Below, in pieces: positions 1 to 64,000 of a stretch of DNA of 64,000 nucleotides (position 1 is the stretch's first letter; each line of letters opens with the position of its first letter). Source of the stretch: Mesobacillus jeotgali (GTDB lineage: Bacteria > Bacillota > Bacilli > Bacillales > Cytobacillaceae); NCBI RefSeq assembly GCF_014856545.2, contig NZ_CP109811.1, positions 3,218,001 to 3,282,000 of the forward strand, in the 5' to 3' direction. Below the pieces are notes generated by a model. The model made no database searches and was not told the origin of the DNA. It saw nothing but the letters and a program-made list of their open reading frames with translations. The position numbers and the translations under genes were made by a program.

Positions 1-24
1 CACGGAAAAAAGTTTTAAAGAATT

Positions 25-54
25 GAAAAAACCGCCATTTTTTTACAAGGCGGT
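25..54 (-). terminator. Rho-independent terminator of the SDR/hydrolase operon
   Basis: ACCGCC at 31-36 pairs with GGCGGT at 49-54. On the minus strand the stem is followed by a run of six T (25-30). It lies just downstream of the SDR stop codon. Confidence 0.75.
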
Positions 55-91
55 CATGAAAGGTATTCATTTTGAACAGATAATCGACGGC

Positions 92-884
92 TTATTTCTG
101 GTTGAAAACTCTTTTGCCAAAAAGTTCAAAGGTACGGGGGAACAGCGAGTAGACAATGCTGCCAGGACTCATCCAGCGCGGCAGGTTGATTTCACGTGTT
201 CTCGTCATCATGCGGTTGACCACTTGTTTCGCCACGTATTCAGGCTGCAGCATAAAACGTTTTACATTTTTAACATAGGTTCCCTGTTTATCCGCGACGT
301 CAAAAAAGTTCGTAGCAATTGGACCCGGATTGACTGAAGTGACATAGATATTATCATCAGCAACCTCCATCCGCAGGCTGTTCGTATACCCAAGCACGGC
401 ATGCTTTGTTGCCGAATAAACACTTGACTTAGGTGTGGCAATCTTGCCAGCCTGGGAAGCAATATTGATAATATGGCCGCTTCGCCTCTGCTTCATGGCA
501 GGCAGAACCATCGAAGTGCAGGCCATCAAGCCGACGACATTGACATCAAACATCGTTTTGATATCTTCAATTTTCGCTTCATGAGCATAATCAAAAATAC
601 CGAAGCCGGCATTGTTGACCAATATATCAACGTAGCGGATATCCGTAAGCACTTCTGAGAAAACCCGCTTGATTGCTTCAGGGTCAGACACATCCAACTG
701 CTGGGCATGGACATTGATGGCATACTTTGATTGTAGTTCTTTTTTTTAAACTCTCAAGTTTATCGATACTCCGGGCCAGAAGGACGAGATTCGCTCCGCG
801 CGCAGCGCAAAGCCTGGCAATCTCAGCACCAATCCCCCCAGAGGCACCAGTAATAATAATATTTTTTCCTTTCAAGGATGACAT
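92..884 (-). pseudogene. yqjQ: Short-chain dehydrogenase/reductase (YqjQ-like), frameshifted
   Basis: An NAD(P)-dependent oxidoreductase of the classical SDR family; its substrate is unknown. The N-terminal part (684-884) has the Rossmann motif TGASGGIG. The C-terminal part (from about 740 down to 92) has NNAG, the catalytic Ser in INIASQAG and YSATK (Tyr-x-x-x-Lys). The two parts are in different frames. The junction is a run of eight A on the coding strand (plus-strand T at 740-747); seven would restore one continuous protein of about 263 residues. It follows the hydrolase gene by 11 nt and so lies in the same operon, as yqjP-yqjQ do in B. subtilis. All catalytic residues remain, so the break is either recent or a sequencing error in a homopolymer. 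Confidence 0.8.
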
Positions 885-895
885 CGTCTTTCACC

Positions 896-1861
896 TCATT
901 TTGCTGTATAAACGAAGGATGTACCTTCTTCCCTGAATGAAATTGCGTCCAGGGCTTGTAAATAATCAAGCTGGCCGACTGTTTCCGAAATGGTCAGATT
1001 CAGTTCGCGCTCGTACACAGTCGGGAAGAGCAATTTGCAAATCCCAAAAACAGTGAGTTCCCTGCCTTCAAGCATCCCCCTTACTTGCAACGCCCTGTCA
1101 TGCTGGCGAGCCAGCCTTTTTTCGATCAGGCTATGTAATTCTGTTATCTCCGTCCCATGTCCGGTGTATACTAGCCCAATTGGGTACTCCTGCAGCTTTT
1201 TTAGTGTTGCATTATATTGGACCAGCGGCTTTGGTCTTTCACTTTCGCCTGGCAGCGGCGGCTCAAGCAATGGATTCGGCGAGATCCCTGCAAGGACCGT
1301 ATCCCCTGCAATCATTGTCCCATCTTTTTCACGCAAGAGCACAATATGGCTCTGGGCATGTCCCGGTGTCTCGATCACCCTCCATCCTGGCAGTGCCGGA
1401 GGAACATCATTTTCCTGGATAGTCCCTGTCAATGAACGATCGCAAGAAAATACTAATGTCTTTTTCATCACTTTCATCGAAGGCACAAAATATGGCTCTG
1501 GTATGGCTGATTGCAAAAAGAATTTCTCATAGAATTCTTTATGCTCCTTTTCAAATTCCGAAGTCCTGTTAATCCACCTTTCATTCAGGTGATGGCCATG
1601 TACAGCAAGATCTGGTGAAAAGTAATCCAGCATTCCCACATGATCTGGATGGTCATGAGTCAAGATAACCTGCTCGATATCGTCGGGCTTCAATTTTAAA
1701 TCGGACAGCTGGGACTTGAACGACTCCCAGGAATCCTCTGTTTTCGTTCCCGCGTCAACAAGTGTCAATCGGTCCCCTTTTATTAAATATGCGTTCACAT
1801 CACCAACCGGGAAAGGCGTCGGCAAAGTCAGTTTGGCAATTCCATCTTTCCATTCAGCCAT
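896..1861 (-). CDS. yqjP: MBL-fold metallo-hydrolase (YqjP-like)
   Basis: A 321-residue member of the metallo-beta-lactamase fold, probably a cytosolic zinc-dependent hydrolase such as a glyoxalase II-like thioesterase; the true substrate cannot be told. The metal-binding motif THDHPDH is present, with a further His in the ETPGHAQSH segment, the Asp of AGDTVL, and a late His in TGHGTE. A winged-helix-like C-terminal extension follows. I chose the ATG at 1861 because GGGGTG lies 10 nt upstream; a TTG 18 nt earlier would add six residues but overlaps that site. The first gene of a two-gene operon with the SDR. Confidence 0.8.
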   Translation of the reverse strand: MAEWKDGIAKLTLPTPFPVGDVNAYLIKGDRLTLVDAGTKTEDSWESFKSQLSDLKLKPDDIEQVILTHDHPDHVGMLDYFSPDLAVHGHHLNERWINRTSEFEKEHKEFYEKFFLQSAIPEPYFVPSMKVMKKTLVFSCDRSLTGTIQENDVPPALPGWRVIETPGHAQSHIVLLREKDGTMIAGDTVLAGISPNPLLEPPLPGESERPKPLVQYNATLKKLQEYPIGLVYTGHGTEITELHSLIEKRLARQHDRALQVRGMLEGRELTVFGICKLLFPTVYERELNLTISETVGQLDYLQALDAISFREEGTSFVYTAK

Positions 1862-1890
1862 ATTATCTATACACCCCAAAACATTATTTT

Positions 1891-1919
1891 TCTATAAGGT
1901 AAAGTGATTGTTTGTTCAA
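1891..1919 (-). promoter_or_regulatory. Putative sigma-A promoter for yqjP-yqjQ
   Basis: On the minus strand TTGAAC (1914-1919) is followed after 17 nt by TATAGA (1891-1896), about 30 nt before the start codon. Confidence 0.5.
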
Positions 1920-2046
1920 TAAATCATTCAACTTTATTGGTCCTGGTATTTTTTCAATATAAAATTAAGTTTACCTTTAAAGCGGAAAAATGTCATTATT
2001 TTCGGATTGTATTTTCAGAAAAAACTAAAAATTATTCAAATACTAC

Positions 2047-2076
2047 TTGACATAAGGGTTGTCTTTCTTGCATAAT
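2047..2076 (+). promoter_or_regulatory. Sigma-A promoter of the proC T-box transcript
   Basis: A perfect TTGACA (2047-2052) is followed after 18 nt by CATAAT (2071-2076). Transcription would begin near 2083, just upstream of the T-box leader. Confidence 0.65.
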
Positions 2077-2099
2077 CACTATTAAAATTTCGTAAAATC

Positions 2100-2348
2100 T
2101 TAAAAAGCATTCGAGCAAGATCAGTAGACAGGAATGGTGTCAGAGAGTGGAGTCCACCGGCTGAAAGGCTCCGCCGCCCTCTTCATGTTGAACCCTACCT
2201 TGCGAGCTGCCAGGCAAACCTGGACGTATACCGGCGTTAACGGATGTTGAGCTGCACTTTTTCGGCACTGGCTGAAGAAGTGAATGAAGGTGGTACCACG
2301 GAAGCATGGCCTTTCGTCCTTTTTGGGATGAAGGGCCTTTTTGTTTTT
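2100..2348 (+). promoter_or_regulatory. T-box riboswitch (tRNA-Pro sensing) upstream of proC
   Basis: The hallmark T-box AAGGTGGTACCACG is at 2287-2300. It is followed by a terminator hairpin, with 5' arm GGCCTTTCGTCC (2308-2319), 3' arm GGGATGAAGGGCC (2325-2337) and a T-rich tail (2338-2348). In the upstream stem I the sequence TTGAACCCTACC (2188-2199) offers a proline specifier codon, CCT at 2194-2196 (or CCC at 2193-2195). The TGGT bulge suits a tRNA with an A discriminator, as tRNA-Pro has. T-boxes on proline synthesis genes are known in Bacillus. Uncharged tRNA-Pro should favour antitermination and so raise ProC. Confidence 0.9.
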
Positions 2349-2412
2349 CCGATGTAAGCACTGGCTCTTTCAGTGGCAAAACAGAACATCAAATTTTATG
2401 GAGGCGATCTTG

Positions 2413-3258
2413 ATGAAGAAGCTTGTTTTTGTTGGGGCAGGTTCGATGGCAGAAGCGATGATTTCCGGAATAGGGGCAAGCGGGCTTCTTCCGGGAGAGC
2501 AGATCTGGGCCACGAATAAACAGGATACTGACAGATTAAAATCACTGGAGCAGAAATATGGAATAAAGGCGACATATGATTTGGAAATGCTTTTTAAAGA
2601 TGCGGATGCAATCGTCCTGGCAATGAAACCGAAGGACGCAGCCGCAGCGGTTGGGGAAATCAAATCCTATTTACCTGAAGGGATGCTGATCATTTCGGTC
2701 CTCGCTGGCGTCTCGATTGCCGCAATTGAAACAGCTGCAGAGAAGTCCCTGGCAGTGGCAAGGGCAATGCCAAACACCTCGGCTGCGATTGGCAAATCGG
2801 CAACTGCGCTGGCAGTGAACTCCAATGTGAGTGAAGCGCAAAAGATGCTGATACAGGAGCTTTTTAACACAATCGGCCTGACAACAATCGTTGAGGAATA
2901 TCAGCTTGATGCCGTCACAGGCCTATCAGGAAGCGGTCCTGCCTATATATATTACCTTGTCGAAGCGATGGAACAAAGTGCCGCTGAAATCGGTCTGGAT
3001 AAGCAAACAGCAAAGCAGCTGATTATCCAGACGCTGCTGGGGGCCGCCGAAATGCTGACGAAGTCGGATAAGGAGCCTGCCCAGCTCCGCTTTGAAGTGA
3101 CCAGCCCGGGAGGTACGACTGAAGCAGGAATCAGCATTCTTGAGCAGCATGGCGTCCAATCTGCTTTCGTATCCTGCATCAAGGAAGCCACAGCTCAATC
3201 AAGAAGGCTGGGCCATCTGCTGGGAAATGAACTTGCAGCAGCAAACCGTCCGCTTTAA
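2413..3258 (+). CDS. proC: Pyrroline-5-carboxylate reductase
   Basis: A 281-residue enzyme that reduces 1-pyrroline-5-carboxylate to L-proline with NAD(P)H, the last step of proline synthesis. The N-terminal Rossmann motif is GAGSMAEAMISG. The dimerisation domain has the family signature VTGLSGSGPAYIYY and the loop SPGGTTEAG. The start at 2413 follows GGAGG (2400-2404) by 8 nt; the upstream in-frame extension runs through the leader and is not coding. Its T-box leader makes it a proline-responsive biosynthetic gene, matching B. subtilis proI next to namA and yqjP. Confidence 0.95.
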   Translation: MKKLVFVGAGSMAEAMISGIGASGLLPGEQIWATNKQDTDRLKSLEQKYGIKATYDLEMLFKDADAIVLAMKPKDAAAAVGEIKSYLPEGMLIISVLAGVSIAAIETAAEKSLAVARAMPNTSAAIGKSATALAVNSNVSEAQKMLIQELFNTIGLTTIVEEYQLDAVTGLSGSGPAYIYYLVEAMEQSAAEIGLDKQTAKQLIIQTLLGAAEMLTKSDKEPAQLRFEVTSPGGTTEAGISILEQHGVQSAFVSCIKEATAQSRRLGHLLGNELAAANRPL

Positions 3259-3274
3259 AAATTGCAAATGCCCT

Positions 3275-3308
3275 CCCTGTTTCTCTACAATGGAGAAAAA
3301 CAACAGGG
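3275..3308 (+). other. Intercistronic hairpin before the glycosyltransferase
   Basis: CCCTGTT (3275-3281) and AACAGGG (3302-3308) form a stem with an inner TTCTC/GAGAA pairing. There is no T tail. The 3' arm overlaps the likely ribosome binding site of the next gene, so folding could limit its translation; that effect is inferred. Confidence 0.4.
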
Positions 3309-3316
3309 ACGTGTAG

Positions 3317-4465
3317 ATGTTGCTTCTAACCTTACTGTCTTTAACTTTAATCATCTGGATTTTGGCGACAATCGATGCCTTGATTGGTTTTAGGAAAATG
3401 GATTCCCTCGAAAAGGCTGAGGTTGCCGGCCATGGACAAAAGCTTAGCGTCATCGTGGCTGCCAGGAATGAAGAAGAACATATTTCCCAAAGCATTCGCA
3501 CCCAGCTGAACCAAACCTACAAAAATACCGAGTGGATCCTGGTCAATGACCGTTCCGAGGATGATACTGGCAAAATGATGGAACACCTGAAAAGCTCTGA
3601 TTCGAGAATTAGAGTGATCCATATCGAAAGTTTGCCAGAAGGGTGGCTCGGCAAGAACTACGCACTCTATAAAGGCTGCCAGCGCGCGACAGGGAACCTG
3701 CTCTTATTTACAGATGCTGATGTTTTGTACCATCCCGAGGCTTTTGCAAAAGCGGTTGGCTATTTTGAGAAACATGACCTTGATCATTTAACCGCAGCAC
3801 CGAACCTTAGTGCAAAGCCGTTCTGGCTGAAGGCCTTTGTTGCTTTCTTCTTATTCGGCTTTTCCTATTACAAGAGACCCTGGCTCGGCAATAATCCACG
3901 CTCAAAAACCGGAGTCGGCATCGGAGCATTCAATATGATCACCCGGTCGGCCTATGAAAAAGTCGGCACACATGAATATATAAGGATGCGGCCCGATGAT
4001 GACTTGCAGCTGGGAATGATGATTAAGCGAATAGGTCTCAAGCAGCGGATTGTCACGGCTATGACACTCATTGAAGTGGAATGGTACCAAAGCCTGAAGG
4101 AAGCTTTAGCAGGACTGGAGAAGAACACCTTTGCCGGCCTCCACTATCGGATCAGCATGGTGCTATTTTCGGTGTTCGGCGTCTTTGTATCCCAGGTCGT
4201 GCCGTTCTTCACTCTTTTTTCAAATAATCAGGCAGTCGCCATTTTAAGTGCTGTCAATCTTATATTCCTGGCTTTCCTTTATGTGATGGTAACAAAGAAG
4301 ATGACCCGCTTTTCACCATGGATGTTCTTTGTCCTTCCCTTCACTGCCCTGATATTCATTTTCTCCATCCTGAGAGCCAGCTACCTTACATTTAGAAGAG
4401 GCGGCATTATCTGGCGCGGAACGAAATATACGCTTGCGGAATTAAGAAAAAACACATTGCGGTGA
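3317..4465 (+). CDS. Membrane-bound family 2 glycosyltransferase
   Basis: A 382-residue membrane glycosyltransferase. An N-terminal anchor (about residues 1-20) is followed by a GT-A catalytic domain with SVIVAARNEEEHI, ILVNDRSEDDT, the metal-binding FTDADV and a late RPDDDLQLG. At least three hydrophobic segments lie near the C-terminus (about residues 275-365). This layout resembles hopanoid- or carotenoid-linked glycosyltransferases and related uncharacterised Bacillus proteins; donor and acceptor are unknown. The start follows GGGACGTG closely. It lies 58 nt downstream of proC and could be cotranscribed, though no functional link to proline is evident. Confidence 0.75.
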   Translation: MLLLTLLSLTLIIWILATIDALIGFRKMDSLEKAEVAGHGQKLSVIVAARNEEEHISQSIRTQLNQTYKNTEWILVNDRSEDDTGKMMEHLKSSDSRIRVIHIESLPEGWLGKNYALYKGCQRATGNLLLFTDADVLYHPEAFAKAVGYFEKHDLDHLTAAPNLSAKPFWLKAFVAFFLFGFSYYKRPWLGNNPRSKTGVGIGAFNMITRSAYEKVGTHEYIRMRPDDDLQLGMMIKRIGLKQRIVTAMTLIEVEWYQSLKEALAGLEKNTFAGLHYRISMVLFSVFGVFVSQVVPFFTLFSNNQAVAILSAVNLIFLAFLYVMVTKKMTRFSPWMFFVLPFTALIFIFSILRASYLTFRRGGIIWRGTKYTLAELRKNTLR

Positions 4466-4544
4466 GTACAATTTTTCCTTTCCTCAGGAAGCCCTGTTAT
4501 ACTAAAAATATATTTTGGATTTCGAAATAAAAGGAGGCTTCCCG

Positions 4545-5567
4545 ATGGAAAAGAAATTATTTTCCCCTTATAAAATTAAAGATTTAACTCTAAAAAACAG
4601 AATCGTCATGGCACCGATGTGTATGTACTCATGTGAAAAAGAAGATGGGATTGTTACAGACTTTCATATGACACACTATGTAAGCCGTGCTGTCGGCCAG
4701 GTGGGCCTGGTCATTCTTGAGGCAACGGCGGTTACTCCTCAAGGTCGGATTTCCCATCAGGACCTGGGAATCTGGAGCGATGAGCATGTGCCCGGCCTGA
4801 CAGCTTTGACGGAACAAATCAAGCAGAGTGGTGCGGCCGCTGGTATCCAGCTGGCACATGCCGGCCGAAAAGCAGCATTGCGTGATGAAATCATCGCCCC
4901 TTCTGCTTTAGCTTTTGACGAGAAGTATAAAGAACCGAAGGCTATGACGGTTGAGGAAATCAAGGAAACGGTCGAGGCGTTCAGGCTGGCTGCCGAGAGG
5001 TCTAAGCGCGCTGGCTTTGATGTCATCGAAATCCACGCTGCACATGGATATTTGATCAACCAGTTCCTCTCTCCGCTAACAAATAAACGGGATGACGAAT
5101 ACGGCGGCACTGCCGAGAACCGCTTCCGCTTCCTTCGGGCAATCCTTGAAGAGGTAAAAACCGTATGGGATGGACCTCTGTTTGTCCGGGTTTCCGCATC
5201 CGACTATCATGAAGAAGGCCTGACTGTCGATGATTACGTAACCATTGGTGCATCGCTAAAGGAATTGGGCGTTGACTTGATTGATGTCAGCTCAGGTGCT
5301 GTTGTACCAGCCAGAATCCATGCTTACCCAGGCTACCAGGTTAAATTCGCTGAAAAAATCAAGCATGAAGCCGATATAGCTACCGGCGCGGTTGGATTGA
5401 TCACGACCGGAATACAGGCAGAAGAAATCCTGCAAAATGATCGCGCTGAGCTGATTTTCATCGCCCGCGAACTCTTGCGCGATCCATACTGGCCAAGAAC
5501 AGCAGCCAAGGAGCTTGGTACAAGCATCGAATCACCTAAGCAATATGAACGAGGATGGATTTTTTAA
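4545..5567 (+). CDS. namA: NADPH dehydrogenase, old yellow enzyme (YqjM/NamA)
   Basis: A 340-residue FMN-dependent ene-reductase that reduces activated C=C bonds of alpha,beta-unsaturated aldehydes, ketones and nitro compounds with NADPH. It follows B. subtilis YqjM closely from end to end. Visible features are PMCMYS near residue 25 (the Cys that tunes FMN in YqjM), QLAHAGRKA, the substrate-binding pair in HAAHGY, and the C-terminal phosphate-binding stretch ending [10 protein letters not shown], then QYERGW. AAGGAGG (4531-4537) lies 7 nt before the ATG at 4545. It is a probable detoxification enzyme in the cytosol and ends in a strong terminator. Confidence 0.95.
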
Positions 5568-5588
5568 GCTAAAACCAATATTATTCCT

Positions 5589-5634
5589 AAAGAGGCTTTT
5601 CCAGAGTATTACTTTGGGAGGCCTCTTTTCTTGC
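5589..5634 (+). terminator. Terminator of namA
   Basis: AAAGAGGC (5589-5596) pairs with GCCTCTTT (5621-5628), and an inner stem CCAGAG/CTTTGG lengthens the hairpin. A T-rich stretch follows. Confidence 0.75.
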
Positions 5635-5671
5635 TCTTTATCCTTCAATCTAATTCAATGTCATGACCTTT

Positions 5672-5983
5672 TATGACGGACATTTTCTTTCGTTTTTCAA
5701 GTACTTCTGTCCGTCATGACCTGGATGACGGACACTTTCTTGCGTTTTTCATGAATTTCTGTCCATCATGACCTGGATGACGGACACTTTCTTGTGCTTT
5801 TCATGAATTTCTGTCCATCATAGCCTGGATGACGGACACTTTCTTGCGTTTTTCATGAATTTCTGTCCGTCATGACCTGGATGACGGACAATTTCTTGTG
5901 CTTTTCATGAATTTCTGTCCGTCATGACCTGGATGACGGACACTTCCTGTCGCTTTTCATGAATTTCTGTCCGTCATACATTT
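5672..5983. repeat. 52-bp tandem repeat array A (six units)
   Basis: Six units begin at 5672, 5724, 5776, 5828, 5880 and 5932, exactly 52 bp apart. Each contains ATGACGGACA and, about 25 nt later, TGTCCGTCAT. These form a 10-bp inverted repeat within the unit, and across the unit boundary with only the 7-nt linker GACCTGG between. The array fills the convergent spacer between namA and the methyltransferase, between their two terminators, so it is probably hardly transcribed. Units differ at only a few positions. Confidence 0.95.
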
Positions 5984-6016
5984 AAAATGATTTTACTAAT
6001 GCAATGGACACCACAG

Positions 6017-6046
6017 AAAAAGAGGCTGTCATCCAAACAGCCTCTT
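6017..6046 (-). terminator. Terminator of the methyltransferase gene
   Basis: AAGAGGCTG (6020-6028) pairs with CAGCCTCTT (6038-6046). On the minus strand a T run follows the stem. Confidence 0.75.
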
Positions 6047-6069
6047 CTCCATACGGGTTAATCACTTTA

Positions 6070-6688
6070 TTAGACTTTTTTCAGTAAAATTCTCCGGTAC
6101 GTATTGCCGAACATAACTCCTTCATCTGAAATCAGCCTAACTCTCGCACTTTCCGTTTGGCTGATTTCCTCAAAGGATACGCCGATGTCCGTTCCAAGCA
6201 GTTTGATTACATGCCTGAAAGCTTTTTTGACAAAAGACAGCCCTTTGCCTGGCTGTGCAAATTTATCGAAAACGACCACCAGACCTTCCTTGCGGCAAAC
6301 TCTGATCATTTCGCCAAATGCTTTTGTGCTGTCAGGTACTACTGATAAGATCAAGCTTCCGATAACATAATCGAACGATCCATCGTTAAACTCAAGCTGT
6401 TGGGCATCCATTTTTAAAAAGGTGATCGACGAGCCTTCGAATTTCTCCTTCGCTTTTTGCAGCATATCCTCCGAGTAATCAATTGCCGTAATCTCCAATT
6501 GGTCATAAGGCAATCGATCAGATATCTGCCCCAGTGCCTGCGCCTACGAACAGTACCCTGTCCCCGGAACGGAAGTGAATCTCGTTGAACAGTATATCTC
6601 TCACTTTCGAAAATGGACCAGAATTGAAAATTTTATCATAAATCGGGGCCCAGCCCTTGTAAATGAGCTTATTCCAGGAATTGTTCAT
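6070..6688 (-). pseudogene. Class I SAM-dependent methyltransferase, frameshifted
   Basis: The gene starts at ATG 6688 behind GGAGAGG. It encodes about 56 residues (MNNSWNKLIYKGW..., ending LFVGAGTGADI, the SAM-binding motif I) before a TGA at 6518-6520. The reading resumes in another frame as DRLPYDQLEITAIDYSEDML and runs to 6070 with the acidic SAM-ribose contact and a conserved Rossmann tail. One added base or two missing bases near 6515-6525 explain the break. An intact product would have about 205 residues. Its methyl acceptor is unknown; the family includes small-molecule and quinone methylases. Confidence 0.75.
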
Positions 6689-6724
6689 GATATCCTCTCC
6701 GCATGAATCAGTTATGTGTAACCT

Positions 6725-8860
6725 CTATTTATCCTTGACTCTCAAAAGCCTCAAGCCATTCAGTGTGACAATCAGAGTCGCACCCATATCGGCGAAAATC
6801 GCGATCCACAGGGTGAGCCATCCAGGAATGACCAGCAGCAGTGCCAGCAATTTCACGCCGATTGAGAAGGCGATGTTCTGCTTGATGATTGCCAGTGTTT
6901 TACGGCTCAATTTAATCGTGAACGGCAGCTTTTTCAAGTCATCTGCCATCAGGGCGATATCGGCGGTTTCGAGTGCGGTATCAGTGCCCGCTCCTCCCAT
7001 CGCGACTCCGACCGTCGCAGCGGCGAGTGCAGGTGCATCATTAATGCCATCGCCGACCATCGCGACTTTTCCATGGTTTGTCTGCAAGTCTTTTACGAAA
7101 TTAAGCTTATCTTCAGGAAGTAAATCGGATTCTATATCCGTCACACCAGCCTGGCTGCCAATCGCAGCTGCGGTGCCTTTGTTGTCACCGGTCAGCATGA
7201 TGGTCTTTTCAATGCCAAGCTCATGCAGACGGGAAACCACTTCCCTGCTCGACTCTCTTACTTCATCTGCTACCGCGATTAATGCAAGCACTTCGGAATC
7301 GTTGCCTGCAACAATGACTGTTTTACCTTCAGACTGCAGGCGTGAAATTTCTTCAGCAGCCTCCGCAGGAATTCCACCTTCGACGTGTTCTTCAAGGTAT
7401 TTAGGACTGCCGATATAATAGACAATCCCGTCAACAGTTCCTTTTAATCCTTTACCGGTTACCGATGTGAAATCTTCAATCACTTTATCCATGTACGGTA
7501 CTGTGTCTGTGTCTGCCTTTCGGACAATAGCAGAAGCAAGTGGATGCTGTGATTTATTTTCAAGGGCGGCGATTACTGCAAAAAGAGCGCTTGAATTTTC
7601 TCCAGCTGAAAATTTGATATCAGTAACAGCCGGCACTCCTTTTGTCAGCGTCCCAGTCTTATCAAAGGCAACGGCTTTCAGCATGCCCATTTCCTCAAGG
7701 TGGACACCACCCTTTACAAGCACCCCATGTTTAGCGGCATTGCCAATCGCTGTCACAATTGAAACTGGCGTTGAAATGACCAGGGCGCACGGACAGCCGA
7801 CAACCAGGACGGCCAGGCCTTGATAAATCCACTCACTCCATCCTGCACCGAAGAAAAGTGGCGGTACAATAGCAACCAAAAATGCGACAAGGATAATAAT
7901 TGGCGTGTAATACTTGGCAAAGCGATCAACAAACGCCTGCGAAGGAGCTTTTTCCGCCTGTGCCTCTTCGACAAGGTGAATGATTTTCGCGATTGTGGTA
8001 TCATCGACCAGTTTAGTGATTTTAACGTCGATGAGACCTTCCCCATTCAGCGTGCCGGCAAACACTTCATCTCCTGCGCTCTTGTCAGCTGGAACAGATT
8101 CCCCTGTAATCGCCGCCTGGTTGACAGATGAGAATCCGGAAACTACTTCCCCATCCATGGCAATTTTCTCGCCTGGTTTTACAATCATGATATCGCCGAC
8201 TTCTATTTCATTTACATGGATGCTGTATTCCCTGCCATTCCGGCGGACAAGAGCTTCTTTTGGCGCGATATCCATTAACGAACGAATCGAAGCTCTTGCC
8301 TTATCCATTGAATATCTTTCAAGGACCTCACTAATCGCAAACAATATGACAACGACGGCACCTTCGCTCCACTCGCCAATGATGGCAGCCCCGATGATTG
8401 CAACAGTCATCAGTGCCCTCATGTCAAAATCGAGCTTTAGAAGATTCTTTATTCCACTTTTAAAAAGGGAGTAGCCACCTATCATAATCGCGCCCAGAAA
8501 TAATAGGATGGCGAGCAAACTATCTTCACCAAAATTAACCTGAAAAAAATACGCGGCAATGATCATCACTAAGCTGATCAATACCGTAGCATTTTCCTGC
8601 CAGAACGGCTTCTTTTTTTCAGGGATCATCTCTGCTTTATCCGGGTAAAGGCGCAGGTTCTCAAATGCTCCAGCTTGCTCCAGTTCCTCAATCGAGGCTT
8701 TACCGAAAACAGTCAGCTTGGAAGCGCCAAAATTTACTTTTGCATCAAAAACACCATCCAGGTGTTTTACGTTCTCTTCGAACTTTCCGGCACAGCTTGC
8801 TCAGGTGAAGCCCTGTACCCGATAAACTGTTTTATCGCCCGATTGCGCTGCTTCAGTCAT
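6725..8860 (-). CDS. cadA: Cd/Zn/Pb-type P1B ATPase CadA with in-frame UGA in the HMA domain
   Basis: A membrane efflux pump for divalent soft metals. The full reading starts at ATG 8860, behind AAGGAG and overlapping the cadC stop. It has 711 codons, with TGA at codon 20 (8801-8803). That codon sits where the HMA domain should have its first Cys: GFT-[TGA]-ASCAGKF against the family's GFTCxxC. After it 57 codons, the remainder of a normal HMA domain, stay open before the next Met. Then follow the membrane domain with the CPC motif (GCPCAL), the phosphorylation site DKTGT, the SQHP motif and the hinge GDGINDAP. A shorter product could start at Met 8629 without the HMA domain, though no good ribosome binding site is evident there. 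Alternatives are a nonsense mutation, a sequencing error or selenocysteine. Confidence 0.85.
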
Positions 8861-9221
8861 TCATATCCAACTCCTTTTGATGTTCAAACGCCAGGTGAAT
8901 CAATTGCTTCACATGGTCATCCACCAGTGAATAATACACAAGCTTCCCTTCTTTGCGGTATTTAGCCAGACCAAGATTCTTCAACAGCCTTAAATGGTGG
9001 GAAGCAGTAGCAGTGGACGAATTGACGACCGCAGCTACATCACAAACACAAAGCTCTTTGCCTACATATAGTGAGTATGCGATTTTAATCCTTGTTTCAT
9101 CTGATAAAGCCTTGAAAATTTTTGCGGCTTCAAATGTATTTTGTTCTTTCAGTTCAGCGGACACCTGTTCCACTTTTTCGTCATGGACGCAATTGACCTG
9201 GCAGACATCCTGCTCCTTCAA
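8853..9221 (-). CDS. cadC: ArsR/SmtB-family metal-sensing repressor CadC
   Basis: A 122-residue winged-helix repressor that leaves DNA when it binds Cd, Pb or Zn. It has the CadC signature: an N-terminal Cys pair (DVCQVNC) and ELCVCD in the core, which together form the alpha-3N metal site. The recognition helix segment is STATASHHLRLLKNLGL, followed by the wing RKEGKLVYYSL. I prefer the TTG at 9221, 6 nt after GGGGTG, as it gives an N-terminus like plasmid CadC; ATG 9239 would add six residues but abuts the operator. Its stop overlaps the cadA start (ATGACTGA), so the two are translationally coupled and CadC controls CadA. Confidence 0.9.
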   Translation of the reverse strand: MKEQDVCQVNCVHDEKVEQVSAELKEQNTFEAAKIFKALSDETRIKIAYSLYVGKELCVCDVAAVVNSSTATASHHLRLLKNLGLAKYRKEGKLVYYSLVDDHVKQLIHLAFEHQKELDMND

Positions 9222-9239
9222 TTTGCTCACCCCATTCAT

Positions 9240-9289
9240 TCAAATGATCTTTTGATTATATCTTATTCAAATGACCTTTTGATTGTCAA
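9240..9289 (-). promoter_or_regulatory. cad promoter with two CadC operator palindromes
   Basis: Two near-identical imperfect palindromes, TCAAATGATCTTTTGA (9240-9255) and TCAAATGACCTTTTGA (9267-9282), lie 27 bp apart. On the minus strand TTGACA (9284-9289) and TAAGAT form a promoter with an 18-nt spacer, and the second palindrome lies between them. This matches the TCAAAT...TTTGA style of known CadC operators. Binding would block RNA polymerase. Confidence 0.75.
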
Positions 9290-9295
9290 ACAAAA

Positions 9296-9322
9296 ATAAA
9301 AAACCAGGAAATCTCCTGGTTT
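9296..9322 (-). terminator. Terminator after the small membrane protein gene
   Basis: AACCAGGA pairs with TCCTGGTT around AATC. On the minus strand the stem runs into a T-rich tail. Confidence 0.75.
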
Positions 9323-9328
9323 TAAAGG

Positions 9329-9613
9329 TTATGCTGTTTTCTCACCCTGCCGGTCGGCAACCTTCTTGAAGTAGAAACCTAGTTTGACGAGGCCAACTGC
9401 CGTCAAGGAAAGAATCATATTGAAGAATACTGCAAATATCACAAGATCAATGACTTCAAAGAAAAATGCATATAGAAATCCAACTGCCCCAAATATTGAT
9501 ATTGTGATGAGAAAATGCATCCTCGGAAAAAGAAAGGTTATGATTCCGCTAAACAACATAACTAGTGAACCCATGATAAATAGATGAAAACCGAATAAAA
9601 GTAAAAACTCCAA
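9329..9613 (-). CDS. Small membrane protein of unknown function
   Basis: A 94-residue protein with about three hydrophobic segments (residues about 3-28, 33-55 and 57-80) and a charged C-terminal tail ending DRQGEKTA. It starts at TTG 9613, 7 nt after GGGGG. I do not recognise the family and assign no function. It has its own terminator and stands between cadC and the histidine phosphatase on the same strand. Confidence 0.6.
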   Translation of the reverse strand: MEFLLLFGFHLFIMGSLVMLFSGIITFLFPRMHFLITISIFGAVGFLYAFFFEVIDLVIFAVFFNMILSLTAVGLVKLGFYFKKVADRQGEKTA

Positions 9614-9705
9614 AACAATTCCCCCAGTATTCGTGTTGTTGGTTTGATGGAACTGATTCCACCACTTTCCAATTCCCTCTGGGTTACTTGTCTAAACTAA
9701 ATGTC

Positions 9706-10254
9706 CTAAATTCGGTCATCCCATATTCTATTAAGCATCGTTTCTTCGTTGGAAACGACCAGTTCGAATACATCGGGATTCGTCATTTCCATCAGGCAGT
9801 CGTAACCGAAGCTTTCATTGAAATACCTCATTAGCAATGTCGTCATGTTACCATGGCTGACCAGTAAAATATGTTCATGTTCTGAACATAATAAATCCTC
9901 AATCAATGATTTGGCTCGATTCATCGCAGCAGAATGAGATTCTCCGCCTTCAAATACAAGCTCAAAATCCTCAAAGCTTTGCTTTAGCTTATCTCGCCAG
10001 TCCTCAAGGTTGACTGTACTAAGCACTCTTTCTCCAAGTCTGTCATCCTCCTGAACTCTTATCCCTCTTGAATCAGAAAGAGGTTTAATTGTATCGACCG
10101 CTCTTTTAAAAGGGCTACAATAGATGGTATCTATTTCTTTTCGTTTGAAAAAGTCCACTAGTGCCAGCGCCTGCTTCCTGCCCTGTTCGGTCAGCGGTGA
10201 GTCTACAGGCTGACCAGCCGCACTTGCATGACGTACAAGATAGATTGTTTTCAA
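9706..10254 (-). CDS. Histidine phosphatase family protein
   Basis: A 182-residue phosphoglycerate-mutase-like phosphatase. The catalytic motif near the N-terminus is LVRHASA (RHA rather than the common RHG), with the phospho-accepting His at about residue 9. The second Arg motif is in YCSPFKRAVDTI, and the distal catalytic His is in LVSHGNM. The start is TTG 10254, 6 nt after GGGGTG. It lies 17 nt downstream of rnz and is probably cotranscribed with it. The substrate is unknown; the small size suggests sugar phosphates or other small phosphomonoesters. Confidence 0.75.
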   Translation of the reverse strand: MKTIYLVRHASAAGQPVDSPLTEQGRKQALALVDFFKRKEIDTIYCSPFKRAVDTIKPLSDSRGIRVQEDDRLGERVLSTVNLEDWRDKLKQSFEDFELVFEGGESHSAAMNRAKSLIEDLLCSEHEHILLVSHGNMTTLLMRYFNESFGYDCLMEMTNPDVFELVVSNEETMLNRIWDDRI

Positions 10255-10271
10255 TCAAAACACCCCTTTAT

Positions 10272-11201
10272 TCAATCATTGTCATAAGGAACGGAGATTT
10301 CCATAAAATCTTCTGAAACAACCGTATTGGCAAACACTGTTTGTGCTTCCGCTCCAAGCTCCTTCCAGTCATTTTGGTCATACCTGGAGCTAATATGGGT
10401 CAGGCACAGCTTTTTTACATCTGCATTCAAGGCTATTTCAGCAGCCTGCAGAGTGGTCGAATGAAAATATTCAAATGCAAGTGAACCTTCATCTGCTGAA
10501 AAAGTAGCTTCATGAACGAGAAGATCTGCATTTTTGGCAAGAACTGCAGCATTTTCACAAACCCTTGTGTCACCCAAGATCGTAACAACCCTTCCTTTTT
10601 GCGGCGGACCGACAAACTCAGCAGGATCGATGACCGTTCCGTCGTCCAATATGACTTCTTCCCCATTCTTGATTTTTCTGTAGTCTGGACCGGGCTTTAC
10701 ACCTGCAGCTTGAAGCTTATCGGCAAGAAGAGTGCCGGGACGGTCCTTCTCCTTTACTCTGTACCCATACGAAGGAATTCCATGCTCCAACAGTCTTGCT
10801 TCTACGATGAATTGCTCATCTTCAAAAATAACACCTTCCTCAAGCTCAATGATTTCAATCGGATATTTCAAGTAAGATTTACTGATTTTTAAAGATATTT
10901 CAATATACTCCTTGATCCCGGGGGGACCATACACGGTAACCAATGACTCCCCTCCCTGGAAGGAACGGCTAGACAGCAGTCCCGGCAAACCATATATATG
11001 GTCTCCGTGCAGGTGAGTAATGAAAATCTTTTCAATTCTGCGGGGCTTTATGTTTGTATGTAAAATTTGGTGTTGAGTTGCTTCGCCGCAGTCGAACAGC
11101 CAAACGGCTCCGCGCTCCTCCAGCAATTTCAATGCGATTGAGGTCACATTCCTCAGTTTGGCCGGGATACCTGCACCTGTTCCAAGAAAAAAAACATCCA
11201 T
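10272..11201 (-). CDS. rnz: Ribonuclease Z
   Basis: A 309-residue tRNA 3' endonuclease that trims precursor tRNAs lacking an encoded CCA. It has the zinc-binding [10 protein letters not shown] motif (HxHxDH), a further His in [10 protein letters not shown], the flexible-arm region with its Gly/Pro-rich stretch, the metal Asp in ILGDTR, and late His residues in VHEATF and LTHISSRY. The length fits the short bacterial form. GGGAGG lies upstream of the ATG. In B. subtilis the gene (yqjK) is likewise divergent from zwf. Confidence 0.95.
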
Positions 11202-11459
11202 AATCCTGACATCCTCCCATACAAAACACCTGCCATTCTACAGGCAGGATCATTTTTCCTTTCAATATATCACAACAGGCATTATTCATCTAAACCTAAA
11301 GCAGGATTTAACCCAGAAGGGGATAGTTCCAGCCAATTGGAACAAAACTAATTACAGTTCAAACAGTTGCTAATTGTTCTTGAAAGGGATAAAATTTTGT
11401 ATTTGTAGAGTGTTTTTTATACATACTTTTAAATTCACATAAAAGAGAGGTTCTATATT

Positions 11460-12959
11460 GTGGCACAAACCGAAAAACCAACAGCCTTAATCATGATCTT
11501 CGGAGCTACGGGAGACCTGGCAAACCGTAAATTGTTTCCTTCCCTCTATAACTTGTTTAAAAAAGGAAAGCTGGACAAGTTCGCGGTCGTAGGCGTAGCC
11601 CGCCGCTCACTTTCAAATGAAGAATTCCAGCTGAGGGTAAAAGAATCTGTTAAGGTGATTGGGGAGACAGACGCTGATATCGACGAGTTCGTATCCAAGT
11701 TTTATTATCATTCCCATGATGTAACTGATTCAAGTTCTTATCTTGCGCTTGGAAAGCTTTCGGAAGATCTGGACAGCCACTATGGACTGAATGGCAATAG
11801 AATTTTCTACCTGGCAATGGCACCTGAATTCTTTGGAACAATTGCTGAGCACTTAAAGAAAGATAAACTTACCGATGTATCCGGGTTTAAGCGCCTGGTC
11901 ATTGAAAAGCCCTTCGGACATGACCTTGAGTCGGCAAAAGTATTGAACAAGCAAATCCGAACCGCTTTTACAGAGGATGAAATCTACCGAATTGACCACT
12001 ACCTTGGAAAAGAAATGGTCCAGAATATCGAAGTAATCCGTTTCGCCAATGCGCTGTTTGAACCACTCTGGAATAACCGGTACATTTCCAATATCCAGGT
12101 TACATCAAGCGAAACGCTTGGAGTGGAAGAACGCGGCCGTTATTACGAGAAAAGCGGCGCTCTAAGGGATATGGTCCAGAACCATATGCTGCAAATGGTT
12201 TCATTGCTGGCGATGGAACCGCCGATCAAATTGACGACTGATGAGGTCCGCTCGGAAAAAGTGAGAGTGTTCCGTGCCCTCCGCCCTATTAAAGGCGAGG
12301 AAGTCAATGAATATTTTGTTCGGGGCCAATATGATAAAGGCGTAATGAACGAAACAAACGTACCTGCATACCGACAGGAGGAAATGGTCGATCCTGAATC
12401 CAATACAGAAACATTTGTAGCTGGAAAATTGATGATTGATAACTTCCGCTGGGCTGGAGTTCCATTCTACATCCGTACTGGAAAAAGAATGAAGGCAAAG
12501 TCAACTAAAATCGTGATCCAATTCAAAGATATCCCAATGGATTTATATTATCAGCCAGAAAAAACGGTAAATCCAAACCTTCTTGTCATTCATATCCAGC
12601 CAGAAGAAGGAATCACCCTCCACTTGAATGCCAAGAAATCTGGCCAGGGTACGAAAGCTACACCTGTCAAGCTGAATTACTCAAATAAAGGGATTGACGG
12701 ACTGAATACTCCAGAAGCATATGAAAAACTTCTTTATGATTCATTGCGCGGAGACGCAACCAACTTTACACATTGGGATGAAGTCGCATTATCCTGGAGC
12801 TTCGTTGATAATATATCAGCTGTATGGGAAAATACGAAAGAGCCTGGCTTCCCTAACTATCCATCAGGTTCCATGGGGCCGGACGCAGCAGACAAGCTGC
12901 TAGAGAAGGATGGATTCTTCTGGTGGCCAATCACTGAAATCGATGTAGAAAATTGTTAA
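11460..12959 (+). CDS. zwf: Glucose-6-phosphate 1-dehydrogenase
   Basis: A 499-residue enzyme that oxidises glucose 6-phosphate to 6-phosphogluconolactone with NADP, the entry to the oxidative pentose phosphate pathway. The nucleotide motif is FGATGDLANRK. Substrate binding and catalysis are shown by IEKPFGHDL and the signature RIDHYLGKE, followed later by RTGKRM. The start is GTG 11460, 9 nt after AGAGAGG. It is transcribed alone and ends in a strong hairpin. gnd, the third enzyme of the pathway, lies 2 kb away on the other strand. Confidence 0.97.
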   Translation: MAQTEKPTALIMIFGATGDLANRKLFPSLYNLFKKGKLDKFAVVGVARRSLSNEEFQLRVKESVKVIGETDADIDEFVSKFYYHSHDVTDSSSYLALGKLSEDLDSHYGLNGNRIFYLAMAPEFFGTIAEHLKKDKLTDVSGFKRLVIEKPFGHDLESAKVLNKQIRTAFTEDEIYRIDHYLGKEMVQNIEVIRFANALFEPLWNNRYISNIQVTSSETLGVEERGRYYEKSGALRDMVQNHMLQMVSLLAMEPPIKLTTDEVRSEKVRVFRALRPIKGEEVNEYFVRGQYDKGVMNETNVPAYRQEEMVDPESNTETFVAGKLMIDNFRWAGVPFYIRTGKRMKAKSTKIVIQFKDIPMDLYYQPEKTVNPNLLVIHIQPEEGITLHLNAKKSGQGTKATPVKLNYSNKGIDGLNTPEAYEKLLYDSLRGDATNFTHWDEVALSWSFVDNISAVWENTKEPGFPNYPSGSMGPDAADKLLEKDGFFWWPITEIDVENC

Positions 12960-12966
12960 TAGAACA

Positions 12967-13000
12967 AAAATCCCGCCCTGGTTACAGGCGGGATTTTTTG
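12967..13000 (+). terminator. Terminator of zwf
   Basis: AAAATCCCGCC (12967-12977) pairs with GGCGGGATTTT (12987-12997), then T. It could also end transcription from the opposite strand. Confidence 0.85.
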
Positions 13001-13052
13001 CAATGTCCAATTAAGTTTCAAGTTAACGCTATTTCTCTGCCTTAATCCAAAA

Positions 13053-13259
13053 TCAGCCTCCGAAAAAGAAATCCAGTAGATTAGATCCTGCAGATGCTTC
13101 TTTGTTGTAAAACTCCGAGTATCCGCAATCACTGCAGTAAACGACAGTGAACTGGTTATTCTGGATATCAAACATTTTGGACAAGCCCGTTCCCGTCATT
13201 GCCACATCCTTCTGACCTGCATCTGTGCTTCCGCATTTAATACAACCATTTCCCTTCAT
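13053..13259 (-). CDS. Small zinc-ribbon protein
   Basis: A 68-residue protein with two Cys pairs, CIKCG near the N-terminus and CSDCGY near residue 45, that should hold one zinc ion. The centre reads GTGLSKMFDIQNNQF, typical of a small family of predicted nucleic-acid-binding zinc ribbons (COG3478-like). The C-terminus is hydrophobic and Gly-rich (LLDFFFGG). The ATG at 13259 is 9 nt after AAAGGGAG; a TTG nine bases earlier is too close to that site. No role is established. Confidence 0.75.
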   Translation of the reverse strand: MKGNGCIKCGSTDAGQKDVAMTGTGLSKMFDIQNNQFTVVYCSDCGYSEFYNKEASAGSNLLDFFFGG

Positions 13260-13460
13260 GTATTCCAACTCCCTTTTTTAAGCTATATCACATTTACGTA
13301 TCAGGTAAAGTTTAGTTTCACTTTTTCACCCTATCGAGGGGCTTCTGGTTTCGCCACACTTTTGTTTGCCAAGATGCAAACTTTCCGAAAAGAGCCAACA
13401 TAAAAGAAGCCTAAAAGGGATAACTTATGCTTATCCTATTTTCAAACTAGAGGTGGATAC

Positions 13461-14195
13461 ATGGAGTGGTTTGGTCACAGCAATGAAGTTTTCAATTTTG
13501 ATATGTTCTCTGCGAGTCATTATGCGATCATCACTATCTTTGTGTTAGTTAGTACCTTTATTTTCACGAACCGAAAGAAACTAAGGGGTGAAAGGTGGAG
13601 GAAAGCAGAGCTGGGAACAGCCCTGTCATTAATCTTGATTGAGATAACTAACCATCTATGGATGTACAAACATGCTGTCTGGAAATTAGGGCGGTCCATG
13701 CCCCTTGAATTATGCAATATTGGGCTGCTGCTCGCAATTGGTTTATTACTGACCAGGAAGAAAATATTTTTCGAGCTTTTGTTTTTCATTGCTTTATTAG
13801 GGGCAACACAAGCCATCATTACACCTGCATTAACCTATGATTTTCCCCATTTCCGCTTTTTTCACTTTTTCTATGCCCATATGATGATTGTGTGGGTGAC
13901 CCTTTACTTCCTATGGGCTAAAGGTTATTACCCAACCTTCAGTTCTGTCATAAAAGTTGTTCTCTTTATCAACCTGCTCCTGCCAGCGATCCTGTTTATT
14001 AATAAGGCAGCTGACGGAAATTACTGGTTTTTACGCCATAAACCAAAAAGTCCAAGCTTTATGGATTTACTCGGCCCGTACCCGTGGTACATTTTTTCAT
14101 TAGAGAGTTTACTTGTGTTATTGAGTTTAATTGCCTGGCTCTGCATGCGGAGCTGGCTAAAAGGAGAGAAAAAAACTTCTTATTCAGAGTCATGA
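13461..14195 (+). CDS. TIGR02206-type membrane protein (YwaF-like)
   Basis: A 244-residue integral membrane protein with six or seven hydrophobic segments. It has the conserved features of the YwaF/TIGR02206 family: MPLELCNIG near residue 80, FAH-like FYAHMMIVW near the middle, and YLRxKP-like FLRHKP then LLGPYPWYI near the C-terminus. The family has no proven function. AGAGGTGG lies 6 nt before the ATG. It is a single gene facing the lipase gene. Confidence 0.8.
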   Translation: MEWFGHSNEVFNFDMFSASHYAIITIFVLVSTFIFTNRKKLRGERWRKAELGTALSLILIEITNHLWMYKHAVWKLGRSMPLELCNIGLLLAIGLLLTRKKIFFELLFFIALLGATQAIITPALTYDFPHFRFFHFFYAHMMIVWVTLYFLWAKGYYPTFSSVIKVVLFINLLLPAILFINKAADGNYWFLRHKPKSPSFMDLLGPYPWYIFSLESLLVLLSLIAWLCMRSWLKGEKKTSYSES

Positions 14196-14238
14196 ATGTT
14201 TTTTACTGTTTGTACAAAAACTGGATCCAGAACAAAAA

Positions 14239-14262
14239 GGCTTGCGTCAGAACCCGCAAGCC
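14239..14262 (-). terminator. Terminator of the lipase gene
   Basis: GGCTTGCG (14239-14246) pairs with CGCAAGCC (14255-14262). On the minus strand TTTTTG follows. Confidence 0.8.
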
Positions 14263-14278
14263 AAGTAGACATTCACTT

Positions 14279-15022
14279 CTAAAGATGATTTTTAATGAAA
14301 TCGAGCGTTTTATCTATGATCACTTGCTGGTCATTATCCAGTGTAGCAACATGGTAACTTTCTTTCAGGTGGTGGATCTCTTTTGTTTCTGAGGTGATAT
14401 GATCATAGATGGTTTGCGAATTATCAGGCGGGACAACATGGTCTTCGTCCGAAACAAAGATTAATGCTGGACAAGAAACCTTTGATAAATCTTCTTTTAC
14501 GGCTTTCATAAATGGCAATATTTCTTTAATAGATTGAACCGGGGTTTTTTCGTAAGCAAGCTCCGTTACCCCCGGCTTCTTGATGTCGGATCCAATGGCA
14601 TCCAGGAATCTTGTTCCTTCCAGCTGGAGGACTGGCTCCATTGCCGGTATCTCAATAGCAGCATTGATGAGGACAATCCCTCTGATTTCTGGATATTTTT
14701 CAGCCATACATAAAGTAAGTGTTCCGCCCATTGACAGGCCCGTTACAAAAATCGTATCACAACGCTCTTTTAACCACTGAAACCCTTCTTCAACAGATGC
14801 AATCCAATCCTGATAGGTTGTTTGCTCCATGTCCTCATAGTGTGTGCCGTGTCCCTTCAAACGCGGTCCGCAAACGGTATATCCTGCAGCCGCATATGCC
14901 TCGCCAAGCGGCCGCATACTCTGTGTTGAACCCGTAAATCCGTGAGATACCAATATACCTACTGAATTCCCTTCAAAATAAAACGGTTCTGCCCCTTGCA
15001 GAACTGGATAGTTTCCTGCCAT
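14279..15022 (-). CDS. Monoacylglycerol lipase / carboxylesterase (alpha/beta hydrolase)
   Basis: A 247-residue serine hydrolase closely resembling the thermostable monoacylglycerol lipase of Bacillus sp. H-257. The oxyanion region is SHGFTGST, the nucleophile is in GLSMGG (about residue 97), the catalytic Asp is in VSDEDHVVPP, and the His is in SYHVATLD. It should split monoacylglycerols or other short esters. GGAGG lies 8 nt before ATG 15022; an earlier in-frame TTG has no site. B. subtilis yqjL occupies a similar place but is a different hydrolase. Confidence 0.88.
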   Translation of the reverse strand: MAGNYPVLQGAEPFYFEGNSVGILVSHGFTGSTQSMRPLGEAYAAAGYTVCGPRLKGHGTHYEDMEQTTYQDWIASVEEGFQWLKERCDTIFVTGLSMGGTLTLCMAEKYPEIRGIVLINAAIEIPAMEPVLQLEGTRFLDAIGSDIKKPGVTELAYEKTPVQSIKEILPFMKAVKEDLSKVSCPALIFVSDEDHVVPPDNSQTIYDHITSETKEIHHLKESYHVATLDNDQQVIIDKTLDFIKNHL

Positions 15023-15114
15023 ACTCAATCCCTCCAATCATAAATACCATCCATTAAAGGTTTCGACTGGAGCTTTTGAAAACCCTTCCTGCATTTAAAA
15101 AACTTCCATTTCTG

Positions 15115-15145
15115 AAAAAACACAGCGAACACGAGGTCCGCTGTG
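15115..15145 (-). terminator. Terminator of gnd
   Basis: CACAGCG (15121-15127) pairs with CGCTGTG (15139-15145). On the minus strand six T follow. Confidence 0.8.
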
Positions 15146-15154
15146 CTAACTTTC

Positions 15155-16564
15155 TTATTCCATCCACTCAGTGTGGAAGATTCCTTCTTTATCAATGCGC
15201 TGATAGGTGTGGGCACCGAAATAATCGCGCTGGGCCTGAATGAGGTTGGCCGGCAATGTTTCTGTTCTGTAGCTGTCAAAGTATGAAAGTGCAGCCGAGA
15301 AGCTTGGCACTGGGATACCGTTCATAACAGCGGCTGAGATAATTTCGCGTAAAGACTGCTGGTAGCTCTCTGCGATTTCCTTGAAATATGGATCAAGCAG
15401 CAGGTTTTTTAGTGCTGGGTCGCGATCGTAAGCTTCCTTGTTTTTTTGGAGGAACTGAGCTCTGATAATGCACCCGCCACGGAAGATCATTGCGATATCT
15501 CCGTAGCTTAAATCCCAGCCATATTCTTCGGAAGCCGCTCTCATTTGCGCGAAGCCTTGTGCGTAAGAACAAATTTTGCTCAAGTAAAGCGCCTTGCGAA
15601 TGGATTCAATGAAAGCCTCACGGTCGCCGTCGAACGGCTTCGTTTCAGGGCCTGAGAGGACTTTGCTTGCTTCCACACGCTCTTGTTTCATGGCGGAGAT
15701 AAAGCGGGCGAAAACAGATTCTGTGATGATTGGCAGCGGTACTCCAAGGTCAAGAGCACTCTGGCTTGTCCATTTACCAGTTCCCTTTTGGCCAGCGGTA
15801 TCAAGAATCACATCAACAAGCGGTTTTCCCGTTTCGTCATCTTTCTTCGTAAAAATATCAGCCGTTATTTCGATCAAGTAGCTGTCAAGCTCACCTTTAT
15901 TCCATTCCGCAAACACTTTATGCAGCTCTTCTGCATTTAAGCCAAGAACATGCTTCAACATAAAATAGGATTCGGAAATGAGCTGCATGTCTCCGTATTC
16001 GATTCCGTTGTGTACCATTTTTACATAATGTCCTGCTCCATCTGGACCAATATAAGTTGTGCAAGCTTCACCATTCACCTTTGCGGCGATATCCTGGAAG
16101 ATTGGCGCAACCAGGTCATACGCTTCTTTTTGGCCGCCTGGCATGATGGAAGGTCCATGAAGTGCACCCTCCTCCCCACCGGAAACTCCAGTACCGATGA
16201 AGTGAAGCCCAAGCTCGCTCAATTCCTGGTTTCGACGCTGAGTATCAGCAAAATATGTATTGCCGCCGTCAATGATGATATCTCCCTTGTCCAGATGCGG
16301 TTTTAATTGCTCGATTGTCGCATCCGTCGCTGCCCCAGCTTTAACCATCAGCAGAATCTTTCGCGGCGTTTCTAGTGATTGAACAAACTCCTCAATGGAA
16401 AAAGTTCCGACGATTTTCTTGCCTTTCGTTTCTTCAAGCATTTCAACTGTCTTTTCCCGGGAGCGATTATAGACTGACACAGAATAGCCTCTGCTTTCGA
16501 TATTCATGGCGAGGTTTTTCCCCATGACAGCAAGGCCAATGACTCCAATTTGCTGTTTTGACAT
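15155..16564 (-). CDS. gnd: 6-phosphogluconate dehydrogenase, decarboxylating
   Basis: A 469-residue enzyme that converts 6-phosphogluconate to ribulose 5-phosphate and CO2. The N-terminal Rossmann motif is [12 protein letters not shown], followed by YNRSREK; Asn-Arg-Ser after the second strand favours NADP, as in B. subtilis GndA. Catalytic signatures are [17 protein letters not shown] and [13 protein letters not shown]. The length is that of the standard long form. It works with zwf in the oxidative pentose phosphate pathway but has its own promoter region and terminator. Confidence 0.96.
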
Positions 16565-16694
16565 ATGTTAACTTCCCTTCTATCTAGAATTAAGTATTTA
16601 AATCATACAAACTAATTTAACAATGAACCCCTACTTGTGCAAACAATCTGGTTTGTCCATTTTTATTTTGACTTAAGATGGTCTTGCTAAACCA

Positions 16695-17975
16695 TTAAAA
16701 ATCTTTTTTATCATTCCTGCGATCCTGGAGGAAATCCTTATTAAAGCTCGTCCCAGCACCGGCATTCTCCCTGGTTGGGAGCTTTTTCACCTGGGAGCCG
16801 GCACTTTCAATGATACTTTTACCATATTTCTCACGCAGCTGGCTCATCGTATTGATCAGCGGCTCCTTTTTGGCATCCTGCTCATAAGAAAATAAATCGA
16901 GCTGCTTCACTGCTTTGTCCGCTTCGAGCAGATCGGTGCCTGTGATCCCCAGCAGCCTGATAGGGTCTCCATTCCAATGCTTCAGAAAAAGCGTTTTGGC
17001 GGCCGCGGCTATTTCGTCCTGCTTTGAAACAGGGTTCTGCAGCTTCTGGCTCCTGGTAATCGTCTTCCTGTCCTTAAAGCGGATCATCACACTAATGCTT
17101 GTGGCGACCGCCTCCTTCCTCTTCATCCTTGCTGCTACTTGCTCTGACAATCGATCAAGAACCTTCAGAAGTTCATGCTGATTCGAAATATCACGAGGCA
17201 GCGTAGTCGAATTGCCGATGCTTTTAAAATCGTAGACAGAATCCGGATCTACCTGGCGGTTGTCTTGGCCATTAGCTCTTTCTCTCAATCTTATTCCGTT
17301 GATGCCCAGCAGCCCTTTCAGCTGGATTTCATTTGCTGCCGCTAAGTCGCCAATTGTATTGATTCCAATACTTTTTAGTTTGTCCGCTGTTTTTGTTCCT
17401 ACTCCATGCATTTCCCCGACCTCTAGCGGCCAGATTACCCTTGGGATGTCACGCTTTCTTAAGACGGTGATTCCCATTGGCTTTTTCATATCGGAAGCTG
17501 TTTTAGCCAGGAACTTATTTGGCGCTACTCCTATGCTGCACGGCAAGTCAAGCTGCTCAAGAATTCTTTTTTGAATGCTATCTGCGATTTCCAGAGGCGC
17601 CCCAAGGTCTGAGCAATCCGTTATATCCACATATCCTTCATCAATGGAAACAGGTTCGACAACCTCTGTGTATTGGCGCAAAATATCAAACATAGCAGCA
17701 GATGCTGTGCGGTATCTGTCAAAGTTCGGTTTTTTTATGATTAAGTCCGGGCAAAGTTTTTTGGCTTCCCATAACGGCATTGTGGTCTTGACGCCGAATT
17801 TCCTCGCTTCATAGCTGCAGGTAACAATTATTCCCCGTCTTTCTTCCGGATTGCCGGCAATCGCCAGTGCCCGGCCTTTCAATTCAGGGTCGTAAGCCAT
17901 TTCTACTGACGCATAGAAGCTATTCATATCAACATGCAAAATGACTTTGCCCTTTTTTGGATACATTTCTTTCAT
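16695..17975 (-). CDS. dinB: DNA polymerase IV/Y-family (PolY1, DinB-like)
   Basis: A 426-residue translesion polymerase. The palm motif is HVDMNSFYASVE and the second catalytic carboxylates are in SIDEGYVD. The helix-hairpin-helix region includes GVGTKTADKL. The little-finger domain ends with the beta-clamp-binding peptide QLDLF at about residue 365. The N-terminus MKEMYPKKG matches B. subtilis YqjH, which decides for ATG 17975 over a TTG 15 nt earlier. It makes error-prone bypass synthesis possible after DNA damage. No clear LexA box was found in its upstream region by eye. Confidence 0.93.
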   Translation of the reverse strand: MKEMYPKKGKVILHVDMNSFYASVEMAYDPELKGRALAIAGNPEERRGIIVTCSYEARKFGVKTTMPLWEAKKLCPDLIIKKPNFDRYRTASAAMFDILRQYTEVVEPVSIDEGYVDITDCSDLGAPLEIADSIQKRILEQLDLPCSIGVAPNKFLAKTASDMKKPMGITVLRKRDIPRVIWPLEVGEMHGVGTKTADKLKSIGINTIGDLAAANEIQLKGLLGINGIRLRERANGQDNRQVDPDSVYDFKSIGNSTTLPRDISNQHELLKVLDRLSEQVAARMKRKEAVATSISVMIRFKDRKTITRSQKLQNPVSKQDEIAAAAKTLFLKHWNGDPIRLLGITGTDLLEADKAVKQLDLFSYEQDAKKEPLINTMSQLREKYGKSIIESAGSQVKKLPTRENAGAGTSFNKDFLQDRRNDKKDF

Positions 17976-18100
17976 GATCCCACTTCCCAAATATACGTTC
18001 CCTTCTAGTTTATCAAAAAAACTCCACCATTACTTATATAGAGATTATTTTTACGGGTTCTCGACTTTTGAACATTATGTGAAGAAAAGCGCCAAAACAT

Positions 18101-18127
18101 TAAATATCTTTACCGAAAAACCGATAA
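18101..18127 (+). promoter_or_regulatory. Sigma-D (flagellar/chemotaxis) promoter
   Basis: TAAA (18101-18104), a 15-nt spacer and ACCGATAA (18120-18127) match the sigma-D consensus TAAA-N15-GCCGATAT at 10 of 12 positions. It lies directly upstream of the chemoreceptor gene, which is the expected target. Confidence 0.8.
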
Positions 18128-18164
18128 GAATATATAAGGATTTAGAAAAATGGGGGATATTTTT

Positions 18165-19877
18165 ATGCAGCATTGGTCTATTGGCAGAAAGTATGCAAGC
18201 GTTTTCGCATTCATAATGGTCATTTTTTTGGGCAGCTTCATCTATTTGACGACTGTTTTATCCAACCTTCAGAATGCGATCGATCTTGCCGAGGAAAAAA
18301 GTGATTATGCAATCATGATTAGTGAAATGGGGGCTACATTCCGCCAGAAGTATATCATTATCACAGACTACATAACTGAACCGAAACCGGAGCTTTTGAC
18401 ACTCTATAAAACAGAAAGTGATCAATTTAACAATTCAGCTGACAAGCTTAAAAACAACGTAAAAACAGAGGAAGCCCAAACTTTGTTCAATTCAATTGTC
18501 AAAACAGATAAGCATATGGATAAAATCTGGGAAGATGAGATTTTAAAAACTGTAGAAGATTTCAAGAAAAACGGCGAACAGGTTGATATTTTTACCCAGA
18601 TCAGTCTTGCCAACAAGGCTGAAACAATCCGCGATATGAACATTGATAAGCTGAATGCACTAAGGACAACGATTCTTGATGACCGGACAAGAATCATGAA
18701 GGAAACCCATTCATCAATCGCGTCGATGATTCGGAATACATTCATCATTATCATCATCGCGTTCATCATTTCCTCAGTGGCGATGTACTTTGTCTCACGC
18801 AATATCAGCAAAAACCTTAAAGATGTGGTTGCTTACTGCAAAAAACTCGCAGCCGGTGAGCTGAATGCTAAGGCATTGCAGGCCAAGAGCAAGGACGAGG
18901 TCGGCCAGATTATCTTGGCAATGAATCAATTATCCGGGAATCTTAAAGCCTCCATTTCAAGCATCCTTGCGTCATCTGACCAGGTAAATGAAATGTCAAG
19001 GAACCTGAAGCTAAATGCTGAAGCGACAACAGAAGCGAACAATGAAATCACGACATCAATCATGCAAGTTGCTTCTGCCTCTGATGAGCAGGTGAAGATT
19101 TCCGAACGCACGAACGAAGCAGTCGAAAGTGTCTCTTCACAATTGGTTGAAGTGACTGGTTCGCTTAAAGAGACGATCCATACGACAACAAGCACGAAGG
19201 AAAAAATCGAGCAAGGTAAGCTGTATGCTTTCAATGTCACCGAACAGATGGATGAAATCAATGGAAAGGTCACTGAATTAGCCAAAGTGATTCATTCCCT
19301 TAAAAATAATTCTCAGGAAATCCATCGAATCATTGAAATCATTACTGATATTTCAAATCAAACGAACTTACTGGCATTGAATGCCGCGATTGAAGCAGCA
19401 AGAGCTGGTGAGCATGGCAAAGGCTTCGGTGTCGTCGCTCAGGAAGTCCGCAAGCTCGCTGAGCAATCAGCTGGTGCTGCAGAGAGTATCCGAACCATCC
19501 TTGAGCAGACCGGAAAAGAGACGAACCTTGCAGTGAATGTTATGGATGAAAGTCAGACAACCGTACAAAAAGGCAATGAACTGGTCGAAAAAGTAGCCGA
19601 AATTTTCACCGATATCGCCCGATCGATCGAGGAAGTCAGCCTAAAAGGAAATACCGCAAGCAGTGCCGTCATGAATGCTAACGATAGGATGGAGTTCATG
19701 GCACATGCTGCAACCGAAGTAATCACCGCCTCTTCCAAGTCGGCACAATTCCTCGAACAGGTAGCTGCCACAACAGAAGAACAAAATGCCACAATGCAGG
19801 AGCTGTTGGAATCATCTAGCAAGCTGTCAAACATGGCTGAAGACCTGAGGAAATCATTCTCCAGCTTTAAACTGTAG
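18165..19877 (+). CDS. Methyl-accepting chemotaxis protein
   Basis: A 570-residue transmembrane receptor. TM1 lies at about residues 8-30. A roughly 150-residue, mostly helical extracellular domain (four-helix-bundle type) follows, then TM2 (TFIIIIIAFIISSVAMYF), a HAMP domain (to about residue 270) and the cytoplasmic coiled-coil with the invariant hairpin tip LLALNAAIEAARAGEHGKGF. The C-terminus (KSFSSFKL) lacks a CheR-docking pentapeptide. GGGGGA lies 7 nt before ATG 18165. An ATG at 18150 is possible, but its AAGGA would sit at the very 5' end of a sigma-D transcript. The ligand is unknown. Confidence 0.92.
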   Translation: MQHWSIGRKYASVFAFIMVIFLGSFIYLTTVLSNLQNAIDLAEEKSDYAIMISEMGATFRQKYIIITDYITEPKPELLTLYKTESDQFNNSADKLKNNVKTEEAQTLFNSIVKTDKHMDKIWEDEILKTVEDFKKNGEQVDIFTQISLANKAETIRDMNIDKLNALRTTILDDRTRIMKETHSSIASMIRNTFIIIIIAFIISSVAMYFVSRNISKNLKDVVAYCKKLAAGELNAKALQAKSKDEVGQIILAMNQLSGNLKASISSILASSDQVNEMSRNLKLNAEATTEANNEITTSIMQVASASDEQVKISERTNEAVESVSSQLVEVTGSLKETIHTTTSTKEKIEQGKLYAFNVTEQMDEINGKVTELAKVIHSLKNNSQEIHRIIEIITDISNQTNLLALNAAIEAARAGEHGKGFGVVAQEVRKLAEQSAGAAESIRTILEQTGKETNLAVNVMDESQTTVQKGNELVEKVAEIFTDIARSIEEVSLKGNTASSAVMNANDRMEFMAHAATEVITASSKSAQFLEQVAATTEEQNATMQELLESSSKLSNMAEDLRKSFSSFKL

Positions 19878-19886
19878 CTGCAAAAA

Positions 19887-19925
19887 AACAAGCTGACCAA
19901 TTTATCAATCGGTCAGCTTGTTTTT
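19887..19925 (+). terminator. Bidirectional terminator between chemoreceptor and CheW
   Basis: AACAAGCTGACC (19887-19898) pairs perfectly with GGTCAGCTTGTT (19911-19922). T runs flank the stem for both strands. Confidence 0.85.
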
Positions 19926-19948
19926 ATTCAAACGAACTAGGTAAAGCT

Positions 19949-20431
19949 TTAGTTATGTAATTCTTGTTTTTGGTTTTTCATATATTCCTTTATTTCTTTG
20001 ATACCTTCAAGTGATTGAATCAATGTTTCCGGGTCTATTAACATGATCATGCGTTTATCGAAATTGGCCACACCGGTAATGAACCTTGTCTTCTGATAAG
20101 CAACAAGGCCTGGCTGCTTAATGTTTTCCGCAGGAATTTCAAGAATTTCCTTTGCATCCCTCACCAGGGCCCCTACTGAAATTTCCGATGTTTCTATCAC
20201 GATCAGCCTGGTTTTGTCCTCAACTTGAATATCCCGATTATAAAGCACCTTTTCCAAGTCAATGACCGGAATCAAGTCTCCCCTTACTTTTGTTAAGCCT
20301 GTTACATAATCAGGCATATGCGGAATCGCTGTCATCCCTTCCATTTTTTCAATCGAAATGACATAAAGAATTGGAAAAGCATATTCTTCATTCCCTGCCT
20401 GGAATACAACCGTCTTATTGCTATCAGCCAT
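19949..20431 (-). CDS. CheW-domain chemotaxis coupling protein
   Basis: A 160-residue protein made of a single CheW domain, which joins chemoreceptors to the CheA kinase. It shows the family pattern FQAGNEEYAFPILYVISIEK at the start, MPDYVTGLTKVRGDLIPVIDL in the middle, and TGVANFDKRMIMLIDPETL near the end. No receiver domain follows, so it is not CheV. AAGGAG lies 9 nt before the ATG. It faces the chemoreceptor across a shared terminator, which suggests a small chemotaxis pair away from the main fla/che operon. Confidence 0.88.
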   Translation of the reverse strand: MADSNKTVVFQAGNEEYAFPILYVISIEKMEGMTAIPHMPDYVTGLTKVRGDLIPVIDLEKVLYNRDIQVEDKTRLIVIETSEISVGALVRDAKEILEIPAENIKQPGLVAYQKTRFITGVANFDKRMIMLIDPETLIQSLEGIKEIKEYMKNQKQELHN

Positions 20432-20572
20432 TGGAGTACACTCCTTTATTTTATATTCCTTCTATCACTCTAATTAATTCGGGGTGAATACTAGTGAAAC
20501 ATTCCAAGTATTATATCGGATTCTTTAGAGTCATCTTTAGGACAATTGAAGGGTTAGTGTATTTAAGTTTCA

Positions 20573-20728
20573 TGGACATTTTGACGGCCTGCTCTCTCCG
20601 AAATGTCTATTAAAACGTAGTTCTTGGACATTTTGACGGCTTGCTCCACCCCAAATGTCTATTAAAACAAGTTTCATGAACTTTAGACACCCTACTCTCT
20701 GAAATGTCTTCCAAAGTCATAATCCACA
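20573..20728. repeat. 52-bp tandem repeat array B (about three units)
   Basis: Units begin at 20573, 20625 and 20677, 52 bp apart. The first two carry GGACATTTTGACGGC and, 20 nt later, AAATGTCTATTAAAAC, giving a GACATTT/AAATGTC inverted repeat. The third is diverged. The array lies between the cheW start and the peptidase terminator. It shares a GGACAnTTTT core with arrays A, C and E, but otherwise its sequence is its own. Confidence 0.85.
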
Positions 20729-20772
20729 CAGATTCTTGAAGATGCGAAATATATTTCTGCCCCCATGAAAAA

Positions 20773-20799
20773 AAGGGCTCTCCCAGCAGGGAAGCCCTT
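20773..20799 (-). terminator. Terminator of the M20 peptidase gene
   Basis: AAGGGCT-TCCC pairs with GGG-AGCCCTT around AGCA. On the minus strand seven T follow. Confidence 0.85.
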
Positions 20800-20806
20800 C
20801 CTCGTA

Positions 20807-21928
20807 TTATTGTGCTGCTACTTCTTCAATCAATGCGATGACCATCTCGGCAAGCTTGTTGAGCTCTTCGATTGGCATTCTTTCATTCGTTGTGTGGATT
20901 TCTTCATATCCTACAGCAAGGTTGACGGTTGGTACGCCAAAGCCGGCAATGACGTTTGCATCGCTTCCGCCGCCGCTGTGCAGCAGTTCTGAGCTTCTGC
21001 CGATTTTGGCGGCTGCTTTTTTAGCAAGCTCAACGACAAGGTCACCTTCGCCAAATTTGAAGCCAGGGTACATGACCTGTACATCGACATCTGCCTTGCC
21101 GCCCATTTCCTGTGCAGCTGATTCAAATGCTTCCTTCATTTTTGCCACTTGCGCTTCCATTTTTTCAGGAATTAGAGAACGTGCTTCTGCAAGAATTTCT
21201 ACATGGTCGCAGACGATATTTGTCTGTGTACCGCCCTGGAAACGTCCGATATTCGCAGTAGTTTCCTCATCAATACGGCCAAGCGGCATTCTTGCGACTG
21301 CTTTTGCCGCAATTGTAATGGCTGATACACCTTTTTCTGGGGCAACACCAGCATGAGCTGTTTTACCATGGATGACAGCTGCTACTTTTGCCTGTGTAGG
21401 TGCTGCAACAATAATGTTCCCTACTTTGCCGTCACTGTCCAGCGCATATCCGTATTTCGCTTTTACCAGTGAAGAATCCAATGCCTTAGCACCAACCAGG
21501 CCTGATTCTTCCCCAACAGTAATGATGAACTGGATTGTACCATGCGGAATCGATTGTTCCTTTAAAACGCGCACTGTTTCAAGCATGACAGCCAGCCCAG
21601 TCTTATCATCAGCACCAAGGATCGTTGTTCCATCAGTTACGACATATCCATCTTTAATGGATGGCTTTACGCCATTTGCAGGAACGACAGTGTCCATGTG
21701 GGAAGTAAAGTAGATTGTATCTACTCCTTCTTTTGTACCTTGTAAAGTACAGATCAGGTTTCCGGCTCCGTGGCCAGTTTGCGCCGTCGTATCGTCCTCG
21801 AAAACCTCTACGCCGAGGTCCTCGAATTTTTTCTTTAGGACACGTGCAATTTCAGTTTCATACTTTGTTTCAGAGTCAATTTGGACAAGCTCTAAAAACT
21901 CATTCAATAAACGTTCGTGATTAATCAT
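20807..21928 (-). CDS. yqjE: M20-family peptidase (YqjE, tripeptidase T-like)
   Basis: A 373-residue zinc metallopeptidase. The metal ligands and catalytic residues are seen in SHMDTV (His and catalytic Asp), GADDKTG (bridging Asp), the general base in GEESGL, YALDSDGKVG, and a late His in HTTNERM. A lid or dimerisation domain lies between about residues 180 and 290 (HGKTAHAG). It probably acts in the cytosol on small peptides. GGAGG precedes the ATG by about 10 nt. The gene is at the same place in B. subtilis. Confidence 0.88.
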   Translation of the reverse strand: MINHERLLNEFLELVQIDSETKYETEIARVLKKKFEDLGVEVFEDDTTAQTGHGAGNLICTLQGTKEGVDTIYFTSHMDTVVPANGVKPSIKDGYVVTDGTTILGADDKTGLAVMLETVRVLKEQSIPHGTIQFIITVGEESGLVGAKALDSSLVKAKYGYALDSDGKVGNIIVAAPTQAKVAAVIHGKTAHAGVAPEKGVSAITIAAKAVARMPLGRIDEETTANIGRFQGGTQTNIVCDHVEILAEARSLIPEKMEAQVAKMKEAFESAAQEMGGKADVDVQVMYPGFKFGEGDLVVELAKKAAAKIGRSSELLHSGGGSDANVIAGFGVPTVNLAVGYEEIHTTNERMPIEELNKLAEMVIALIEEVAAQ

Positions 21929-22002
21929 CCTAGCCGACCTCCAATTATGTATATACTACTAGAGTATAACGCTAATTGAATCTCAACACCAAACACAAAA
22001 TC

Positions 22003-23553
22003 CTACAGCGGGATATTGCCGTGCTTCTTGCCTGGTCTGTCTTCCTTTTTCGTGCGGAGCATTTCCAGTGACTGAATTAGTTTGATTCGTGTTTCTCGCG
22101 GATCGATGACATCATCGACCATTCCCTGGCTTGCCGCGACATATGGATTCGCAAATTTTTCACGATACTCATCGATTTTCTGCTGCCTTGTCTGTTCAGG
22201 ATTATCGCTGTTCTGGATTTCCTTCGCAAAAATTATATTCGCAGCTCCCTGTGGTCCCATGACGGCAATTTCAGCATTCGGCCATGCAAATACCAAATCC
22301 GCCCCAATGGATTTACTGTTCAGGGCCACATATGCGCCACCGTAAGCTTTTCGCAAAATCACGGTGAGCTTAGGAACGGTTGCTTCTGAATAAGCATAAA
22401 GAATCTTTGCGCCATGGCGGATGATGCCGCCGTGCTCCTGCTTGATCCCTGGGAAGAATCCTGTGACATCTTCAAAAGTGATGATTGGAATATTGAAAGA
22501 ATCACAGAATCTGATGAAACGGGATGCTTTATCAGAAGAGTCGATATCAAGCCCGCCTGCCATCACCTTCGGCTGGTTGCAGACAAGACCGACGACCTCC
22601 CCTTTAATTCTTGCCAGACCAATGACAATATTTTTCGCAAAGTCCTTCTGTATTTCCAGGAATGAGTCGGCATCGACTACCTGCTCAATCACTTTACGCA
22701 CGTCATATGGCCTTATTGCATCGAATGGAATGGCATCCGTTAAATCTGGCCTGTAGTCATCTTCTGCATCCGCCTCTAACCTCGGCGGCTTCTCTTCATA
22801 GCTTTGCGGCAGATAGCTTAAAAGAAGTCTGACCTGCTCTAGTGTTTCTTCTTCAGACTGGCCATGGAAATGAGCATTGCCGCTGATCGTGTTATGTACA
22901 ATCGCACCGCCAAGGTCCTCTGCAGAGATTTTCTCACCTGTCACCGTTTCAATTACTTTAGGGCCGGTGATGAACATCTGGCTCGTTTTTTCGACCATGA
23001 AAACAAAATCCGTAATAGCTGGAGAGTAAACTGCCCCGCCGGCACACGGACCCATGATTACGGAAATTTGCGGGATTACCCCGGAATAAATGGAGTTGCG
23101 GTAAAAAATATGCCCATATCCATCGAGTGATACGACACCCTCCTGGATTCTCGCTCCGCCGGAATCGTTCAAACCAACGAATGGAGCACCGTTTTTAGCT
23201 GCCAGATCCATTACATTGGCGATTTTCTTTGCATGCATTTCCCCCAAAGCTCCGCCAAACACGGTGAAATCCTGTGAAAACAAGTAAATCGGCCTGCCAT
23301 TCACCTTACCGTAACCGGTTACAACGCCATCCCCAGGTCCTTTCTGGTTCTCAAGTCCAAAGTCCGTGCTGCGGTGCTGGATGAATGGGTTCAGCTCCAC
23401 AAAGCTGCCTGGATCAACTAATAGATCGATTCGTTCTCGAGCAGTCAGCTTCCCTTTTTCATGCTGCTTTTCGATTCTTTCGTCACCACCGCCCAGTTCA
23501 ATTTCCCTGCGTTTATCGTATAGTTCATTGATTTTTTCATAGATGTCTGGCAT
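22003..23553 (-). CDS. mmdA: Acyl-CoA (propionyl/methylmalonyl-CoA) carboxyltransferase subunit
   Basis: A 516-residue carboxyltransferase with the N- and C-terminal crotonase-like halves typical of propionyl-CoA carboxylase beta subunits. GGARIQEGV and MGPCAGGAVYSPA form the first oxyanion region; RKAYGGAYVALNSKSIGAD forms the second. It should transfer CO2 from a biotin carrier to propionyl-CoA. No dedicated biotin or biotin carboxylase gene stands beside it, so a partner must be encoded elsewhere, or AccB/AccC may be shared (inference). It starts 2 nt after the mce stop behind GGGGAGG, so the two are coexpressed for the propionyl-CoA to succinyl-CoA route. Confidence 0.9.
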   Translation of the reverse strand: MPDIYEKINELYDKRREIELGGGDERIEKQHEKGKLTARERIDLLVDPGSFVELNPFIQHRSTDFGLENQKGPGDGVVTGYGKVNGRPIYLFSQDFTVFGGALGEMHAKKIANVMDLAAKNGAPFVGLNDSGGARIQEGVVSLDGYGHIFYRNSIYSGVIPQISVIMGPCAGGAVYSPAITDFVFMVEKTSQMFITGPKVIETVTGEKISAEDLGGAIVHNTISGNAHFHGQSEEETLEQVRLLLSYLPQSYEEKPPRLEADAEDDYRPDLTDAIPFDAIRPYDVRKVIEQVVDADSFLEIQKDFAKNIVIGLARIKGEVVGLVCNQPKVMAGGLDIDSSDKASRFIRFCDSFNIPIITFEDVTGFFPGIKQEHGGIIRHGAKILYAYSEATVPKLTVILRKAYGGAYVALNSKSIGADLVFAWPNAEIAVMGPQGAANIIFAKEIQNSDNPEQTRQQKIDEYREKFANPYVAASQGMVDDVIDPRETRIKLIQSLEMLRTKKEDRPGKKHGNIPL

Positions 23554-23555
23554 TT

Positions 23556-23969
23556 CTATTCAGCCTCCCCGTTTTTCTCGCAAAGTTCGTATAGAACGCT
23601 TCCTGTCGATTTTGGATGCATGAAAGCGACCATTGCTCCCCCTGCACCTTTCTTAGGAACATCCTGAATCATTCTGATTCCATTTTCCTTCATATCATTG
23701 ATTCTTTCCTGGATCGAATCCACACCCAGGGCAACATGGTGGATGCCTTCCCCACGTTTTTCGATAAAGCCTGCAATGGCGCTTTCCTCAGATAAAGGTT
23801 CAAGGAGCTCAAGCTTCGTTTCTCCCGCTTTCAGGAAAGCCACTTTGACCTTCTCACTGTCTACTTCCTCGATTCCCAATAATGGCAGCTTCAGCACATC
23901 TGTATAAAATGGGAGGGCATGCTCAATAGATTTGACAGCAATGCCGATATGGTCGACCTTTTTAATCAT
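23556..23969 (-). CDS. mce: Methylmalonyl-CoA epimerase
   Basis: A 137-residue vicinal-oxygen-chelate protein that converts (2S)- to (2R)-methylmalonyl-CoA. The metal ligands are the His in VDHIGIAV, a Glu in KLELLEPL, the His in GIHHVAL and the Glu in VLYELCEK. This is a complete single VOC unit of the expected length. GGAGGGG lies just before the ATG. It stands between the carboxylase (mmdA) and the mutase (mutAB) in pathway order, though mutAB lies 7 kb away. Confidence 0.93.
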   Translation of the reverse strand: MIKKVDHIGIAVKSIEHALPFYTDVLKLPLLGIEEVDSEKVKVAFLKAGETKLELLEPLSEESAIAGFIEKRGEGIHHVALGVDSIQERINDMKENGIRMIQDVPKKGAGGAMVAFMHPKSTGSVLYELCEKNGEAE

Positions 23970-24015
23970 GTAATCCCCTCCAAATATTATTTAAATATAT
24001 TTAACTGTTTTAATA

Positions 24016-24022
24016 TTCGACA
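24016..24022 (-). promoter_or_regulatory. Possible Spo0A box upstream of mce-mmdA
   Basis: TTCGACA on the plus strand is a perfect TGTCGAA on the minus strand, about 47 bp before the mce start. A 7-bp match can arise by chance in AT-rich DNA. Confidence 0.3.
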
Positions 24023-24080
24023 AAAATGTCACAATTCCTTCTTATTTAAATAGAGAGTAGGGTAGTTTAGGAAATTAGGA

Positions 24081-24110
24081 TTGACAGTCACTTTATTTTT
24101 AAAATAACAT
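24081..24110 (+). promoter_or_regulatory. Sigma-A promoter of prli42
   Basis: A perfect TTGACA (24081-24086) is followed after 18 nt by TAACAT (24105-24110). Confidence 0.5.
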
Positions 24111-24224
24111 AAATTTTATTTAAGGTTGGTATAAATGCATCTCTTAAAAGGGTTGTTGAATTCATCAGATGATTGTAAAATAGTAGTGATAGACAGCGTA
24201 AGCTTTGGAAGGGGGATTTATTTT

Positions 24225-24320
24225 ATGCGTAAGCCAAATATCAGGAAGGTCGTAGTATACATCATGCTTTTTACTATGCTTGCTTCAACCCTTCTTATGG
24301 GATTATCAACATTCCTATAA
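24225..24320 (+). CDS. prli42: Stressosome-anchoring membrane miniprotein Prli42
   Basis: A 31-residue protein: a basic N-terminus (MRKPNIRKVV) and one transmembrane helix rich in Met and Leu, ending GLSTFL. Size, charge pattern and sequence fit Prli42, first found in Listeria, where it holds the RsbR stressosome at the membrane and is needed for sigma-B activation by oxidative stress. AAGGGGG lies about 9 nt before ATG 24225. Longer in-frame starts from 24135 lack a site. It has its own promoter and terminator. Confidence 0.85.
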   Translation: MRKPNIRKVVVYIMLFTMLASTLLMGLSTFL

Positions 24321-24336
24321 TAACTATAAATAAATC

Positions 24337-24364
24337 AAAGGGCTGTCATCTGACAGCCCTTTTT
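24337..24364 (+). terminator. Bidirectional terminator after prli42
   Basis: AAAGGGCTGTCA (24337-24348) pairs with TGACAGCCCT (24351-24360), then TTTT. It touches the stop codon of the convergent transpeptidase gene. Confidence 0.85.
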
Positions 24365-24878
24365 ATTCGTTGATTGCTCCATATTCTTTACCTAATTCTA
24401 TAAAATCTTTAGAAGTAGAAGTAATTAGTATCTTTGTTCCTAATGGTATGTAATCGTACAATGATTCGACTGCCTCATTTTGAAGTCGGATGCAGCCCTG
24501 GGATATTTTCTTCCCGATGCTCGAGGGGTCATTTGTTCCATGGATTCCGTATGTTCGGCCATCCGTATCATCTGCATCGAACCCGATCCATCTGCTGCCA
24601 AGAGGATTGTTGGGATCACCGCCAGGAATATCCTTTTTACGGTAATAAGGATCGGGAGCTTTGACAGTGACGGTAAATAAACCTTCAGGTGTCAGTTCTT
24701 CTGATTTACCAGTTGCTGCGCTGACCACCGTCTGGACTCTGTTCTCATTGATCAGTGCGACTTCATTCGTCTTTTTATTCACAATCACAAATGGATCTCC
24801 AGGCAGCGGATTTGTTCCAAGCGGCCAAATAGGTGAAAATATGAACGCTGCTAGAAGTACAGAAATAAACACTGGCAT
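24363..24878 (-). CDS. Secreted L,D-transpeptidase (YkuD domain)
   Basis: A 171-residue protein with an N-terminal hydrophobic signal or anchor (VFISVLLAAFIFSPIWPLG) and a YkuD catalytic domain. The active site is YGIHGTN followed by SIGKKISQGCIRLQN, with the nucleophilic Cys and conserved His and Arg. It should make or edit 3-3 cross-links in peptidoglycan outside the membrane, possibly of spores. There is no LysM domain, unlike B. subtilis YkuD; the size is nearer to B. subtilis YqjB, which lies at this place. GGAGG precedes the ATG. Confidence 0.9.
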   Translation of the reverse strand: MPVFISVLLAAFIFSPIWPLGTNPLPGDPFVIVNKKTNEVALINENRVQTVVSAATGKSEELTPEGLFTVTVKAPDPYYRKKDIPGGDPNNPLGSRWIGFDADDTDGRTYGIHGTNDPSSIGKKISQGCIRLQNEAVESLYDYIPLGTKILITSTSKDFIELGKEYGAINE

Positions 24879-24904
24879 GTTAATACCTCCATGGTCTATT
24901 TCCG

Positions 24905-25893
24905 TTAGTTTGTCACGGCTGCTTCTTTTTTATCCTCACTTGTCTTAAGTCCTTTGAATGACCGTTTCAACAAAAGGAATTGTTCCATTTCATTAACAAA
25001 ATGAAGAAGTGCGGCCCGCGCTTCAAACTCTTCCCTTGTTTTAGGAAGCTCCATATTCTCAAACTCCGCTTTCATCCTCATTAATTTTTCCAGGTAAATA
25101 AGAACTGTATTACCAGGGTGAATCCCTCTCGATAGCGACTCGACAAACTCAGCAACAATATTAGCCTGTTCAACATGCTGCGGAATAGAAGTGATGGAAG
25201 GAAGAACTCTTTCAATGATTTCGAATTGCTTTTCCCTGATTTTAAAATATTGATAATATAAATTTTCATCTCTTAAAAAATGATTTTCTACGTCCTGGAT
25301 GGCAAGTGCCTTTGCCTTTTCGATCAGCGTCGCAGTCTCAGTCAGCTCCCGGCCATCCCAGCTTGAATCCTGGTTTTTAAGATATTGGGTGATTTCACGG
25401 AAAATCTTCTTAAAATTTGCTTCTATTCCTATTTGGTATTCCTCGAGCTTATTATCAACACTCGGCATATACAAATTCATGACCAATGCCACACCTATTC
25501 CAATCGTAATAATTCCTAGCTCGTTTAACAATAGTTGTCCAGTAAACTTTTCCGCAGAGTAAATATGCATGATGATGACACTGCTTGTGACTACGCCTTC
25601 CTTTGCTTTAAACATAACCACGGTCGGGATGAAAAACAGCAGTAACAACCCGATGACAATCGATGGTAAGCAATTCCCTCAAAAAACACCGCTGAGAATG
25701 CCATCGCAATAATACAGGCCAGGAACCGATGCCATGAAGCCTGGAGTGAACGCTTCTTTGTCACCTGTATACAAAGAATCGTCAGGATCCCCGCAGACAC
25801 ATAATTCTCCAAGCCAAGGTACTGGGCAATGATGATGGAAATCGCTGTACCCAGCGCTGTTTTTAAAGTCCGATAACCAATTCTGAATTTCAC
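24905..25893 (-). pseudogene. yqjA: YqjA-like membrane protein (aromatic acid exporter family), frameshifted
   Basis: The family has an N-terminal bundle of about four membrane helices and a long helical cytoplasmic C-terminal domain. The 5' part (25893 to about 25665) begins MKFRIGYRTLKTALGTAI. Near 25661-25663 one C appears to be missing (CATCGATT where CATCCGATT would continue as HPIVIGLLLLFF). The rest continues in the next frame to 24905. With the base restored the protein has about 329 residues with no other fault, like B. subtilis YqjA. It may export aromatic or other organic acids; function is not proven. The defect could be a sequencing error. Confidence 0.8.
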
Positions 25894-25997
25894 AATGTAT
25901 TCTCCTATCAGAAAAACTTAAACGTTTATAATTTGCAACCTAACTGTTCCCTCATCCAATATCAATATTGAATGCTCCTTTAACCGGAATCAATCGC

Positions 25998-26310
25998 GTT
26001 TCCTATTACCGAAAATCAATCCAAAAATGAAAAACAGGCAATGCAGCACGTTTCCTTTTACCGAAAATCAATCCAAAATTGAAAAACGGGCAATGCAGCA
26101 CGTTTCCTTTTACCGTAAATCAGTCCACAATCTAAAAACGGGTAATGCAGCGCGTTTCCTTTTACCGAAAATCAGTCCAAAATTGAAAAACGGGCAATGC
26201 AGCGCGTTTCCTTTTACCGTAAATCAGTCCAAAATTGAAAAACGGGCAATGCAGCGCGTTTCTTTGAACGAAAACCTTTCCACAATGAAAATTGGGAAAT
26301 GCAGCACATA
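25998..26310. repeat. 52-bp tandem repeat array D (six units)
   Basis: Units beginning GTTTCC(TTTTACCG) start at 25998, 26050, 26102, 26154, 26206 and 26258, exactly 52 bp apart. Each contains AATCAATCCAAAATTGAAAA and GGGCAATGCAGC. The sequence is unrelated to arrays A, B, C and E, yet the period is the same. The only inverted repeat seen is TCAAT/ATTGA. It lies between artR (beyond its likely terminator) and yqjA. Confidence 0.95.
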
Positions 26311-26331
26311 TGTATTAATAAAAAATGAAAA

Positions 26332-26358
26332 GATGACCACATCAAAGATATGATCATC
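26332..26358 (-). terminator. Likely terminator of the art operon
   Basis: GATGACCA (26332-26339) pairs with TGATCATC (26351-26358), allowing one G-U. On the minus strand TTTTCATTTTTT follows. Confidence 0.5.
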
Positions 26359-26406
26359 CATTAGTTTATCAGATTCGTCATCCATTATAAAAGCAAGGCT
26401 AGTGTC

Positions 26407-27129
26407 TTACAGCATTTTTTCAAGAAACTCTTTTGCCCTGCTGCTCTTCGGGCTGCTGAAGAATTCTGCTGGCGGGGCATCTTCGACTAATACTCCGCCA
26501 TCGAGGAAAAGTACTCGATCGGCGACTTCACGGGCAAAGCCCATTTCATGGGTCACAATCGCCATCGTCATTCCGGTATGGGCCAGTGACTTCATAACCT
26601 CAAGCACCTCTTTGACCATTTCCGGATCCAATGCAGAAGTTGGTTCATCAAACAGCATGACTTCAGGGTTCATTCCAAGGGCCCTGGCAATTGCTACCCG
26701 CTGCTTCTGGCCTCCAGACAGCCTGTTCGGATATTCATTTGCCTTTTCAGAGAGTCCTACTTTTTTAAGAAGCTCCAGTCCATGTTTATCAGCTTCAGCC
26801 TTCCCCGTCCCTCTAACCTTTATCGGTGCATAGGTAATGTTTTGCAGCACGGTCATATGCGGGAAAAGGTGAAAGTGCTGGAACACCATTCCTACATTTT
26901 CACGGACTTTCATAATGTTCGTTTTCTTGTCGGTAATATCATCTGAGCCAATCATGATCTGGCCGCTTGTCGGCTGTTCAAGTAAATTAAGGCAACGGAG
27001 GAAAGTCGATTTCCCTGAGCCTGATGGCCCGATGATGGCAACAACTTCACCATTTTCGATTGTGGTTGATATTCCTTTTAAAACTTCCAGCTTGCCAAAT
27101 GATTTATGAAGGTTTTGTACTTTAATCAC
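26407..27129 (-). CDS. artR: Polar amino acid ABC transporter, ATP-binding protein
   Basis: A 240-residue ATPase. Walker A is GPSGSGKST, the signature is [15 protein letters not shown], Walker B is [12 protein letters not shown] and the switch His is in VTHEMG. It drives uptake by the ArtQ permease with ArtP as binding protein. It overlaps artQ by 8 nt and is the last gene of the operon. Equivalent to B. subtilis YqiZ, part of the arginine importer; glutamine or histidine systems look similar, so the substrate rests on gene order. Confidence 0.9.
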
Positions 27130-27781
27130 TTTGTCTCATTCTCCTTTCAACCAGCTTGCCAATGAATGTCAAGGAGATGACCATGAGATAATAGATCAGG
27201 CCGGCAAAGATCAGCGGCTCAAAAAATCTATACTGCTCACCGCCAACAATATACGCTCTCCGCATAATATCATTTGCTGCAATAACCGTTACAATCGCCG
27301 ATTCCTTCGTCAGGGTGATAAATTCATTCATCAAGGCAGGCAGGATATTCTTTAAAGCCTGAGGCAGGATGATGTCCCGCATCATACGATTGCCGGGAAC
27401 ACCAAGAGCCATCGCTGCTTCTTTCTGGCCTTTATCCACCGCTAAAATTCCAGCGCGAATGATTTCCGATATATAGGCTGCCGAATTTAAAGAAAAAGAA
27501 GCTACAGCAGCTGTGTAGGAGGAAATTTCAAAACCGATAATCTGCGGAGCTCCGTAGTAAATAATCATCAATTGCAAAATAAGCGGTGTGCCGCGAAAGA
27601 TGGATGTATAAACATCTGCGAACCAATGGAGCGCCTTGTATTTGCTAATTTTTAAGATTGCAAGGATGATCCCAAATGCAAAGCCCAGAAGCCCTGCTAC
27701 TAATACTATTTTCAGTGTGACGCCAATTCCCTTCAGAATATATGGCAACGAAGGAAGGATGGCGGTAAAATCAAGATCCAT
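27122..27781 (-). CDS. artQ: Polar amino acid ABC transporter, permease
   Basis: A 219-residue membrane protein with about five helices of the HisMQ type. The coupling motif is [21 protein letters not shown], which docks to the ATPase. The start at 27781 is preceded by AGAGAGGG. It overlaps artR. A hairpin in the gap to artP probably lowers its expression relative to the binding protein. Confidence 0.9.
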
Positions 27782-27820
27782 ATTCTTAACAGCCCTCTCT
27801 GTCTATTTCATGAAGGAGAA

Positions 27821-27854
27821 AGGCGCCCAGAAGACATTAGCATTCTGAACGCCT
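27821..27854 (-). other. Intercistronic hairpin between artP and artQ
   Basis: AGGCG (27821-27825) pairs with CGCCT (27850-27854), with inner CAGAA/TTCTG. It lacks a real T tail. Such structures often protect the upstream mRNA or partly stop transcription, giving more binding protein than permease; this is inference. Confidence 0.5.
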
Positions 27855-27864
27855 GTTTTGATTC

Positions 27865-28656
27865 TTACTTTTCTCCGCCAAACCATTTAACGATCAATTT
27901 GTCTACTTCACCGTTTTCCATTTTTTCTTTCAGAACCTTGTTGAATTCCTCTGTCAGCTTGCTTCCTTTAGGGAACGCGATTGCTGAACCGGCTTCTTCC
28001 TCACTGCCATCTTCAATCGTGAATCCTTCCAGGTCAGGGTTGTTGTCGAAATACCCTTCCGCTACTGTATCTTCAATAATCGCTGCATCAATACGTCCAG
28101 CTTTAATTTCCTGCACCAATTCAGGGATTCTTGTGCGTTTCTCAATTTTGATATCTACTGTCTCAGCAATTTTTTCAGCTTCTTCTTCCTGAATGGATGA
28201 TAGCTGGACACCAACTGTCTTTCCTTTTAAATCTTCGATTGATTTGATGTTGCTGTCTTTAGAAGAAACAATCATATGCTTCGCTGTATAGTAAACATCA
28301 GTGAAATCAACGTTTTCTTTACGCTCAGGTGTTGGAGTCATGCCTGCCATGACAAAATCAACGCGGTCTGCCTGGATTGCACCGATAAGGCCGTTAAAAT
28401 CCATATCCTTAATTTCTACTTCATACCCCAATTCACTTGCAATCAGATTGGCTAAGTCTACGTCAAAACCGATGATTTCATCACTTGTAGCTGTTTCCAC
28501 GTATTCAAATGGAGGATAGTCTGCTGAAGTCCCCATAGTTAGGACTTTCTTTTCCTCACTGCCGGCACCGGAAGTTTTTTCAGTGCTTGTCCCGCATGCA
28601 GCGAGAAGTCCCATTAATAACACACTCATCGTAAAAATTGAAATTACTTTTTTCAT
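27865..28656 (-). CDS. artP: Arginine-type ABC transporter substrate-binding lipoprotein
   Basis: A 263-residue extracellular lipoprotein. The lipobox LLAAC ends a typical signal peptide, with Cys near residue 21. The mature protein is a type II periplasmic-binding fold of the family 3 class: TMGTSADYPPFEY, GFDVDLANLIASELG, and DGLIGALQ-like FNGLIGAIQADRVDFVMAGM, then TPERKENVDFT. The start has GGGGG upstream. It corresponds to B. subtilis YqiX/ArtP. The candidate ArgR operator upstream and ahrC in the same window support arginine or a related basic amino acid as ligand. Confidence 0.9.
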   Translation of the reverse strand: MKKVISIFTMSVLLMGLLAACGTSTEKTSGAGSEEKKVLTMGTSADYPPFEYVETATSDEIIGFDVDLANLIASELGYEVEIKDMDFNGLIGAIQADRVDFVMAGMTPTPERKENVDFTDVYYTAKHMIVSSKDSNIKSIEDLKGKTVGVQLSSIQEEEAEKIAETVDIKIEKRTRIPELVQEIKAGRIDAAIIEDTVAEGYFDNNPDLEGFTIEDGSEEEAGSAIAFPKGSKLTEEFNKVLKEKMENGEVDKLIVKWFGGEK

Positions 28657-28685
28657 TTGTTTGTTTTCCCCCTATAATGTTCATT

Positions 28686-28703
28686 CTGTAATTTTTATAC
28701 AAG
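28686..28703 (-). promoter_or_regulatory. Candidate ArgR/AhrC operator upstream of artP
   Basis: On the minus strand CTTGTATAAAAATTACAG matches the Bacillus ARG-box consensus CATGAATAAAAATKCAAK at about 14 of 18 positions. It lies 30-47 bp before the artP start, where a bound repressor could block transcription. Confidence 0.5.
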
Positions 28704-28836
28704 TTTATTAATATATCAGCTATTAAACTTATAGTTTCCTGTATAACAACTAATAATTATTAACTAAAATGTATTTTAACACATATTAATAAATATGCAA
28801 TAATATTTTTAAATATAAAAAAATACATTTTAGTCA

Positions 28837-29143
28837 TAGGCTCTGTCACACTTGCCTGTTGATTTTCGTTCCAGGCGCTTCGCTTTCCGCGGGAAGAATT
28901 TTGTAAAAGCCAACTGCCGGCTTTTTCAAAGATCAAATTCTTCCTGGCAGTCGGGGAGCCTCCTCGGCGATTTATGCGCCTGCGGGGTCTACCCATGACT
29001 TGCTCATCCCGCAGGACATTGATTTAGCTTCCTCGAACCTGCCCGCGCACGATGGAAATGCGTTAGCATTTTCGGAGGAGTCTTCGCGCCTTCCACTACA
29101 ATCAACAGGAGTTATGAAAAATATTTTGCCATAACAGAGCCTA
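28837..29143. mobile_element. MITE-like non-coding element with inverted terminal repeats
   Basis: TAGGCTCTGT (28837-28846) and ACAGAGCCTA (29134-29143) are perfect 10-bp inverted ends. Inside, CTGTTGATTTTCG near 28855 and ACAATCAACAG near 29107 form a second inverted pair. The interior is GC-rich compared with its surroundings (CGCTTCGCTTTCCGCGGG and GCGCCTGCGGGGTCT), like dispersed repeats known from many Bacillaceae genomes. No open frame encodes a transposase. If the outer TA is a target duplication, mobilisation by an IS630/Tc1-like transposase would fit; that is inference. Confidence 0.7.
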
Positions 29144-29154
29144 ACCATAAAAAA

Positions 29155-29181
29155 AAGAACCCCGGCAAAACCGGAGTTCTT
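29155..29181 (-). terminator. Terminator of brxB
   Basis: AAGAACCCCGG (29155-29165) pairs with CCGGAGTTCTT (29171-29181). On the minus strand a long T run follows. Confidence 0.85.
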
Positions 29182-29188
29182 CAAAAAC

Positions 29189-29626
29189 TTATATTTCTTC
29201 GCAATATTCTTCGAATGCATTTTGCAGTTTGTTCACTACTTGCATTGGGTCATGACCTTCGATTTCGTGGCGTTCGACCATTGTGCAAAGCTTGCCGTCC
29301 TTCAACAATGCGAAAGATGGAGATGATGGCGGGTAGCCAGTAAAATAGCTTCGTGCTTTTTCTGTTGCCTCTTTATCCTGGCCGGCGAAAACAGTCACAA
29401 GATTGTCTGGGCGCTTATCATAATGAACAGCATGTGCTGCTGCAGGACGGGCAATGCCTCCGGCGCAACCGCAAACCGAGTTTACCATGACAAGTGTTGT
29501 GCCTTCTTTAGCCAATGCTTGTTCTACTTCCTCACTCGTTGTTAATTCTGTATATCCAGCTGCCACGATTTCCTGGCGTGCCTGGCGGACTACATCATTC
29601 ATGAAAAAATTGAAATCCATGCTCAT
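29189..29626 (-). CDS. brxB: Bacilliredoxin BrxB (YqiW)
   Basis: A 145-residue thioredoxin-like protein that removes bacillithiol from mixed disulfides on oxidised proteins. The active site is the Cys-Gly-Cys of NSVCGCAGG (about residues 52-54), the mark of the BrxA/BrxB (DUF1094) family. The later stretch [11 protein letters not shown] is also conserved. The start is ATG 29626, 9 nt after AGGAGA, giving the exact length of the B. subtilis protein; earlier in-frame codons have no site. It implies that the organism makes bacillithiol. Confidence 0.92.
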
Positions 29627-29774
29627 CGTTCGATCTCTCCTCTGCTGAAAAATAACTGGTACATAAATACATGATACCAATTAAAATAAATTTTTCAAAG
29701 TATGTTTAACTACCAGGAATTCCGGGAAAGGTAACAATACAGCTAGATCCATACCCCTAAACTCCCTAGATGAA

Positions 29775-29805
29775 GGACAACGGAACATTCCGTTGTCCGC
29801 TTTTT
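29775..29805 (+). terminator. Strong hairpin with T run on the plus strand
   Basis: GGACAACGGAA (29775-29785) and TTCCGTTGTCC (29788-29798) form a 24-bp near-perfect palindrome followed by GC and TTTTTTT on the plus strand. The genes on both sides are on the minus strand, so no obvious plus-strand gene uses it; it may shield meaB/brxB from antisense transcription. Its GGACAAC and GTTGTCC arms resemble array C units. Confidence 0.5.
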
Positions 29806-30966
29806 TTATAATAACGAAAAGCTGTCCAAATCGGACAGCTTATTTTTTGCCTCAAAAAAGGCTTTGAATAACTCATCGACTCCTGATGCAACTGGCCTGT
29901 TTCCCGAAATAACTTCATTTTCCACCTTTGGAAGCAGGTTCTTTATTGCTGGATTATTAAAGAAATTCATCTGAAGCTGATCGATGATCATATCATTCAG
30001 CCACTCTTTTGTCTGGAGTCTTCTTCTTTCACCAAAGATCCCGCTTTTTTTCGTGAATTGTTCAAAGGCAGTGATTGTTTCCCAAATCTCATCAATACCA
30101 CTATTCTGAATCGCTGAACTGGTCATGGCAGCTGTCTGCCAGCCTTTTGTCGCAGGCTGCAGGAAATGCAGGATCCGGTTGTACTCTTCTTTGGTCTTTT
30201 TCGCTGATTGTTCATTTGGGCCATCTGCCTTATTCACAATCACCGCATCCGCAAGCTCCATGATTCCTTTTTTCATTCCCTGAAGTTCATCGCCTGCACC
30301 TGTCAGGACGAGGAGCATGAAGAAATCGACCATATCCCTGACAATAACCTCACTTTGGCCTACACCCACCGTTTCAACCAGGATGACATCGAATCCGGCC
30401 GCTTCACATAACAGCATCGTTTCTCGTGTTTTACGGTGGACACCCCCAAGCTTTCCTCCTGAAGGTGATGGCCGGATGAATGCCCGTGGATTTCGCGCCA
30501 GCTTTTCCATCCTCGTTTTATCGCCAAGAATGCTCCCTCCGGTCAGGCTGGAGGTCGGATCAACCGCAAGAACCGCAACCTTATGCCCTCTATCGCATAA
30601 ATAGCTGCCAAAGCTCTCAATAAACGTGCTCTTGCCAGCTCCAGGAACTCCTGTGATTCCAATCCTGATAGAGCGTCCCGATTCAGGCAAAAGCTTATGC
30701 AGGAGGGTTTGGGCCGTATGAAAGTCATGCTCAGCATTGCTTTCAATCAATGTAATCCCTTTTGCCAGTGCTGTCCTGCCCCCGGTCTTGATTTCATCCG
30801 CAAGTGTCGCCGGATCCAAGCTGGGAGTATTCCTTTTCTTAACAAAACGTCCCGCTTTCGCTGCCGGTCTATCTGCATTTACACCCGACACTCCAGGCTT
30901 CACAACACTTGAAAACGAATCAGCCTTTTCTGGTTCGAACCATTCCGGCTTTTTTTCATCTGTCAT
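29806..30966 (-). CDS. meaB: Methylmalonyl-CoA mutase-associated GTPase MeaB
   Basis: A 386-residue G3E-family GTPase that guards cobalamin loading and protects methylmalonyl-CoA mutase from inactivation. The P-loop is GVPGAGKST, the family motif is DPTSSLTGGSILGDKTRM, then ETVGVGQSE (G3) and VNKADG (NKxD). N-terminal residues 1-60 are less conserved. The ATG shares a base with the mutB stop (TAATG), so translation is coupled. It is the last gene of mutA-mutB-meaB. Confidence 0.94.
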   Translation of the reverse strand: MTDEKKPEWFEPEKADSFSSVVKPGVSGVNADRPAAKAGRFVKKRNTPSLDPATLADEIKTGGRTALAKGITLIESNAEHDFHTAQTLLHKLLPESGRSIRIGITGVPGAGKSTFIESFGSYLCDRGHKVAVLAVDPTSSLTGGSILGDKTRMEKLARNPRAFIRPSPSGGKLGGVHRKTRETMLLCEAAGFDVILVETVGVGQSEVIVRDMVDFFMLLVLTGAGDELQGMKKGIMELADAVIVNKADGPNEQSAKKTKEEYNRILHFLQPATKGWQTAAMTSSAIQNSGIDEIWETITAFEQFTKKSGIFGERRRLQTKEWLNDMIIDQLQMNFFNNPAIKNLLPKVENEVISGNRPVASGVDELFKAFFEAKNKLSDLDSFSLL

Positions 30967-33146
30967 TAACTCGACACTTCCTCATAGCCCAGGCGCTCAT
31001 AAATGGTCCTTAAAACCTTCTGCGCTGCAACAGGGATGACCGTTCCAGGTCCAAAAATCGCGCTTGCTCCGTTATCGTAAAGGAATTGATAATCCTGGGC
31101 AGGAATCACGCCCCCGACTATGACGACAATATCCTCGCGGCCTAATTTTTTCAGTTCCTTCACCAGCTGCGGCAATAATGTTTTATGTCCTGCTGCCAAA
31201 GAGCTGATTCCGATCGCATGGACATCATTTTCAACTGCCTGGATCGCTGTTTCTTCAGGTGTTTGGAAGAGCGGGCCAATATCCACGTCGAAACCTAAAT
31301 CAGCGAATGCGGTAGAAATGACCTTTGCTCCGCGGTCATGTCCATCCTGTCCCATTTTCGCAATCATGATGCGCGGCCTGCGTCCTTCGTTTTCAAGGAA
31401 CTCCTCAGTCATTTGCTGCACCTCGGCAATTTCCTCCCCATTTGTGAACGCTGTGCTATATACCCCGCTGACGGATCGGATGATGGCTTTATGTCGTCCA
31501 GCCGCCTTTTCGATTGCATCTGAAATTTCTCCAAGTGTCGCCCTTTCGCGAGCAGCCCTTACCGCATATTCCAAAAGGTTGCCTTCGCCTGTTTCTGCCA
31601 CTCTTGCTAATTCATTCAGAGCTTCCTGGGCTTTTTCATCATCACGGTTTTCTTTAAGCTGTTTAAGCCTTTCAAGCTGTTTCGCCCGGACGGCTGTATT
31701 ATCGATATCCAGGATTTCCAGTGGATCCTCCTGGTCGAGTTTAAATTTATTCACGCCGATGATCGTTTCTTTTCCAGAGTCGATCTGGGCCTGGCGCCTT
31801 GCGGCTGCTTCTTCAATCCTCATTTTAGGTAGTCCGGTCTCGATTGCTTTCGCCATCCCGCCAAGACTTTCGATTTCTTCGATATGCTCCCAGGCACGCT
31901 GTATCAATGCATTTGTCAGACTCTCAACATAGTAACTGCCTGCCCATGGATCAATGACCTTCGTAATCCCCGTTTCTTCCTGAAGAAATAGCTGCGTATT
32001 ACGGGCAATGCGTGCGGAAAAATCGGTCGGCAGCGCAATTGCTTCATCCAGTGCATTGGTATGCAATGATTGAGTGTGGCCCATTGCCGCTGCATGTGCC
32101 TCTACCAATGTTCGAATAACATTATTATATGGATCCTGCTCGGTCAAACTCCATCCGGACGTTTGCGAATGAGTCCTCAAGGCCATCGACTTTTCATTTT
32201 TCGGATTGAATGTCTTGATCATTTTTGCCCAAATAAAGCGTGCAGCCCTCATCTTGGCTACTTCCATGAAATAATTCATCCCGATCGCCCAGAAAAAGCT
32301 TAGCCGTGGTGCGAATGAGTCAATATCGATTCCAGCCTTAAGGCCAGTTCTCACATATTCAAGACCATCCGCGAGCGTGTACGCCAATTCGATATCCGCT
32401 GGAGCACCCGCTTCCTGCATATGATAGCCTGAAATACTGATTGAGTTGAATTTTGGCATATATTTTGATGTGTACTCAAAAATACCAGCAATGATCTTCA
32501 TCGACATTTCCGGCGGGTAAATGTACGTGTTTCGGACCATATACTCCTTCAGGATGTCGTTTTGAATCGTCCCAGATAATTGATCCTGTGTTACGCCCTG
32601 TTCCTCGGCCGTCACGATGAAGAACGCCATGATGGGCAGCACAGCACCATTCATTGTCATGGATACAGACATCTGGTCAAGCGGAATTCCGTCGAACAGA
32701 ATTTTCATATCTAAAATGGAGTCAATCGCTACTCCTGCTTTTCCGACGTCACCCTCAACCCGGGGATGGTCAGAATCATATCCCCTGTGCGTGGCCAGGT
32801 CAAAGGCAACAGACAAACCTTTTTGCCCCATTGCAAGGTTTCGCCTGTAAAATGCGTTGCTTTCTTCCGCAGTCGAAAATCCAGCATACTGCCTTACCGT
32901 CCAAGGCCGGTTTACATACATTGCTGGATATGGTCCCCTCGTATAAGGAGGGATGCCAGGCATGCCTTCCATATGTTCTGATGACTTTACATCTTCTTTT
33001 GTATACACTGGTTTCACCTTGATCTGCTCATTCGTTTCAAATAACAGATCATCGATGTTCTGCTGTATATGCTGATTCACTTGTTCCTTGCTGACTTCCT
33101 TCTCCTCAGCAAACAAACGGACTTTTCTAAAATCAGGCTTTTGCAT
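30966..33146 (-). CDS. mutB: Methylmalonyl-CoA mutase large subunit
   Basis: A 726-residue adenosylcobalamin-dependent mutase subunit that turns (R)-methylmalonyl-CoA into succinyl-CoA. The N-terminal TIM barrel has [19 protein letters not shown] and [15 protein letters not shown]. The C-terminal B12 domain has the cobalamin ligand motif DGHDRG (DxHxxG), with [10 protein letters not shown] and VGGVIP. The ATG at 33146 has GGAGGTGGG upstream and lies inside the last codons of mutA (14-nt overlap). With MutA it forms the heterodimer; it completes the Ile/Val-derived propionyl-CoA route. Confidence 0.96.
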
Positions 33147-35088
33147 TTGCTCCCACCTCCAATTCATGAAGCATAGATGATAGAGTCTGCAACGCATTGC
33201 TTCTTACATGCAGGAACTCCTGTATACCGGCAATTTTCCATTCGCTTTGTTTTTCATCCGGGATGCCTGCCAGGTAAAGCTTAACATCGTGTTCACTGGT
33301 AATCTCCTGTGCCAGATTTGGCCCAAAAGAATTGTAGGACTGCTGATCTCCGCAAATAACAAACTGTTTCGCTTCAGACGAGTTAATAAAATCAATGGCT
33401 GCAGAATTGGAGTCCACTTCCCCGCTTCTTTCAGCAATGATTCCTCCGGCCGACAACAATCCGGAAATAAAATCTGCCCTTGCCTTATGCTTCTTCAACT
33501 CACCCAGGCAAATCAAGCCGACCTTTGGCAATGAACCTTTTTCCTGTAGCTTCTTTGCCCTGAACCTCAATTCTTCATATGGCTCAGCTAATCTTTTTAA
33601 ATTCAATGGAGCAAAACTTGGCTCCACTTCTTTGAAACTCTCTAACAGAGAGCTGTCAGACGAAATTTTGCCGATGGCAGCATCAAGTGAGTCGCTCATG
33701 TGATGGCTTTTGATCTCCTGGACTGCAGGTTTACTGATATTATCTGAAAGGTTGGCATAAACGTTCGTTCCAATCATGCTCTTTTTACGAGTAGCAATGT
33801 CCTGTTCACGGGCTTCAGCTGTCTGGGCTATCTGCTCCTGGAGCCAGCCTGATTTCAACGTTGCATAGATACCACCCTTTTGGTCCATATCAAGGAATAA
33901 TTCCCATGCCTTTTCAGCCAGTTCCTTTGTCAATGACTCTACATACCAGGAACCACCTGCTGGATCGGCTACTTTTTCAAGATGGGCTTCAGATTTGAGC
34001 ACCAGCTGCGTATTTCTGGCAACTCTTTCGGAAAAAGAATTCACAGTTCCTGCCGGTTCATCAAAGCTTCCACTATGCAGGTACTGAATTCCTCCTAAAA
34101 CTGCAGCAAATGCTTCATTGCCAACCCTAAGCATATTCACGTAGGGATCGAAAATTGTTTTTGTAAACTTCGAGGTTTCAGCTGATATGATCATTTTACG
34201 ATCTTCAGGCTCTGCTCCAAAAGCTTCAGCTGTTTTACTCCATAAGAGTCTGGCAGCTCTAAGCTTCGCAGTTTCCATAAAAAAGTTTGAGCCAATCGCA
34301 AAATGGAATACAAACTTTGATAACGCTTTCTTTAATTCCCAACCATTGTCGATCAGCTTTTGAAGGAGGTAAGCCCCGGTAGATATGGCAATTGCCAGTT
34401 CCTGCACGGCATTAGCACCGCTATTATGGTATGGGGCACTATTGACTAGTACAGTCTTAACTTCTGGTAATTGCTGTGCTGCTTCTTCAAGTACCTTTGC
34501 CCATTTCATAAAAAATTCATCTTCCCCGGCTGGGAGCCCGCCAAGCAAACCTGCTTCGGCAATTGGATCAGCTGCGACGAAACCTGAAAGTCCTTCATCA
34601 CTGCCTGATTCCTTTTCGGCAACAGCCAAAGCCGCAAGCAATGGCGTCTGTAACAATCCAGCATCCAGAGCTAATGGATACTTATTTTTATAGGAAGAAA
34701 TGAAGGAAATCAATGCACGGTTATCGGAAAACAACTCCTGTTTTACGTCAAAGGCAATAGCGGTTTGTCCCTTTGATAGCGCGTTGTCGAGTTTCTCTTT
34801 CAGTTCACCGACACTGGTGTAAAAAAGGCGGTTTGCAATCTGCCAGGGCTCAGAGTGATATCCTAGAGAATGGATGCCTCTTCTATAATCCAGCTGACCA
34901 GGCAGTTCTCCTGCCAATTCATCCGAAAATTCCCCTTTTGTATAAAGCGGCTTCAGAGTAATATTCTCATATGTATTCGTATAAAGAGAATCAATCGGTT
35001 TGCCTTTTAATGAGGCTGCAGCTTTTCCCTGCCAATCTTCAAATGTTGCATCTTTGAACGAGGTAGCTTTCATATTATCAATCGTCAT
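33133..35088 (-). CDS. mutA: Methylmalonyl-CoA mutase small subunit
   Basis: A protein of about 651 residues, homologous to MutB but without the cobalamin ligand: the region aligning with DxHxxG reads [12 protein letters not shown]. It is thus the structural, non-catalytic partner. The barrel half has [13 protein letters not shown] and [26 protein letters not shown]. The start is unclear. ATG 35088 has a close AAGG; ATG 35073 and GTG 35130 are alternatives. It stands 180 nt downstream of bkdB, past a terminator-like hairpin, so it may have its own promoter. Confidence 0.92.
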
Positions 35089-35233
35089 AAACCTTACTGT
35101 CCATAGTTCAGACAGCTTTCCCCCCTTCACAAAAATTGTAGTAAAATTCTAATTTTTATACTCTACTTTATTTTAGTATACGAATCCTTTTCTAGCAACG
35201 AAGGACATTTTTATACGGCAGAGCCAAAAATTA

Positions 35234-35258
35234 AAACGCCCAGGTTCTCCTGGGCGTT
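35234..35258 (-). terminator. Terminator of the bkd operon
   Basis: AACGCCCAGG (35235-35244) pairs perfectly with CCTGGGCGTT (35249-35258). On the minus strand TTTTAATTTTTG follows. Read-through into mutA would allow joint control. Confidence 0.8.
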
Positions 35259-35269
35259 CTGCATATTTA

Positions 35270-36604
35270 TTAATATATAGATGTTGTCTCTTTTGATGTA
35301 TTCTCAAGGATTTCCTTAACCCTTGCAAGGAAGCGGCCGCAAACCAGGCCATCCAGTACACGGTGATCAAGGGACAGACAGAGGTTCACCATATCACGGA
35401 CAGCAATCATGCCGTTGTTCATGACAACAGGGCGCTTAACGATCGATTCTACCTGGAGAATCGCTGCCTGCGGATAGTTGATGATTCCCATTGATTGAAC
35501 GGATCCGAAAGAACCTGTGTTATTGACTGTGAATGTTCCGCCTTGCATATCCTCGGAACGAAGCTTGCCTGTGCGTACCTTTTGAGCAAGTTCATTGATT
35601 TCACGGCCAATGCCTTTGATTGTTTTTTCGTCTGCATTCTTGATGACAGGAACGAAAAGGGCATCATCAGTAGCGACTGCAATGGAAATATTGATGTCCT
35701 TTTTCTGGATGATCTTATCTCCAGCCCACATGGAATTAATCTGCGGGAACTCTTTCAATGCCTGGGCAACTGCCTTCACGAAGAAAGCAAAGAATGTAAG
35801 GTTGAAGCCTTCTTTCTTTTTAAAGTCATCCTTAAGGCCATTCCTGTACTCTACAAGATTCGTAACATCCACTTCTACCATCGTCCACGCATGCGGAGCT
35901 TCGTGCTTGCTGCGAAGCATGTTAGCGGCAATCGCCTTGCGGATTCCAGTCACAGGAATCTCAATGTCACCGGCAGTCACAGGTACTGAAGGTGCTGGTG
36001 CTGCAGACTGGGCAGCCGCAGGCTGTGATGGCGCTGCAGTTTGAGTTTGTGTTGCTGGCTGTGAAACAGCAGGCTGTGTTTGTGAGCTTTCTTTTACTTC
36101 TTCTTTCTGTGTTGAAGCTTGTGGAATATTGCCAGAGTCAATGATTTGCTTTAGATCTTTGCGCGTAATCCTTCCGCCAGCTCCACTTCCTTTAACCTGG
36201 GTTAAATCTATGTTATTCTCCTGAGCGAGCTTCAATACAGCAGGTGAATATCTAGCTTTGCTTCCTTCATCCGCTGCCTTTGCTGGGGCTGGAGCGGCAC
36301 TTGCTGAAGTTGCGGAATTTGAATCAGCTGCATCCGCTGCTGGTGCTTCATCAGAAGTTCCGCCTTCGATTTCAATTGTGCAGATGATTTCCCCAACTGC
36401 CAATGTATCCCCTTCACCCGCAATCAATTCTTTGATTGTACCGGAAAATGAAGATGGTACCTCAGCATTTACTTTGTCGGTCATGACTTCTGCAAGTGGA
36501 TCGTATTTATTTACTTTGTCACCAACGGAAACCAGCCACTTGCTGATTGTCCCCTCAGTTACACTCTCACCTAATTGAGGCATTTTAATTTGTTCGATTG
36601 CCAC
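35270..36604 (-). CDS. bkdB: Branched-chain alpha-keto acid dehydrogenase E2 (lipoamide acyltransferase)
   Basis: A 444-residue core subunit of the BCKDH complex. In order: a lipoyl domain (lipoyl Lys in TDKVNAEV), an Ala/Pro/Ser-rich linker, the E1/E3-binding domain (YSPAVLKLAQENNIDL...GRITRKDL, about residues 115-150), a second Ala/Gln-rich linker, and the catalytic domain ending in SLDHRVLDG with the active His. The start is probably GTG 36604, 8 nt after AAGGAGG. The upstream ATGATGGAG reads through that site and is unlikely. Confidence 0.95.
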   Translation of the reverse strand: MAIEQIKMPQLGESVTEGTISKWLVSVGDKVNKYDPLAEVMTDKVNAEVPSSFSGTIKELIAGEGDTLAVGEIICTIEIEGGTSDEAPAADAADSNSATSASAAPAPAKAADEGSKARYSPAVLKLAQENNIDLTQVKGSGAGGRITRKDLKQIIDSGNIPQASTQKEEVKESSQTQPAVSQPATQTQTAAPSQPAAAQSAAPAPSVPVTAGDIEIPVTGIRKAIAANMLRSKHEAPHAWTMVEVDVTNLVEYRNGLKDDFKKKEGFNLTFFAFFVKAVAQALKEFPQINSMWAGDKIIQKKDINISIAVATDDALFVPVIKNADEKTIKGIGREINELAQKVRTGKLRSEDMQGGTFTVNNTGSFGSVQSMGIINYPQAAILQVESIVKRPVVMNNGMIAVRDMVNLCLSLDHRVLDGLVCGRFLARVKEILENTSKETTSIY

Positions 36605-36649
36605 AGATTGACCCTCCTTCTCCATCATTCTATATCCAATGTGACTATG

Positions 36650-37633
36650 TTAAAATTCAGCAAGCTCTCTCATTGCTTTTTCGACTTTATCAGGATTGAT
36701 CATAAAATATTTCTCCATTGTTGGAGCGTACGGCATAGCTGGTACATCCGGGCCAGCAAGTCTCTTGATTGGTGCATCCAATTCAAATAGACAGTGCTCA
36801 GCAATAATCGCAGAAACTTCACTCATGATGCTGCCTTCTTTATTGTCTTCTGTCACAAGAAGGACTTTACCAGTCTTCGAAGCAGCCTCGATGATTGCTT
36901 CTTTATCCAATGGATATACAGTTCGAAGGTCAAGAATATGGGCAGAAATCCCGTCTTTTGCAAGCCTTTCAGCTGCCTGCAATGCAAAGTGTACTGCCAG
37001 GCCGTAAGTAATGACAGTGATATCCTCGCCTTCACGCTTAACATCAGCTTTGCCTATTGGAAGAACATAATCGTCTTCAGGAACTTCGCCTTTGATCAAG
37101 CGGTAAGCACGCTTATGTTCGAAGAATAATACAGGATCTTCATCACGGATCGCAGCTTTCAACAATCCTTTTACATCATAAGGAGTCGAAGGCATTACAA
37201 TCTTCAAGCCAGGCTGGTTCGCAAAAACTGCCTCTACAGACTGTGAATGGTAAAGAGCTCCGTGGACACCACCGCCATATGGAGCACGGATAACCATCGG
37301 ACAGCTCCAGTCATTGTTTGAGCGGTAACGGATTCTTGCCGCTTCTGAAATGATCTGGTTTACAGCAGGCATGATGAAATCTGCGAATTGCATTTCAGCG
37401 ATTGGTCGCATACCGTACATCGCGGCACCGATTCCGACACCTGCAATAGCAGACTCTGCCAGAGGTGCATCGATTACCCGGTCTTCACCGAACTTTTCGT
37501 ATAGGCCCTGTGTAGCTTTGAACACCCCGCCTTTTTTACCAACGTCTTCACCGAGGACAAAAACTCTCGGGTCTCTTTCCATCTCTTCTTTGATTGCCAA
37601 TGTAACTGCATCTATATAAGAAATTACCGCCAT
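36650..37633 (-). CDS. bkdAB: Branched-chain alpha-keto acid dehydrogenase E1 beta subunit
   Basis: A 327-residue transketolase-like subunit that forms the thiamine diphosphate site with BkdAA. Typical stretches are GEDVGKKGGVFKATQGL, APLAESAIAGVGIGAA, RAPYGGGVHGALYHSQSVEA and LDLRTVYPLDKEAI. A good site (AAGGGGG) precedes the ATG. It follows bkdAA by 12 nt. The enzyme oxidatively decarboxylates the keto acids of Leu, Ile and Val, giving primers for branched fatty acids and fuel for energy. Confidence 0.96.
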   Translation of the reverse strand: MAVISYIDAVTLAIKEEMERDPRVFVLGEDVGKKGGVFKATQGLYEKFGEDRVIDAPLAESAIAGVGIGAAMYGMRPIAEMQFADFIMPAVNQIISEAARIRYRSNNDWSCPMVIRAPYGGGVHGALYHSQSVEAVFANQPGLKIVMPSTPYDVKGLLKAAIRDEDPVLFFEHKRAYRLIKGEVPEDDYVLPIGKADVKREGEDITVITYGLAVHFALQAAERLAKDGISAHILDLRTVYPLDKEAIIEAASKTGKVLLVTEDNKEGSIMSEVSAIIAEHCLFELDAPIKRLAGPDVPAMPYAPTMEKYFMINPDKVEKAMRELAEF

Positions 37634-37645
37634 TTTCGTTCCCCC

Positions 37646-38641
37646 TTACTCTTCAGCATATACGTATTTCAAAGCATGTTCTGGCTCTGCATACGGTGCA
37701 TTTTCAGCATAATCAGTTGCTTCATTGACTAGCTTCATGATTCGATCGTTGATTTCCTTTTCACTTTCATCATTCATGATGCCATTTTCTTTTAAATATG
37801 CGCCGAAGGTAATGATCGGGTCCTTCGTCTTAGCCTGTGCAACCTCATCTGGCGCGCGGTAGCTTCTGTCGTCATCATCTGATGAGTGCGGAGTCAGGCG
37901 GTAGGATACAGCCTCGACAAGAGTCGGCCCTTCACCACGGCGTCCGCGGTCAGCAGCTTCCTTGACCACTTTATAGACCTCTAAAGGATCGTTTCCATCG
38001 ACAGTAACGCCTGGCATACCATAACCAATTGCACGGTCTGAAACCTTTTCAGCTGCGACCTGTCTCTCATAAGGGATCGAAATTGCATATTTATTGTTTT
38101 CTACCATGAAAATGACCGGAAGCTTATGAACGCCGGCAAAGTTAGCTCCCTCGTGGAAGTCCCCCTGGTTTGATGAACCTTCTCCAAACGTAACGAATGT
38201 TACCAGGTCCTTCTTCTCCATTTTGCCTGCAAGAGCGATACCGACTGCGTGAGGAACTTGAGTCGTAACAGGTGAAGATCCTGTCACGATCCGGTTCTTC
38301 TTTTGACCGAAGTGACCAGGCATCTGGCGTCCCCCGGAGTTCGGGTCTTCCGCTTTGGCAAAACCGGAAAGCATGAGGTCTTTTGCAGTCATGCCAAAAG
38401 TTAAGACCACTCCCATATCACGGTAGTACGGAAGCACATAATCCTTTTCGCGATCCAGGGCAAAAGCAGCCCCTACCTGTGCCGCTTCCTGTCCCTGACA
38501 GGAAATAACAAACGGAATTTTCCCGGCACGGTTCAACAGCCACATCCGCTCATCCAGCCGGCGGGCCAACAGCATTGTTTCATACATTTCCAAAACTTTT
38601 TCATCACTTAAGCCAAGTGCAGCGTGACGATTTTCTGCCAT
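37646..38641 (-). CDS. bkdAA: Branched-chain alpha-keto acid dehydrogenase E1 alpha subunit
   Basis: A 331-residue subunit holding the thiamine diphosphate motif: GEGSSNQGDFHEGANFA then VENNKYAIS. The phosphorylation-loop region SYRLTPHSSDDDDRSYR is also conserved. GGGAGG precedes ATG 38641. A longer in-frame reading from 38704 runs through an intercistronic hairpin and is not used. The cofactor-binding Gly-rich loop starts with Gly-Glu-Gly rather than Gly-Asp-Gly, as in other BCKDH alpha subunits. Confidence 0.96.
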   Translation of the reverse strand: MAENRHAALGLSDEKVLEMYETMLLARRLDERMWLLNRAGKIPFVISCQGQEAAQVGAAFALDREKDYVLPYYRDMGVVLTFGMTAKDLMLSGFAKAEDPNSGGRQMPGHFGQKKNRIVTGSSPVTTQVPHAVGIALAGKMEKKDLVTFVTFGEGSSNQGDFHEGANFAGVHKLPVIFMVENNKYAISIPYERQVAAEKVSDRAIGYGMPGVTVDGNDPLEVYKVVKEAADRGRRGEGPTLVEAVSYRLTPHSSDDDDRSYRAPDEVAQAKTKDPIITFGAYLKENGIMNDESEKEINDRIMKLVNEATDYAENAPYAEPEHALKYVYAEE

Positions 38642-38669
38642 CTTTATACCTCCCAAATGTTCGTACAAG

Positions 38670-38694
38670 GCTCTTTTACCTGAGGTAAAAGAGC
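38670..38694 (-). other. Intercistronic hairpin between lpdV and bkdAA
   Basis: GCTCTTTTACC (38670-38680) and GGTAAAAGAGC (38684-38694) form a perfect 11-bp stem with a 3-nt loop and no T tail on the minus strand. It may act in mRNA stability or set subunit ratios. Confidence 0.5.
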
Positions 38695-38712
38695 TCTTGT
38701 TCAAAATATATA

Positions 38713-40134
38713 TTAAGAATGGATTGCTTTGCCATCCACAGCCAGGGCTGCTTCACCGATGGCCTCTGACAATGTCGGATGCGGATGGATGGTATGGGCA
38801 ACTTCCCATGGTGTAGCGTCTAAAACTTTTGCAAGTCCAGCTTCTGAAATCATATCTGTTACATGCGGGCCGATCATATGGACACCCAGAATATCATTGG
38901 TTTCCTTGTCAGCTACGATTTTCACAAAACCATCGGATTCACCATATACAAGCGCTTTTCCAATTGCCTTGAAAGAGAATTTGCCTATCTTCACATCGTG
39001 ACCTTTTTCTTTTGCTTCGTCTTCAGTCAGTCCTACGCTGGCGGCCTCTGGAGAGCTGTAAATACATTTTGAGACGAGCGAATAATCGATTGGGTGTGGA
39101 TTTTGATTGGCAATGTGCTCAACAGCCACTATACCCTCATGTGAAGCCACGTGCGCTAGCTGCAACCCGCCAATTACATCGCCAATTCCATAGATGTGGG
39201 ATTCCTTTGTCTGGAAATATTCGTTCGTCTGGATGAAACCTCTTTCCAGCTGAATATCTGTATTCTCAAGGCCAATTCCTTCAACATTCGCCTGGCGCCC
39301 AACAGAAACAAGCAATTTTTCAGCAGTGAATTCTTTCGTTTCACCTTTAACCTCAGCGCTGATCGTGACACCATCGCCTTTTTGCAGGGTCTCTGATATG
39401 ACCTTGGCGTTCGTTATGATTTTTACGCCTTTTTTCTTCATTGCGCGCTGCATTTCTCTTGAAACATCCTTGTCCTCAGTTGGAACGATACGGTCCGCGT
39501 ATTCAATGACTGTAACCTGTGACCCAAAATCTGCAAGCATGGATGCCCATTCAATTCCTATTACGCCTCCGCCGACGATGATGATCGACTTAGGCAGATC
39601 CTCCATAACAAGCGCTTCATCAGAAGTCATCACGTATTGGCCATCTGCTTCAAGCCCTGGCAGAGTTCTTGGTCTTGAACCTGTCGCAACGATGACATTC
39701 TTTGGGATCAACATCTCGTTTTCCTCGCCATTGTTCATCTCAACAGAAATGGTTCCTGGCATCGGTGAAAATATGGATGGACCTAAAATCCTTCCCAAAC
39801 CTTCATAGACATCGATCTTGCCTTGTTTCATCAGGTGTTGTACACCACGGTGCAGCTGCTCGACGATTTTTTCTTTTCTTTCCTGTACCTTTGTAAAATT
39901 GACGCCAACTTCACCTGTCGTCACGCCAAAGTCTTCACTTTTCTTTGCTGTCGCATATACTTCCGCACTGCGGAGCAATGCCTTACTGGGGATACAGCCC
40001 TTATGCAGGCATGTTCCGCCAAGCTTTCCTTTTTCAACGATGGCAGTTTTCAAGCCAAGCTGAGAAGCTCTGATTGCTGCAACGTATCCGCCTGTACCGC
40101 CCCCGAGAATGACCAAATCATATTCTTGAGCCAT
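38713..40134 (-). CDS. lpdV: Dihydrolipoamide dehydrogenase (E3) of the BCKDH complex
   Basis: A 473-residue flavoprotein that reoxidises lipoamide with NAD. The FAD site is ILGGGTGGYVAAIRA, the redox disulfide is GGTCLHKGCIPSKALL, the NAD site is IIVGGGVIGIEWASML, and the catalytic His-Glu pair is in HTIHPHPTLSE. GAGGAGGG precedes the ATG. It is encoded with the E1 and E2 genes and so is the dedicated E3, separate from the pyruvate dehydrogenase E3 that should lie elsewhere. Confidence 0.96.
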   Translation of the reverse strand: MAQEYDLVILGGGTGGYVAAIRASQLGLKTAIVEKGKLGGTCLHKGCIPSKALLRSAEVYATAKKSEDFGVTTGEVGVNFTKVQERKEKIVEQLHRGVQHLMKQGKIDVYEGLGRILGPSIFSPMPGTISVEMNNGEENEMLIPKNVIVATGSRPRTLPGLEADGQYVMTSDEALVMEDLPKSIIIVGGGVIGIEWASMLADFGSQVTVIEYADRIVPTEDKDVSREMQRAMKKKGVKIITNAKVISETLQKGDGVTISAEVKGETKEFTAEKLLVSVGRQANVEGIGLENTDIQLERGFIQTNEYFQTKESHIYGIGDVIGGLQLAHVASHEGIVAVEHIANQNPHPIDYSLVSKCIYSSPEAASVGLTEDEAKEKGHDVKIGKFSFKAIGKALVYGESDGFVKIVADKETNDILGVHMIGPHVTDMISEAGLAKVLDATPWEVAHTIHPHPTLSEAIGEAALAVDGKAIHS

Positions 40135-40211
40135 CTAAATCCCTCCTCTATATATAGTTTATATCGTTTATTTGTTTACTAAGTTCTGACTGGTACTTAA
40201 AGCCAGCCATT

Positions 40212-41297
40212 CTACCTGCCCGGATATTCTTTTACTTTTTCTTCACCGCGCAAAATACGAAGAGCTCCTTCAGCAAGGGCTTGCAATTCATTTTCTCCAG
40301 GGTGGACAATGACGTCCGCAATCCAGTTGATCCGTTCTGAGATTTCCTGGACGAACTCTTTGCCATATGCAAGACCTCCTGTCAGGACAATCGCATCTAC
40401 TTTCCCGGCAAGGACAGCACTGGCAGAACCGATTTCCTTTGCTACCTGGTAAGCCATCGCTTCGTATACCAGCTTTGCCCTAGAGTTTCCTTGCTTGATC
40501 ATCTTTTCAACCTTAATCGCATCATTTGTTCCAAGGTATCCTACTAGACCACCCTGGCCGACAAGTTTCTTCATGATTTCTTCTCTGAAGTAATCTCCAG
40601 AAAAACATAACTCCACAAGGTCGCCTGCCGGTACTGTACCTGCACGCTCGGGACTGAAAGGACCATCGCCATGCAAACCGTTATTCACATCGACAACCCT
40701 TCCCATTTTATGGGCGCCTACGGTGATCCCCCCGCCAAGGTGAGTAATAATCAAGTTTAAATCTTCGTACTTTTTCCCTAGCTCTTTCGAGACCCTGCGT
40801 GCGACTGCCTTTTGATTCAAGGCATGGAAGATGCTTTTTCGTTCAATAAGGGAGAATCCTGACACTCGAGCTACCGGGTCAAGTTCATCGACCACGACCG
40901 GATCGACGATAAAGGAAGGGATATTCAAACCAGATGCGATTTCATAGGCAAGAATACCTCCAAGATTTGAAGCATGCTGGCCAGAATAGCCGGCTCGCAG
41001 GTCTTCGAGCATCTTATTATTCACTGCATATGTTCCGCCTTCGATTGGCCGTAAAAGCCCGCCGCGCCCACAAACAGCACTTAATTTTGAAATGTTGATT
41101 CCTTCCGTATCAAGCGTTTCAAGTATCGTATTCTTCCTGAATTCGTATTGGTCGATGATGGTTTCATAGGAGTTGATGACAGTTGAGTCATGCCGGATTG
41201 TTTTTTCAAATACGGATACCTCATTATCATATACTCCAATTTTCGTTGATGTAGATCCTGGATTGATGACTAGAATCCGATGTTCTGTTTGTTGCAC
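40212..41297 (-). CDS. buk: Branched-chain fatty acid / butyrate kinase
   Basis: A 361-residue acetokinase-family enzyme that moves phosphate between acyl-phosphate and ADP. The adenine/phosphate motifs are [14 protein letters not shown] at the start, [12 protein letters not shown] in the middle and [13 protein letters not shown] near the end. The start is GTG 41297 after GGAGG. With Ptb it turns branched acyl-CoA into branched acid plus ATP. B. subtilis has the same gene at this place. Confidence 0.95.
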
Positions 41298-41316
41298 AGT
41301 TAAACCTCCAATTAGC

Positions 41317-41400
41317 TTGCGGATACCCTAAAATCCGCAATACGTCAGTAGCATTTAGGAAACAGCAGAGGCGCCGAAAAGAATATTCAGCGCTCTCTGC
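41317..41400 (-). other. Two intercistronic hairpins between bcd and buk
   Basis: TTGCGGAT (41317-41324) pairs with ATCCGCAA (41333-41340). A second stem, GCAGAG with CTCTGC, spans about 41365-41400. Neither has a T tail on the minus strand. The gap is 196 nt, long for this operon, and holds no gene I can support. Confidence 0.45.
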
Positions 41401-41493
41401 GGAACCTTTCATTAAGGCTGTTTTCGAATGTTGCTTATTGCATAAATTCCTCTTCACACAAGACAGCAACAAAGGTGACGAAAAAAGTCTTAA

Positions 41494-42587
41494 TTAACGG
41501 CGGCTTAGGATATGATGGCCGTTTTGCAGGAATTGGCTGCGGGAGTTGCGCATTCTCTCAATACGCTCTTCTGCCATACGGTCAGCCGCTTTATAAGTAG
41601 GAAGTCCATCCCTCTTAGCAATTTCGATTACTTTTTCGATGTTGTTGTAAATCGTTTCAACCTTTTTCATTGCTCTCTCAGCGTTATAGCCGTAAAGCTC
41701 ATCTGCAACGTTGATTACACCGCCAGCATTGATAACATAATCCGGAGCATAAACAATTCCCATTTCATGGATGATATCTCCGTGCTTTGTATCCTTGAGC
41801 TGGTTGTTGGCAGCGCCAGCAATAACCTTTGCCTTTAACTGAGGAATTGTTTCGTCATTGATAACCGCGCCTAATGCACATGGTGCGTAAATGTCACAGT
41901 CGACACTGTAGATTTCATCCGGTTCTACTGCTTTTGCACCGAATTCTTCAACAGCTCTTTGTACAGCTTCCTTGTTAATATCCGTAACAATCAGCTGGGC
42001 ACCTTCCTCATGCAGGTGGCGGCAAAGATTAAATGCCACGTTGCCTACACCCTGAACAGCGATTGTTTTTCCTTCAAGCGAATCCGTTCCGAACGCTTCT
42101 TTAGCAGCTGCCTTCATCCCTCTGTACACGCCGTATGCTGTTACCGGGGAAGGATTTCCTGATGAACCGAATGCTGGTGAAATACCAGTGACATAGTCCG
42201 TTTCCTCATGGATTAAGTCCATATCTGCAACAGTTGTACCTACATCTTCAGCAGTAATATATCTTCCGTTCAAGCCCTGGATATAACGGCCGAACGCACG
42301 GAACATTTCTTCGTTCTTATCCTTGCGTGGATCTCCGATAATAACCGTCTTTCCGCCGCCAAGGTTCAGGCCAGCAGCAGCATTCTTGTATGTCATGCCT
42401 TTAGCAAGGCGAAGTGCATCCTCGATTGCCGCTTCTTCTGATGCATAAGTCCACATACGAGTTCCGCCCAATGCTGGGCCAAGAGTCGTATCATGAATCG
42501 CGATGATAGCTTTCAATCCTGATTGTTTATCCTGGCAAATACAACCTGCTCATAATCGTACTGTTCTAGATACTTGAAAATTTCCAT
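41494..42587 (-). pseudogene. bcd: Leucine/branched-chain amino acid dehydrogenase, frameshifted near the N-terminus
   Basis: An NAD-dependent enzyme that deaminates Leu, Ile and Val to their keto acids. The proper start is ATG 42587, 8 nt after GGAGG, giving [17 protein letters not shown]. Then one T of a run seems to be missing (plus-strand AAA at 42537-42539). The rest continues in another frame as [25 protein letters not shown], down to 41494. The catalytic Lys region [11 protein letters not shown] and the NAD motif GVGNVAFN are intact. With the base restored it has 364 residues, the normal length. In the middle of a conserved operon, a sequencing error is the simplest explanation. Confidence 0.88.
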
Positions 42588-42615
42588 ACCTAATTCCTCC
42601 CCTGGTTTATGTAAA

Positions 42616-43521
42616 TTATTTAGTAGCAGAGCATAACGCTAATGCAAGTGAGTATAATTTGCTTTCAGCTGTGTCCGCCCTGGATGTTAACACTATTGGA
42701 GCTTTAGCTCCGGCAATGACAGCGCCAACCTTTGCGTTGGCAAAGTACATTAATGATTTATATAGAACATTTCCTACCTCGATTGCAGGGACTAAGAGTA
42801 TATCCGCCTGGCCCGCAACCTCACTTTTGATTCCCTTATGCTCTGCAGCGAGCTGTGACACCGCATTATCAAGGGCAAGCGGACCATCCACAATGCAACC
42901 GGGGATTTGTCCTCTTTTGTTCATCATCGTTAATGATGCAGCATCTATTGTCGCCTGCATCGCGGGATTCACCACTTCCACAGCTGCCAACGGTGCTACT
43001 TTCGGCATATCAATACCGATAGAATGTGCTACCTTCACTGCATTCTTGATGATTTGTGCTTTTTGCTCAACGTCCGGTGAAATATTCATCGCTGCATCGG
43101 TTACGATTGTGAATCGATCGTAGCCTGGCACTTCGAACACCGCCACATGTGAAAGTACCGTCCCGCTCCTCAGACCATATTCTTTATTCAGGACAGCTTT
43201 TAAAATCACAGCAGTAGGTATATTGCCTTTCATTAAGACATTGGCTTCTTTGTTTTTGACTGCTTTCACAGCCATTTCTCCAGCAGTATTATTATTTGGC
43301 GCGGCAATGATTTCAATCCCCTTGCTGCCTGCAAGGTCTGGATGCTTCGCTGCGATTATCTGCTCTATTTCTTCCTTGTTTCCGAAAAGAAGAAAATGGG
43401 CAAGCTCCAGTTCGACAGCTTTGGCAACCGCTTCTAAAACCTCAGAGTCCTCTGCGGCTGCAACAGCCACTGTTTTCCTGCCACCCTGGGATGCCATGCT
43501 GATAAGTGAGTCTAGTTTCAT
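42616..43521 (-). CDS. ptb: Phosphate butyryltransferase
   Basis: A 301-residue enzyme that exchanges CoA for phosphate on butyryl-, isobutyryl- and isovaleryl-CoA. It has the phosphotransacetylase fold, with GNKEEIEQII early, VLMKGNIPTAVILKAVL, VTDAAMNISPDVEQKAQII and ANAKVGAVIAGAKAPIVLTSRAD late. It is the first gene of the bkd operon, behind a sigma-54 promoter. AAAGGG lies upstream of the ATG. Confidence 0.94.
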   Translation of the reverse strand: MKLDSLISMASQGGRKTVAVAAAEDSEVLEAVAKAVELELAHFLLFGNKEEIEQIIAAKHPDLAGSKGIEIIAAPNNNTAGEMAVKAVKNKEANVLMKGNIPTAVILKAVLNKEYGLRSGTVLSHVAVFEVPGYDRFTIVTDAAMNISPDVEQKAQIIKNAVKVAHSIGIDMPKVAPLAAVEVVNPAMQATIDAASLTMMNKRGQIPGCIVDGPLALDNAVSQLAAEHKGIKSEVAGQADILLVPAIEVGNVLYKSLMYFANAKVGAVIAGAKAPIVLTSRADTAESKLYSLALALCSATK

Positions 43522-43570
43522 GACTGTTTCAACCCTTTCTGTTCTTCTCGCATCACCACTAATTTATATA

Positions 43571-43586
43571 TGCAAGAACTGTGCCA
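43571..43586 (-). promoter_or_regulatory. Sigma-54 (SigL) promoter of the bkd operon
   Basis: On the minus strand TGGCACAGTTCTTGCA has the -24 GG and -12 GC elements of the consensus TGGCAC-N5-TTGC with no mismatch. It lies about 50 bp before ptb and just after the gene of its activator, BkdR. Confidence 0.92.
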
Positions 43587-43597
43587 ACTTAAAATGT

Positions 43598-43611
43598 TGA
43601 AAACGCTTTAC
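43598..43611. promoter_or_regulatory. Possible CcpA cre site
   Basis: TGAAAACGCTTTAC differs from the cre consensus TGAAAACGCTTTCA only in its last two bases. It stands between the BkdR site and the sigma-54 promoter, where carbon catabolite repression of the operon would be sensible. The 3' mismatch makes it uncertain. Confidence 0.35.
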
Positions 43612-43628
43612 TTTTGAAGAAAAACATT

Positions 43629-43662
43629 ATGCAATAAATTGCATGGTATGAAAATTATTGCA
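43629..43662. promoter_or_regulatory. Putative BkdR upstream activating sequence
   Basis: ATGCAAT-AA-ATTGCAT (43629-43644) is a 7-bp-arm palindrome, and a further TATTGCAT (43655-43662) overlaps the bkdR stop codon. They lie 45-90 bp upstream of the sigma-54 promoter, the usual distance for an enhancer-binding activator. Confidence 0.55.
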
Positions 43663-45714
43663 TGCCATTTGCTTCAATGTTATATTTTTCGAGCTTATAA
43701 TATAAATTTCTGACCGATACCCCTAAAGCTCTTGCCGCAGCCGTCTTATTTCCATTCACAGCCTTGAGAGTTGACTTAATTACCTTAGCCTCATACTTTT
43801 CTAACTGGACTGCAAGAGTTTCAGCGGGAACAGTTTCGCCAGTGTGATCATCCTTTTCTTTCACCTGGCTGTTCTGCAAATCAGGTAAATGCTCCATTCG
43901 GATGATTGTTTCGCTGTAGCTCAAAAATATGATGGCACGCCCAAGGACATTTTCAAGTTCCCTGACATTCCCGGGCCAATCATACGCCATCAGCCTCTTA
44001 ATCGCTTCCTCAGAAACTCCTTCAACGTTACGCCCATAATCTTGATTGATTTTTTGAATCAATCTTTCGCAGAGAAGCGGTATATCTTCCTTCCTTCTTT
44101 TTAGAGGAGGTATATGAATCGGCATCCTGTTCAGGCGATAATATAAGTCTTCTCTAAAACTGCCATTCGCAATCGCCTTTTCGAGGTTCATATTCGTTGC
44201 AGCTATGACCCTGACATTGATTGGTACAGGCTTCGTTCCTCCAACCCGGACAATCTCTCTCTCCTGCAAAACCCTGAGAAGTTTAGCCTGGGTATTGGCA
44301 GGCAATTCACCTATTTCATCAAGGAAGATACTGCCGTTATTGGCTTCCTCGAAGAACCCTCGTTTCCCGCCCCGTTTGGCACCTGAAAATGCTCCTTCTT
44401 CATAGCCGAAGAGTTCGCTTTCGAGCAGCGATTCAGATATTGCTGCGCAGTTTACCCGTATGAACTTGTTGAACTTACGGTCGCTGGCATTGTGAATCGC
44501 ATGGGCAAATAATTCCTTGCCTGTTCCCGACTCTCCGCGAAGGAGGACAGTCGCAGGAGTTTTTGCACCTAGCTTTGCCTGCTCAATCGGAATCGTCATT
44601 TCCTCTGATTGGCCGATAATATCCTCGAATGAATATTTCGCTTCAAGCGTCCTAATAATCTGCCTTGCTCGTGTCAGCTCCCGGTTCAAGCTTTGGATCT
44701 CCGACATATCATGGATAACCCCGACGCTACCCTTTAGCTTCCCGTCTACTATGATGGGTGCAACATTGACAACAACCTCTTTTTTATTGGGCCAACCCGC
44801 ATCGCTGTACCCCGGACCGGTCTTCTCGTCTTAAGCACCTTCATATGCATGCTCTCGCCTTCAGATATATCAGCAGTGGCCGGCTGCCCGATTACTTCTT
44901 CTTCCTGAAGTCCGGTTATCCTGGTATAAGCAGGATTGATCATGATTCCCCGGCCATCCTCATCCACTACAGAAATGGCTTCATCGCTGGAGTTTATGAT
45001 GGCCTGAAGCATTGTTTGGATTTCTTTTAAGTTCGTTATCTCTTCCGCAAGGTTCACAACTTCAGTAATATCCTTAAAAACAGAGAATGCTCCAATCAGT
45101 TGGTCATTTTCATCAATAATCGGTATCCTTGTCGTGATGATTTTAGATCCATTCGGAAGCAATAATTCCTGATTCGCCTCTATCTTCCTTGTGTTCAGTA
45201 CTCTTGGAAGCTTGCTGGCTGGTATGATTTCGGAGACATGCTTGCCTTCTGCATGTTCACTTGTTGTTCCTGTTATTTTTTCTGCGCTTTTATTGAACAA
45301 GGTTACGATTCCTTCTGTATTGATGACAACCATGCCATCACCAGAAGAATTAAATATCAAATTATGTTCATATGTAATTTTCCTGAGAGTTTTTATCAGT
45401 TCTTCTTTTTCTTCTAAAAGGGTGGCCAGGAGGAATGCGACACTGCCTGGTATCAGCACAGTGTTTTTACCTCGAGCATCTCTTAATTCCTTAAAGACCT
45501 CATCCTCACCGGTCACTTCAATGATAATATCCAACTGGTCAGACATATACTCATGCCAGTCTGTACCAGTTTGAATGCCTTCATTTTGCGCTGTGATAAT
45601 TCCTGGAGCATTTGGATTGATATCTACCACTGCAACCACATCTGCAGTCTGCTTGAAAATGTCAAGAATGGCTGTGCCACCCTTACCTGCGCCTACAATC
45701 ATTACTCTTTGCAT
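43655..45714 (-). pseudogene. bkdR: Sigma-54-dependent activator BkdR, frameshifted in the middle
   Basis: It activates the bkd operon. The start is ATG 45714 (MQRVMIVGAGKGGTAIL, a Rossmann-like sensory part), followed by two PAS-like domains. The AAA+ domain has Walker A GESGTGKE, the sigma-54 contact [15 protein letters not shown] and Walker [11 protein letters not shown] Fis-type helix-turn-helix ([20 protein letters not shown]) ends the protein. Near 44786-44791 one base is missing (GGCCCAATAAA, where GGCCCNAATAAA would continue [15 protein letters not shown]), which splits the reading after the second PAS domain. With it the protein has about 687 residues, near the 692 of B. subtilis. 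Confidence 0.88.
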
Positions 45715-45927
45715 AATATCCACCACATATCTGGAAAAATATTTCATGGAACAAATCTTTAGTCTGCAAAATCTTTCACTATTATTGTAATTCTTTTTGT
45801 ATGCGCTGACAAATTTCTTTGTTTTCAAACTCTTCTGCAGATAATTCCTTATGAGCATCTTATATTGCGGAAAAACACGGGGTTGAGTATACTTTTTAGA
45901 TGAGGACACATTACGAGAGGAAACAAA

Positions 45928-46191
45928 ATGATCAGGATCATAGCATTAATCATTATGTTGATACCAGGCGCCATTGCTGCTTTAGGGGTAAAACTGATGC
46001 GCGACATGGTGTTTGGAATTTTGCATGCACCTATCCCATTCTTATGGCTCCAATTCCTGTTGGGACTTCTTTTTTTTCTGGCTGGACTGGGCTTCATCGC
46101 TGGTTTTATCCTGCATCGTGATCGAAAAAGAAATAAAGTCCAGGCATTTTTCCGAATTCCTGATAGCAATAAAAAGCAAAACAGGCCTTGA
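45928..46191 (+). CDS. yqzF: DUF2627 membrane protein (YqzF)
   Basis: An 87-residue protein with two membrane helices (about residues 3-22 and 38-62) and a basic tail (HRDRKRNKVQAFF). It fits the Bacillus YqzF/DUF2627 family, which lies next to yqiK or bkdR in relatives. GAGAGG precedes the ATG. Function is unknown. Confidence 0.8.
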   Translation: MIRIIALIIMLIPGAIAALGVKLMRDMVFGILHAPIPFLWLQFLLGLLFFLAGLGFIAGFILHRDRKRNKVQAFFRIPDSNKKQNRP

Positions 46192-46215
46192 GATTATCAG
46201 GCCTGTTTTATTTTC
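46178..46215. terminator. Bidirectional terminator between yqzF and yqiK
   Basis: AAAACAGGCCT (46178-46188) pairs perfectly with AGGCCTGTTTT (46199-46209), and T or A runs on both sides serve both strands. It overlaps both gene ends. Confidence 0.85.
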
Positions 46216-46931
46216 TCTCTAATTCTTTTTGCCTTTGCTGGATCGTCTGTTATGAGTGCACTGCAATTAACCTTAAACAATCTTTCCAGCTCAGTCTCTT
46301 TATTCACCGTGTATGGCCTTACTTCTATCCCACTCTCAAGTGAAGCCTTAACGATTTGGTCAGGTGCAGCACGCCAGTGAGGATGGAAGCCTTTCGCCTT
46401 GATTGACTGTGCATAAATCCAAGGCATATATAAGCCTTCAGAAAGCAAGGGTGCGATTTCAATCTCAGGAGCCAGTATATGGCTTTGAACAATGCTGTAA
46501 TGGTTGAAGGAGGAAATGATAATCCTGTCCGATAAATCATACGCCCTGACCATATTGATGACCTTTTCTTCCATACCTTCATAAGGAATGATGCTGTTTT
46601 TCAATTCGATATTGCATACCATCGAGGTACCCGATAACCATTCCAGGACTTCGGACAAAGAAGGAATCTGTTCTTTCCTTGGTAATTCCTTGAATTTGAA
46701 ACGGGCATCCAGCTTTCTTAAATCCTCAAAATTATATTCCATTACCAGTCCAGTTCCATCGGTAGTTCGATCAACCTTTTCATCATGAATCACGACCAGC
46801 TCACCGTCTCTAGTCATTTGGACATCGAGCTCAAAGCCATTTGCACCCGCTTTTTCAGCTTCCTTAAAAGCAAGCAGAGTGTTTTCTGGAAATTCTGCTG
46901 CATAGCCGCGATGTGCTAAAATAAGAGTCAT
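46197..46931 (-). CDS. yqiK: Glycerophosphodiester phosphodiesterase (YqiK)
   Basis: A 244-residue TIM-barrel phosphodiesterase that splits deacylated phospholipids to glycerol 3-phosphate and an alcohol. Catalytic and metal residues are in LAHRGYAAEFPENT, GFELDVQMTRDGELVVIHDE and the later NIELKNS. No signal peptide is seen, so it acts in the cytosol. It is present at this place in B. subtilis. Confidence 0.92.
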   Translation of the reverse strand: MTLILAHRGYAAEFPENTLLAFKEAEKAGANGFELDVQMTRDGELVVIHDEKVDRTTDGTGLVMEYNFEDLRKLDARFKFKELPRKEQIPSLSEVLEWLSGTSMVCNIELKNSIIPYEGMEEKVINMVRAYDLSDRIIISSFNHYSIVQSHILAPEIEIAPLLSEGLYMPWIYAQSIKAKGFHPHWRAAPDQIVKASLESGIEVRPYTVNKETELERLFKVNCSALITDDPAKAKRIREKIKQA

Positions 46932-46972
46932 AAACCATCACACCTATCTTTCTAAATTTGGAGGTAAAAAAA

Positions 46973-47113
46973 ATGAGACCACTGCATATCTCTGCAGAAA
47001 CCGCTGTTAAGCTTTCCGAAAAACTCGGTGTACCAATTGAACAAATCATGCATATGCCTCAGCATATACTTATTCAAAAGTTAACGGAACTTGAAAAAGA
47101 GAAAGAAAAGTAA
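46973..47113 (+). CDS. yycC: YycC-family small protein
   Basis: A 46-residue protein, MRPLHISAETAVKLSEKLG at the start, then VPIEQIMHMPQHILIQKL and a charged tail. It matches the small YycC family of Bacillus, whose function is unknown; the sequence suggests two short helices. GGAGG lies 8 nt before ATG 46973, and a terminator follows. Confidence 0.82.
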   Translation: MRPLHISAETAVKLSEKLGVPIEQIMHMPQHILIQKLTELEKEKEK

Positions 47114-47120
47114 TTCTCAG

Positions 47121-47142
47121 GACGCCTTTATGGCGTTTTTTT
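47121..47142 (+). terminator. Terminator of yycC
   Basis: GACGCC (47121-47126) pairs with GGCGTT (47132-47137), followed by T. Confidence 0.7.
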
Positions 47143-47232
47143 AATGGACGTAACCTTGTGTTATAGCAGAGCATCCTTTGTACATATACATGATAATATG
47201 CATACACAGGTTTCACCAAATTTCAAGCATAT

Positions 47233-47280
47233 AAAAACATCTTACTTTAGTACGGCAAAACCGTGAAAAAGTAAGATGTT
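47233..47280 (-). terminator. Terminator of spo0A
   Basis: AACATCTTACTTT (47237-47249) pairs with AAAGTAAGATGTT (47268-47280), with an inner ACGG/CCGT stem. On the minus strand TTTTTAT follows. Confidence 0.8.
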
Positions 47281-47326
47281 TATCCTAAAATGTTATAAAT
47301 AAATAGCTAAATAATGCCTAACTCTT

Positions 47327-48121
47327 TCAAGAAGCTTTGTGTTCAAGACGCAGCTTGTCAGCGACCATCGCGATGAATTCCGAATTTGTCGGCTTTGCCT
47401 TCGACATTGAAACAGTATATCCAAACAATGAGGAAATGGAATCGATATTTCCTCTGCTCCACGCAACCTCAATCGCATGGCGGATGGCACGTTCTACACG
47501 GCTTGCCGTTGTATTGAATTTCTTGGCGATGTCAGGATAGAGGACTTTTGTGATCGAGCCAAGAAGTTCAATATCGTTATAAACCATGGAAATAGCCTCA
47601 CGCAAATACATATAGCCTTTAATATGGGCAGGGACGCCAATTTCATGAATGATGCTTGTAATGCTTGCATCAAGGTTTTTAGGCTTCTGATCATTTGACC
47701 TGCCATAATTGATTGATGAAGATGGTTTTCGGGCTACTGACTTTGCCTTGCCGCTTACCTGGCGGATATGACCTGCCAGATGCTCCATATCAAAAGGCTT
47801 TAAAATGAAATAGGATGCCCCTAACTCTACAGCCTTCTTGGTTACATCTTCCTGGCCAAATGCTGTCAGCATGATAACATTCGGAATGATTCCCTTCTTC
47901 ATATCACGAAGTCTTTCCAGGACCGCTAGTCCGTCAAGGTGCGGCATAATAATATCTAAAAGCAATACATCTGGATCTGTATCTTCCAGCATTTCTAAGC
48001 ATTCCTGGCCATTATGGGCAACCCCTACAATCTCCATATCATCCTGTGAAGAAATATACTCTTCAAGAAGACCTACTAATTCTCTGTTGTCATCAACGAC
48101 GCATACTTTTATTTTGTTCAC
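47327..48121 (-). CDS. spo0A: Sporulation master response regulator Spo0A
   Basis: A 264-residue response regulator that starts sporulation. The receiver domain has the acidic pocket VVDDNRE, the phosphorylated Asp in [12 protein letters not shown], the Thr in MLTAFGQ and the Lys in ILKPFD. A variable linker ([18 protein letters not shown]) follows. The DNA-binding domain is almost that of B. subtilis: [21 protein letters not shown] and [20 protein letters not shown]. The start is GTG 48121, 9 nt after GGAGG. It follows spoIVB on the same strand, as in all Bacillus. Confidence 0.98.
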
Positions 48122-48280
48122 TACTTGGTTCCTCCTCAATCCAATTATGATCACAAATATTATCTTCTCTAAATTCTATTCTAAATGACTAATTCGACAA
48201 TGCAACAGAAATTCCTCTTATTTTTAATTTTTTCTTAAAAAAGTAATATTTTCTTATAAATGCTTCATTTTCCTTTATTT

Positions 48281-48329
48281 TTCGACTTATTTCGCCAGTT
48301 GACAAAAAAGGTTTGGTGAATTTGTCGAA
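48281..48329 (-). promoter_or_regulatory. 0A box(es) upstream of spo0A
   Basis: TGTCGAA at 48323-48329 inside TTTGTCGAATAA is a perfect Spo0A box. TTCGACT at 48281-48287 is a 6-of-7 match in the other direction. They lie 160-210 bp before the GTG and would allow autoregulation, as in B. subtilis. Confidence 0.65.
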
Positions 48330-48483
48330 TAATCTTTATATTTAAGAATTATTCTTGTTTTTTGCTGATTTCCGTTTCTGGGATTCTCTTTCAGCACTGC
48401 TGGCGTGAGTCCACCTCGTCGTAAGCTGACACTTGCGTGATGAAATTATGATTCAGATTGATTTTAGATCTCATGGCAAAGTT

Positions 48484-48639
48484 GATGGACACTTTTTCAT
48501 GATTCTCTTCGGTTTCTGGCCGTCATACCTCCGATGATGGACACTTTTTTCCGTTTCTCTTCGAGTTCTGGCCGTCATGTCCCCGATGAAGGACACTTTT
48601 TCATGATTCTCATCGGTTTCTGTCCGTCATTCCCCGAAA
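48484..48639. repeat. 52-bp tandem repeat array E (three units)
   Basis: Units start at 48484, 48536 and 48588. GATGGACACTTTTT is followed 33 nt after GGACAC by CCGTCAT, the same internal distance as in array A, so A and E are one family 43 kb apart. It fills the spacer between spo0A and spoIVB. Confidence 0.9.
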
Positions 48640-48650
48640 AACAAAGAAAA

Positions 48651-48672
48651 GGCGGCTATTTGCCGCCGCCGA
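48651..48672 (-). terminator. Terminator of spoIVB
   Basis: GGCGGC (48651-48656) pairs with GCCGCC (48662-48667). On the minus strand TTTTCTTTG follows. Confidence 0.7.
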
Positions 48673-48681
48673 ATTCCTGTA

Positions 48682-49968
48682 TTAACTTGCCTGCTCTCTT
48701 GGTTTTTCGTATATGTCGATGCCCGCTTCATTAAGCATCCATTCTATATGAACTCCATATCCACTTGTAGGGTCATTTACGAAGACGTGAGTTACAGCAC
48801 CCACTAGCTTGTCACCCTGGATAATTGGACTTCCGCTCATCCCCTGGACAATTCCACCTGTCTTTTCCAATAACTCAGGGTCGGTTACCTTTATCACCAT
48901 ACCCTTTGTTGCTGGGAACTTTTGAGGGATGGTGCTGACGATCTCTATATCAAAAAGGTTCACTTCGTCATTATTCACAACCGTCAGGATTTTCGCCGGA
49001 CCTTCTTTTACTTGATGAGAAAGAGCTATAGGCAGAGGTTTATCAAATACGCCATTTGAAATATCCTTGTTCAGTTCACCAAAGATCCCAAAAGGACTGT
49101 TTCTTTTGATATTCCCAATAACTTCCCGGTCTGATGAAAAGCGAGCCAGCTTTTCCCCTGGGTTGCCTTTCCCGCCTTTTTCGATCGAAGTAACAGTTGA
49201 TCTCACAATTTGGCCATCCCCAACGACGATCGGTTTTTTCGTGTCCATATCAGAAATGACATGTCCGAGTGCTCCATATTTTTTGGACTGCGGGTGATAA
49301 AATGTCATCGTTCCGATACCTGCTGCTGAATCGCGTATATACAACCCTAACTTATATGTGTTTTCATTTACATCTTTTTCTGGCTGGAGTTTAGTTTTGA
49401 CTTTTTCATTTTCCCTTTTGATTACAACATCCAACGGCTTGCCGTCTTCTCCCGCTTGCTTTACAAACGGGCCAACATCTGCCATTTTTTCAATCTGCTG
49501 TCCATTGATTTCAGTGATAATATCACCTTTTTTTATGCCAGCTTTTTCACCTGGCGATACTCTTCCTTCATTAGCCTGCACCTGGTGATGTCCGACCACA
49601 AGGACACCTACTGTATTTAATTTTACTCCTATAGATTGACCGCCTGGCCTGACCTTGAAATCCTTCAGGACATTGACATCGACTTTTTTAACAGGGAAGC
49701 CTGCTAATTCAAGGACCATTTCATCCTTCCCATGCCTTTTCGCTTCAAGCGTCAAGGTTTCCCCTTGTTGGTTCACTTCGATGCTTGAGTCTTTTACTGG
49801 AGCAGTAACCTGTATTGCATTTGCCTGAAAATCAAGTTTTTGCCCCTCGAATATCGTTATATCTCCTGGAATAGACAAATATTCTTGTACTGGTTTTGCA
49901 AATCCTAAAGCAATTAATGAAACAAGGAGAATTCCACCAATAAATTTTCTGAGAAAATCTTTCTTCAA
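48682..49968 (-). CDS. spoIVB: SpoIVB serine peptidase
   Basis: A 428-residue S55-family protease made in the forespore and exported to the intermembrane space, where it triggers pro-sigma-K processing. An N-terminal membrane anchor ([13 protein letters not shown]) is followed by a PDZ domain ([20 protein letters not shown], about residues 137-205) and the protease domain, with the catalytic His in GALGHVISD and Ser in [11 protein letters not shown]. The start is TTG 49968 after GGAGAG. Its presence with spo0A shows that the organism sporulates, or once did. Confidence 0.96.
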
Positions 49969-50066
49969 TTCATTTCACTCTCCTCGCTTCTAGTCCACAC
50001 ACATCGAAATGGCTACATCTTTAATTTTGCCTCGACTCCCCGCATTTATAACCTGTATAAAAATAA

Positions 50067-50098
50067 AAAAGCTACCCTTTATGGATAGCTTTTCATGT
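50067..50098 (-). terminator. Terminator of recN
   Basis: AAAAGCTACCC (50067-50077) pairs with GGATAGCTTTT (50083-50093). On the minus strand TTTTTTATTTTT follows. It overlaps the recN stop. Confidence 0.8.
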
Positions 50099-51784
50099 TA
50101 CAGCCTTCATATTCTGTGCAAGCCTCAGCAATTCTTCAGCATGCTGTTTCGTCAGATCTGTAACTTCAACCCCGGAAATCATCCTGACGATCTCCTTTAC
50201 TTTCTCAGATGGAGACAGCGGAGTGACGGATGTTTTGGTCCTTCCACTCTTTATCACCTTTGCGATATACAGATGAGTATCTGCCATCGCGGCAACTTGA
50301 GGCAAATGAGAAATACAAAGAACCTGTGATCCAGTCGATACATTGTAGATTTTTTCCGCAATTGATTGAGCCACGCGGCCGCTGACTCCTGTGTCAACTT
50401 CATCGAAAATGATGGAGGTGACACCCTGATGTTTAGAGAAGATACTTTTCAGCGCGAGCATGATCCGGGAAAGTTCTCCGCCAGAAGCAATCTTTGACAA
50501 AGGCTTCAAAGGTTCTCCCGGATTTGTTGAGATATAAAATTCAACTTTATCTGCGCCGCTTTTATGGAAATGGTCTGTATCGGAGTCAATTCTCAGGTCG
50601 AATACTGTCTTCTCCATATACAGCTCTTTTAATTCTTTATGGATTAATTTCGTAAGTTTTTTAGCATATTTTCTGCGAGTTTGAGTCAAGTTATTGGCCT
50701 CGATGCGCAAATCTTTCTTAAGTGATGCAAGTTCCTTTTCCATCTGGCCAATATGTACTTCCTTATTTTGAAGCGTCTCGATTTCTTCCTCGATTTTTGA
50801 AGAGTACTCCAGGATTTCTTCTATCGTACTTCCGTATTTCCGTTTCAACTGATTAATTTCGTTCAGCCTGTCTTCAATTTCATTCAACCGCTGAGGGTCA
50901 TATTCAAGAGAATCCAGTTCATTCCTGATTGTCCTTGCAGCATCTTCAAGCATATAAAAACTGTTCGCTACTGTGTCAGCAACATTTTTATAGTCAGGAT
51001 CCAAGTCTGCTGCATTCTGAAGGTTGTCCATGACCAAGCTGACCCAATCCAGGCCCTTTTGCTCACCCTGTAATGCAGTATAACTGGTCTGAATACTCTC
51101 ATAAATTTTTTCGAAGTTGCTAAGTTTACGCTTCTCTTCGGAAAGCTCCTCATCCTCGTTGATTTTCAGGTCGGCTGTAAGGATTTCATCATGCTGGAAT
51201 TGAATCAAATCAAGTCTGTGGGCCATTTGCTGTTCATTTTCACTTAAGTTCTTCAGTTTTTTTTGTGTCTGTTCAAATGAACGGAAAACGTGCTGATATT
51301 CCTGCAGGGCAGGAAGGATTTCATCTGCTCCGAATTGGTCAAGAAGATTGATATGCTTAGACTCATCCATCAATTCCTGGTGCTCATGCTGACCATGAAT
51401 ATCGATCAAAGTCGAGCCTACTTCACGCAAGACAGCAATTGTGACGAGCTTGCCGTTGATCCGGCAAACACTTTTTCCACTCGCGGAAATATCCCTTCTT
51501 AAGACAATCATGGCATCTTCAATCTCAATGCCAAATTCAGCTGCCTTTGCATAACTTGGATGATTTTCTCCTTCAAGGTGGAACAAACCTTCAATTTCAG
51601 CCTTATCTTCGCCATGGCGGACGAATTCGGCCGAGCCTCTTCCACCCACTAGAAGGTGGATGGCATCGATGATAATGGATTTTCCTGCACCTGTCTCTCC
51701 AGTGAGTACGGTTAGTCCTTTATTAAAAGAAACGGATAATGACTCAATAATGGCAAAGTTTCGAATCGATAATTCATTTAACAA
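50093..51784 (-). CDS. recN: DNA repair protein RecN
   Basis: A 563-residue SMC-like ATPase that gathers DNA ends at double-strand breaks. Walker A is LTGETGAGKSIIIDAI. A long coiled-coil (about residues 155-370) with a short central turn follows. The ABC signature region is KIASGGELSRIMLALK, then Walker B in SIIFDEVDTGVSG and the His of SHLPQVA. The start is TTG 51784, 8 nt after GAGGTG, giving MLNELSIRNFAII as in relatives. It follows ahrC by 16 nt. Confidence 0.96.
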   Translation of the reverse strand: MLNELSIRNFAIIESLSVSFNKGLTVLTGETGAGKSIIIDAIHLLVGGRGSAEFVRHGEDKAEIEGLFHLEGENHPSYAKAAEFGIEIEDAMIVLRRDISASGKSVCRINGKLVTIAVLREVGSTLIDIHGQHEHQELMDESKHINLLDQFGADEILPALQEYQHVFRSFEQTQKKLKNLSENEQQMAHRLDLIQFQHDEILTADLKINEDEELSEEKRKLSNFEKIYESIQTSYTALQGEQKGLDWVSLVMDNLQNAADLDPDYKNVADTVANSFYMLEDAARTIRNELDSLEYDPQRLNEIEDRLNEINQLKRKYGSTIEEILEYSSKIEEEIETLQNKEVHIGQMEKELASLKKDLRIEANNLTQTRRKYAKKLTKLIHKELKELYMEKTVFDLRIDSDTDHFHKSGADKVEFYISTNPGEPLKPLSKIASGGELSRIMLALKSIFSKHQGVTSIIFDEVDTGVSGRVAQSIAEKIYNVSTGSQVLCISHLPQVAAMADTHLYIAKVIKSGRTKTSVTPLSPSEKVKEIVRMISGVEVTDLTKQHAEELLRLAQNMKAVT

Positions 51785-51800
51785 GCAAACGTCACCTCAT

Positions 51801-52250
51801 TTACAACATTTCGAGAAAACGATTTGTGACTTGCTCAGTATCCTCTGGAGTACGGCAAATAATCAAGATGGTATCGTCTCCACAAATCGTGCCAAGAATA
51901 TCTTCCCAATCGAGATTATCAATCAATGCCCCAATCGCATTCGCATTGCCAGGCAAGGTTTTCATCACTAGAAGGTGGCCTGCCTGATCAATCCGGATAA
52001 AAGCATCCATTAATGATCTTTTAAGTTTTTGCAATGGATTGAAACGCTGGTCTGCCGGAAGGCTGTATTTGTATCTGCCATCGATCAAAGGAACCTTCAC
52101 AAGATGGAGCTCTTTGATGTCACGGGAAACTGTTGCCTGTGTAACATTAAAGCCGGCAGCTTTTAGCCTGTCCACCAGTTCATCCTGTGTCTCGATATCC
52201 TTGCTCGCGATCAGTTCGCGGATTTTTATATGTCGCTGTCCTTTATTCAT
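51801..52250 (-). CDS. ahrC: Arginine repressor AhrC/ArgR
   Basis: A 149-residue, arginine-responsive hexameric regulator that represses arginine synthesis and turns on its catabolism. The winged helix ([20 protein letters not shown] then [13 protein letters not shown]) precedes the trimerisation and arginine-binding domain, with the Ala-Ile-Gly-containing [14 protein letters not shown] and [17 protein letters not shown] 52250 is placed after GGGGTG. The first gene of ahrC-recN here. It probably controls artPQR in this window. Confidence 0.96.
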
Positions 52251-52407
52251 TAATATCACCCCTGGATATATCCGAAACATTCATATACTCATATGTTAGC
52301 CGATTTCAACAGAATGTACAATCATTCGTGGACTTTCGGCAAAAGTTATCCGAGGAATTGACGAAGTGGTGAACTGTTTTAAGGAGAAATTTATTTATCT
52401 CAAGATT

Positions 52408-52438
52408 AAACATTTGCCCCTCGGGCCGGAAAATGTTT
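52408..52438 (-). other. Hairpin between tlyA and ahrC
   Basis: AAACATTT (52408-52415) pairs with AAATGTTT (52431-52438), with an inner GCCC/GGGC stem. No T tail on either strand. It lies in the 220-nt spacer, which otherwise holds the ahrC promoter region. Confidence 0.45.
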
Positions 52439-52446
52439 AAATCACA

Positions 52447-52478
52447 CAAAAAAGAACAGGCTGGTCGAGCCTATTCTT
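52447..52478 (-). terminator. Terminator of the accB-to-tlyA gene run
   Basis: AAGAACAGGCT (52452-52462) pairs with AGCCTATTCTT (52468-52478). On the minus strand TTTTTTG follows. It overlaps the tlyA stop, so ahrC-recN is a separate unit. Confidence 0.8.
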
Positions 52479-53319
52479 CTTCGCTAGTTTGCTTTGATTT
52501 TAGTTCATTATGCGCTGCGGTAACGACTGCTTCAGGCTGCGTCTTCAGCAGCAGTTTTCCTTTTTCCTCTGCTGTTCCGTTCCACTGCAGATGTAGCAGG
52601 AATTCAATATTGCCGTCTCCGCCAGTGATTGGCGAAAAGCTCAAATCAATCACATCATAGCCCTCTTCTATCGAAAAAGAAATGATCCTGTCCAGTACTT
52701 GTTCATGAACTTTCCTGTCACGAACAATTCCTTTTTTGCCGACCTGTTCTCTTCCTGCCTCAAATTGCGGTTTGACAAGAGCAACGATATCGCTGCCTGC
52801 TGCCAGCAGTGTTTTAAGCACAGGCAAAATAAGACGAAGGGATATGAAAGATACATCAATGCTTGCGAAATTCGGCATCCCTTTAATGAGGTCCTCTGGT
52901 TTCACATAACGGAAATTTGTTCGCTCCATCACGACGACACGTTCATCCTGACGCAGCTTCCATGCAAGCTGATTGTAGCCAACATCCAAAGCATAGGACA
53001 TTTTAGCTCCGTTTTGAAGAGCACAATCGGTAAACCCGCCGGTCGAAGCCCCGATATCCAGCAGTGTTTTCCCTTGAACATCAAGGTCAAATATCTTTAA
53101 TGCCTTTTCAAGCTTCAGTCCTCCACGGCTAACATATGGAAGGACATTTCCTTTTACAGTCAGGGGAATGTCACTGTTAACCTTTTCTCCCGGTTTGTCC
53201 AGCCGATTTTCATTCGTGTAGACGAGCCCTGCCATGATTGTCCGTTTGGCTTTCTCCCTTGTCTCCGCAAGGCCGCGTTCAACAAGCAGTACATCTAATC
53301 TTTCCTTTTTGATTTTCAT
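52471..53319 (-). CDS. tlyA: TlyA-family rRNA methyltransferase (YqxC)
   Basis: A 282-residue protein with an N-terminal S4 RNA-binding domain (ERLDVLLVERGLAETREKAKR) and an FtsJ-like methyltransferase domain with the SAM motif LLDIGASTGGFTDC and the later DVSFISLRLILPVL. In other bacteria TlyA 2'-O-methylates cytidines in rRNA and shapes capreomycin sensitivity; here the target is inferred. It begins 3 nt after the dxs stop and is the last gene of that operon. Confidence 0.9.
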   Translation of the reverse strand: MKIKKERLDVLLVERGLAETREKAKRTIMAGLVYTNENRLDKPGEKVNSDIPLTVKGNVLPYVSRGGLKLEKALKIFDLDVQGKTLLDIGASTGGFTDCALQNGAKMSYALDVGYNQLAWKLRQDERVVVMERTNFRYVKPEDLIKGMPNFASIDVSFISLRLILPVLKTLLAAGSDIVALVKPQFEAGREQVGKKGIVRDRKVHEQVLDRIISFSIEEGYDVIDLSFSPITGGDGNIEFLLHLQWNGTAEEKGKLLLKTQPEAVVTAAHNELKSKQTSEEE

Positions 53320-53322
53320 TTG

Positions 53323-55215
53323 CTACGCCCTTTTTTGTTTCTGTCTCGCAAGCTTTTGCATCCGCAAGACGACATCTTCTGTTGTCATTCCAATTTCCTC
53401 AAGAAGCTTATCGACACTGCCATGCTCAATGAATTGATCCGGTATTCCCATCCTGTCTATCTCTACATGCTGGTAGCCCAGGTCATGAGACGTCTCGAGC
53501 ACGAAGCTTCCAAATCCACCCTGCAGGACAGCTTCCTCGATGGTCAGGATCGGCATGTTATTATTCAGGATGCCCACCAGCATCTCTTCGTCAAGAGGCT
53601 TGATAAAGCGGGTATTGACTACTTTTACGGATACGCCCTGCCTTGCAAGTATTTCTGCTGCTTCCATAGCCATCGGAATCGTTGTGCCGAATGTCAGGAT
53701 GGCTGCATCTTCACCTTCACGAAGCACTTCCCAGGTACCAATCGGAATTTCCTTCAACTCTTCATCCATCGGTACACCCAGTCCATTGCCTCGAGGATAA
53801 CGCATGGCAATCGGGCCCTCATCGTATTTTATTGCAGTGTATACCATATGCTGTCCTTCATTTTCATCCTTTGGCATCATCAATACCATATTAGGCAAGT
53901 GCCTTAAAAAGGCAATGTCAAACACGCCCTGGTGTGTTTCTCCGTCAGCGCCTACGAGCCCGGCACGGTCAATACCAATGAACACATTTAAGTTCTGGCG
54001 GCAAATATCGTGGACCACCTGGTCATATGCCCGCTGCAGGAAGGTTGAATAAATCGCCAGGAATGGCTTCATATTTTGCGTCGCCAGACCGGCTGCAAAA
54101 GTCGCTGCATGCTGTTCTGCAATCCCGACATCAATCATCCGGTCAGGGAATTCGCTGGCAAAGCCTTCAAGCTTCGAACCGACAGGCATGGCCGGTGTCA
54201 CAGCAACAATCCGTTCATCGGTCCTCGCGATTTTCCTTACTGTCTCACTGACCAGCTTACTCCAGGCTGGCGGTGCGGATTCAGGTTTGACAAAATCACC
54301 AGTTTCCATCTTATAAGGTCCGGTTCCATGCCATGTGCCAATTTTATCGTTTTCAGCCGGGTTATACCCTTTGCCCTTTTTCGTAATGACATGCAATAAA
54401 ACAGGTCCTTCCTGCTTTTTTGCATATGCAAGGTTTTCAAACAGATCTTCATAATCATGTCCATCTACTGGCCCAAGATAAGTAAAGCCTAATTCCTCGA
54501 AAAAGATTCCTGATACAAAGAGATACTTTAAGCTATCCTTTATTCTTTCAGCAGTCGCCGCGAGCTGACCGCCAATAGCAGGCACCTTTTTTAACAAATA
54601 TTCGAGTTCATCTTTTACCCAATGGTACTTACCGGCAGTCCTAAGGCGGCCGAGCACACTATGCAACGCGCCCACATTTGGAGCAATCGACATTTCATTA
54701 TCATTCAAAATGACAATAAGCTTCTTTTTTTCATGGCCGATATGATTTAACGCCTCTAAAGCCATGCCTCCTGTTAGGGCGCCATCACCGATAATCGGAA
54801 CGATGTGGGAGTTTTCCCCCTTCAGGTCCCTGGCAATGGCCATCCCCATTGCAGCTGAAAGTGAAGTCGAACTATGTCCCGTTTCCCAGACATCATGCTC
54901 ACTTTCAACCATTTTCGGAAAACCGCACAGTCCTTTATGCTGCCTTAACGTGTCAAACTGACACGCTCTTCCAGTCAGGATCTTATGTACGTATGATTGG
55001 TGCCCAACGTCCCAAAGAAACTTATCCTTCGGGCTGTCAAAACACTTATGGAGAGCAATCGTCAATTCGACAACACCCAGATTAGGTCCGATGTGCCCGC
55101 CCGTAACTGATAACTTTTCAATCAAAAACTGCCGAATCTCCCCGCTTAACTCTTCCAATTCCTTAGTCGAAAGATTTTTCAAGAAGGAAGGGTCTTTTAT
55201 TGATAAAAGATCCAT
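53323..55215 (-). CDS. dxs: 1-deoxy-D-xylulose-5-phosphate synthase
   Basis: A 630-residue thiamine diphosphate enzyme that joins pyruvate and glyceraldehyde 3-phosphate, the first step of the MEP isoprenoid pathway. Key parts are [19 protein letters not shown], the ThDP motif [18 protein letters not shown] with LNDNEMSI, and [18 protein letters not shown] in the transketolase-like half. The ribosome site is weak (GAGTGG). It stands between ispA and tlyA, as in B. subtilis. Confidence 0.97.
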
Positions 55216-55573
55216 TTCGGACCACTCACTTTCATTTCTGACTTATTATTCCGCACTTTTTATCCCATAACTAAAAAAGTTGTTAGTAATAACATATATT
55301 AAGTAAAGAATGGTTTTCAAGCTATACATGGAAATATCGCTTATTTATGTAGTGTTCTATTCGTAATCGCTTATGAACTTTGAATGGATAGGATCAACAC
55401 TCCAGTTCAGAACTGTCCACATAAGGAGTCACGATACCCCTTTGAAAAACGGGTAAATGTATATGCTCGAAAAGCAGGCTCAATTCGGTTACAGCCCTAT
55501 GTAAAAAAGCTGCCAACACTACCGTGCTAACAGCCAATTATAGCACACTATCGAACTATTCTCAATGACTGCT
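55216..55573. other. Non-coding spacer between dxs and ispA
   Basis: About 360 nt without a gene I can support. On the minus strand TTGAAA near 55320 with an AT-rich stretch downstream could be a dxs promoter, but the match is poor. No strong hairpin or repeat was seen. Confidence 0.4.
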
Positions 55574-56466
55574 CTAATGATTACGCAGTCCGATTAAATC
55601 TGTGATCTGTTCAAGAATCCCCACCTCAAGACCGCTTTTGCTCAGGGATTCTTTCGCACTCCGCAATGGTAATCAAGTGCTTCTTTTGCCCCAGCCAATC
55701 CAAGCAAAGCAGGGTAAGTGCTCTTTTCGTTAGCTGTATCGCTTCCAACAGGCTTGCCGATCATTTCCTCGCTCCCTTCAAGGTCGAGAATATCATCACG
55801 TATTTGGAATGCAAGGCCAATATGGTAGGCAAATTTGGACAGTACTTGCTTTTGACCAGCAGTTGCTCCGGCTATTTCTGCTCCGGCAATGATACTGTAT
55901 TCCAGTAGCCTTCCTGTTTTATTAATATGGATATATTCAAGCTGCTCAAGTGAGAGCCTCTTATTTTCTCCTTCCATATCTGCAACTTGTCCGCCAACCA
56001 TACCGGGTGCACCAGCAGCAGCTGACAGCCCCTTGATCAACGCCAGTTTAACATGGGCTGGTGCCGATTCCTCAGGGATGTCTGCCAGCATGTTGAAACT
56101 TAATGTCAAAAGAGCATCTCCTGCAAGGATGGCAGTCGCTTCACCGAATACTTTATGGTTTGTAGGCTTGCCCCTTCTTAAATCATCATCGTCCATGCTC
56201 GGCAGGTCATCATGAATCAACGAATACGTATGGACCATTTCAATCGCCGCGGCAGCATCGACTCCATTTTGCGGATCTTTTCCAAATGAATCAATTACAG
56301 CGAATACCAGCAGCGGTCGAATCCTTTTTCCTCCAGCCTCCAGCGAATAAAGCATCGCCTTCGCAAGATTCTCCGGGGTCTCAAGGGCACCAACCGCCTC
56401 CCTTAACCGTTCCTCGAGGAGAGTTTTATATTTTATGGTAAAAGAGTCAAGTGAAACAGGATGCAA
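55574..56466 (-). pseudogene. ispA: Farnesyl diphosphate synthase, frameshifted near the C-terminus
   Basis: An enzyme that builds C15 prenyl diphosphate. The first aspartate-rich motif is in IHDDLPSMDDDDLRRG and the second is in QIRDDILDLEG. The start is TTG 56466 after GGAGG, 2 nt past xseB. At 55665-55666 one base of an A run (plus strand) seems lost, so the frame ends early at 55642. In the next frame the family's usual ending continues (RSAKESLSKSGLEVGIL, then ITDLIGLRNH) to a TAG at 55574. With the base restored it has about 297 residues. The gene supports an essential pathway, so a sequencing error is likely. Confidence 0.88.
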
Positions 56467-56468
56467 TA

Positions 56469-56702
56469 CTATTCCTCCTCATTTATGGAGAAACCTTCAG
56501 TCCGTCCATCTTCTGTAATGATCTGGGCTAGCTGTTCTTCCACATTCTTTAGCTTATCATGGCAAAGCTTGGATAATTCCATTCCTTCTTTATAAAAAGA
56601 GATCGCTTCTTCTAAAGGCACATCGCCCTCTTCCAGCTTCTCAACAATGTTTTCCAGTTGGTCCATTGCCTGTTCAAAACTTAGTTTTTTTTCATCTGCC
56701 AT
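56469..56702 (-). CDS. xseB: Exodeoxyribonuclease VII small subunit
   Basis: A 77-residue, all-helical protein ([20 protein letters not shown], then [14 protein letters not shown]) that partners XseA. ATG 56702 lies in the last codons of xseA (11-nt overlap) behind GAGGAG; a GTG nine bases earlier is less likely. Coupled translation should help to keep the high small-to-large subunit ratio. Confidence 0.94.
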
Positions 56703-58050
56703 TGTTATCACTCTCCTCGATATCTGTCACAATACATTGAATGCTTCCATCAGAAAGCTTTACATTTATTTTCCGTTCAGGTTTCACCTGGGTGACTGTC
56801 TTAATGAGTTCCCCTTCGTCTGTATATGCTAGGCTATAGCCACGGTCCATTATTTTCAGCGGGCTTAATGCTTCAAGTGTAGAAACGATACCGTTGAACT
56901 CTTTTCGTTTTTCAGACAAGACGGACGTCATTGCCCGGTTTAAAGCTCTAGTTGTCCTTATGTGTCTTTCAGCGGACAGCTTTCGCAGCTCTTCTGGGTG
57001 ACTACGTTCCAATCTCCTCTTCAGTTGAACAAGAGCATCATTTTTTGAAGCATATAGTTTCCTGGCTCCCCGGGTCAGCGATTCTGTCAGCTTGTCGACT
57101 TGTTCAAGCTTTTGCTCATACAGCTTCCTTGGATAGCGGAAAGCGTAAGACCTGATCAGACGCTGGTAGCGCTCCTGCTGGAAGAACACTTTCTCCCTCA
57201 TAGCCCTCATTAGTCTAGTTTCCCTGTTCATTACCCTTTCGATCAGTTCCTGGATATGAGGGACAGCCAATTCAGCCGCACCAGTTGGCGTCGGAGCTCT
57301 CATATCTGCAACGAAATCAGCGATGGTGAAGTCTGTTTCATGGCCCACAGCAGATATAATCGGGATTTTCGAGGCAAAAATCGCTCTTGCAACGGTTTCC
57401 TCATTGAAGTTCCAGAGTTCCTCAATCGATCCGCCTCCGCGTCCGATGATCAGAACATCAATATCTGCCCTTTCATTCGCCTTCTCGATTGCCTTCACGA
57501 TGGAAGGCCCTCCCTGGTCTCCCTGTACCAGAGCAGGAAAAATAAGCACCTTGGTAATAGGATATCTTCTCTTGATTGTCGTTAATATATCCCGGATTGC
57601 TGCCCCCGTTGGCGAAGTAACAATGCCGACGGCTTTTGGATATTTCGGAATAGGCTGCTTGTATTTCGGTAAAAAAAGGCCTTCCTGCTCAAGCTTCTTC
57701 TTCAGCTGCTCATAAGCGACAAATAAGTCACCCACTCCATCGGTTTTCATTTCTTTTATGTAAACCTGGTATTGGCCGCTGCCTTCGTAAACTGAGATAT
57801 CTCCCCTGACCAGGACCTTCATGCCATTTTCAGGCTTGAATTTCATGGATCGGGCAGCACCAGCGAACATGACAGCAAGGATTCTGGCTTTCTCATCCTT
57901 GAGAGTAAAATACATATGGCCGCTTGAATGCCTCTTAAAGTTGGAGATTTCTCCTTTAATATAAACGCCCTGAAGATGCGGGTCGGCATCGAATTTTCTC
58001 TTTATGTATTTGGTTAACGCGTTGACGGTTAGATAACGCTGATTATCCAT
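56692..58050 (-). CDS. xseA: Exodeoxyribonuclease VII large subunit
   Basis: A 452-residue nuclease subunit that degrades single-stranded DNA to oligonucleotides. An OB domain ([23 protein letters not shown]) precedes the catalytic domain with [30 protein letters not shown] and [17 protein letters not shown], then a long coiled-coil. ATG 58050 follows AAAAGGAG; the in-frame extension to 58131 has no site. First gene of the coupled xseA-xseB-ispA set. Confidence 0.96.
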
Positions 58051-58188
58051 TGGTAAACTCCTTTTGTGGAACATGTCAGTATCAAAAAAACTGCCCATAT
58101 CCATTATAAGTTTAGAATCCCGATTCGTCACTTAAGATAAGTGGATTTTCAGTTTCTAACTTATAACAAATATGGACAGAATCACGCC

Positions 58189-59061
58189 TTATAAATTTGA
58201 ATTTTGAAGTCTGTTCATATGATTCTTTGCAGACTTCAGGGTGTTGTACATCAACATGGCAATGGTCATTGGGCCAACACCGCCAGGCACAGGAGTGATA
58301 TACCCGGCTTTTTCTTTGACTTCATCATAGGCTACATCACCGCAAAGCTTTCCAAGGTCATTGCGGTTCATGCCAACATCGATGACCACAGCGCCTGGCC
58401 TGATATGGTCAGCTGTAATCAAGTCGGCTTTCCCGACTGCGGCTACAATGACATCTGCCTGTTTCGTGTGTTCCTTTAAGTCTTTTGTCCTCGAGTGACA
58501 ATATGTAACGGTTGCGTTTTCGTTCAGGAAAAGTTGACCTGCCGGTTTGCCGACAATATTGCTCCTGCCAACAACGACCACATGCTTCCCGGAAAGATCC
58601 ATCTCGATCTCCTTCATCATGACCATTACACCATATGGCGTGCATGGTAAAAAAGCATCCTGGCCAGTCATCATCCTGCCGATATTGATTGGATGGAAGC
58701 CATCAACATCTTTTTCAGGGGAAATAGCTTCAATCAGGTTCTTTTCACTGATATGCTCTGGAAGCGGAAGCTGCACTAAAATACCGTGAATATCCTCATC
58801 CTTGTTGAGTTCGTCTATTTTTGCCAGCAACTCTTGCTCGGTAATGGAGACAGGGTACTCTATCAGGACATTATGCATACCAAGTTCTCTTGCCGTTTTT
58901 TGCTTACTGTTAACATACGTTCTCGATGCCTGGTTATCACCGACAAGAATCACTGCCAGGCCTGGAGTTACTCCCTGCTTTTTTAGCTCCTGGACCTGGT
59001 CGGCGATTTCGAGTTTTTTCTTTTTGGCAATTTCTTTTCCATCAATAATAATAGCAGCCAT
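58189..59061 (-). CDS. folD: Bifunctional methylenetetrahydrofolate dehydrogenase/cyclohydrolase
   Basis: A 290-residue enzyme that interconverts 5,10-methylene- and 10-formyl-tetrahydrofolate with NADP, feeding purine and fMet-tRNA synthesis. It has [14 protein letters not shown] (catalytic Lys), [22 protein letters not shown] and [18 protein letters not shown], then [22 protein letters not shown] precedes the ATG. It follows nusB by 54 nt. Confidence 0.96.
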
Positions 59062-59115
59062 ACTTTCTCCCCCTATATGATCAGGGAAGGTCCAACCTGC
59101 CTGCTTCCAATGGTT

Positions 59116-59508
59116 TTAGGAAATACTCTGCTTTACTTTAGACAGAACACCATTAATAAATCGGCTTGATTGGTCATCCCCATATAATTTAGCAATTTCG
59201 ATCGCTTCATCAAGAACGACATTCATCGGTACCTCTTCGTTGCAATACTTCAATTCGTATACAGCCAGTCGAAGAAGATTCCGGTCAACAGCTGCTAGTC
59301 GGTCGAGGGACCACTTTTCCAGGTATACCTTGATCTCCTCATCAATTTCCTGCTGGTGCTGGACAGTGCCGTTCACAAGCTTGTTCAGATAATCATCCCC
59401 GGCTTCTTCTTCAAGCACATGCTCAATCGCGTCAGAAACTTCCACCTTGCTTATATCAATCTGGAATAAGGCTTGTAATGCCTTTTCTCGTGCTGTTCTT
59501 CTTTTCAT
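59116..59508 (-). CDS. nusB: Transcription antitermination factor NusB
   Basis: A 130-residue helical RNA-binding protein that, with NusE (S10), binds boxA in rRNA leaders and supports rRNA antitermination. It starts MKRRTAREKALQALFQIDIS and ends with VVLDEAIEIAKLYGDDQSSRFINGVL, the family signature. GGAGCTAAGG precedes the ATG. Confidence 0.96.
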   Translation of the reverse strand: MKRRTAREKALQALFQIDISKVEVSDAIEHVLEEEAGDDYLNKLVNGTVQHQQEIDEEIKVYLEKWSLDRLAAVDRNLLRLAVYELKYCNEEVPMNVVLDEAIEIAKLYGDDQSSRFINGVLSKVKQSIS

Positions 59509-59699
59509 TTAATTCCTTAGCTCCTTTACGGCTTGTCTGATTCTAACAAAATAATAGCATATCATATCTATTTACGCATGATTTCCTATTATTTTTCACT
59601 TTTTAGAAAAAAGTTAATCAAAACAAAAGAAAATATCTCATATAAGCTAAGAATTTCAGATATCAGAATTGGTGCAGGAAGTGTTTTTGACAGCTTTTG

Positions 59700-59940
59700 C
59701 AGGAGAACTCAAGATTTTGTCCGAACTTGAATCTACTACGGACAACTTTTCCTCTCCAGCACGAGTTTTTGTCCGAACTTGGGACTACTTCGGACAACTT
59801 TTCCCCTTCTGCGCGAGATTTTGTCCGAACCTGGGTCATCTTCGGACAACTTTTCCTCTCCAGCACGAGATTTTGTCCGAACCCGGGGCGTACTAAGGCA
59901 ATCTTCTTCTTAAAACCATGAAACTTTGTCCGAACCCGTA
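59700..59940. repeat. 52-bp tandem repeat array C (five units)
   Basis: TGTCCGAAC occurs at 59719, 59770, 59822, 59874 and 59927, spaced 51, 52, 52 and 53 bp. In the inner units TTGTCCGAA and TTCGGACAA form a 9-bp inverted repeat around an 11-nt loop; the linker is CTTTTCC...CACGAGATTT. It lies between nusB and the terminator of yqhY. Confidence 0.92.
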
Positions 59941-59980
59941 GCTACTTAGAACTACACCATATTCACTTAAGAAAAACAGT

Positions 59981-60021
59981 ACAAAAAAAACCAAAGGCAT
60001 GTATATTTATGCCTTTGGTTT
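59981..60021 (-). terminator. Terminator of accB-accC-yqhY
   Basis: AAACCAAAGGCAT (59988-60000) pairs perfectly with ATGCCTTTGGTTT (60009-60021). On the minus strand eight T follow. Confidence 0.9.
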
Positions 60022-60026
60022 GATAA

Positions 60027-60437
60027 TTAAACTTCTTGTTCGATTTCTGGTTCCACTTTTTGATTTTCGAACTGGACGCCGACTACGTGGATATTTACTT
60101 CTGTTGCATCAAGTGCCGTCATGTTCAATAATGCCTGGCGGATATTGTCCTGGATTTTTTGTGCAACCACTGGAATCGATACGCCAAACTTCATGACACA
60201 ATACACGTCAACCTTGATTCCTTCTTCTGCAAGCTCGACTTTGACACCTTTGCCGTGGTTCTTCTTGCCAAGTCTTTCGACTACTCCTGCTGCAAAGCTG
60301 CCGCGCATTTGCGTGACACCTTCTACTTCGGATGCAGCGATGCTGGCAATGACTTCAATTACTTCAGGTGCGATTTCAACTTTTCCCAGACCATTCTCAT
60401 CATGGCTCATTTCAAGTAAATGTTGCTGTTCGCTCAT
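60027..60437 (-). CDS. yqhY: Asp23/Gls24-family protein YqhY
   Basis: A 136-residue protein of the alkaline-shock family: GKVEIAPEVIEVIASIAASE, VEGVTQMRGSF, VDVYCVMKFGVSIPVVAQKIQ, and an acidic tail. In B. subtilis YqhY is linked to control of acetyl-CoA carboxylase, and its loss selects mutations in acc genes. It lies 15 nt after accC in the same operon, which supports that role. AGGAGG precedes the ATG. Confidence 0.9.
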   Translation of the reverse strand: MSEQQHLLEMSHDENGLGKVEIAPEVIEVIASIAASEVEGVTQMRGSFAAGVVERLGKKNHGKGVKVELAEEGIKVDVYCVMKFGVSIPVVAQKIQDNIRQALLNMTALDATEVNIHVVGVQFENQKVEPEIEQEV

Positions 60438-60452
60438 GGCTAGATCCTCCTA

Positions 60453-61808
60453 TTATTCTTCTGACATTACATCATACATTTCCAGGAATTTCGTATTGAA
60501 CTGCCCTTCCACGAATTTCTCATGGTTCAGCAGCTTAAGGTGGAACGGGATGGTGGTGTGGATTCCTTCAACCACAAACTCACCAAGCGCTCTCTTCATG
60601 CGGTCAATCGCTTCTTCCCGGCTGCTTCCATAAGTAATGACCTTCGCGATCATTGAATCATAGTAAGGCGGGATTGTATAACCAGGATATGCCGCTGAAT
60701 CTATTCTAACACCAAAACCGCCTGGAGGGAGATACATTTTGATTTTGCCTGCCGATGGCATGAAATTTTTCGCTGGATTTTCTGCGTTAATCCGGCATTC
60801 GATCGCCCAGCCGTTGAACTGCACATCTTCCTGCTTAAGGCTAAGCCTTTCGCCGGAAGCAACCTTGATCTGTTCCTTAATCAAATCGACGCCGGTAACC
60901 ATTTCAGTTACAGGATGTTCAACCTGGATGCGGGTATTCATCTCCATAAAATAAAATTTGCGATTGCGGTAGTCATATATAAATTCTACCGTGCCCGCAC
61001 CGGTATAATCAACTGCTTTCGCAGCCTTGACCGCAGCTTCTCCCATTTCTGCCCTGATTTCCCCGTCAAGCGCCGGAGAAGGTGTTTCTTCAAGCAGCTT
61101 TTGCAGGCGCCTTTGGATGGAGCAATCACGCTCTCCAAGATGGATTGTGTGGCCGTAACTGTCAGCAAGCACCTGAATTTCAACATGGCGGAAATCTTCA
61201 ATATATTTTTCAATATAAACGCCCGGGTTGCCGAACGCTGTCATCGCTTCCTGCTGGGTGATATTGATTCCTTTGACCAGTTCCTGCTCGGTCCTTGCCA
61301 CCCGGATACCTTTACCGCCTCCGCCAGCTGTCGCCTTGATGATGACAGGGTAACCGATATCATTCGCCAGACTGACAGCATCTTCCGTGCTCTCAACGAT
61401 TCCCTGTGAACCCGGTACTATCGGTACATTCGCCTGCTTCATCGTTTCCCTGGCAACATCCTTTGTCCCCATCTTCTGGATCGCTTCAGGAGATGGACCG
61501 ACAAACGTGATATTGCACTCCCTGCAAAGCTCCGCAAAATCGGCATTCTCTGCAAGGAAGCCGTAACCTGGATGGATGGCGTCACACCCGGTCAGCTTGG
61601 CTACGCTGATAATGTTGGTGAAATTCAAATAGCTGTCCTTTGAAGCCTTTGGTCCGATGCAATATGCCTCATCCGCAAGCTGAACATGCAATGATTCCTT
61701 GTCCGCTTCTGAATAAACTGCGACGGATTCAACACCCAATTCCCTGCAGGCACGGATGACCCGGACTGCTATTTCTCCTCTGTTGGCTATCAGTAATTTT
61801 TTTATCAT
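60453..61808 (-). CDS. accC: Acetyl-CoA carboxylase, biotin carboxylase subunit
   Basis: A 451-residue ATP-grasp enzyme that carboxylates biotin on AccB with bicarbonate and ATP. It starts [20 protein letters not shown]. The ATP-binding Gly-rich loop is [13 protein letters not shown], then [14 protein letters not shown] and the catalytic [16 protein letters not shown]. It follows accB by 12 nt. It may also serve MmdA-type carboxylases, though that is conjecture. Confidence 0.97.
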
Positions 61809-61820
61809 CGATATCGCTCC

Positions 61821-62327
61821 TTATTCGGGCTTAACCAGGAATAAAGGCTGGCCGTATTCTACAAGCTGTCCATCTTTAACAAGAACTTCAACGATTTCCC
61901 CATTGACTTCTGCCTCAATTTCGTTGAAGAGCTTCATTGCTTCGACGATACATACAATTGAATCCTTGCTTACCTTCGAACCTGTCTTGACATATGCATC
62001 CGCTTCAGGTGAAGAAGATTGATAGAAAGTCCCGACCATCGGAGAGACAATCTTATGTAAGTTTGATGTATCCTGTACTTCCTCCTGCTTCACTTCCTGG
62101 ACCGCTGCTGCCTCCATCTTTGGCTCAGGTTTCGGAGCTTCCTGTACGACTGGCGCTGGCTGCGGAGCTGGTGCAGATGCTGCTGCCTGAACATTCTCAA
62201 CTACAGATTTAACTGCTCCGTGCTTTTTCATTTTGATCTTTGATCCTTCATACTCATATGAAAATTCGTCAATGCTTGATTGATCTACTAGTTTGATTAA
62301 CTCTCTGATTTCTTGTACTTTTAACAT
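61821..62327 (-). CDS. accB: Biotin carboxyl carrier protein
   Basis: A 168-residue carrier. An N-terminal helical part ([16 protein letters not shown]), a Pro/Ala-rich linker (about residues 45-85) and the biotinyl domain with [16 protein letters not shown]; the Lys of EAMKL holds biotin. ATG 62327 follows GGGGTG; an in-frame start at 62348 is less likely. First gene of accB-accC-yqhY, followed by nusB and folD. Confidence 0.97.
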
Positions 62328-62374
62328 CTTTGGGCACCCCTTGTCCATTTCGATTATTAAGACTAGATACTAAT

Positions 62375-62404
62375 ACTATACGATAATACCATGTAAAACT
62401 TCAA
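62375..62404 (-). promoter_or_regulatory. Sigma-A promoter of accB
   Basis: On the minus strand TTGAAG (62399-62404) is followed after 18 nt by TATAGT (62375-62380), about 48 nt before the start codon. Confidence 0.6.
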
Positions 62405-62533
62405 TATGTAACAGTGTTTCTTGTCTTCACTCTCTATTTTAATATTTTCTGAAAAAAAAGTGAATTCATACGACAGGAATCCCAAAATTTCTAGCGAATA
62501 TTACATTAGCTGAATATGAGGAGAATACATTTC

Positions 62534-64000
62534 ATGAAAAATATTGAAGAAATAAAAAAAGAGGATTTGGAAAGGAAAAATTCCCTAATCGTCAAAGCCA
62601 CTCTTGTATCTGTCGTTCTGGCTGCGGTAGTTGGTATTGCCATGCAAAAGGAACTTGCCGTAATTCTTTCAATCATCGTCGGCGGAGGTGTTGGCGTTGC
62701 TGCTGTCGCATTGCTTCACTATACCAAAAGGTTAACAACTTTCATTCCTTACCTTTCCGTTATCATTGTATCTGCTGTTCTGTTCTTGATTATGGAAACA
62801 AGCGTTTCGCCGACTGCCTATACCCTTCTTTATTTTATCCTTGCTGCTGCAGCAATCTACATGGACAGGAGATTGCTTTTCATGGCATCCGGCCTTGGAT
62901 TCATGCTTATTTCACTGTTCACATGGCTGCATCATGATGCACTGCCGCTGGAAACAAAAAACTATGTAACAATCTATCTATTGTACATGCTGGTCACAGT
63001 CATGCTTGGTTTCCAGTTTTCTATTGCCAAAAAACTGGCTCAGACAATTGAGTCAGCAAAGCAGGAAACAGAGGAACTCTTAATCAAGGATTTAGAGACA
63101 AGGAAAGTCATTGAAAGTAATACAAGGAGCATCGCAAATCTGATTGATGAGGTGAAATTCAAGAGTAAGGAAAATTATCAATTTTCGAAGGAAATGACCC
63201 AGTCTGTGGCAGAGATATCTGCAGGAATCAATATCCAGTCAGATTCTGTCGTAGATATTTCTCAATCTCTTGAAAAAACCAATCAGGTCATCACCCGGAC
63301 ATCTTCCCTTGTCGAAAAACTGAATCAGAACGCAATGGCCGCTGAAAAAGTCTCAGATAAAGGCGATGAGCTGATGTCCAGTCTAATTTCAGAATTGACA
63401 GCTTCCTATGAAAATATGCAGAATGTCAATTCACATATCTTATCTCTTTCCGCGCTGATCAAGGAAACAGCCAGGTTTGCATCAGATATCCAGGGAATTG
63501 CTTCCCAGACTAATTTGCTGGCATTGAACGCATCCATCGAGGCAGCCCGTGCTGGAGACAGCGGCAAGGGGTTCGCTGTCGTTGCGGAAGAAGTAAGAAA
63601 GCTTGCTGACATCACCAGTCATACAGCGACACAGATTACCGAAAACTTAACAAGCGTTATGAGTGATACTTCCAAAACAAAAAAAGGAGTCAACCTGACA
63701 GCTGAAAAACTTACAGAAAACCTCGAATTAGCAGCAGAAACAATGGAAGCATTCGAAACGATCCATCAAACTTTCAGAGTTTTAAAGAGTGACATATCAG
63801 AGCAAGATGAATTAACAAGGACAATCCTGGAATCGTCCATGGCAATCGAAAGTTCCATTACCGGATTCAGCTCCGTCATCCAGCAGGCAAGCGCTGCACT
63901 GGAGGAAATATCATCTGCTGCAATTTCACAAAGTGAACATCATGAGCAATTATTTAAATCTGTGGAAGCGGCGCATCATTCCTTAGATAACTTAATCAAG
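62534..64000 (+). CDS. Methyl-accepting chemotaxis protein with polytopic membrane domain (partial, 3' end cut)
   Basis: Reading from ATG 62534 (behind GAGGAG) stays open for 489 codons to the window end. The first 170 residues form about six membrane helices with only short loops, so there is no extracellular sensor domain. No HAMP domain is recognisable before the cytoplasmic coiled-coil. The signalling tip is [20 protein letters not shown] followed by [12 protein letters not shown]. Such receptors may sense membrane state or ions, but this is inference. It is divergent from accB and is not part of that operon. Confidence 0.85.

Follow-up and report, generated by a model that had tools for sequence, protein, structure and literature searches.

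Tandem 52-bp arrays of Mesobacillus share an inverted half-site layout and point with replication

Five tandem arrays of differing sequence and one unit length lie in spacers of a 64,000-nt stretch of the Mesobacillus jeotgali chromosome (NZ_CP109811.1; the whole stretch is called the window), which raises the question of what these units have in common besides their length. The initial annotation knew of no described element class of fixed length and free sequence; such a class is, however, in print. Subirana and Messeguer (2021) reported Bacillus satellites whose length is constant at 52 nt while their sequence varies, listed B. selenatarsenatis with 82 repeats, 49 of which measure 51-53 nt, and left these satellites as an enigma of constant size with no conserved sequence and no known function (PMC8161180). 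B. selenatarsenatis is a close relative of this Mesobacillus. The arrays share with those satellites the length of 51-53 nt (all five window arrays and 31 of 106 TRF rows in 864 kb), several non-coding families of differing sequence in one genome, a Firmicutes host with partial conservation between relatives (Mesobacillus), an accompanying 20-21 class, and short motifs found with their reverse in one repeat. The published search had a cut-off of four repeats, below which arrays B, E and C fall while A and D, with six units, do not; this cut-off is operational, not biological. No fixed geometry, orientation or helical phase of AT steps is given for the 52 class in PMC8161180, whose whole text has no hits for "orientation", "palindrom" or "spacing". 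Among the papers that literature searches listed, none was seen to describe the orientation or a fixed geometry of these repeats, although the same authors' J Bacteriol 2020 paper may contain some of this.

TRF returned six rows for the window, five of them with period 52, and the coordinates agreed with those first noted (Table 1). All five arrays are non-coding and located in spacers between named genes. A position next to terminators had also been described, and a terminator-like hairpin was found near each array, these being pattern matches only, with 0.3-0.6 expected per region. The hairpin of spoIVB, an example of the setting, has a counterpart of similar sequence in the corresponding position in most of the relatives displayed (by eye). 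The genome sample of 864 kb consisted of the window and 40 stretches of 20 kb at even spacing. Among the 106 TRF rows, some of them overlapping, 31 had periods of 52-53, 25 of 20-21, 14 of 40-41 and 9 of 104/156, with the other 27 spread over other periods; the period histogram that had been proposed as a check thus peaks at 52, and also at 20-21. Unit length was 52 in 365 of 418 spacings (pairs more than 58 bp apart dropped) and differed from 52 in 53. Per 604-kb bin, 30 arrays were distributed as 6, 1, 3, 5, 2, 7, 5 and 1, the window itself supplying five of the seven, and no gradient toward the terminus was evident in these 30 arrays (low power).

Table 1. Arrays and neighbouring hairpins in the window (positions from the first letter of the window)
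Feature	Position	Strand	Copies and setting	Unit layout	Dyad cores	Source
Array A	5660..5977	-	6.1 copies, 90% match	TGTCC-N17-GGACA-N25, read on - strand (leading-strand sense here)	5708-5734, 5760-5786, 5812-5838, 5864-5890, 5916-5942	TRF
Array B	20569..20668	-	1.9 copies + decayed flanking units	TGTCC-N17-AGACA-N25	20604-20630, 20656-20682 (second: left arm decayed); further decayed core 20552-20578	TRF
Array D	25997..26307	-	6.0 copies, decayed copies at both ends	GGTAA-N17-TGCCC-N25	26036-26062, 26088-26114, 26140-26166, 26192-26218; decayed one 26244-26270	TRF
Array E	48483..48637	-	3.0 copies; spacer between spoIVB and spo0A	TGTCC-N17-GGCCA-N25	48517-48543, 48569-48595	TRF
Array C	59712..59882	-	3.3 copies; between nusB and Asp23-family gene; decayed copies to about 59950 (by eye)	TGTCC-N17-GGACA-N25	59718-59744, 59770-59796, 59822-59848	TRF
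Terminator-like hairpin near A	5597-5621	+				pattern scan
Terminator-like hairpin near B	20794-20780	-				pattern scan
Terminator-like hairpin near D	26359-26331	-				pattern scan
Terminator-like hairpin of spoIVB, beside E	48651..48670	-				pattern scan
Terminator-like hairpin near C	60021-59988	-				pattern scan

We found that one skeleton, a 5-bp left arm, N17, an inverted 5-bp right arm and N25, fits nearly all of 77 arrays of several arm types from sampled parts of one chromosome, the five window arrays included. The sequence is not free, contrary to what had been thought: half-sites are conserved and loops variable, and array D, said earlier to share nothing obvious with the others, has the common layout. 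When outer spans were scanned, perfect inverted 5-bp arms stood at span 27 in 38 of 66 exact-52 units, versus a shuffle mean of 2.3 (maximum 7), with even spans at background; after clustering (<60% identity) they were present in 7 of 14 (shuffle mean 0.5, maximum 3). Species whose arms are different show this geometry too. In 27 published consensus units of other species, a few of them near-duplicates, odd spans of 17-31 summed to 47 and even spans of 18-30 to 5, which is the same odd-centred dyad as in Mesobacillus. Substitution between adjacent exact units (276 pairs) was 0.050 and 0.055 in the arms versus 0.146 and 0.162 in the loops, an approximately threefold difference, and conservation within the unit took the form of two boxes, each about 15 bp long. 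Along each array both loops repeat alike; the linker of array D is purine-poor (0.32). Array ends cluster at half-sites, though not strictly, as 24 of 66 ends and 11 of 66 starts lay outside the two main phase clusters. Arm pairs covary clearly, and their mismatches are symmetric (G-T 72 versus A-C 79 cells in pairs 1-5; 59 versus 58 events in pairs 1-9), without an RNA-type G-U preference on either strand, as expected of a double-stranded DNA site. In loop pairs 10-13, which need not pair, A-C outnumbered G-T by 324 to 147, equivalent to G-U on the head-on strand.

The idea that 52 bp represents five helical turns gained direct support from WW dinucleotides, which in the 66 units have a 10.4-bp periodicity (power ratio 2.65, z 12.6), against a ratio of 1.35 in intergenic windows; 18 units published for other species gave 2.53 (z 6.3). 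Within a unit, AT dinucleotides return every 10.4 bp, about five times in all. The GGTAA family, to which array D belongs, is without this harmonic (ratio 1.02) and has its peak at the sixth (3.3). Exact helical phasing finds no backing in the 20-21 class, since the mean spacing of that class is 20.2-20.3 bp and not 20.8 (two turns of 10.4), and an argument for phasing from that class was rejected.

In Mesobacillus the arrays point the way the chromosome is copied. Orientation of the largest family followed replication at 30 of 30 places among those listed and, by family search, at 20 of 20 and 14 of 14 in two relatives. Genes were inspected at the flanks of the window arrays and beside arrays between lagging genes, and the orientation held even with the genes on both sides directed against the fork: the leading strand was still purine-rich in 7 of 7 arrays that have a lagging-strand ORF on either side (Pfam supports both neighbours in three, that at 1287642 being ambiguous when judged by family match; in the other four it supports one neighbour or just the next gene). 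A mere effect of gene direction was rejected on the basis of these seven. By BLAST, the beta family agreed with replication at 16 of 17 places, the exception being a 31-nt match inside the palindrome, while two weak rows of opposite sense fall within an array that agrees; the gamma family agreed at 6 of 9, disagreed at two, both with symmetric arms, and was mixed at one (2068-2070 kb taken as one). Judged by arm asymmetry, arrays whose right arm is TGCCC agreed in 12 of 12 cases. The polarity is not a universal rule, because it fails in the distant family f36, where the three arrays of genome G227 split two to one in direction (by eye) and the leading strand is purine-rich in only 4 of the 7 arrays of G216. 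Neither is it a property of all tandem repeats, as the 20-21 class is mixed (eight leading, six lagging among 14 arrays with three cores). Coverage was detailed, through samples, for one genome; two more were covered by family search and one by four arrays, and the other family by two contig-level genomes. The initial annotation did not mention replication polarity.

We tentatively favour the reading that the arrays are phased sites for a putative dimeric DNA-binding protein, which in Mesobacillus also mark direction. The unit would be a double-stranded DNA element of about five helical turns with two inverted half-sites at fixed spacing, each of about 15 bp with a core of TGTC/GACA or GGTNA/TGCCC, in effect a 27-bp dyad plus a 25-bp linker. 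Tandem units would set half-sites and AT-rich steps in register along one helical face, where a dimeric protein could bind co-operatively or wrap the DNA along the array. Mesobacillus would keep or place its arrays in one orientation relative to replication, and the complex would also mark direction for the fork, a translocase or a condensin. Copy number changes in steps of a whole unit, which fits slippage or unequal exchange. As read from the sequence, the geometry, the conservation of half-sites versus variable loops, the 10.4-bp phasing and the polarity are features of the arrays themselves. Protein could bind them, polymerise on them or wrap them, and could give the polarity its purpose. 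The clustering of array ends at half-sites and the lack of solitary units in 864 kb also speak for this reading. Against it stand the loss of polarity in f36, the purine-poor linker of array D and the missing harmonic of its family, the mean spacing of the 20-21 class, the A-C excess in loop pairs 10-13, the array ends that lie outside the main clusters and the dispensability of single arrays. Because the families of a single genome have different arms, no single sequence-specific protein can account for all of them, and several paralogues or shape reading would be needed to serve all arm types. A broader and somewhat unlikely proposition is that 52-nt Bacilli satellites form one structural class (inverted half-site boxes, five-turn unit, AT steps in phase), serving in Mesobacillus, and perhaps Cytobacillus, as chromosome-wide signposts of replication direction that are independent of gene direction and bound by a putative architectural protein. 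Shared geometry, 10.4-bp AT phase and genus polarity turn a published enigma into concrete tests: a protein, if found, would make the arrays a new architectural or directional mark on bacterial chromosomes, and if there is none they would be a clean case of replication-coupled satellite evolution in bacteria.

It is rather unlikely that the arrays are neutral satellites, that is, an ancestral 52-bp family spread in the lineage and expanding by slippage or unequal exchange with no host function, its dyad kept by hairpin-templated correction on the lagging-strand template, which would also yield polarity. Changes by whole units, higher-order periods of 104/156 and families of related sequence spread across loci are consistent with this. 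At one orthologous spacer seven units were found in L102 and two in L103, with none seen in L104, L106, L108, L110 and L111, and 52-bp arrays were present in 6 of 80 orthologous loci, with differing copy number. This comparison among relatives, which had been suggested at the outset, indicated that the special fixed-step expansion once considered is not needed for length constancy within an array, because expansion copies whole units. Since presence at a locus varies among close relatives, single arrays are dispensable. However, neutrality does not sit well with the slower change of the arms or with the recurrence of the geometry in species with other arms. Moreover, nearby non-coding DNA had 475 substitutions to 61 indels (five overlapping comparisons), while adjacent unit pairs differ by about seven substitutions per pair versus 53 of 418 units off 52, so that indels look under-represented in arrays. 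Solitary remnants were not found in 864 kb with profile models of two arm types, which may miss some single units: 143 of 145 hits were in or beside arrays and the other two were weaker than E 0.1.

Quite unlikely, too, is that each array holds weak intrinsic terminators which stop transcription running against the fork. Read opposite to the leading strand, the dyad would be a hairpin with a T-rich stretch behind it, complementary to the purine-rich linker, and the array would block head-on read-through, which would explain a polarity independent of neighbouring genes. At least five T in the 9 nt after the hairpin were present in 33 of 66 units head-on versus 6 of 66 co-directionally; the scan flagged A and E units on the + strand, the head-on sense here; and arrays were enriched in convergent-gene spacers (11 of 30 unbiased arrays versus 67 of 408 spacers of at least 100 bp, by crude ORF calls). 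The core MFE was at or below -6 kcal/mol in 39 of 66 units head-on and 34 of 66 co-directionally, but 27 of 66 head-on cores were weaker than that, several gamma and zeta arrays have the T run on the co-directional side, and the arms are without G-U preference. Termination would leave the constant length of the 25-bp linker and the 10.4-bp AT phase unexplained.

That the arrays yield structured small RNAs or RNA sponges, as Subirana and Messeguer suggested, we consider improbable. These authors report satellite transcription in B. coagulans RNA-seq (PMC8161180, PMC8625621), and the 27-nt cores are more stably folded than their mononucleotide shuffles (median z of -2.0 in the co-directional and -2.65 in the head-on sense). 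However, this reading was demoted because the types of arm mismatch are symmetric despite clear covariation; a 25-nt loop would need no fixed length, the arrays keep to the direction of replication even when the genes on both sides point against it, and no Rfam family lies over the window arrays at gathering threshold, the only match being sbrA, elsewhere in the window. REP/BIME elements with RAYT transposases resemble the arrays in being intergenic palindromes, some in tandem, and a transposase of the REP/IS200-IS605 kind uses the lagging-strand template as its substrate. Such a single-strand mobile element, forming arrays by tandem insertion and polar through its transposase, would suit the inverted arms, the polarity in the genus and the one Y1_Tnp gene in the genome, but is very improbable and was rejected, as no solitary copies were found (none beyond the arrays at E < 0.1 across 864 kb), the palindrome next to the Y1_Tnp gene is a GC-rich one that does not resemble the units (by eye), and the arms are too variable for one transposase.

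Among known systems, Borg tandem repeats differ in being archaeal and often within ORFs (43-65% of repeats), and the consulted portion of PMC9879509 does not mention a fixed unit length. CRISPR arrays are similar in having palindromic parts and spacers in register, but here both parts of the unit repeat alike and spacers are not unique. The FtsK/SpoIIIE orienting motifs KOPS and SRS are purine-rich, polar with replication, short and dispersed. The Mesobacillus arrays are likewise purine-rich and replication-polar, with one orientation at the genus level and not in f36, whereas their units are 52-bp tandem dyads. In sopC-type plasmid centromeres, tandem units of equal length carry an inverted repeat for a dimeric protein that binds co-operatively. 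The arrays resemble sopC in repeating a unit of constant length that contains an inverted repeat, and differ from it in number and variety, with 77 arrays of several arm types in sampled parts of one chromosome.

TRF analysis of the whole window confirmed five tandem arrays with a common 52-bp period, the sole remaining row being a 12-bp doublet. In line with the initial annotation, which placed the arrays next to terminators, a pattern scan found a terminator-like hairpin close to each. None of the flanking genes was unusual: they were namA, a methyltransferase-like ORF, a CheW-like ORF, a PepT-like peptidase, a GlnQ-like ATPase, spo0A, spoIVB, nusB, an Asp23-family gene, and an aromatic acid exporter. 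The genome was sampled by 40 stretches of 20 kb at even intervals, together with the window (864 kb total), and the expected peak at 52 was found: 31 of 106 TRF rows had a period of 52 or 53 (20/21, 25; 40/41, 14; 104/156, 9; all remaining periods, 27). Merging overlaps left 30 arrays of the 52 class, and 47 more came from regions picked by array-family match, a biased set, giving 77. The 52-bp arrays belong to a satellite class already in print, contrary to the initial annotation, which knew of no such class. Among Bacillus satellites, 1886 of 4029 have a 51-53 repeat of variable sequence, with short characteristic motifs whose reverse often lies within the same repeat, and nucleoid protein binding or small RNAs were proposed as functions; in B. 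selenatarsenatis, 49 of the 82 satellites are 51-53 nt long (PMC8161180). The words orientation, palindrom, and spacing are absent from that paper, and replication occurs once, on the second satellite class of 20-21 bp. Satellite transcription is reported for B. coagulans (excerpt of PMC8625621).

Features of the window and of sampled loci in the host genome (G000)
Feature	Position	Strand	Arm kind or remark
Array A	window 5660-5977	-	TGTCN/NGACA
Array B	window 20569-20668	-	TGTCN/NGACA
Array D	window 25997-26307	-	GGTNA/TGCCC
Array E	window 48483-48637	-	TGTCN/NGCCA
Array C	window 59712-59882	-	TGTCN/NGACA
Rfam sbrA match (RF01489, Listeria sRNA)	window 29737-29805	+	63.3 bits vs gathering 45
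Sole Y1_Tnp match in genome	G000:C1:4307853-4308179 (L021)		192-aa frame
9-bp repeat	L025 (G000:C1:360001-380000)		172 copies (TRF)
Mutator-family transposase gene	L068 (G000:C1:1071979-1074878)		flanked by two alpha arrays, 4.2 and 24.4 units

The 66 consensus units whose length is exactly 52 bp were scanned at every span for perfect inverted arms. Five-base arms at an outer span of 27 occurred in 38 units (shuffles: mean 2.3, max 7), and in 7 of 14 units after clustering below 60% identity (mean 0.5, max 3). Arms were present in 22 to 38 units at odd spans 17 to 29 versus 0 to 5 at even spans 18 to 30, indicating that the dyad centre is a base. In 27 published consensus units from other species, a few of them near-duplicates, the counts were 47 at odd and 5 at even spans. 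Once rotated, nearly all 77 arrays fitted left arm(5)-N17-right arm(5)-N25, so that the sequence is not free as had been claimed, and array D, said to share nothing obvious with the others, fits this layout with GGTNA/TGCCC arms. The arm kinds were TGTCN/NGACA (or NGCCA), GGTNA/TGCCC with variants, and GGGTA/TACCC; these motifs were chosen by eye from the same arrays, and the span scan is independent of them. Four of the 77 arrays lacked an arm motif; three (601473, 3868381, and 3905744) were placed via dyad search, and the fourth, the 51-nt consensus of array 2068894, did not fit. Besides it, a few consensus units of 51 nt, including that of E, were one base short in a loop, and single E units have N17.

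Between adjacent exact units (276 pairs), per-site difference was 0.050 and 0.055 in the arms and 0.146 and 0.162 in the loops; by position, two conserved boxes of ~15 bp each were separated by variable loops of 8 and 14 bp. With array 601473 and all pairs more than 58 bp apart left out, unit spacing was 52 in 365 of 418 cases (51, 26; 53, 18; other, 9). Nearby non-coding DNA of relatives showed 475 substitutions versus 61 indels in five pairwise comparisons with sequences common between them. AT-AT dinucleotide power at the fifth harmonic (10.4 bp) was raised in the 66 units (ratio 2.65, z 12.6, phase concentration 0.95) and weaker at the sixth (1.37), the excess being chiefly at the fifth. 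The ratio was 2.75 (z 4.0) in five family consensus units, 2.53 (z 6.3) in 18 published units, and 2.28 (z 4.9) in the 14 without TGTC-GACA. Intergenic control windows gave a weaker signal (1.35, z 7.0, n 300), and neither coding windows (0.96) nor the GGTAA family, D included (1.02), had a 10.4-bp excess. The five-turn idea was thus supported by the phase of the 52-bp units, except in D's GGTAA family.

Arm mismatch types were symmetric, G-T versus A-C being 72 versus 79 cells (pairs 1-5) and 59 versus 58 events (pairs 1-9); at loop pairs 10-13, where pairing is not needed, A-C outnumbered G-T by 324 to 147. Conserved half-sites, symmetric mismatch types in the arms, AT phase, and a spacing that stays fixed while the loops vary fit a double-stranded site array better than an RNA. 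We therefore tentatively favour a phased array for a putative dimeric DNA-binding protein, in which each unit would be a double-stranded site and tandem units would set these sites in phase. The main rival, from anatomy, is that each array is a run of weak terminators acting against head-on transcription: 33 of 66 units had a T-rich tail in the head-on sense versus 6 in the opposite sense, and arrays were enriched between convergent genes (11/30 versus 67/408). We consider this unlikely. It is also possible that the arrays are neutral satellites.

The G000 chromosome is 4.84 Mb with dnaA at base 22, the window being G000:C1:3218001-3282000, and GC skew changed sign between the sampled stretches at 2.52-2.54 and 2.64-2.66 Mb. 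Setting the replication switch at 2.60-2.62 Mb puts the window on the left arm, where the leading-strand sense is that of the minus strand. Among the BLAST matches listed (part of 201; 40 of 68 candidate places scored), alpha, the largest family, was plus at 20/20 places on the right arm and minus at 10/10 on the left (30/30). Agreement with replication was 16/17 places for the beta family and 6/9 for gamma (BLAST). All 12 G000 arrays with a TGCCC right arm agreed and none was reversed. In two other genomes, 20/20 and 14/14 places, among matches listed, fitted a single switch opposite dnaA, and in G028 the asymmetric GGTNA/TGCCC arms alone oriented 14/14 places (all its matches). Leading-strand linker purine share exceeded 0.5 in 26/30 unbiased and 42/47 targeted arrays (baseline, 55.5% of 328 intergenic 25-mers), D being an exception (0.32). 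A crude ORF caller counted 855 leading versus 325 lagging genes; all seven arrays between two lagging ORFs were purine-rich on the leading strand, three with Pfam support for both neighbours. In C. oceanisediminis, 4/4 arrays had their purine-rich side on the leading strand, and in the distant family f36 orientation was mixed. Polarity thus characterizes the genus Mesobacillus, perhaps also Cytobacillus, and not the whole 52-nt class.

The exact pattern TGTC-N19-GACA-N25-TGTC-N19-GACA occurred in 6 of 299 genomes: 356, 506, and 346 times in G000, G003, and G028, and 48, 27, and 1 times in three genomes that belong to a different family within the class; its backward control gave 0. Of the 21 genomes in the genus, 20 contained two copies of GGTNA-N17-TGCCC in register. 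With 1 to 20 stretches sampled per genome, 52-bp arrays were found in 4 of 11 other genomes (G216, G227, G376, and G379; the G216 and G227 stretches chosen partly at already known arrays) and not in the other seven.

Array starts (n=66) fell mid-dyad in 31 cases and at the left box in 24, and ends (n=66) directly after the left arm in 28 and at the right arm in 14; linker phases 28-43 or 28-47 held 5 starts and 10 ends. A search of the 864 kb with models of two arm types found no unit standing alone: 143 of its 145 matches lay within or next to arrays, and E was at least 0.1 for the remaining two. Unit copy number, which the initial annotation had proposed comparing among strains, varied among relatives downstream of spoIVB from none seen to seven: seven in locus L102, two in L103, about three in L107, one plus a decayed copy in L105, and none seen in L104, L106, L108, L110, or L111. 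Arms were kept and linkers differed. Host SpoIVB shared 99% identity with its counterpart in Bacillus sp. ISL-41 and 96% with the Mesobacillus selenatarsenatis protein, which makes the host a Mesobacillus. Relatives of array C lay at the matching end of L104, L106, and L108.

At the position where relatives have array E, the L106 spoIVB-spo0A spacer holds, by eye, a GC-rich sequence that includes CCGGGG blocks and GGAAAGCGAAGCGCCTGGAACG. Degraded pieces resembling it seemingly lie beside arrays in L102 and perhaps at about 48380-48480 of the window, as though the spacer also housed a second dispersed element. A GC-rich palindrome, seen by eye, adjoins the Y1_Tnp gene, and the two are probably a REP/RAYT pair. 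At a mean spacing of 20.2-20.3 bp (20 arrays), the 20-21 class does not match the length of two 10.4-bp turns. In sampled stretches L024-L061 some of these satellites step 20,20,20 and others alternate 20 and 21; their cores include TTCGCTATA, TATTGGCGA, and TTTGCGAAT, and their orientation relative to replication is mixed.
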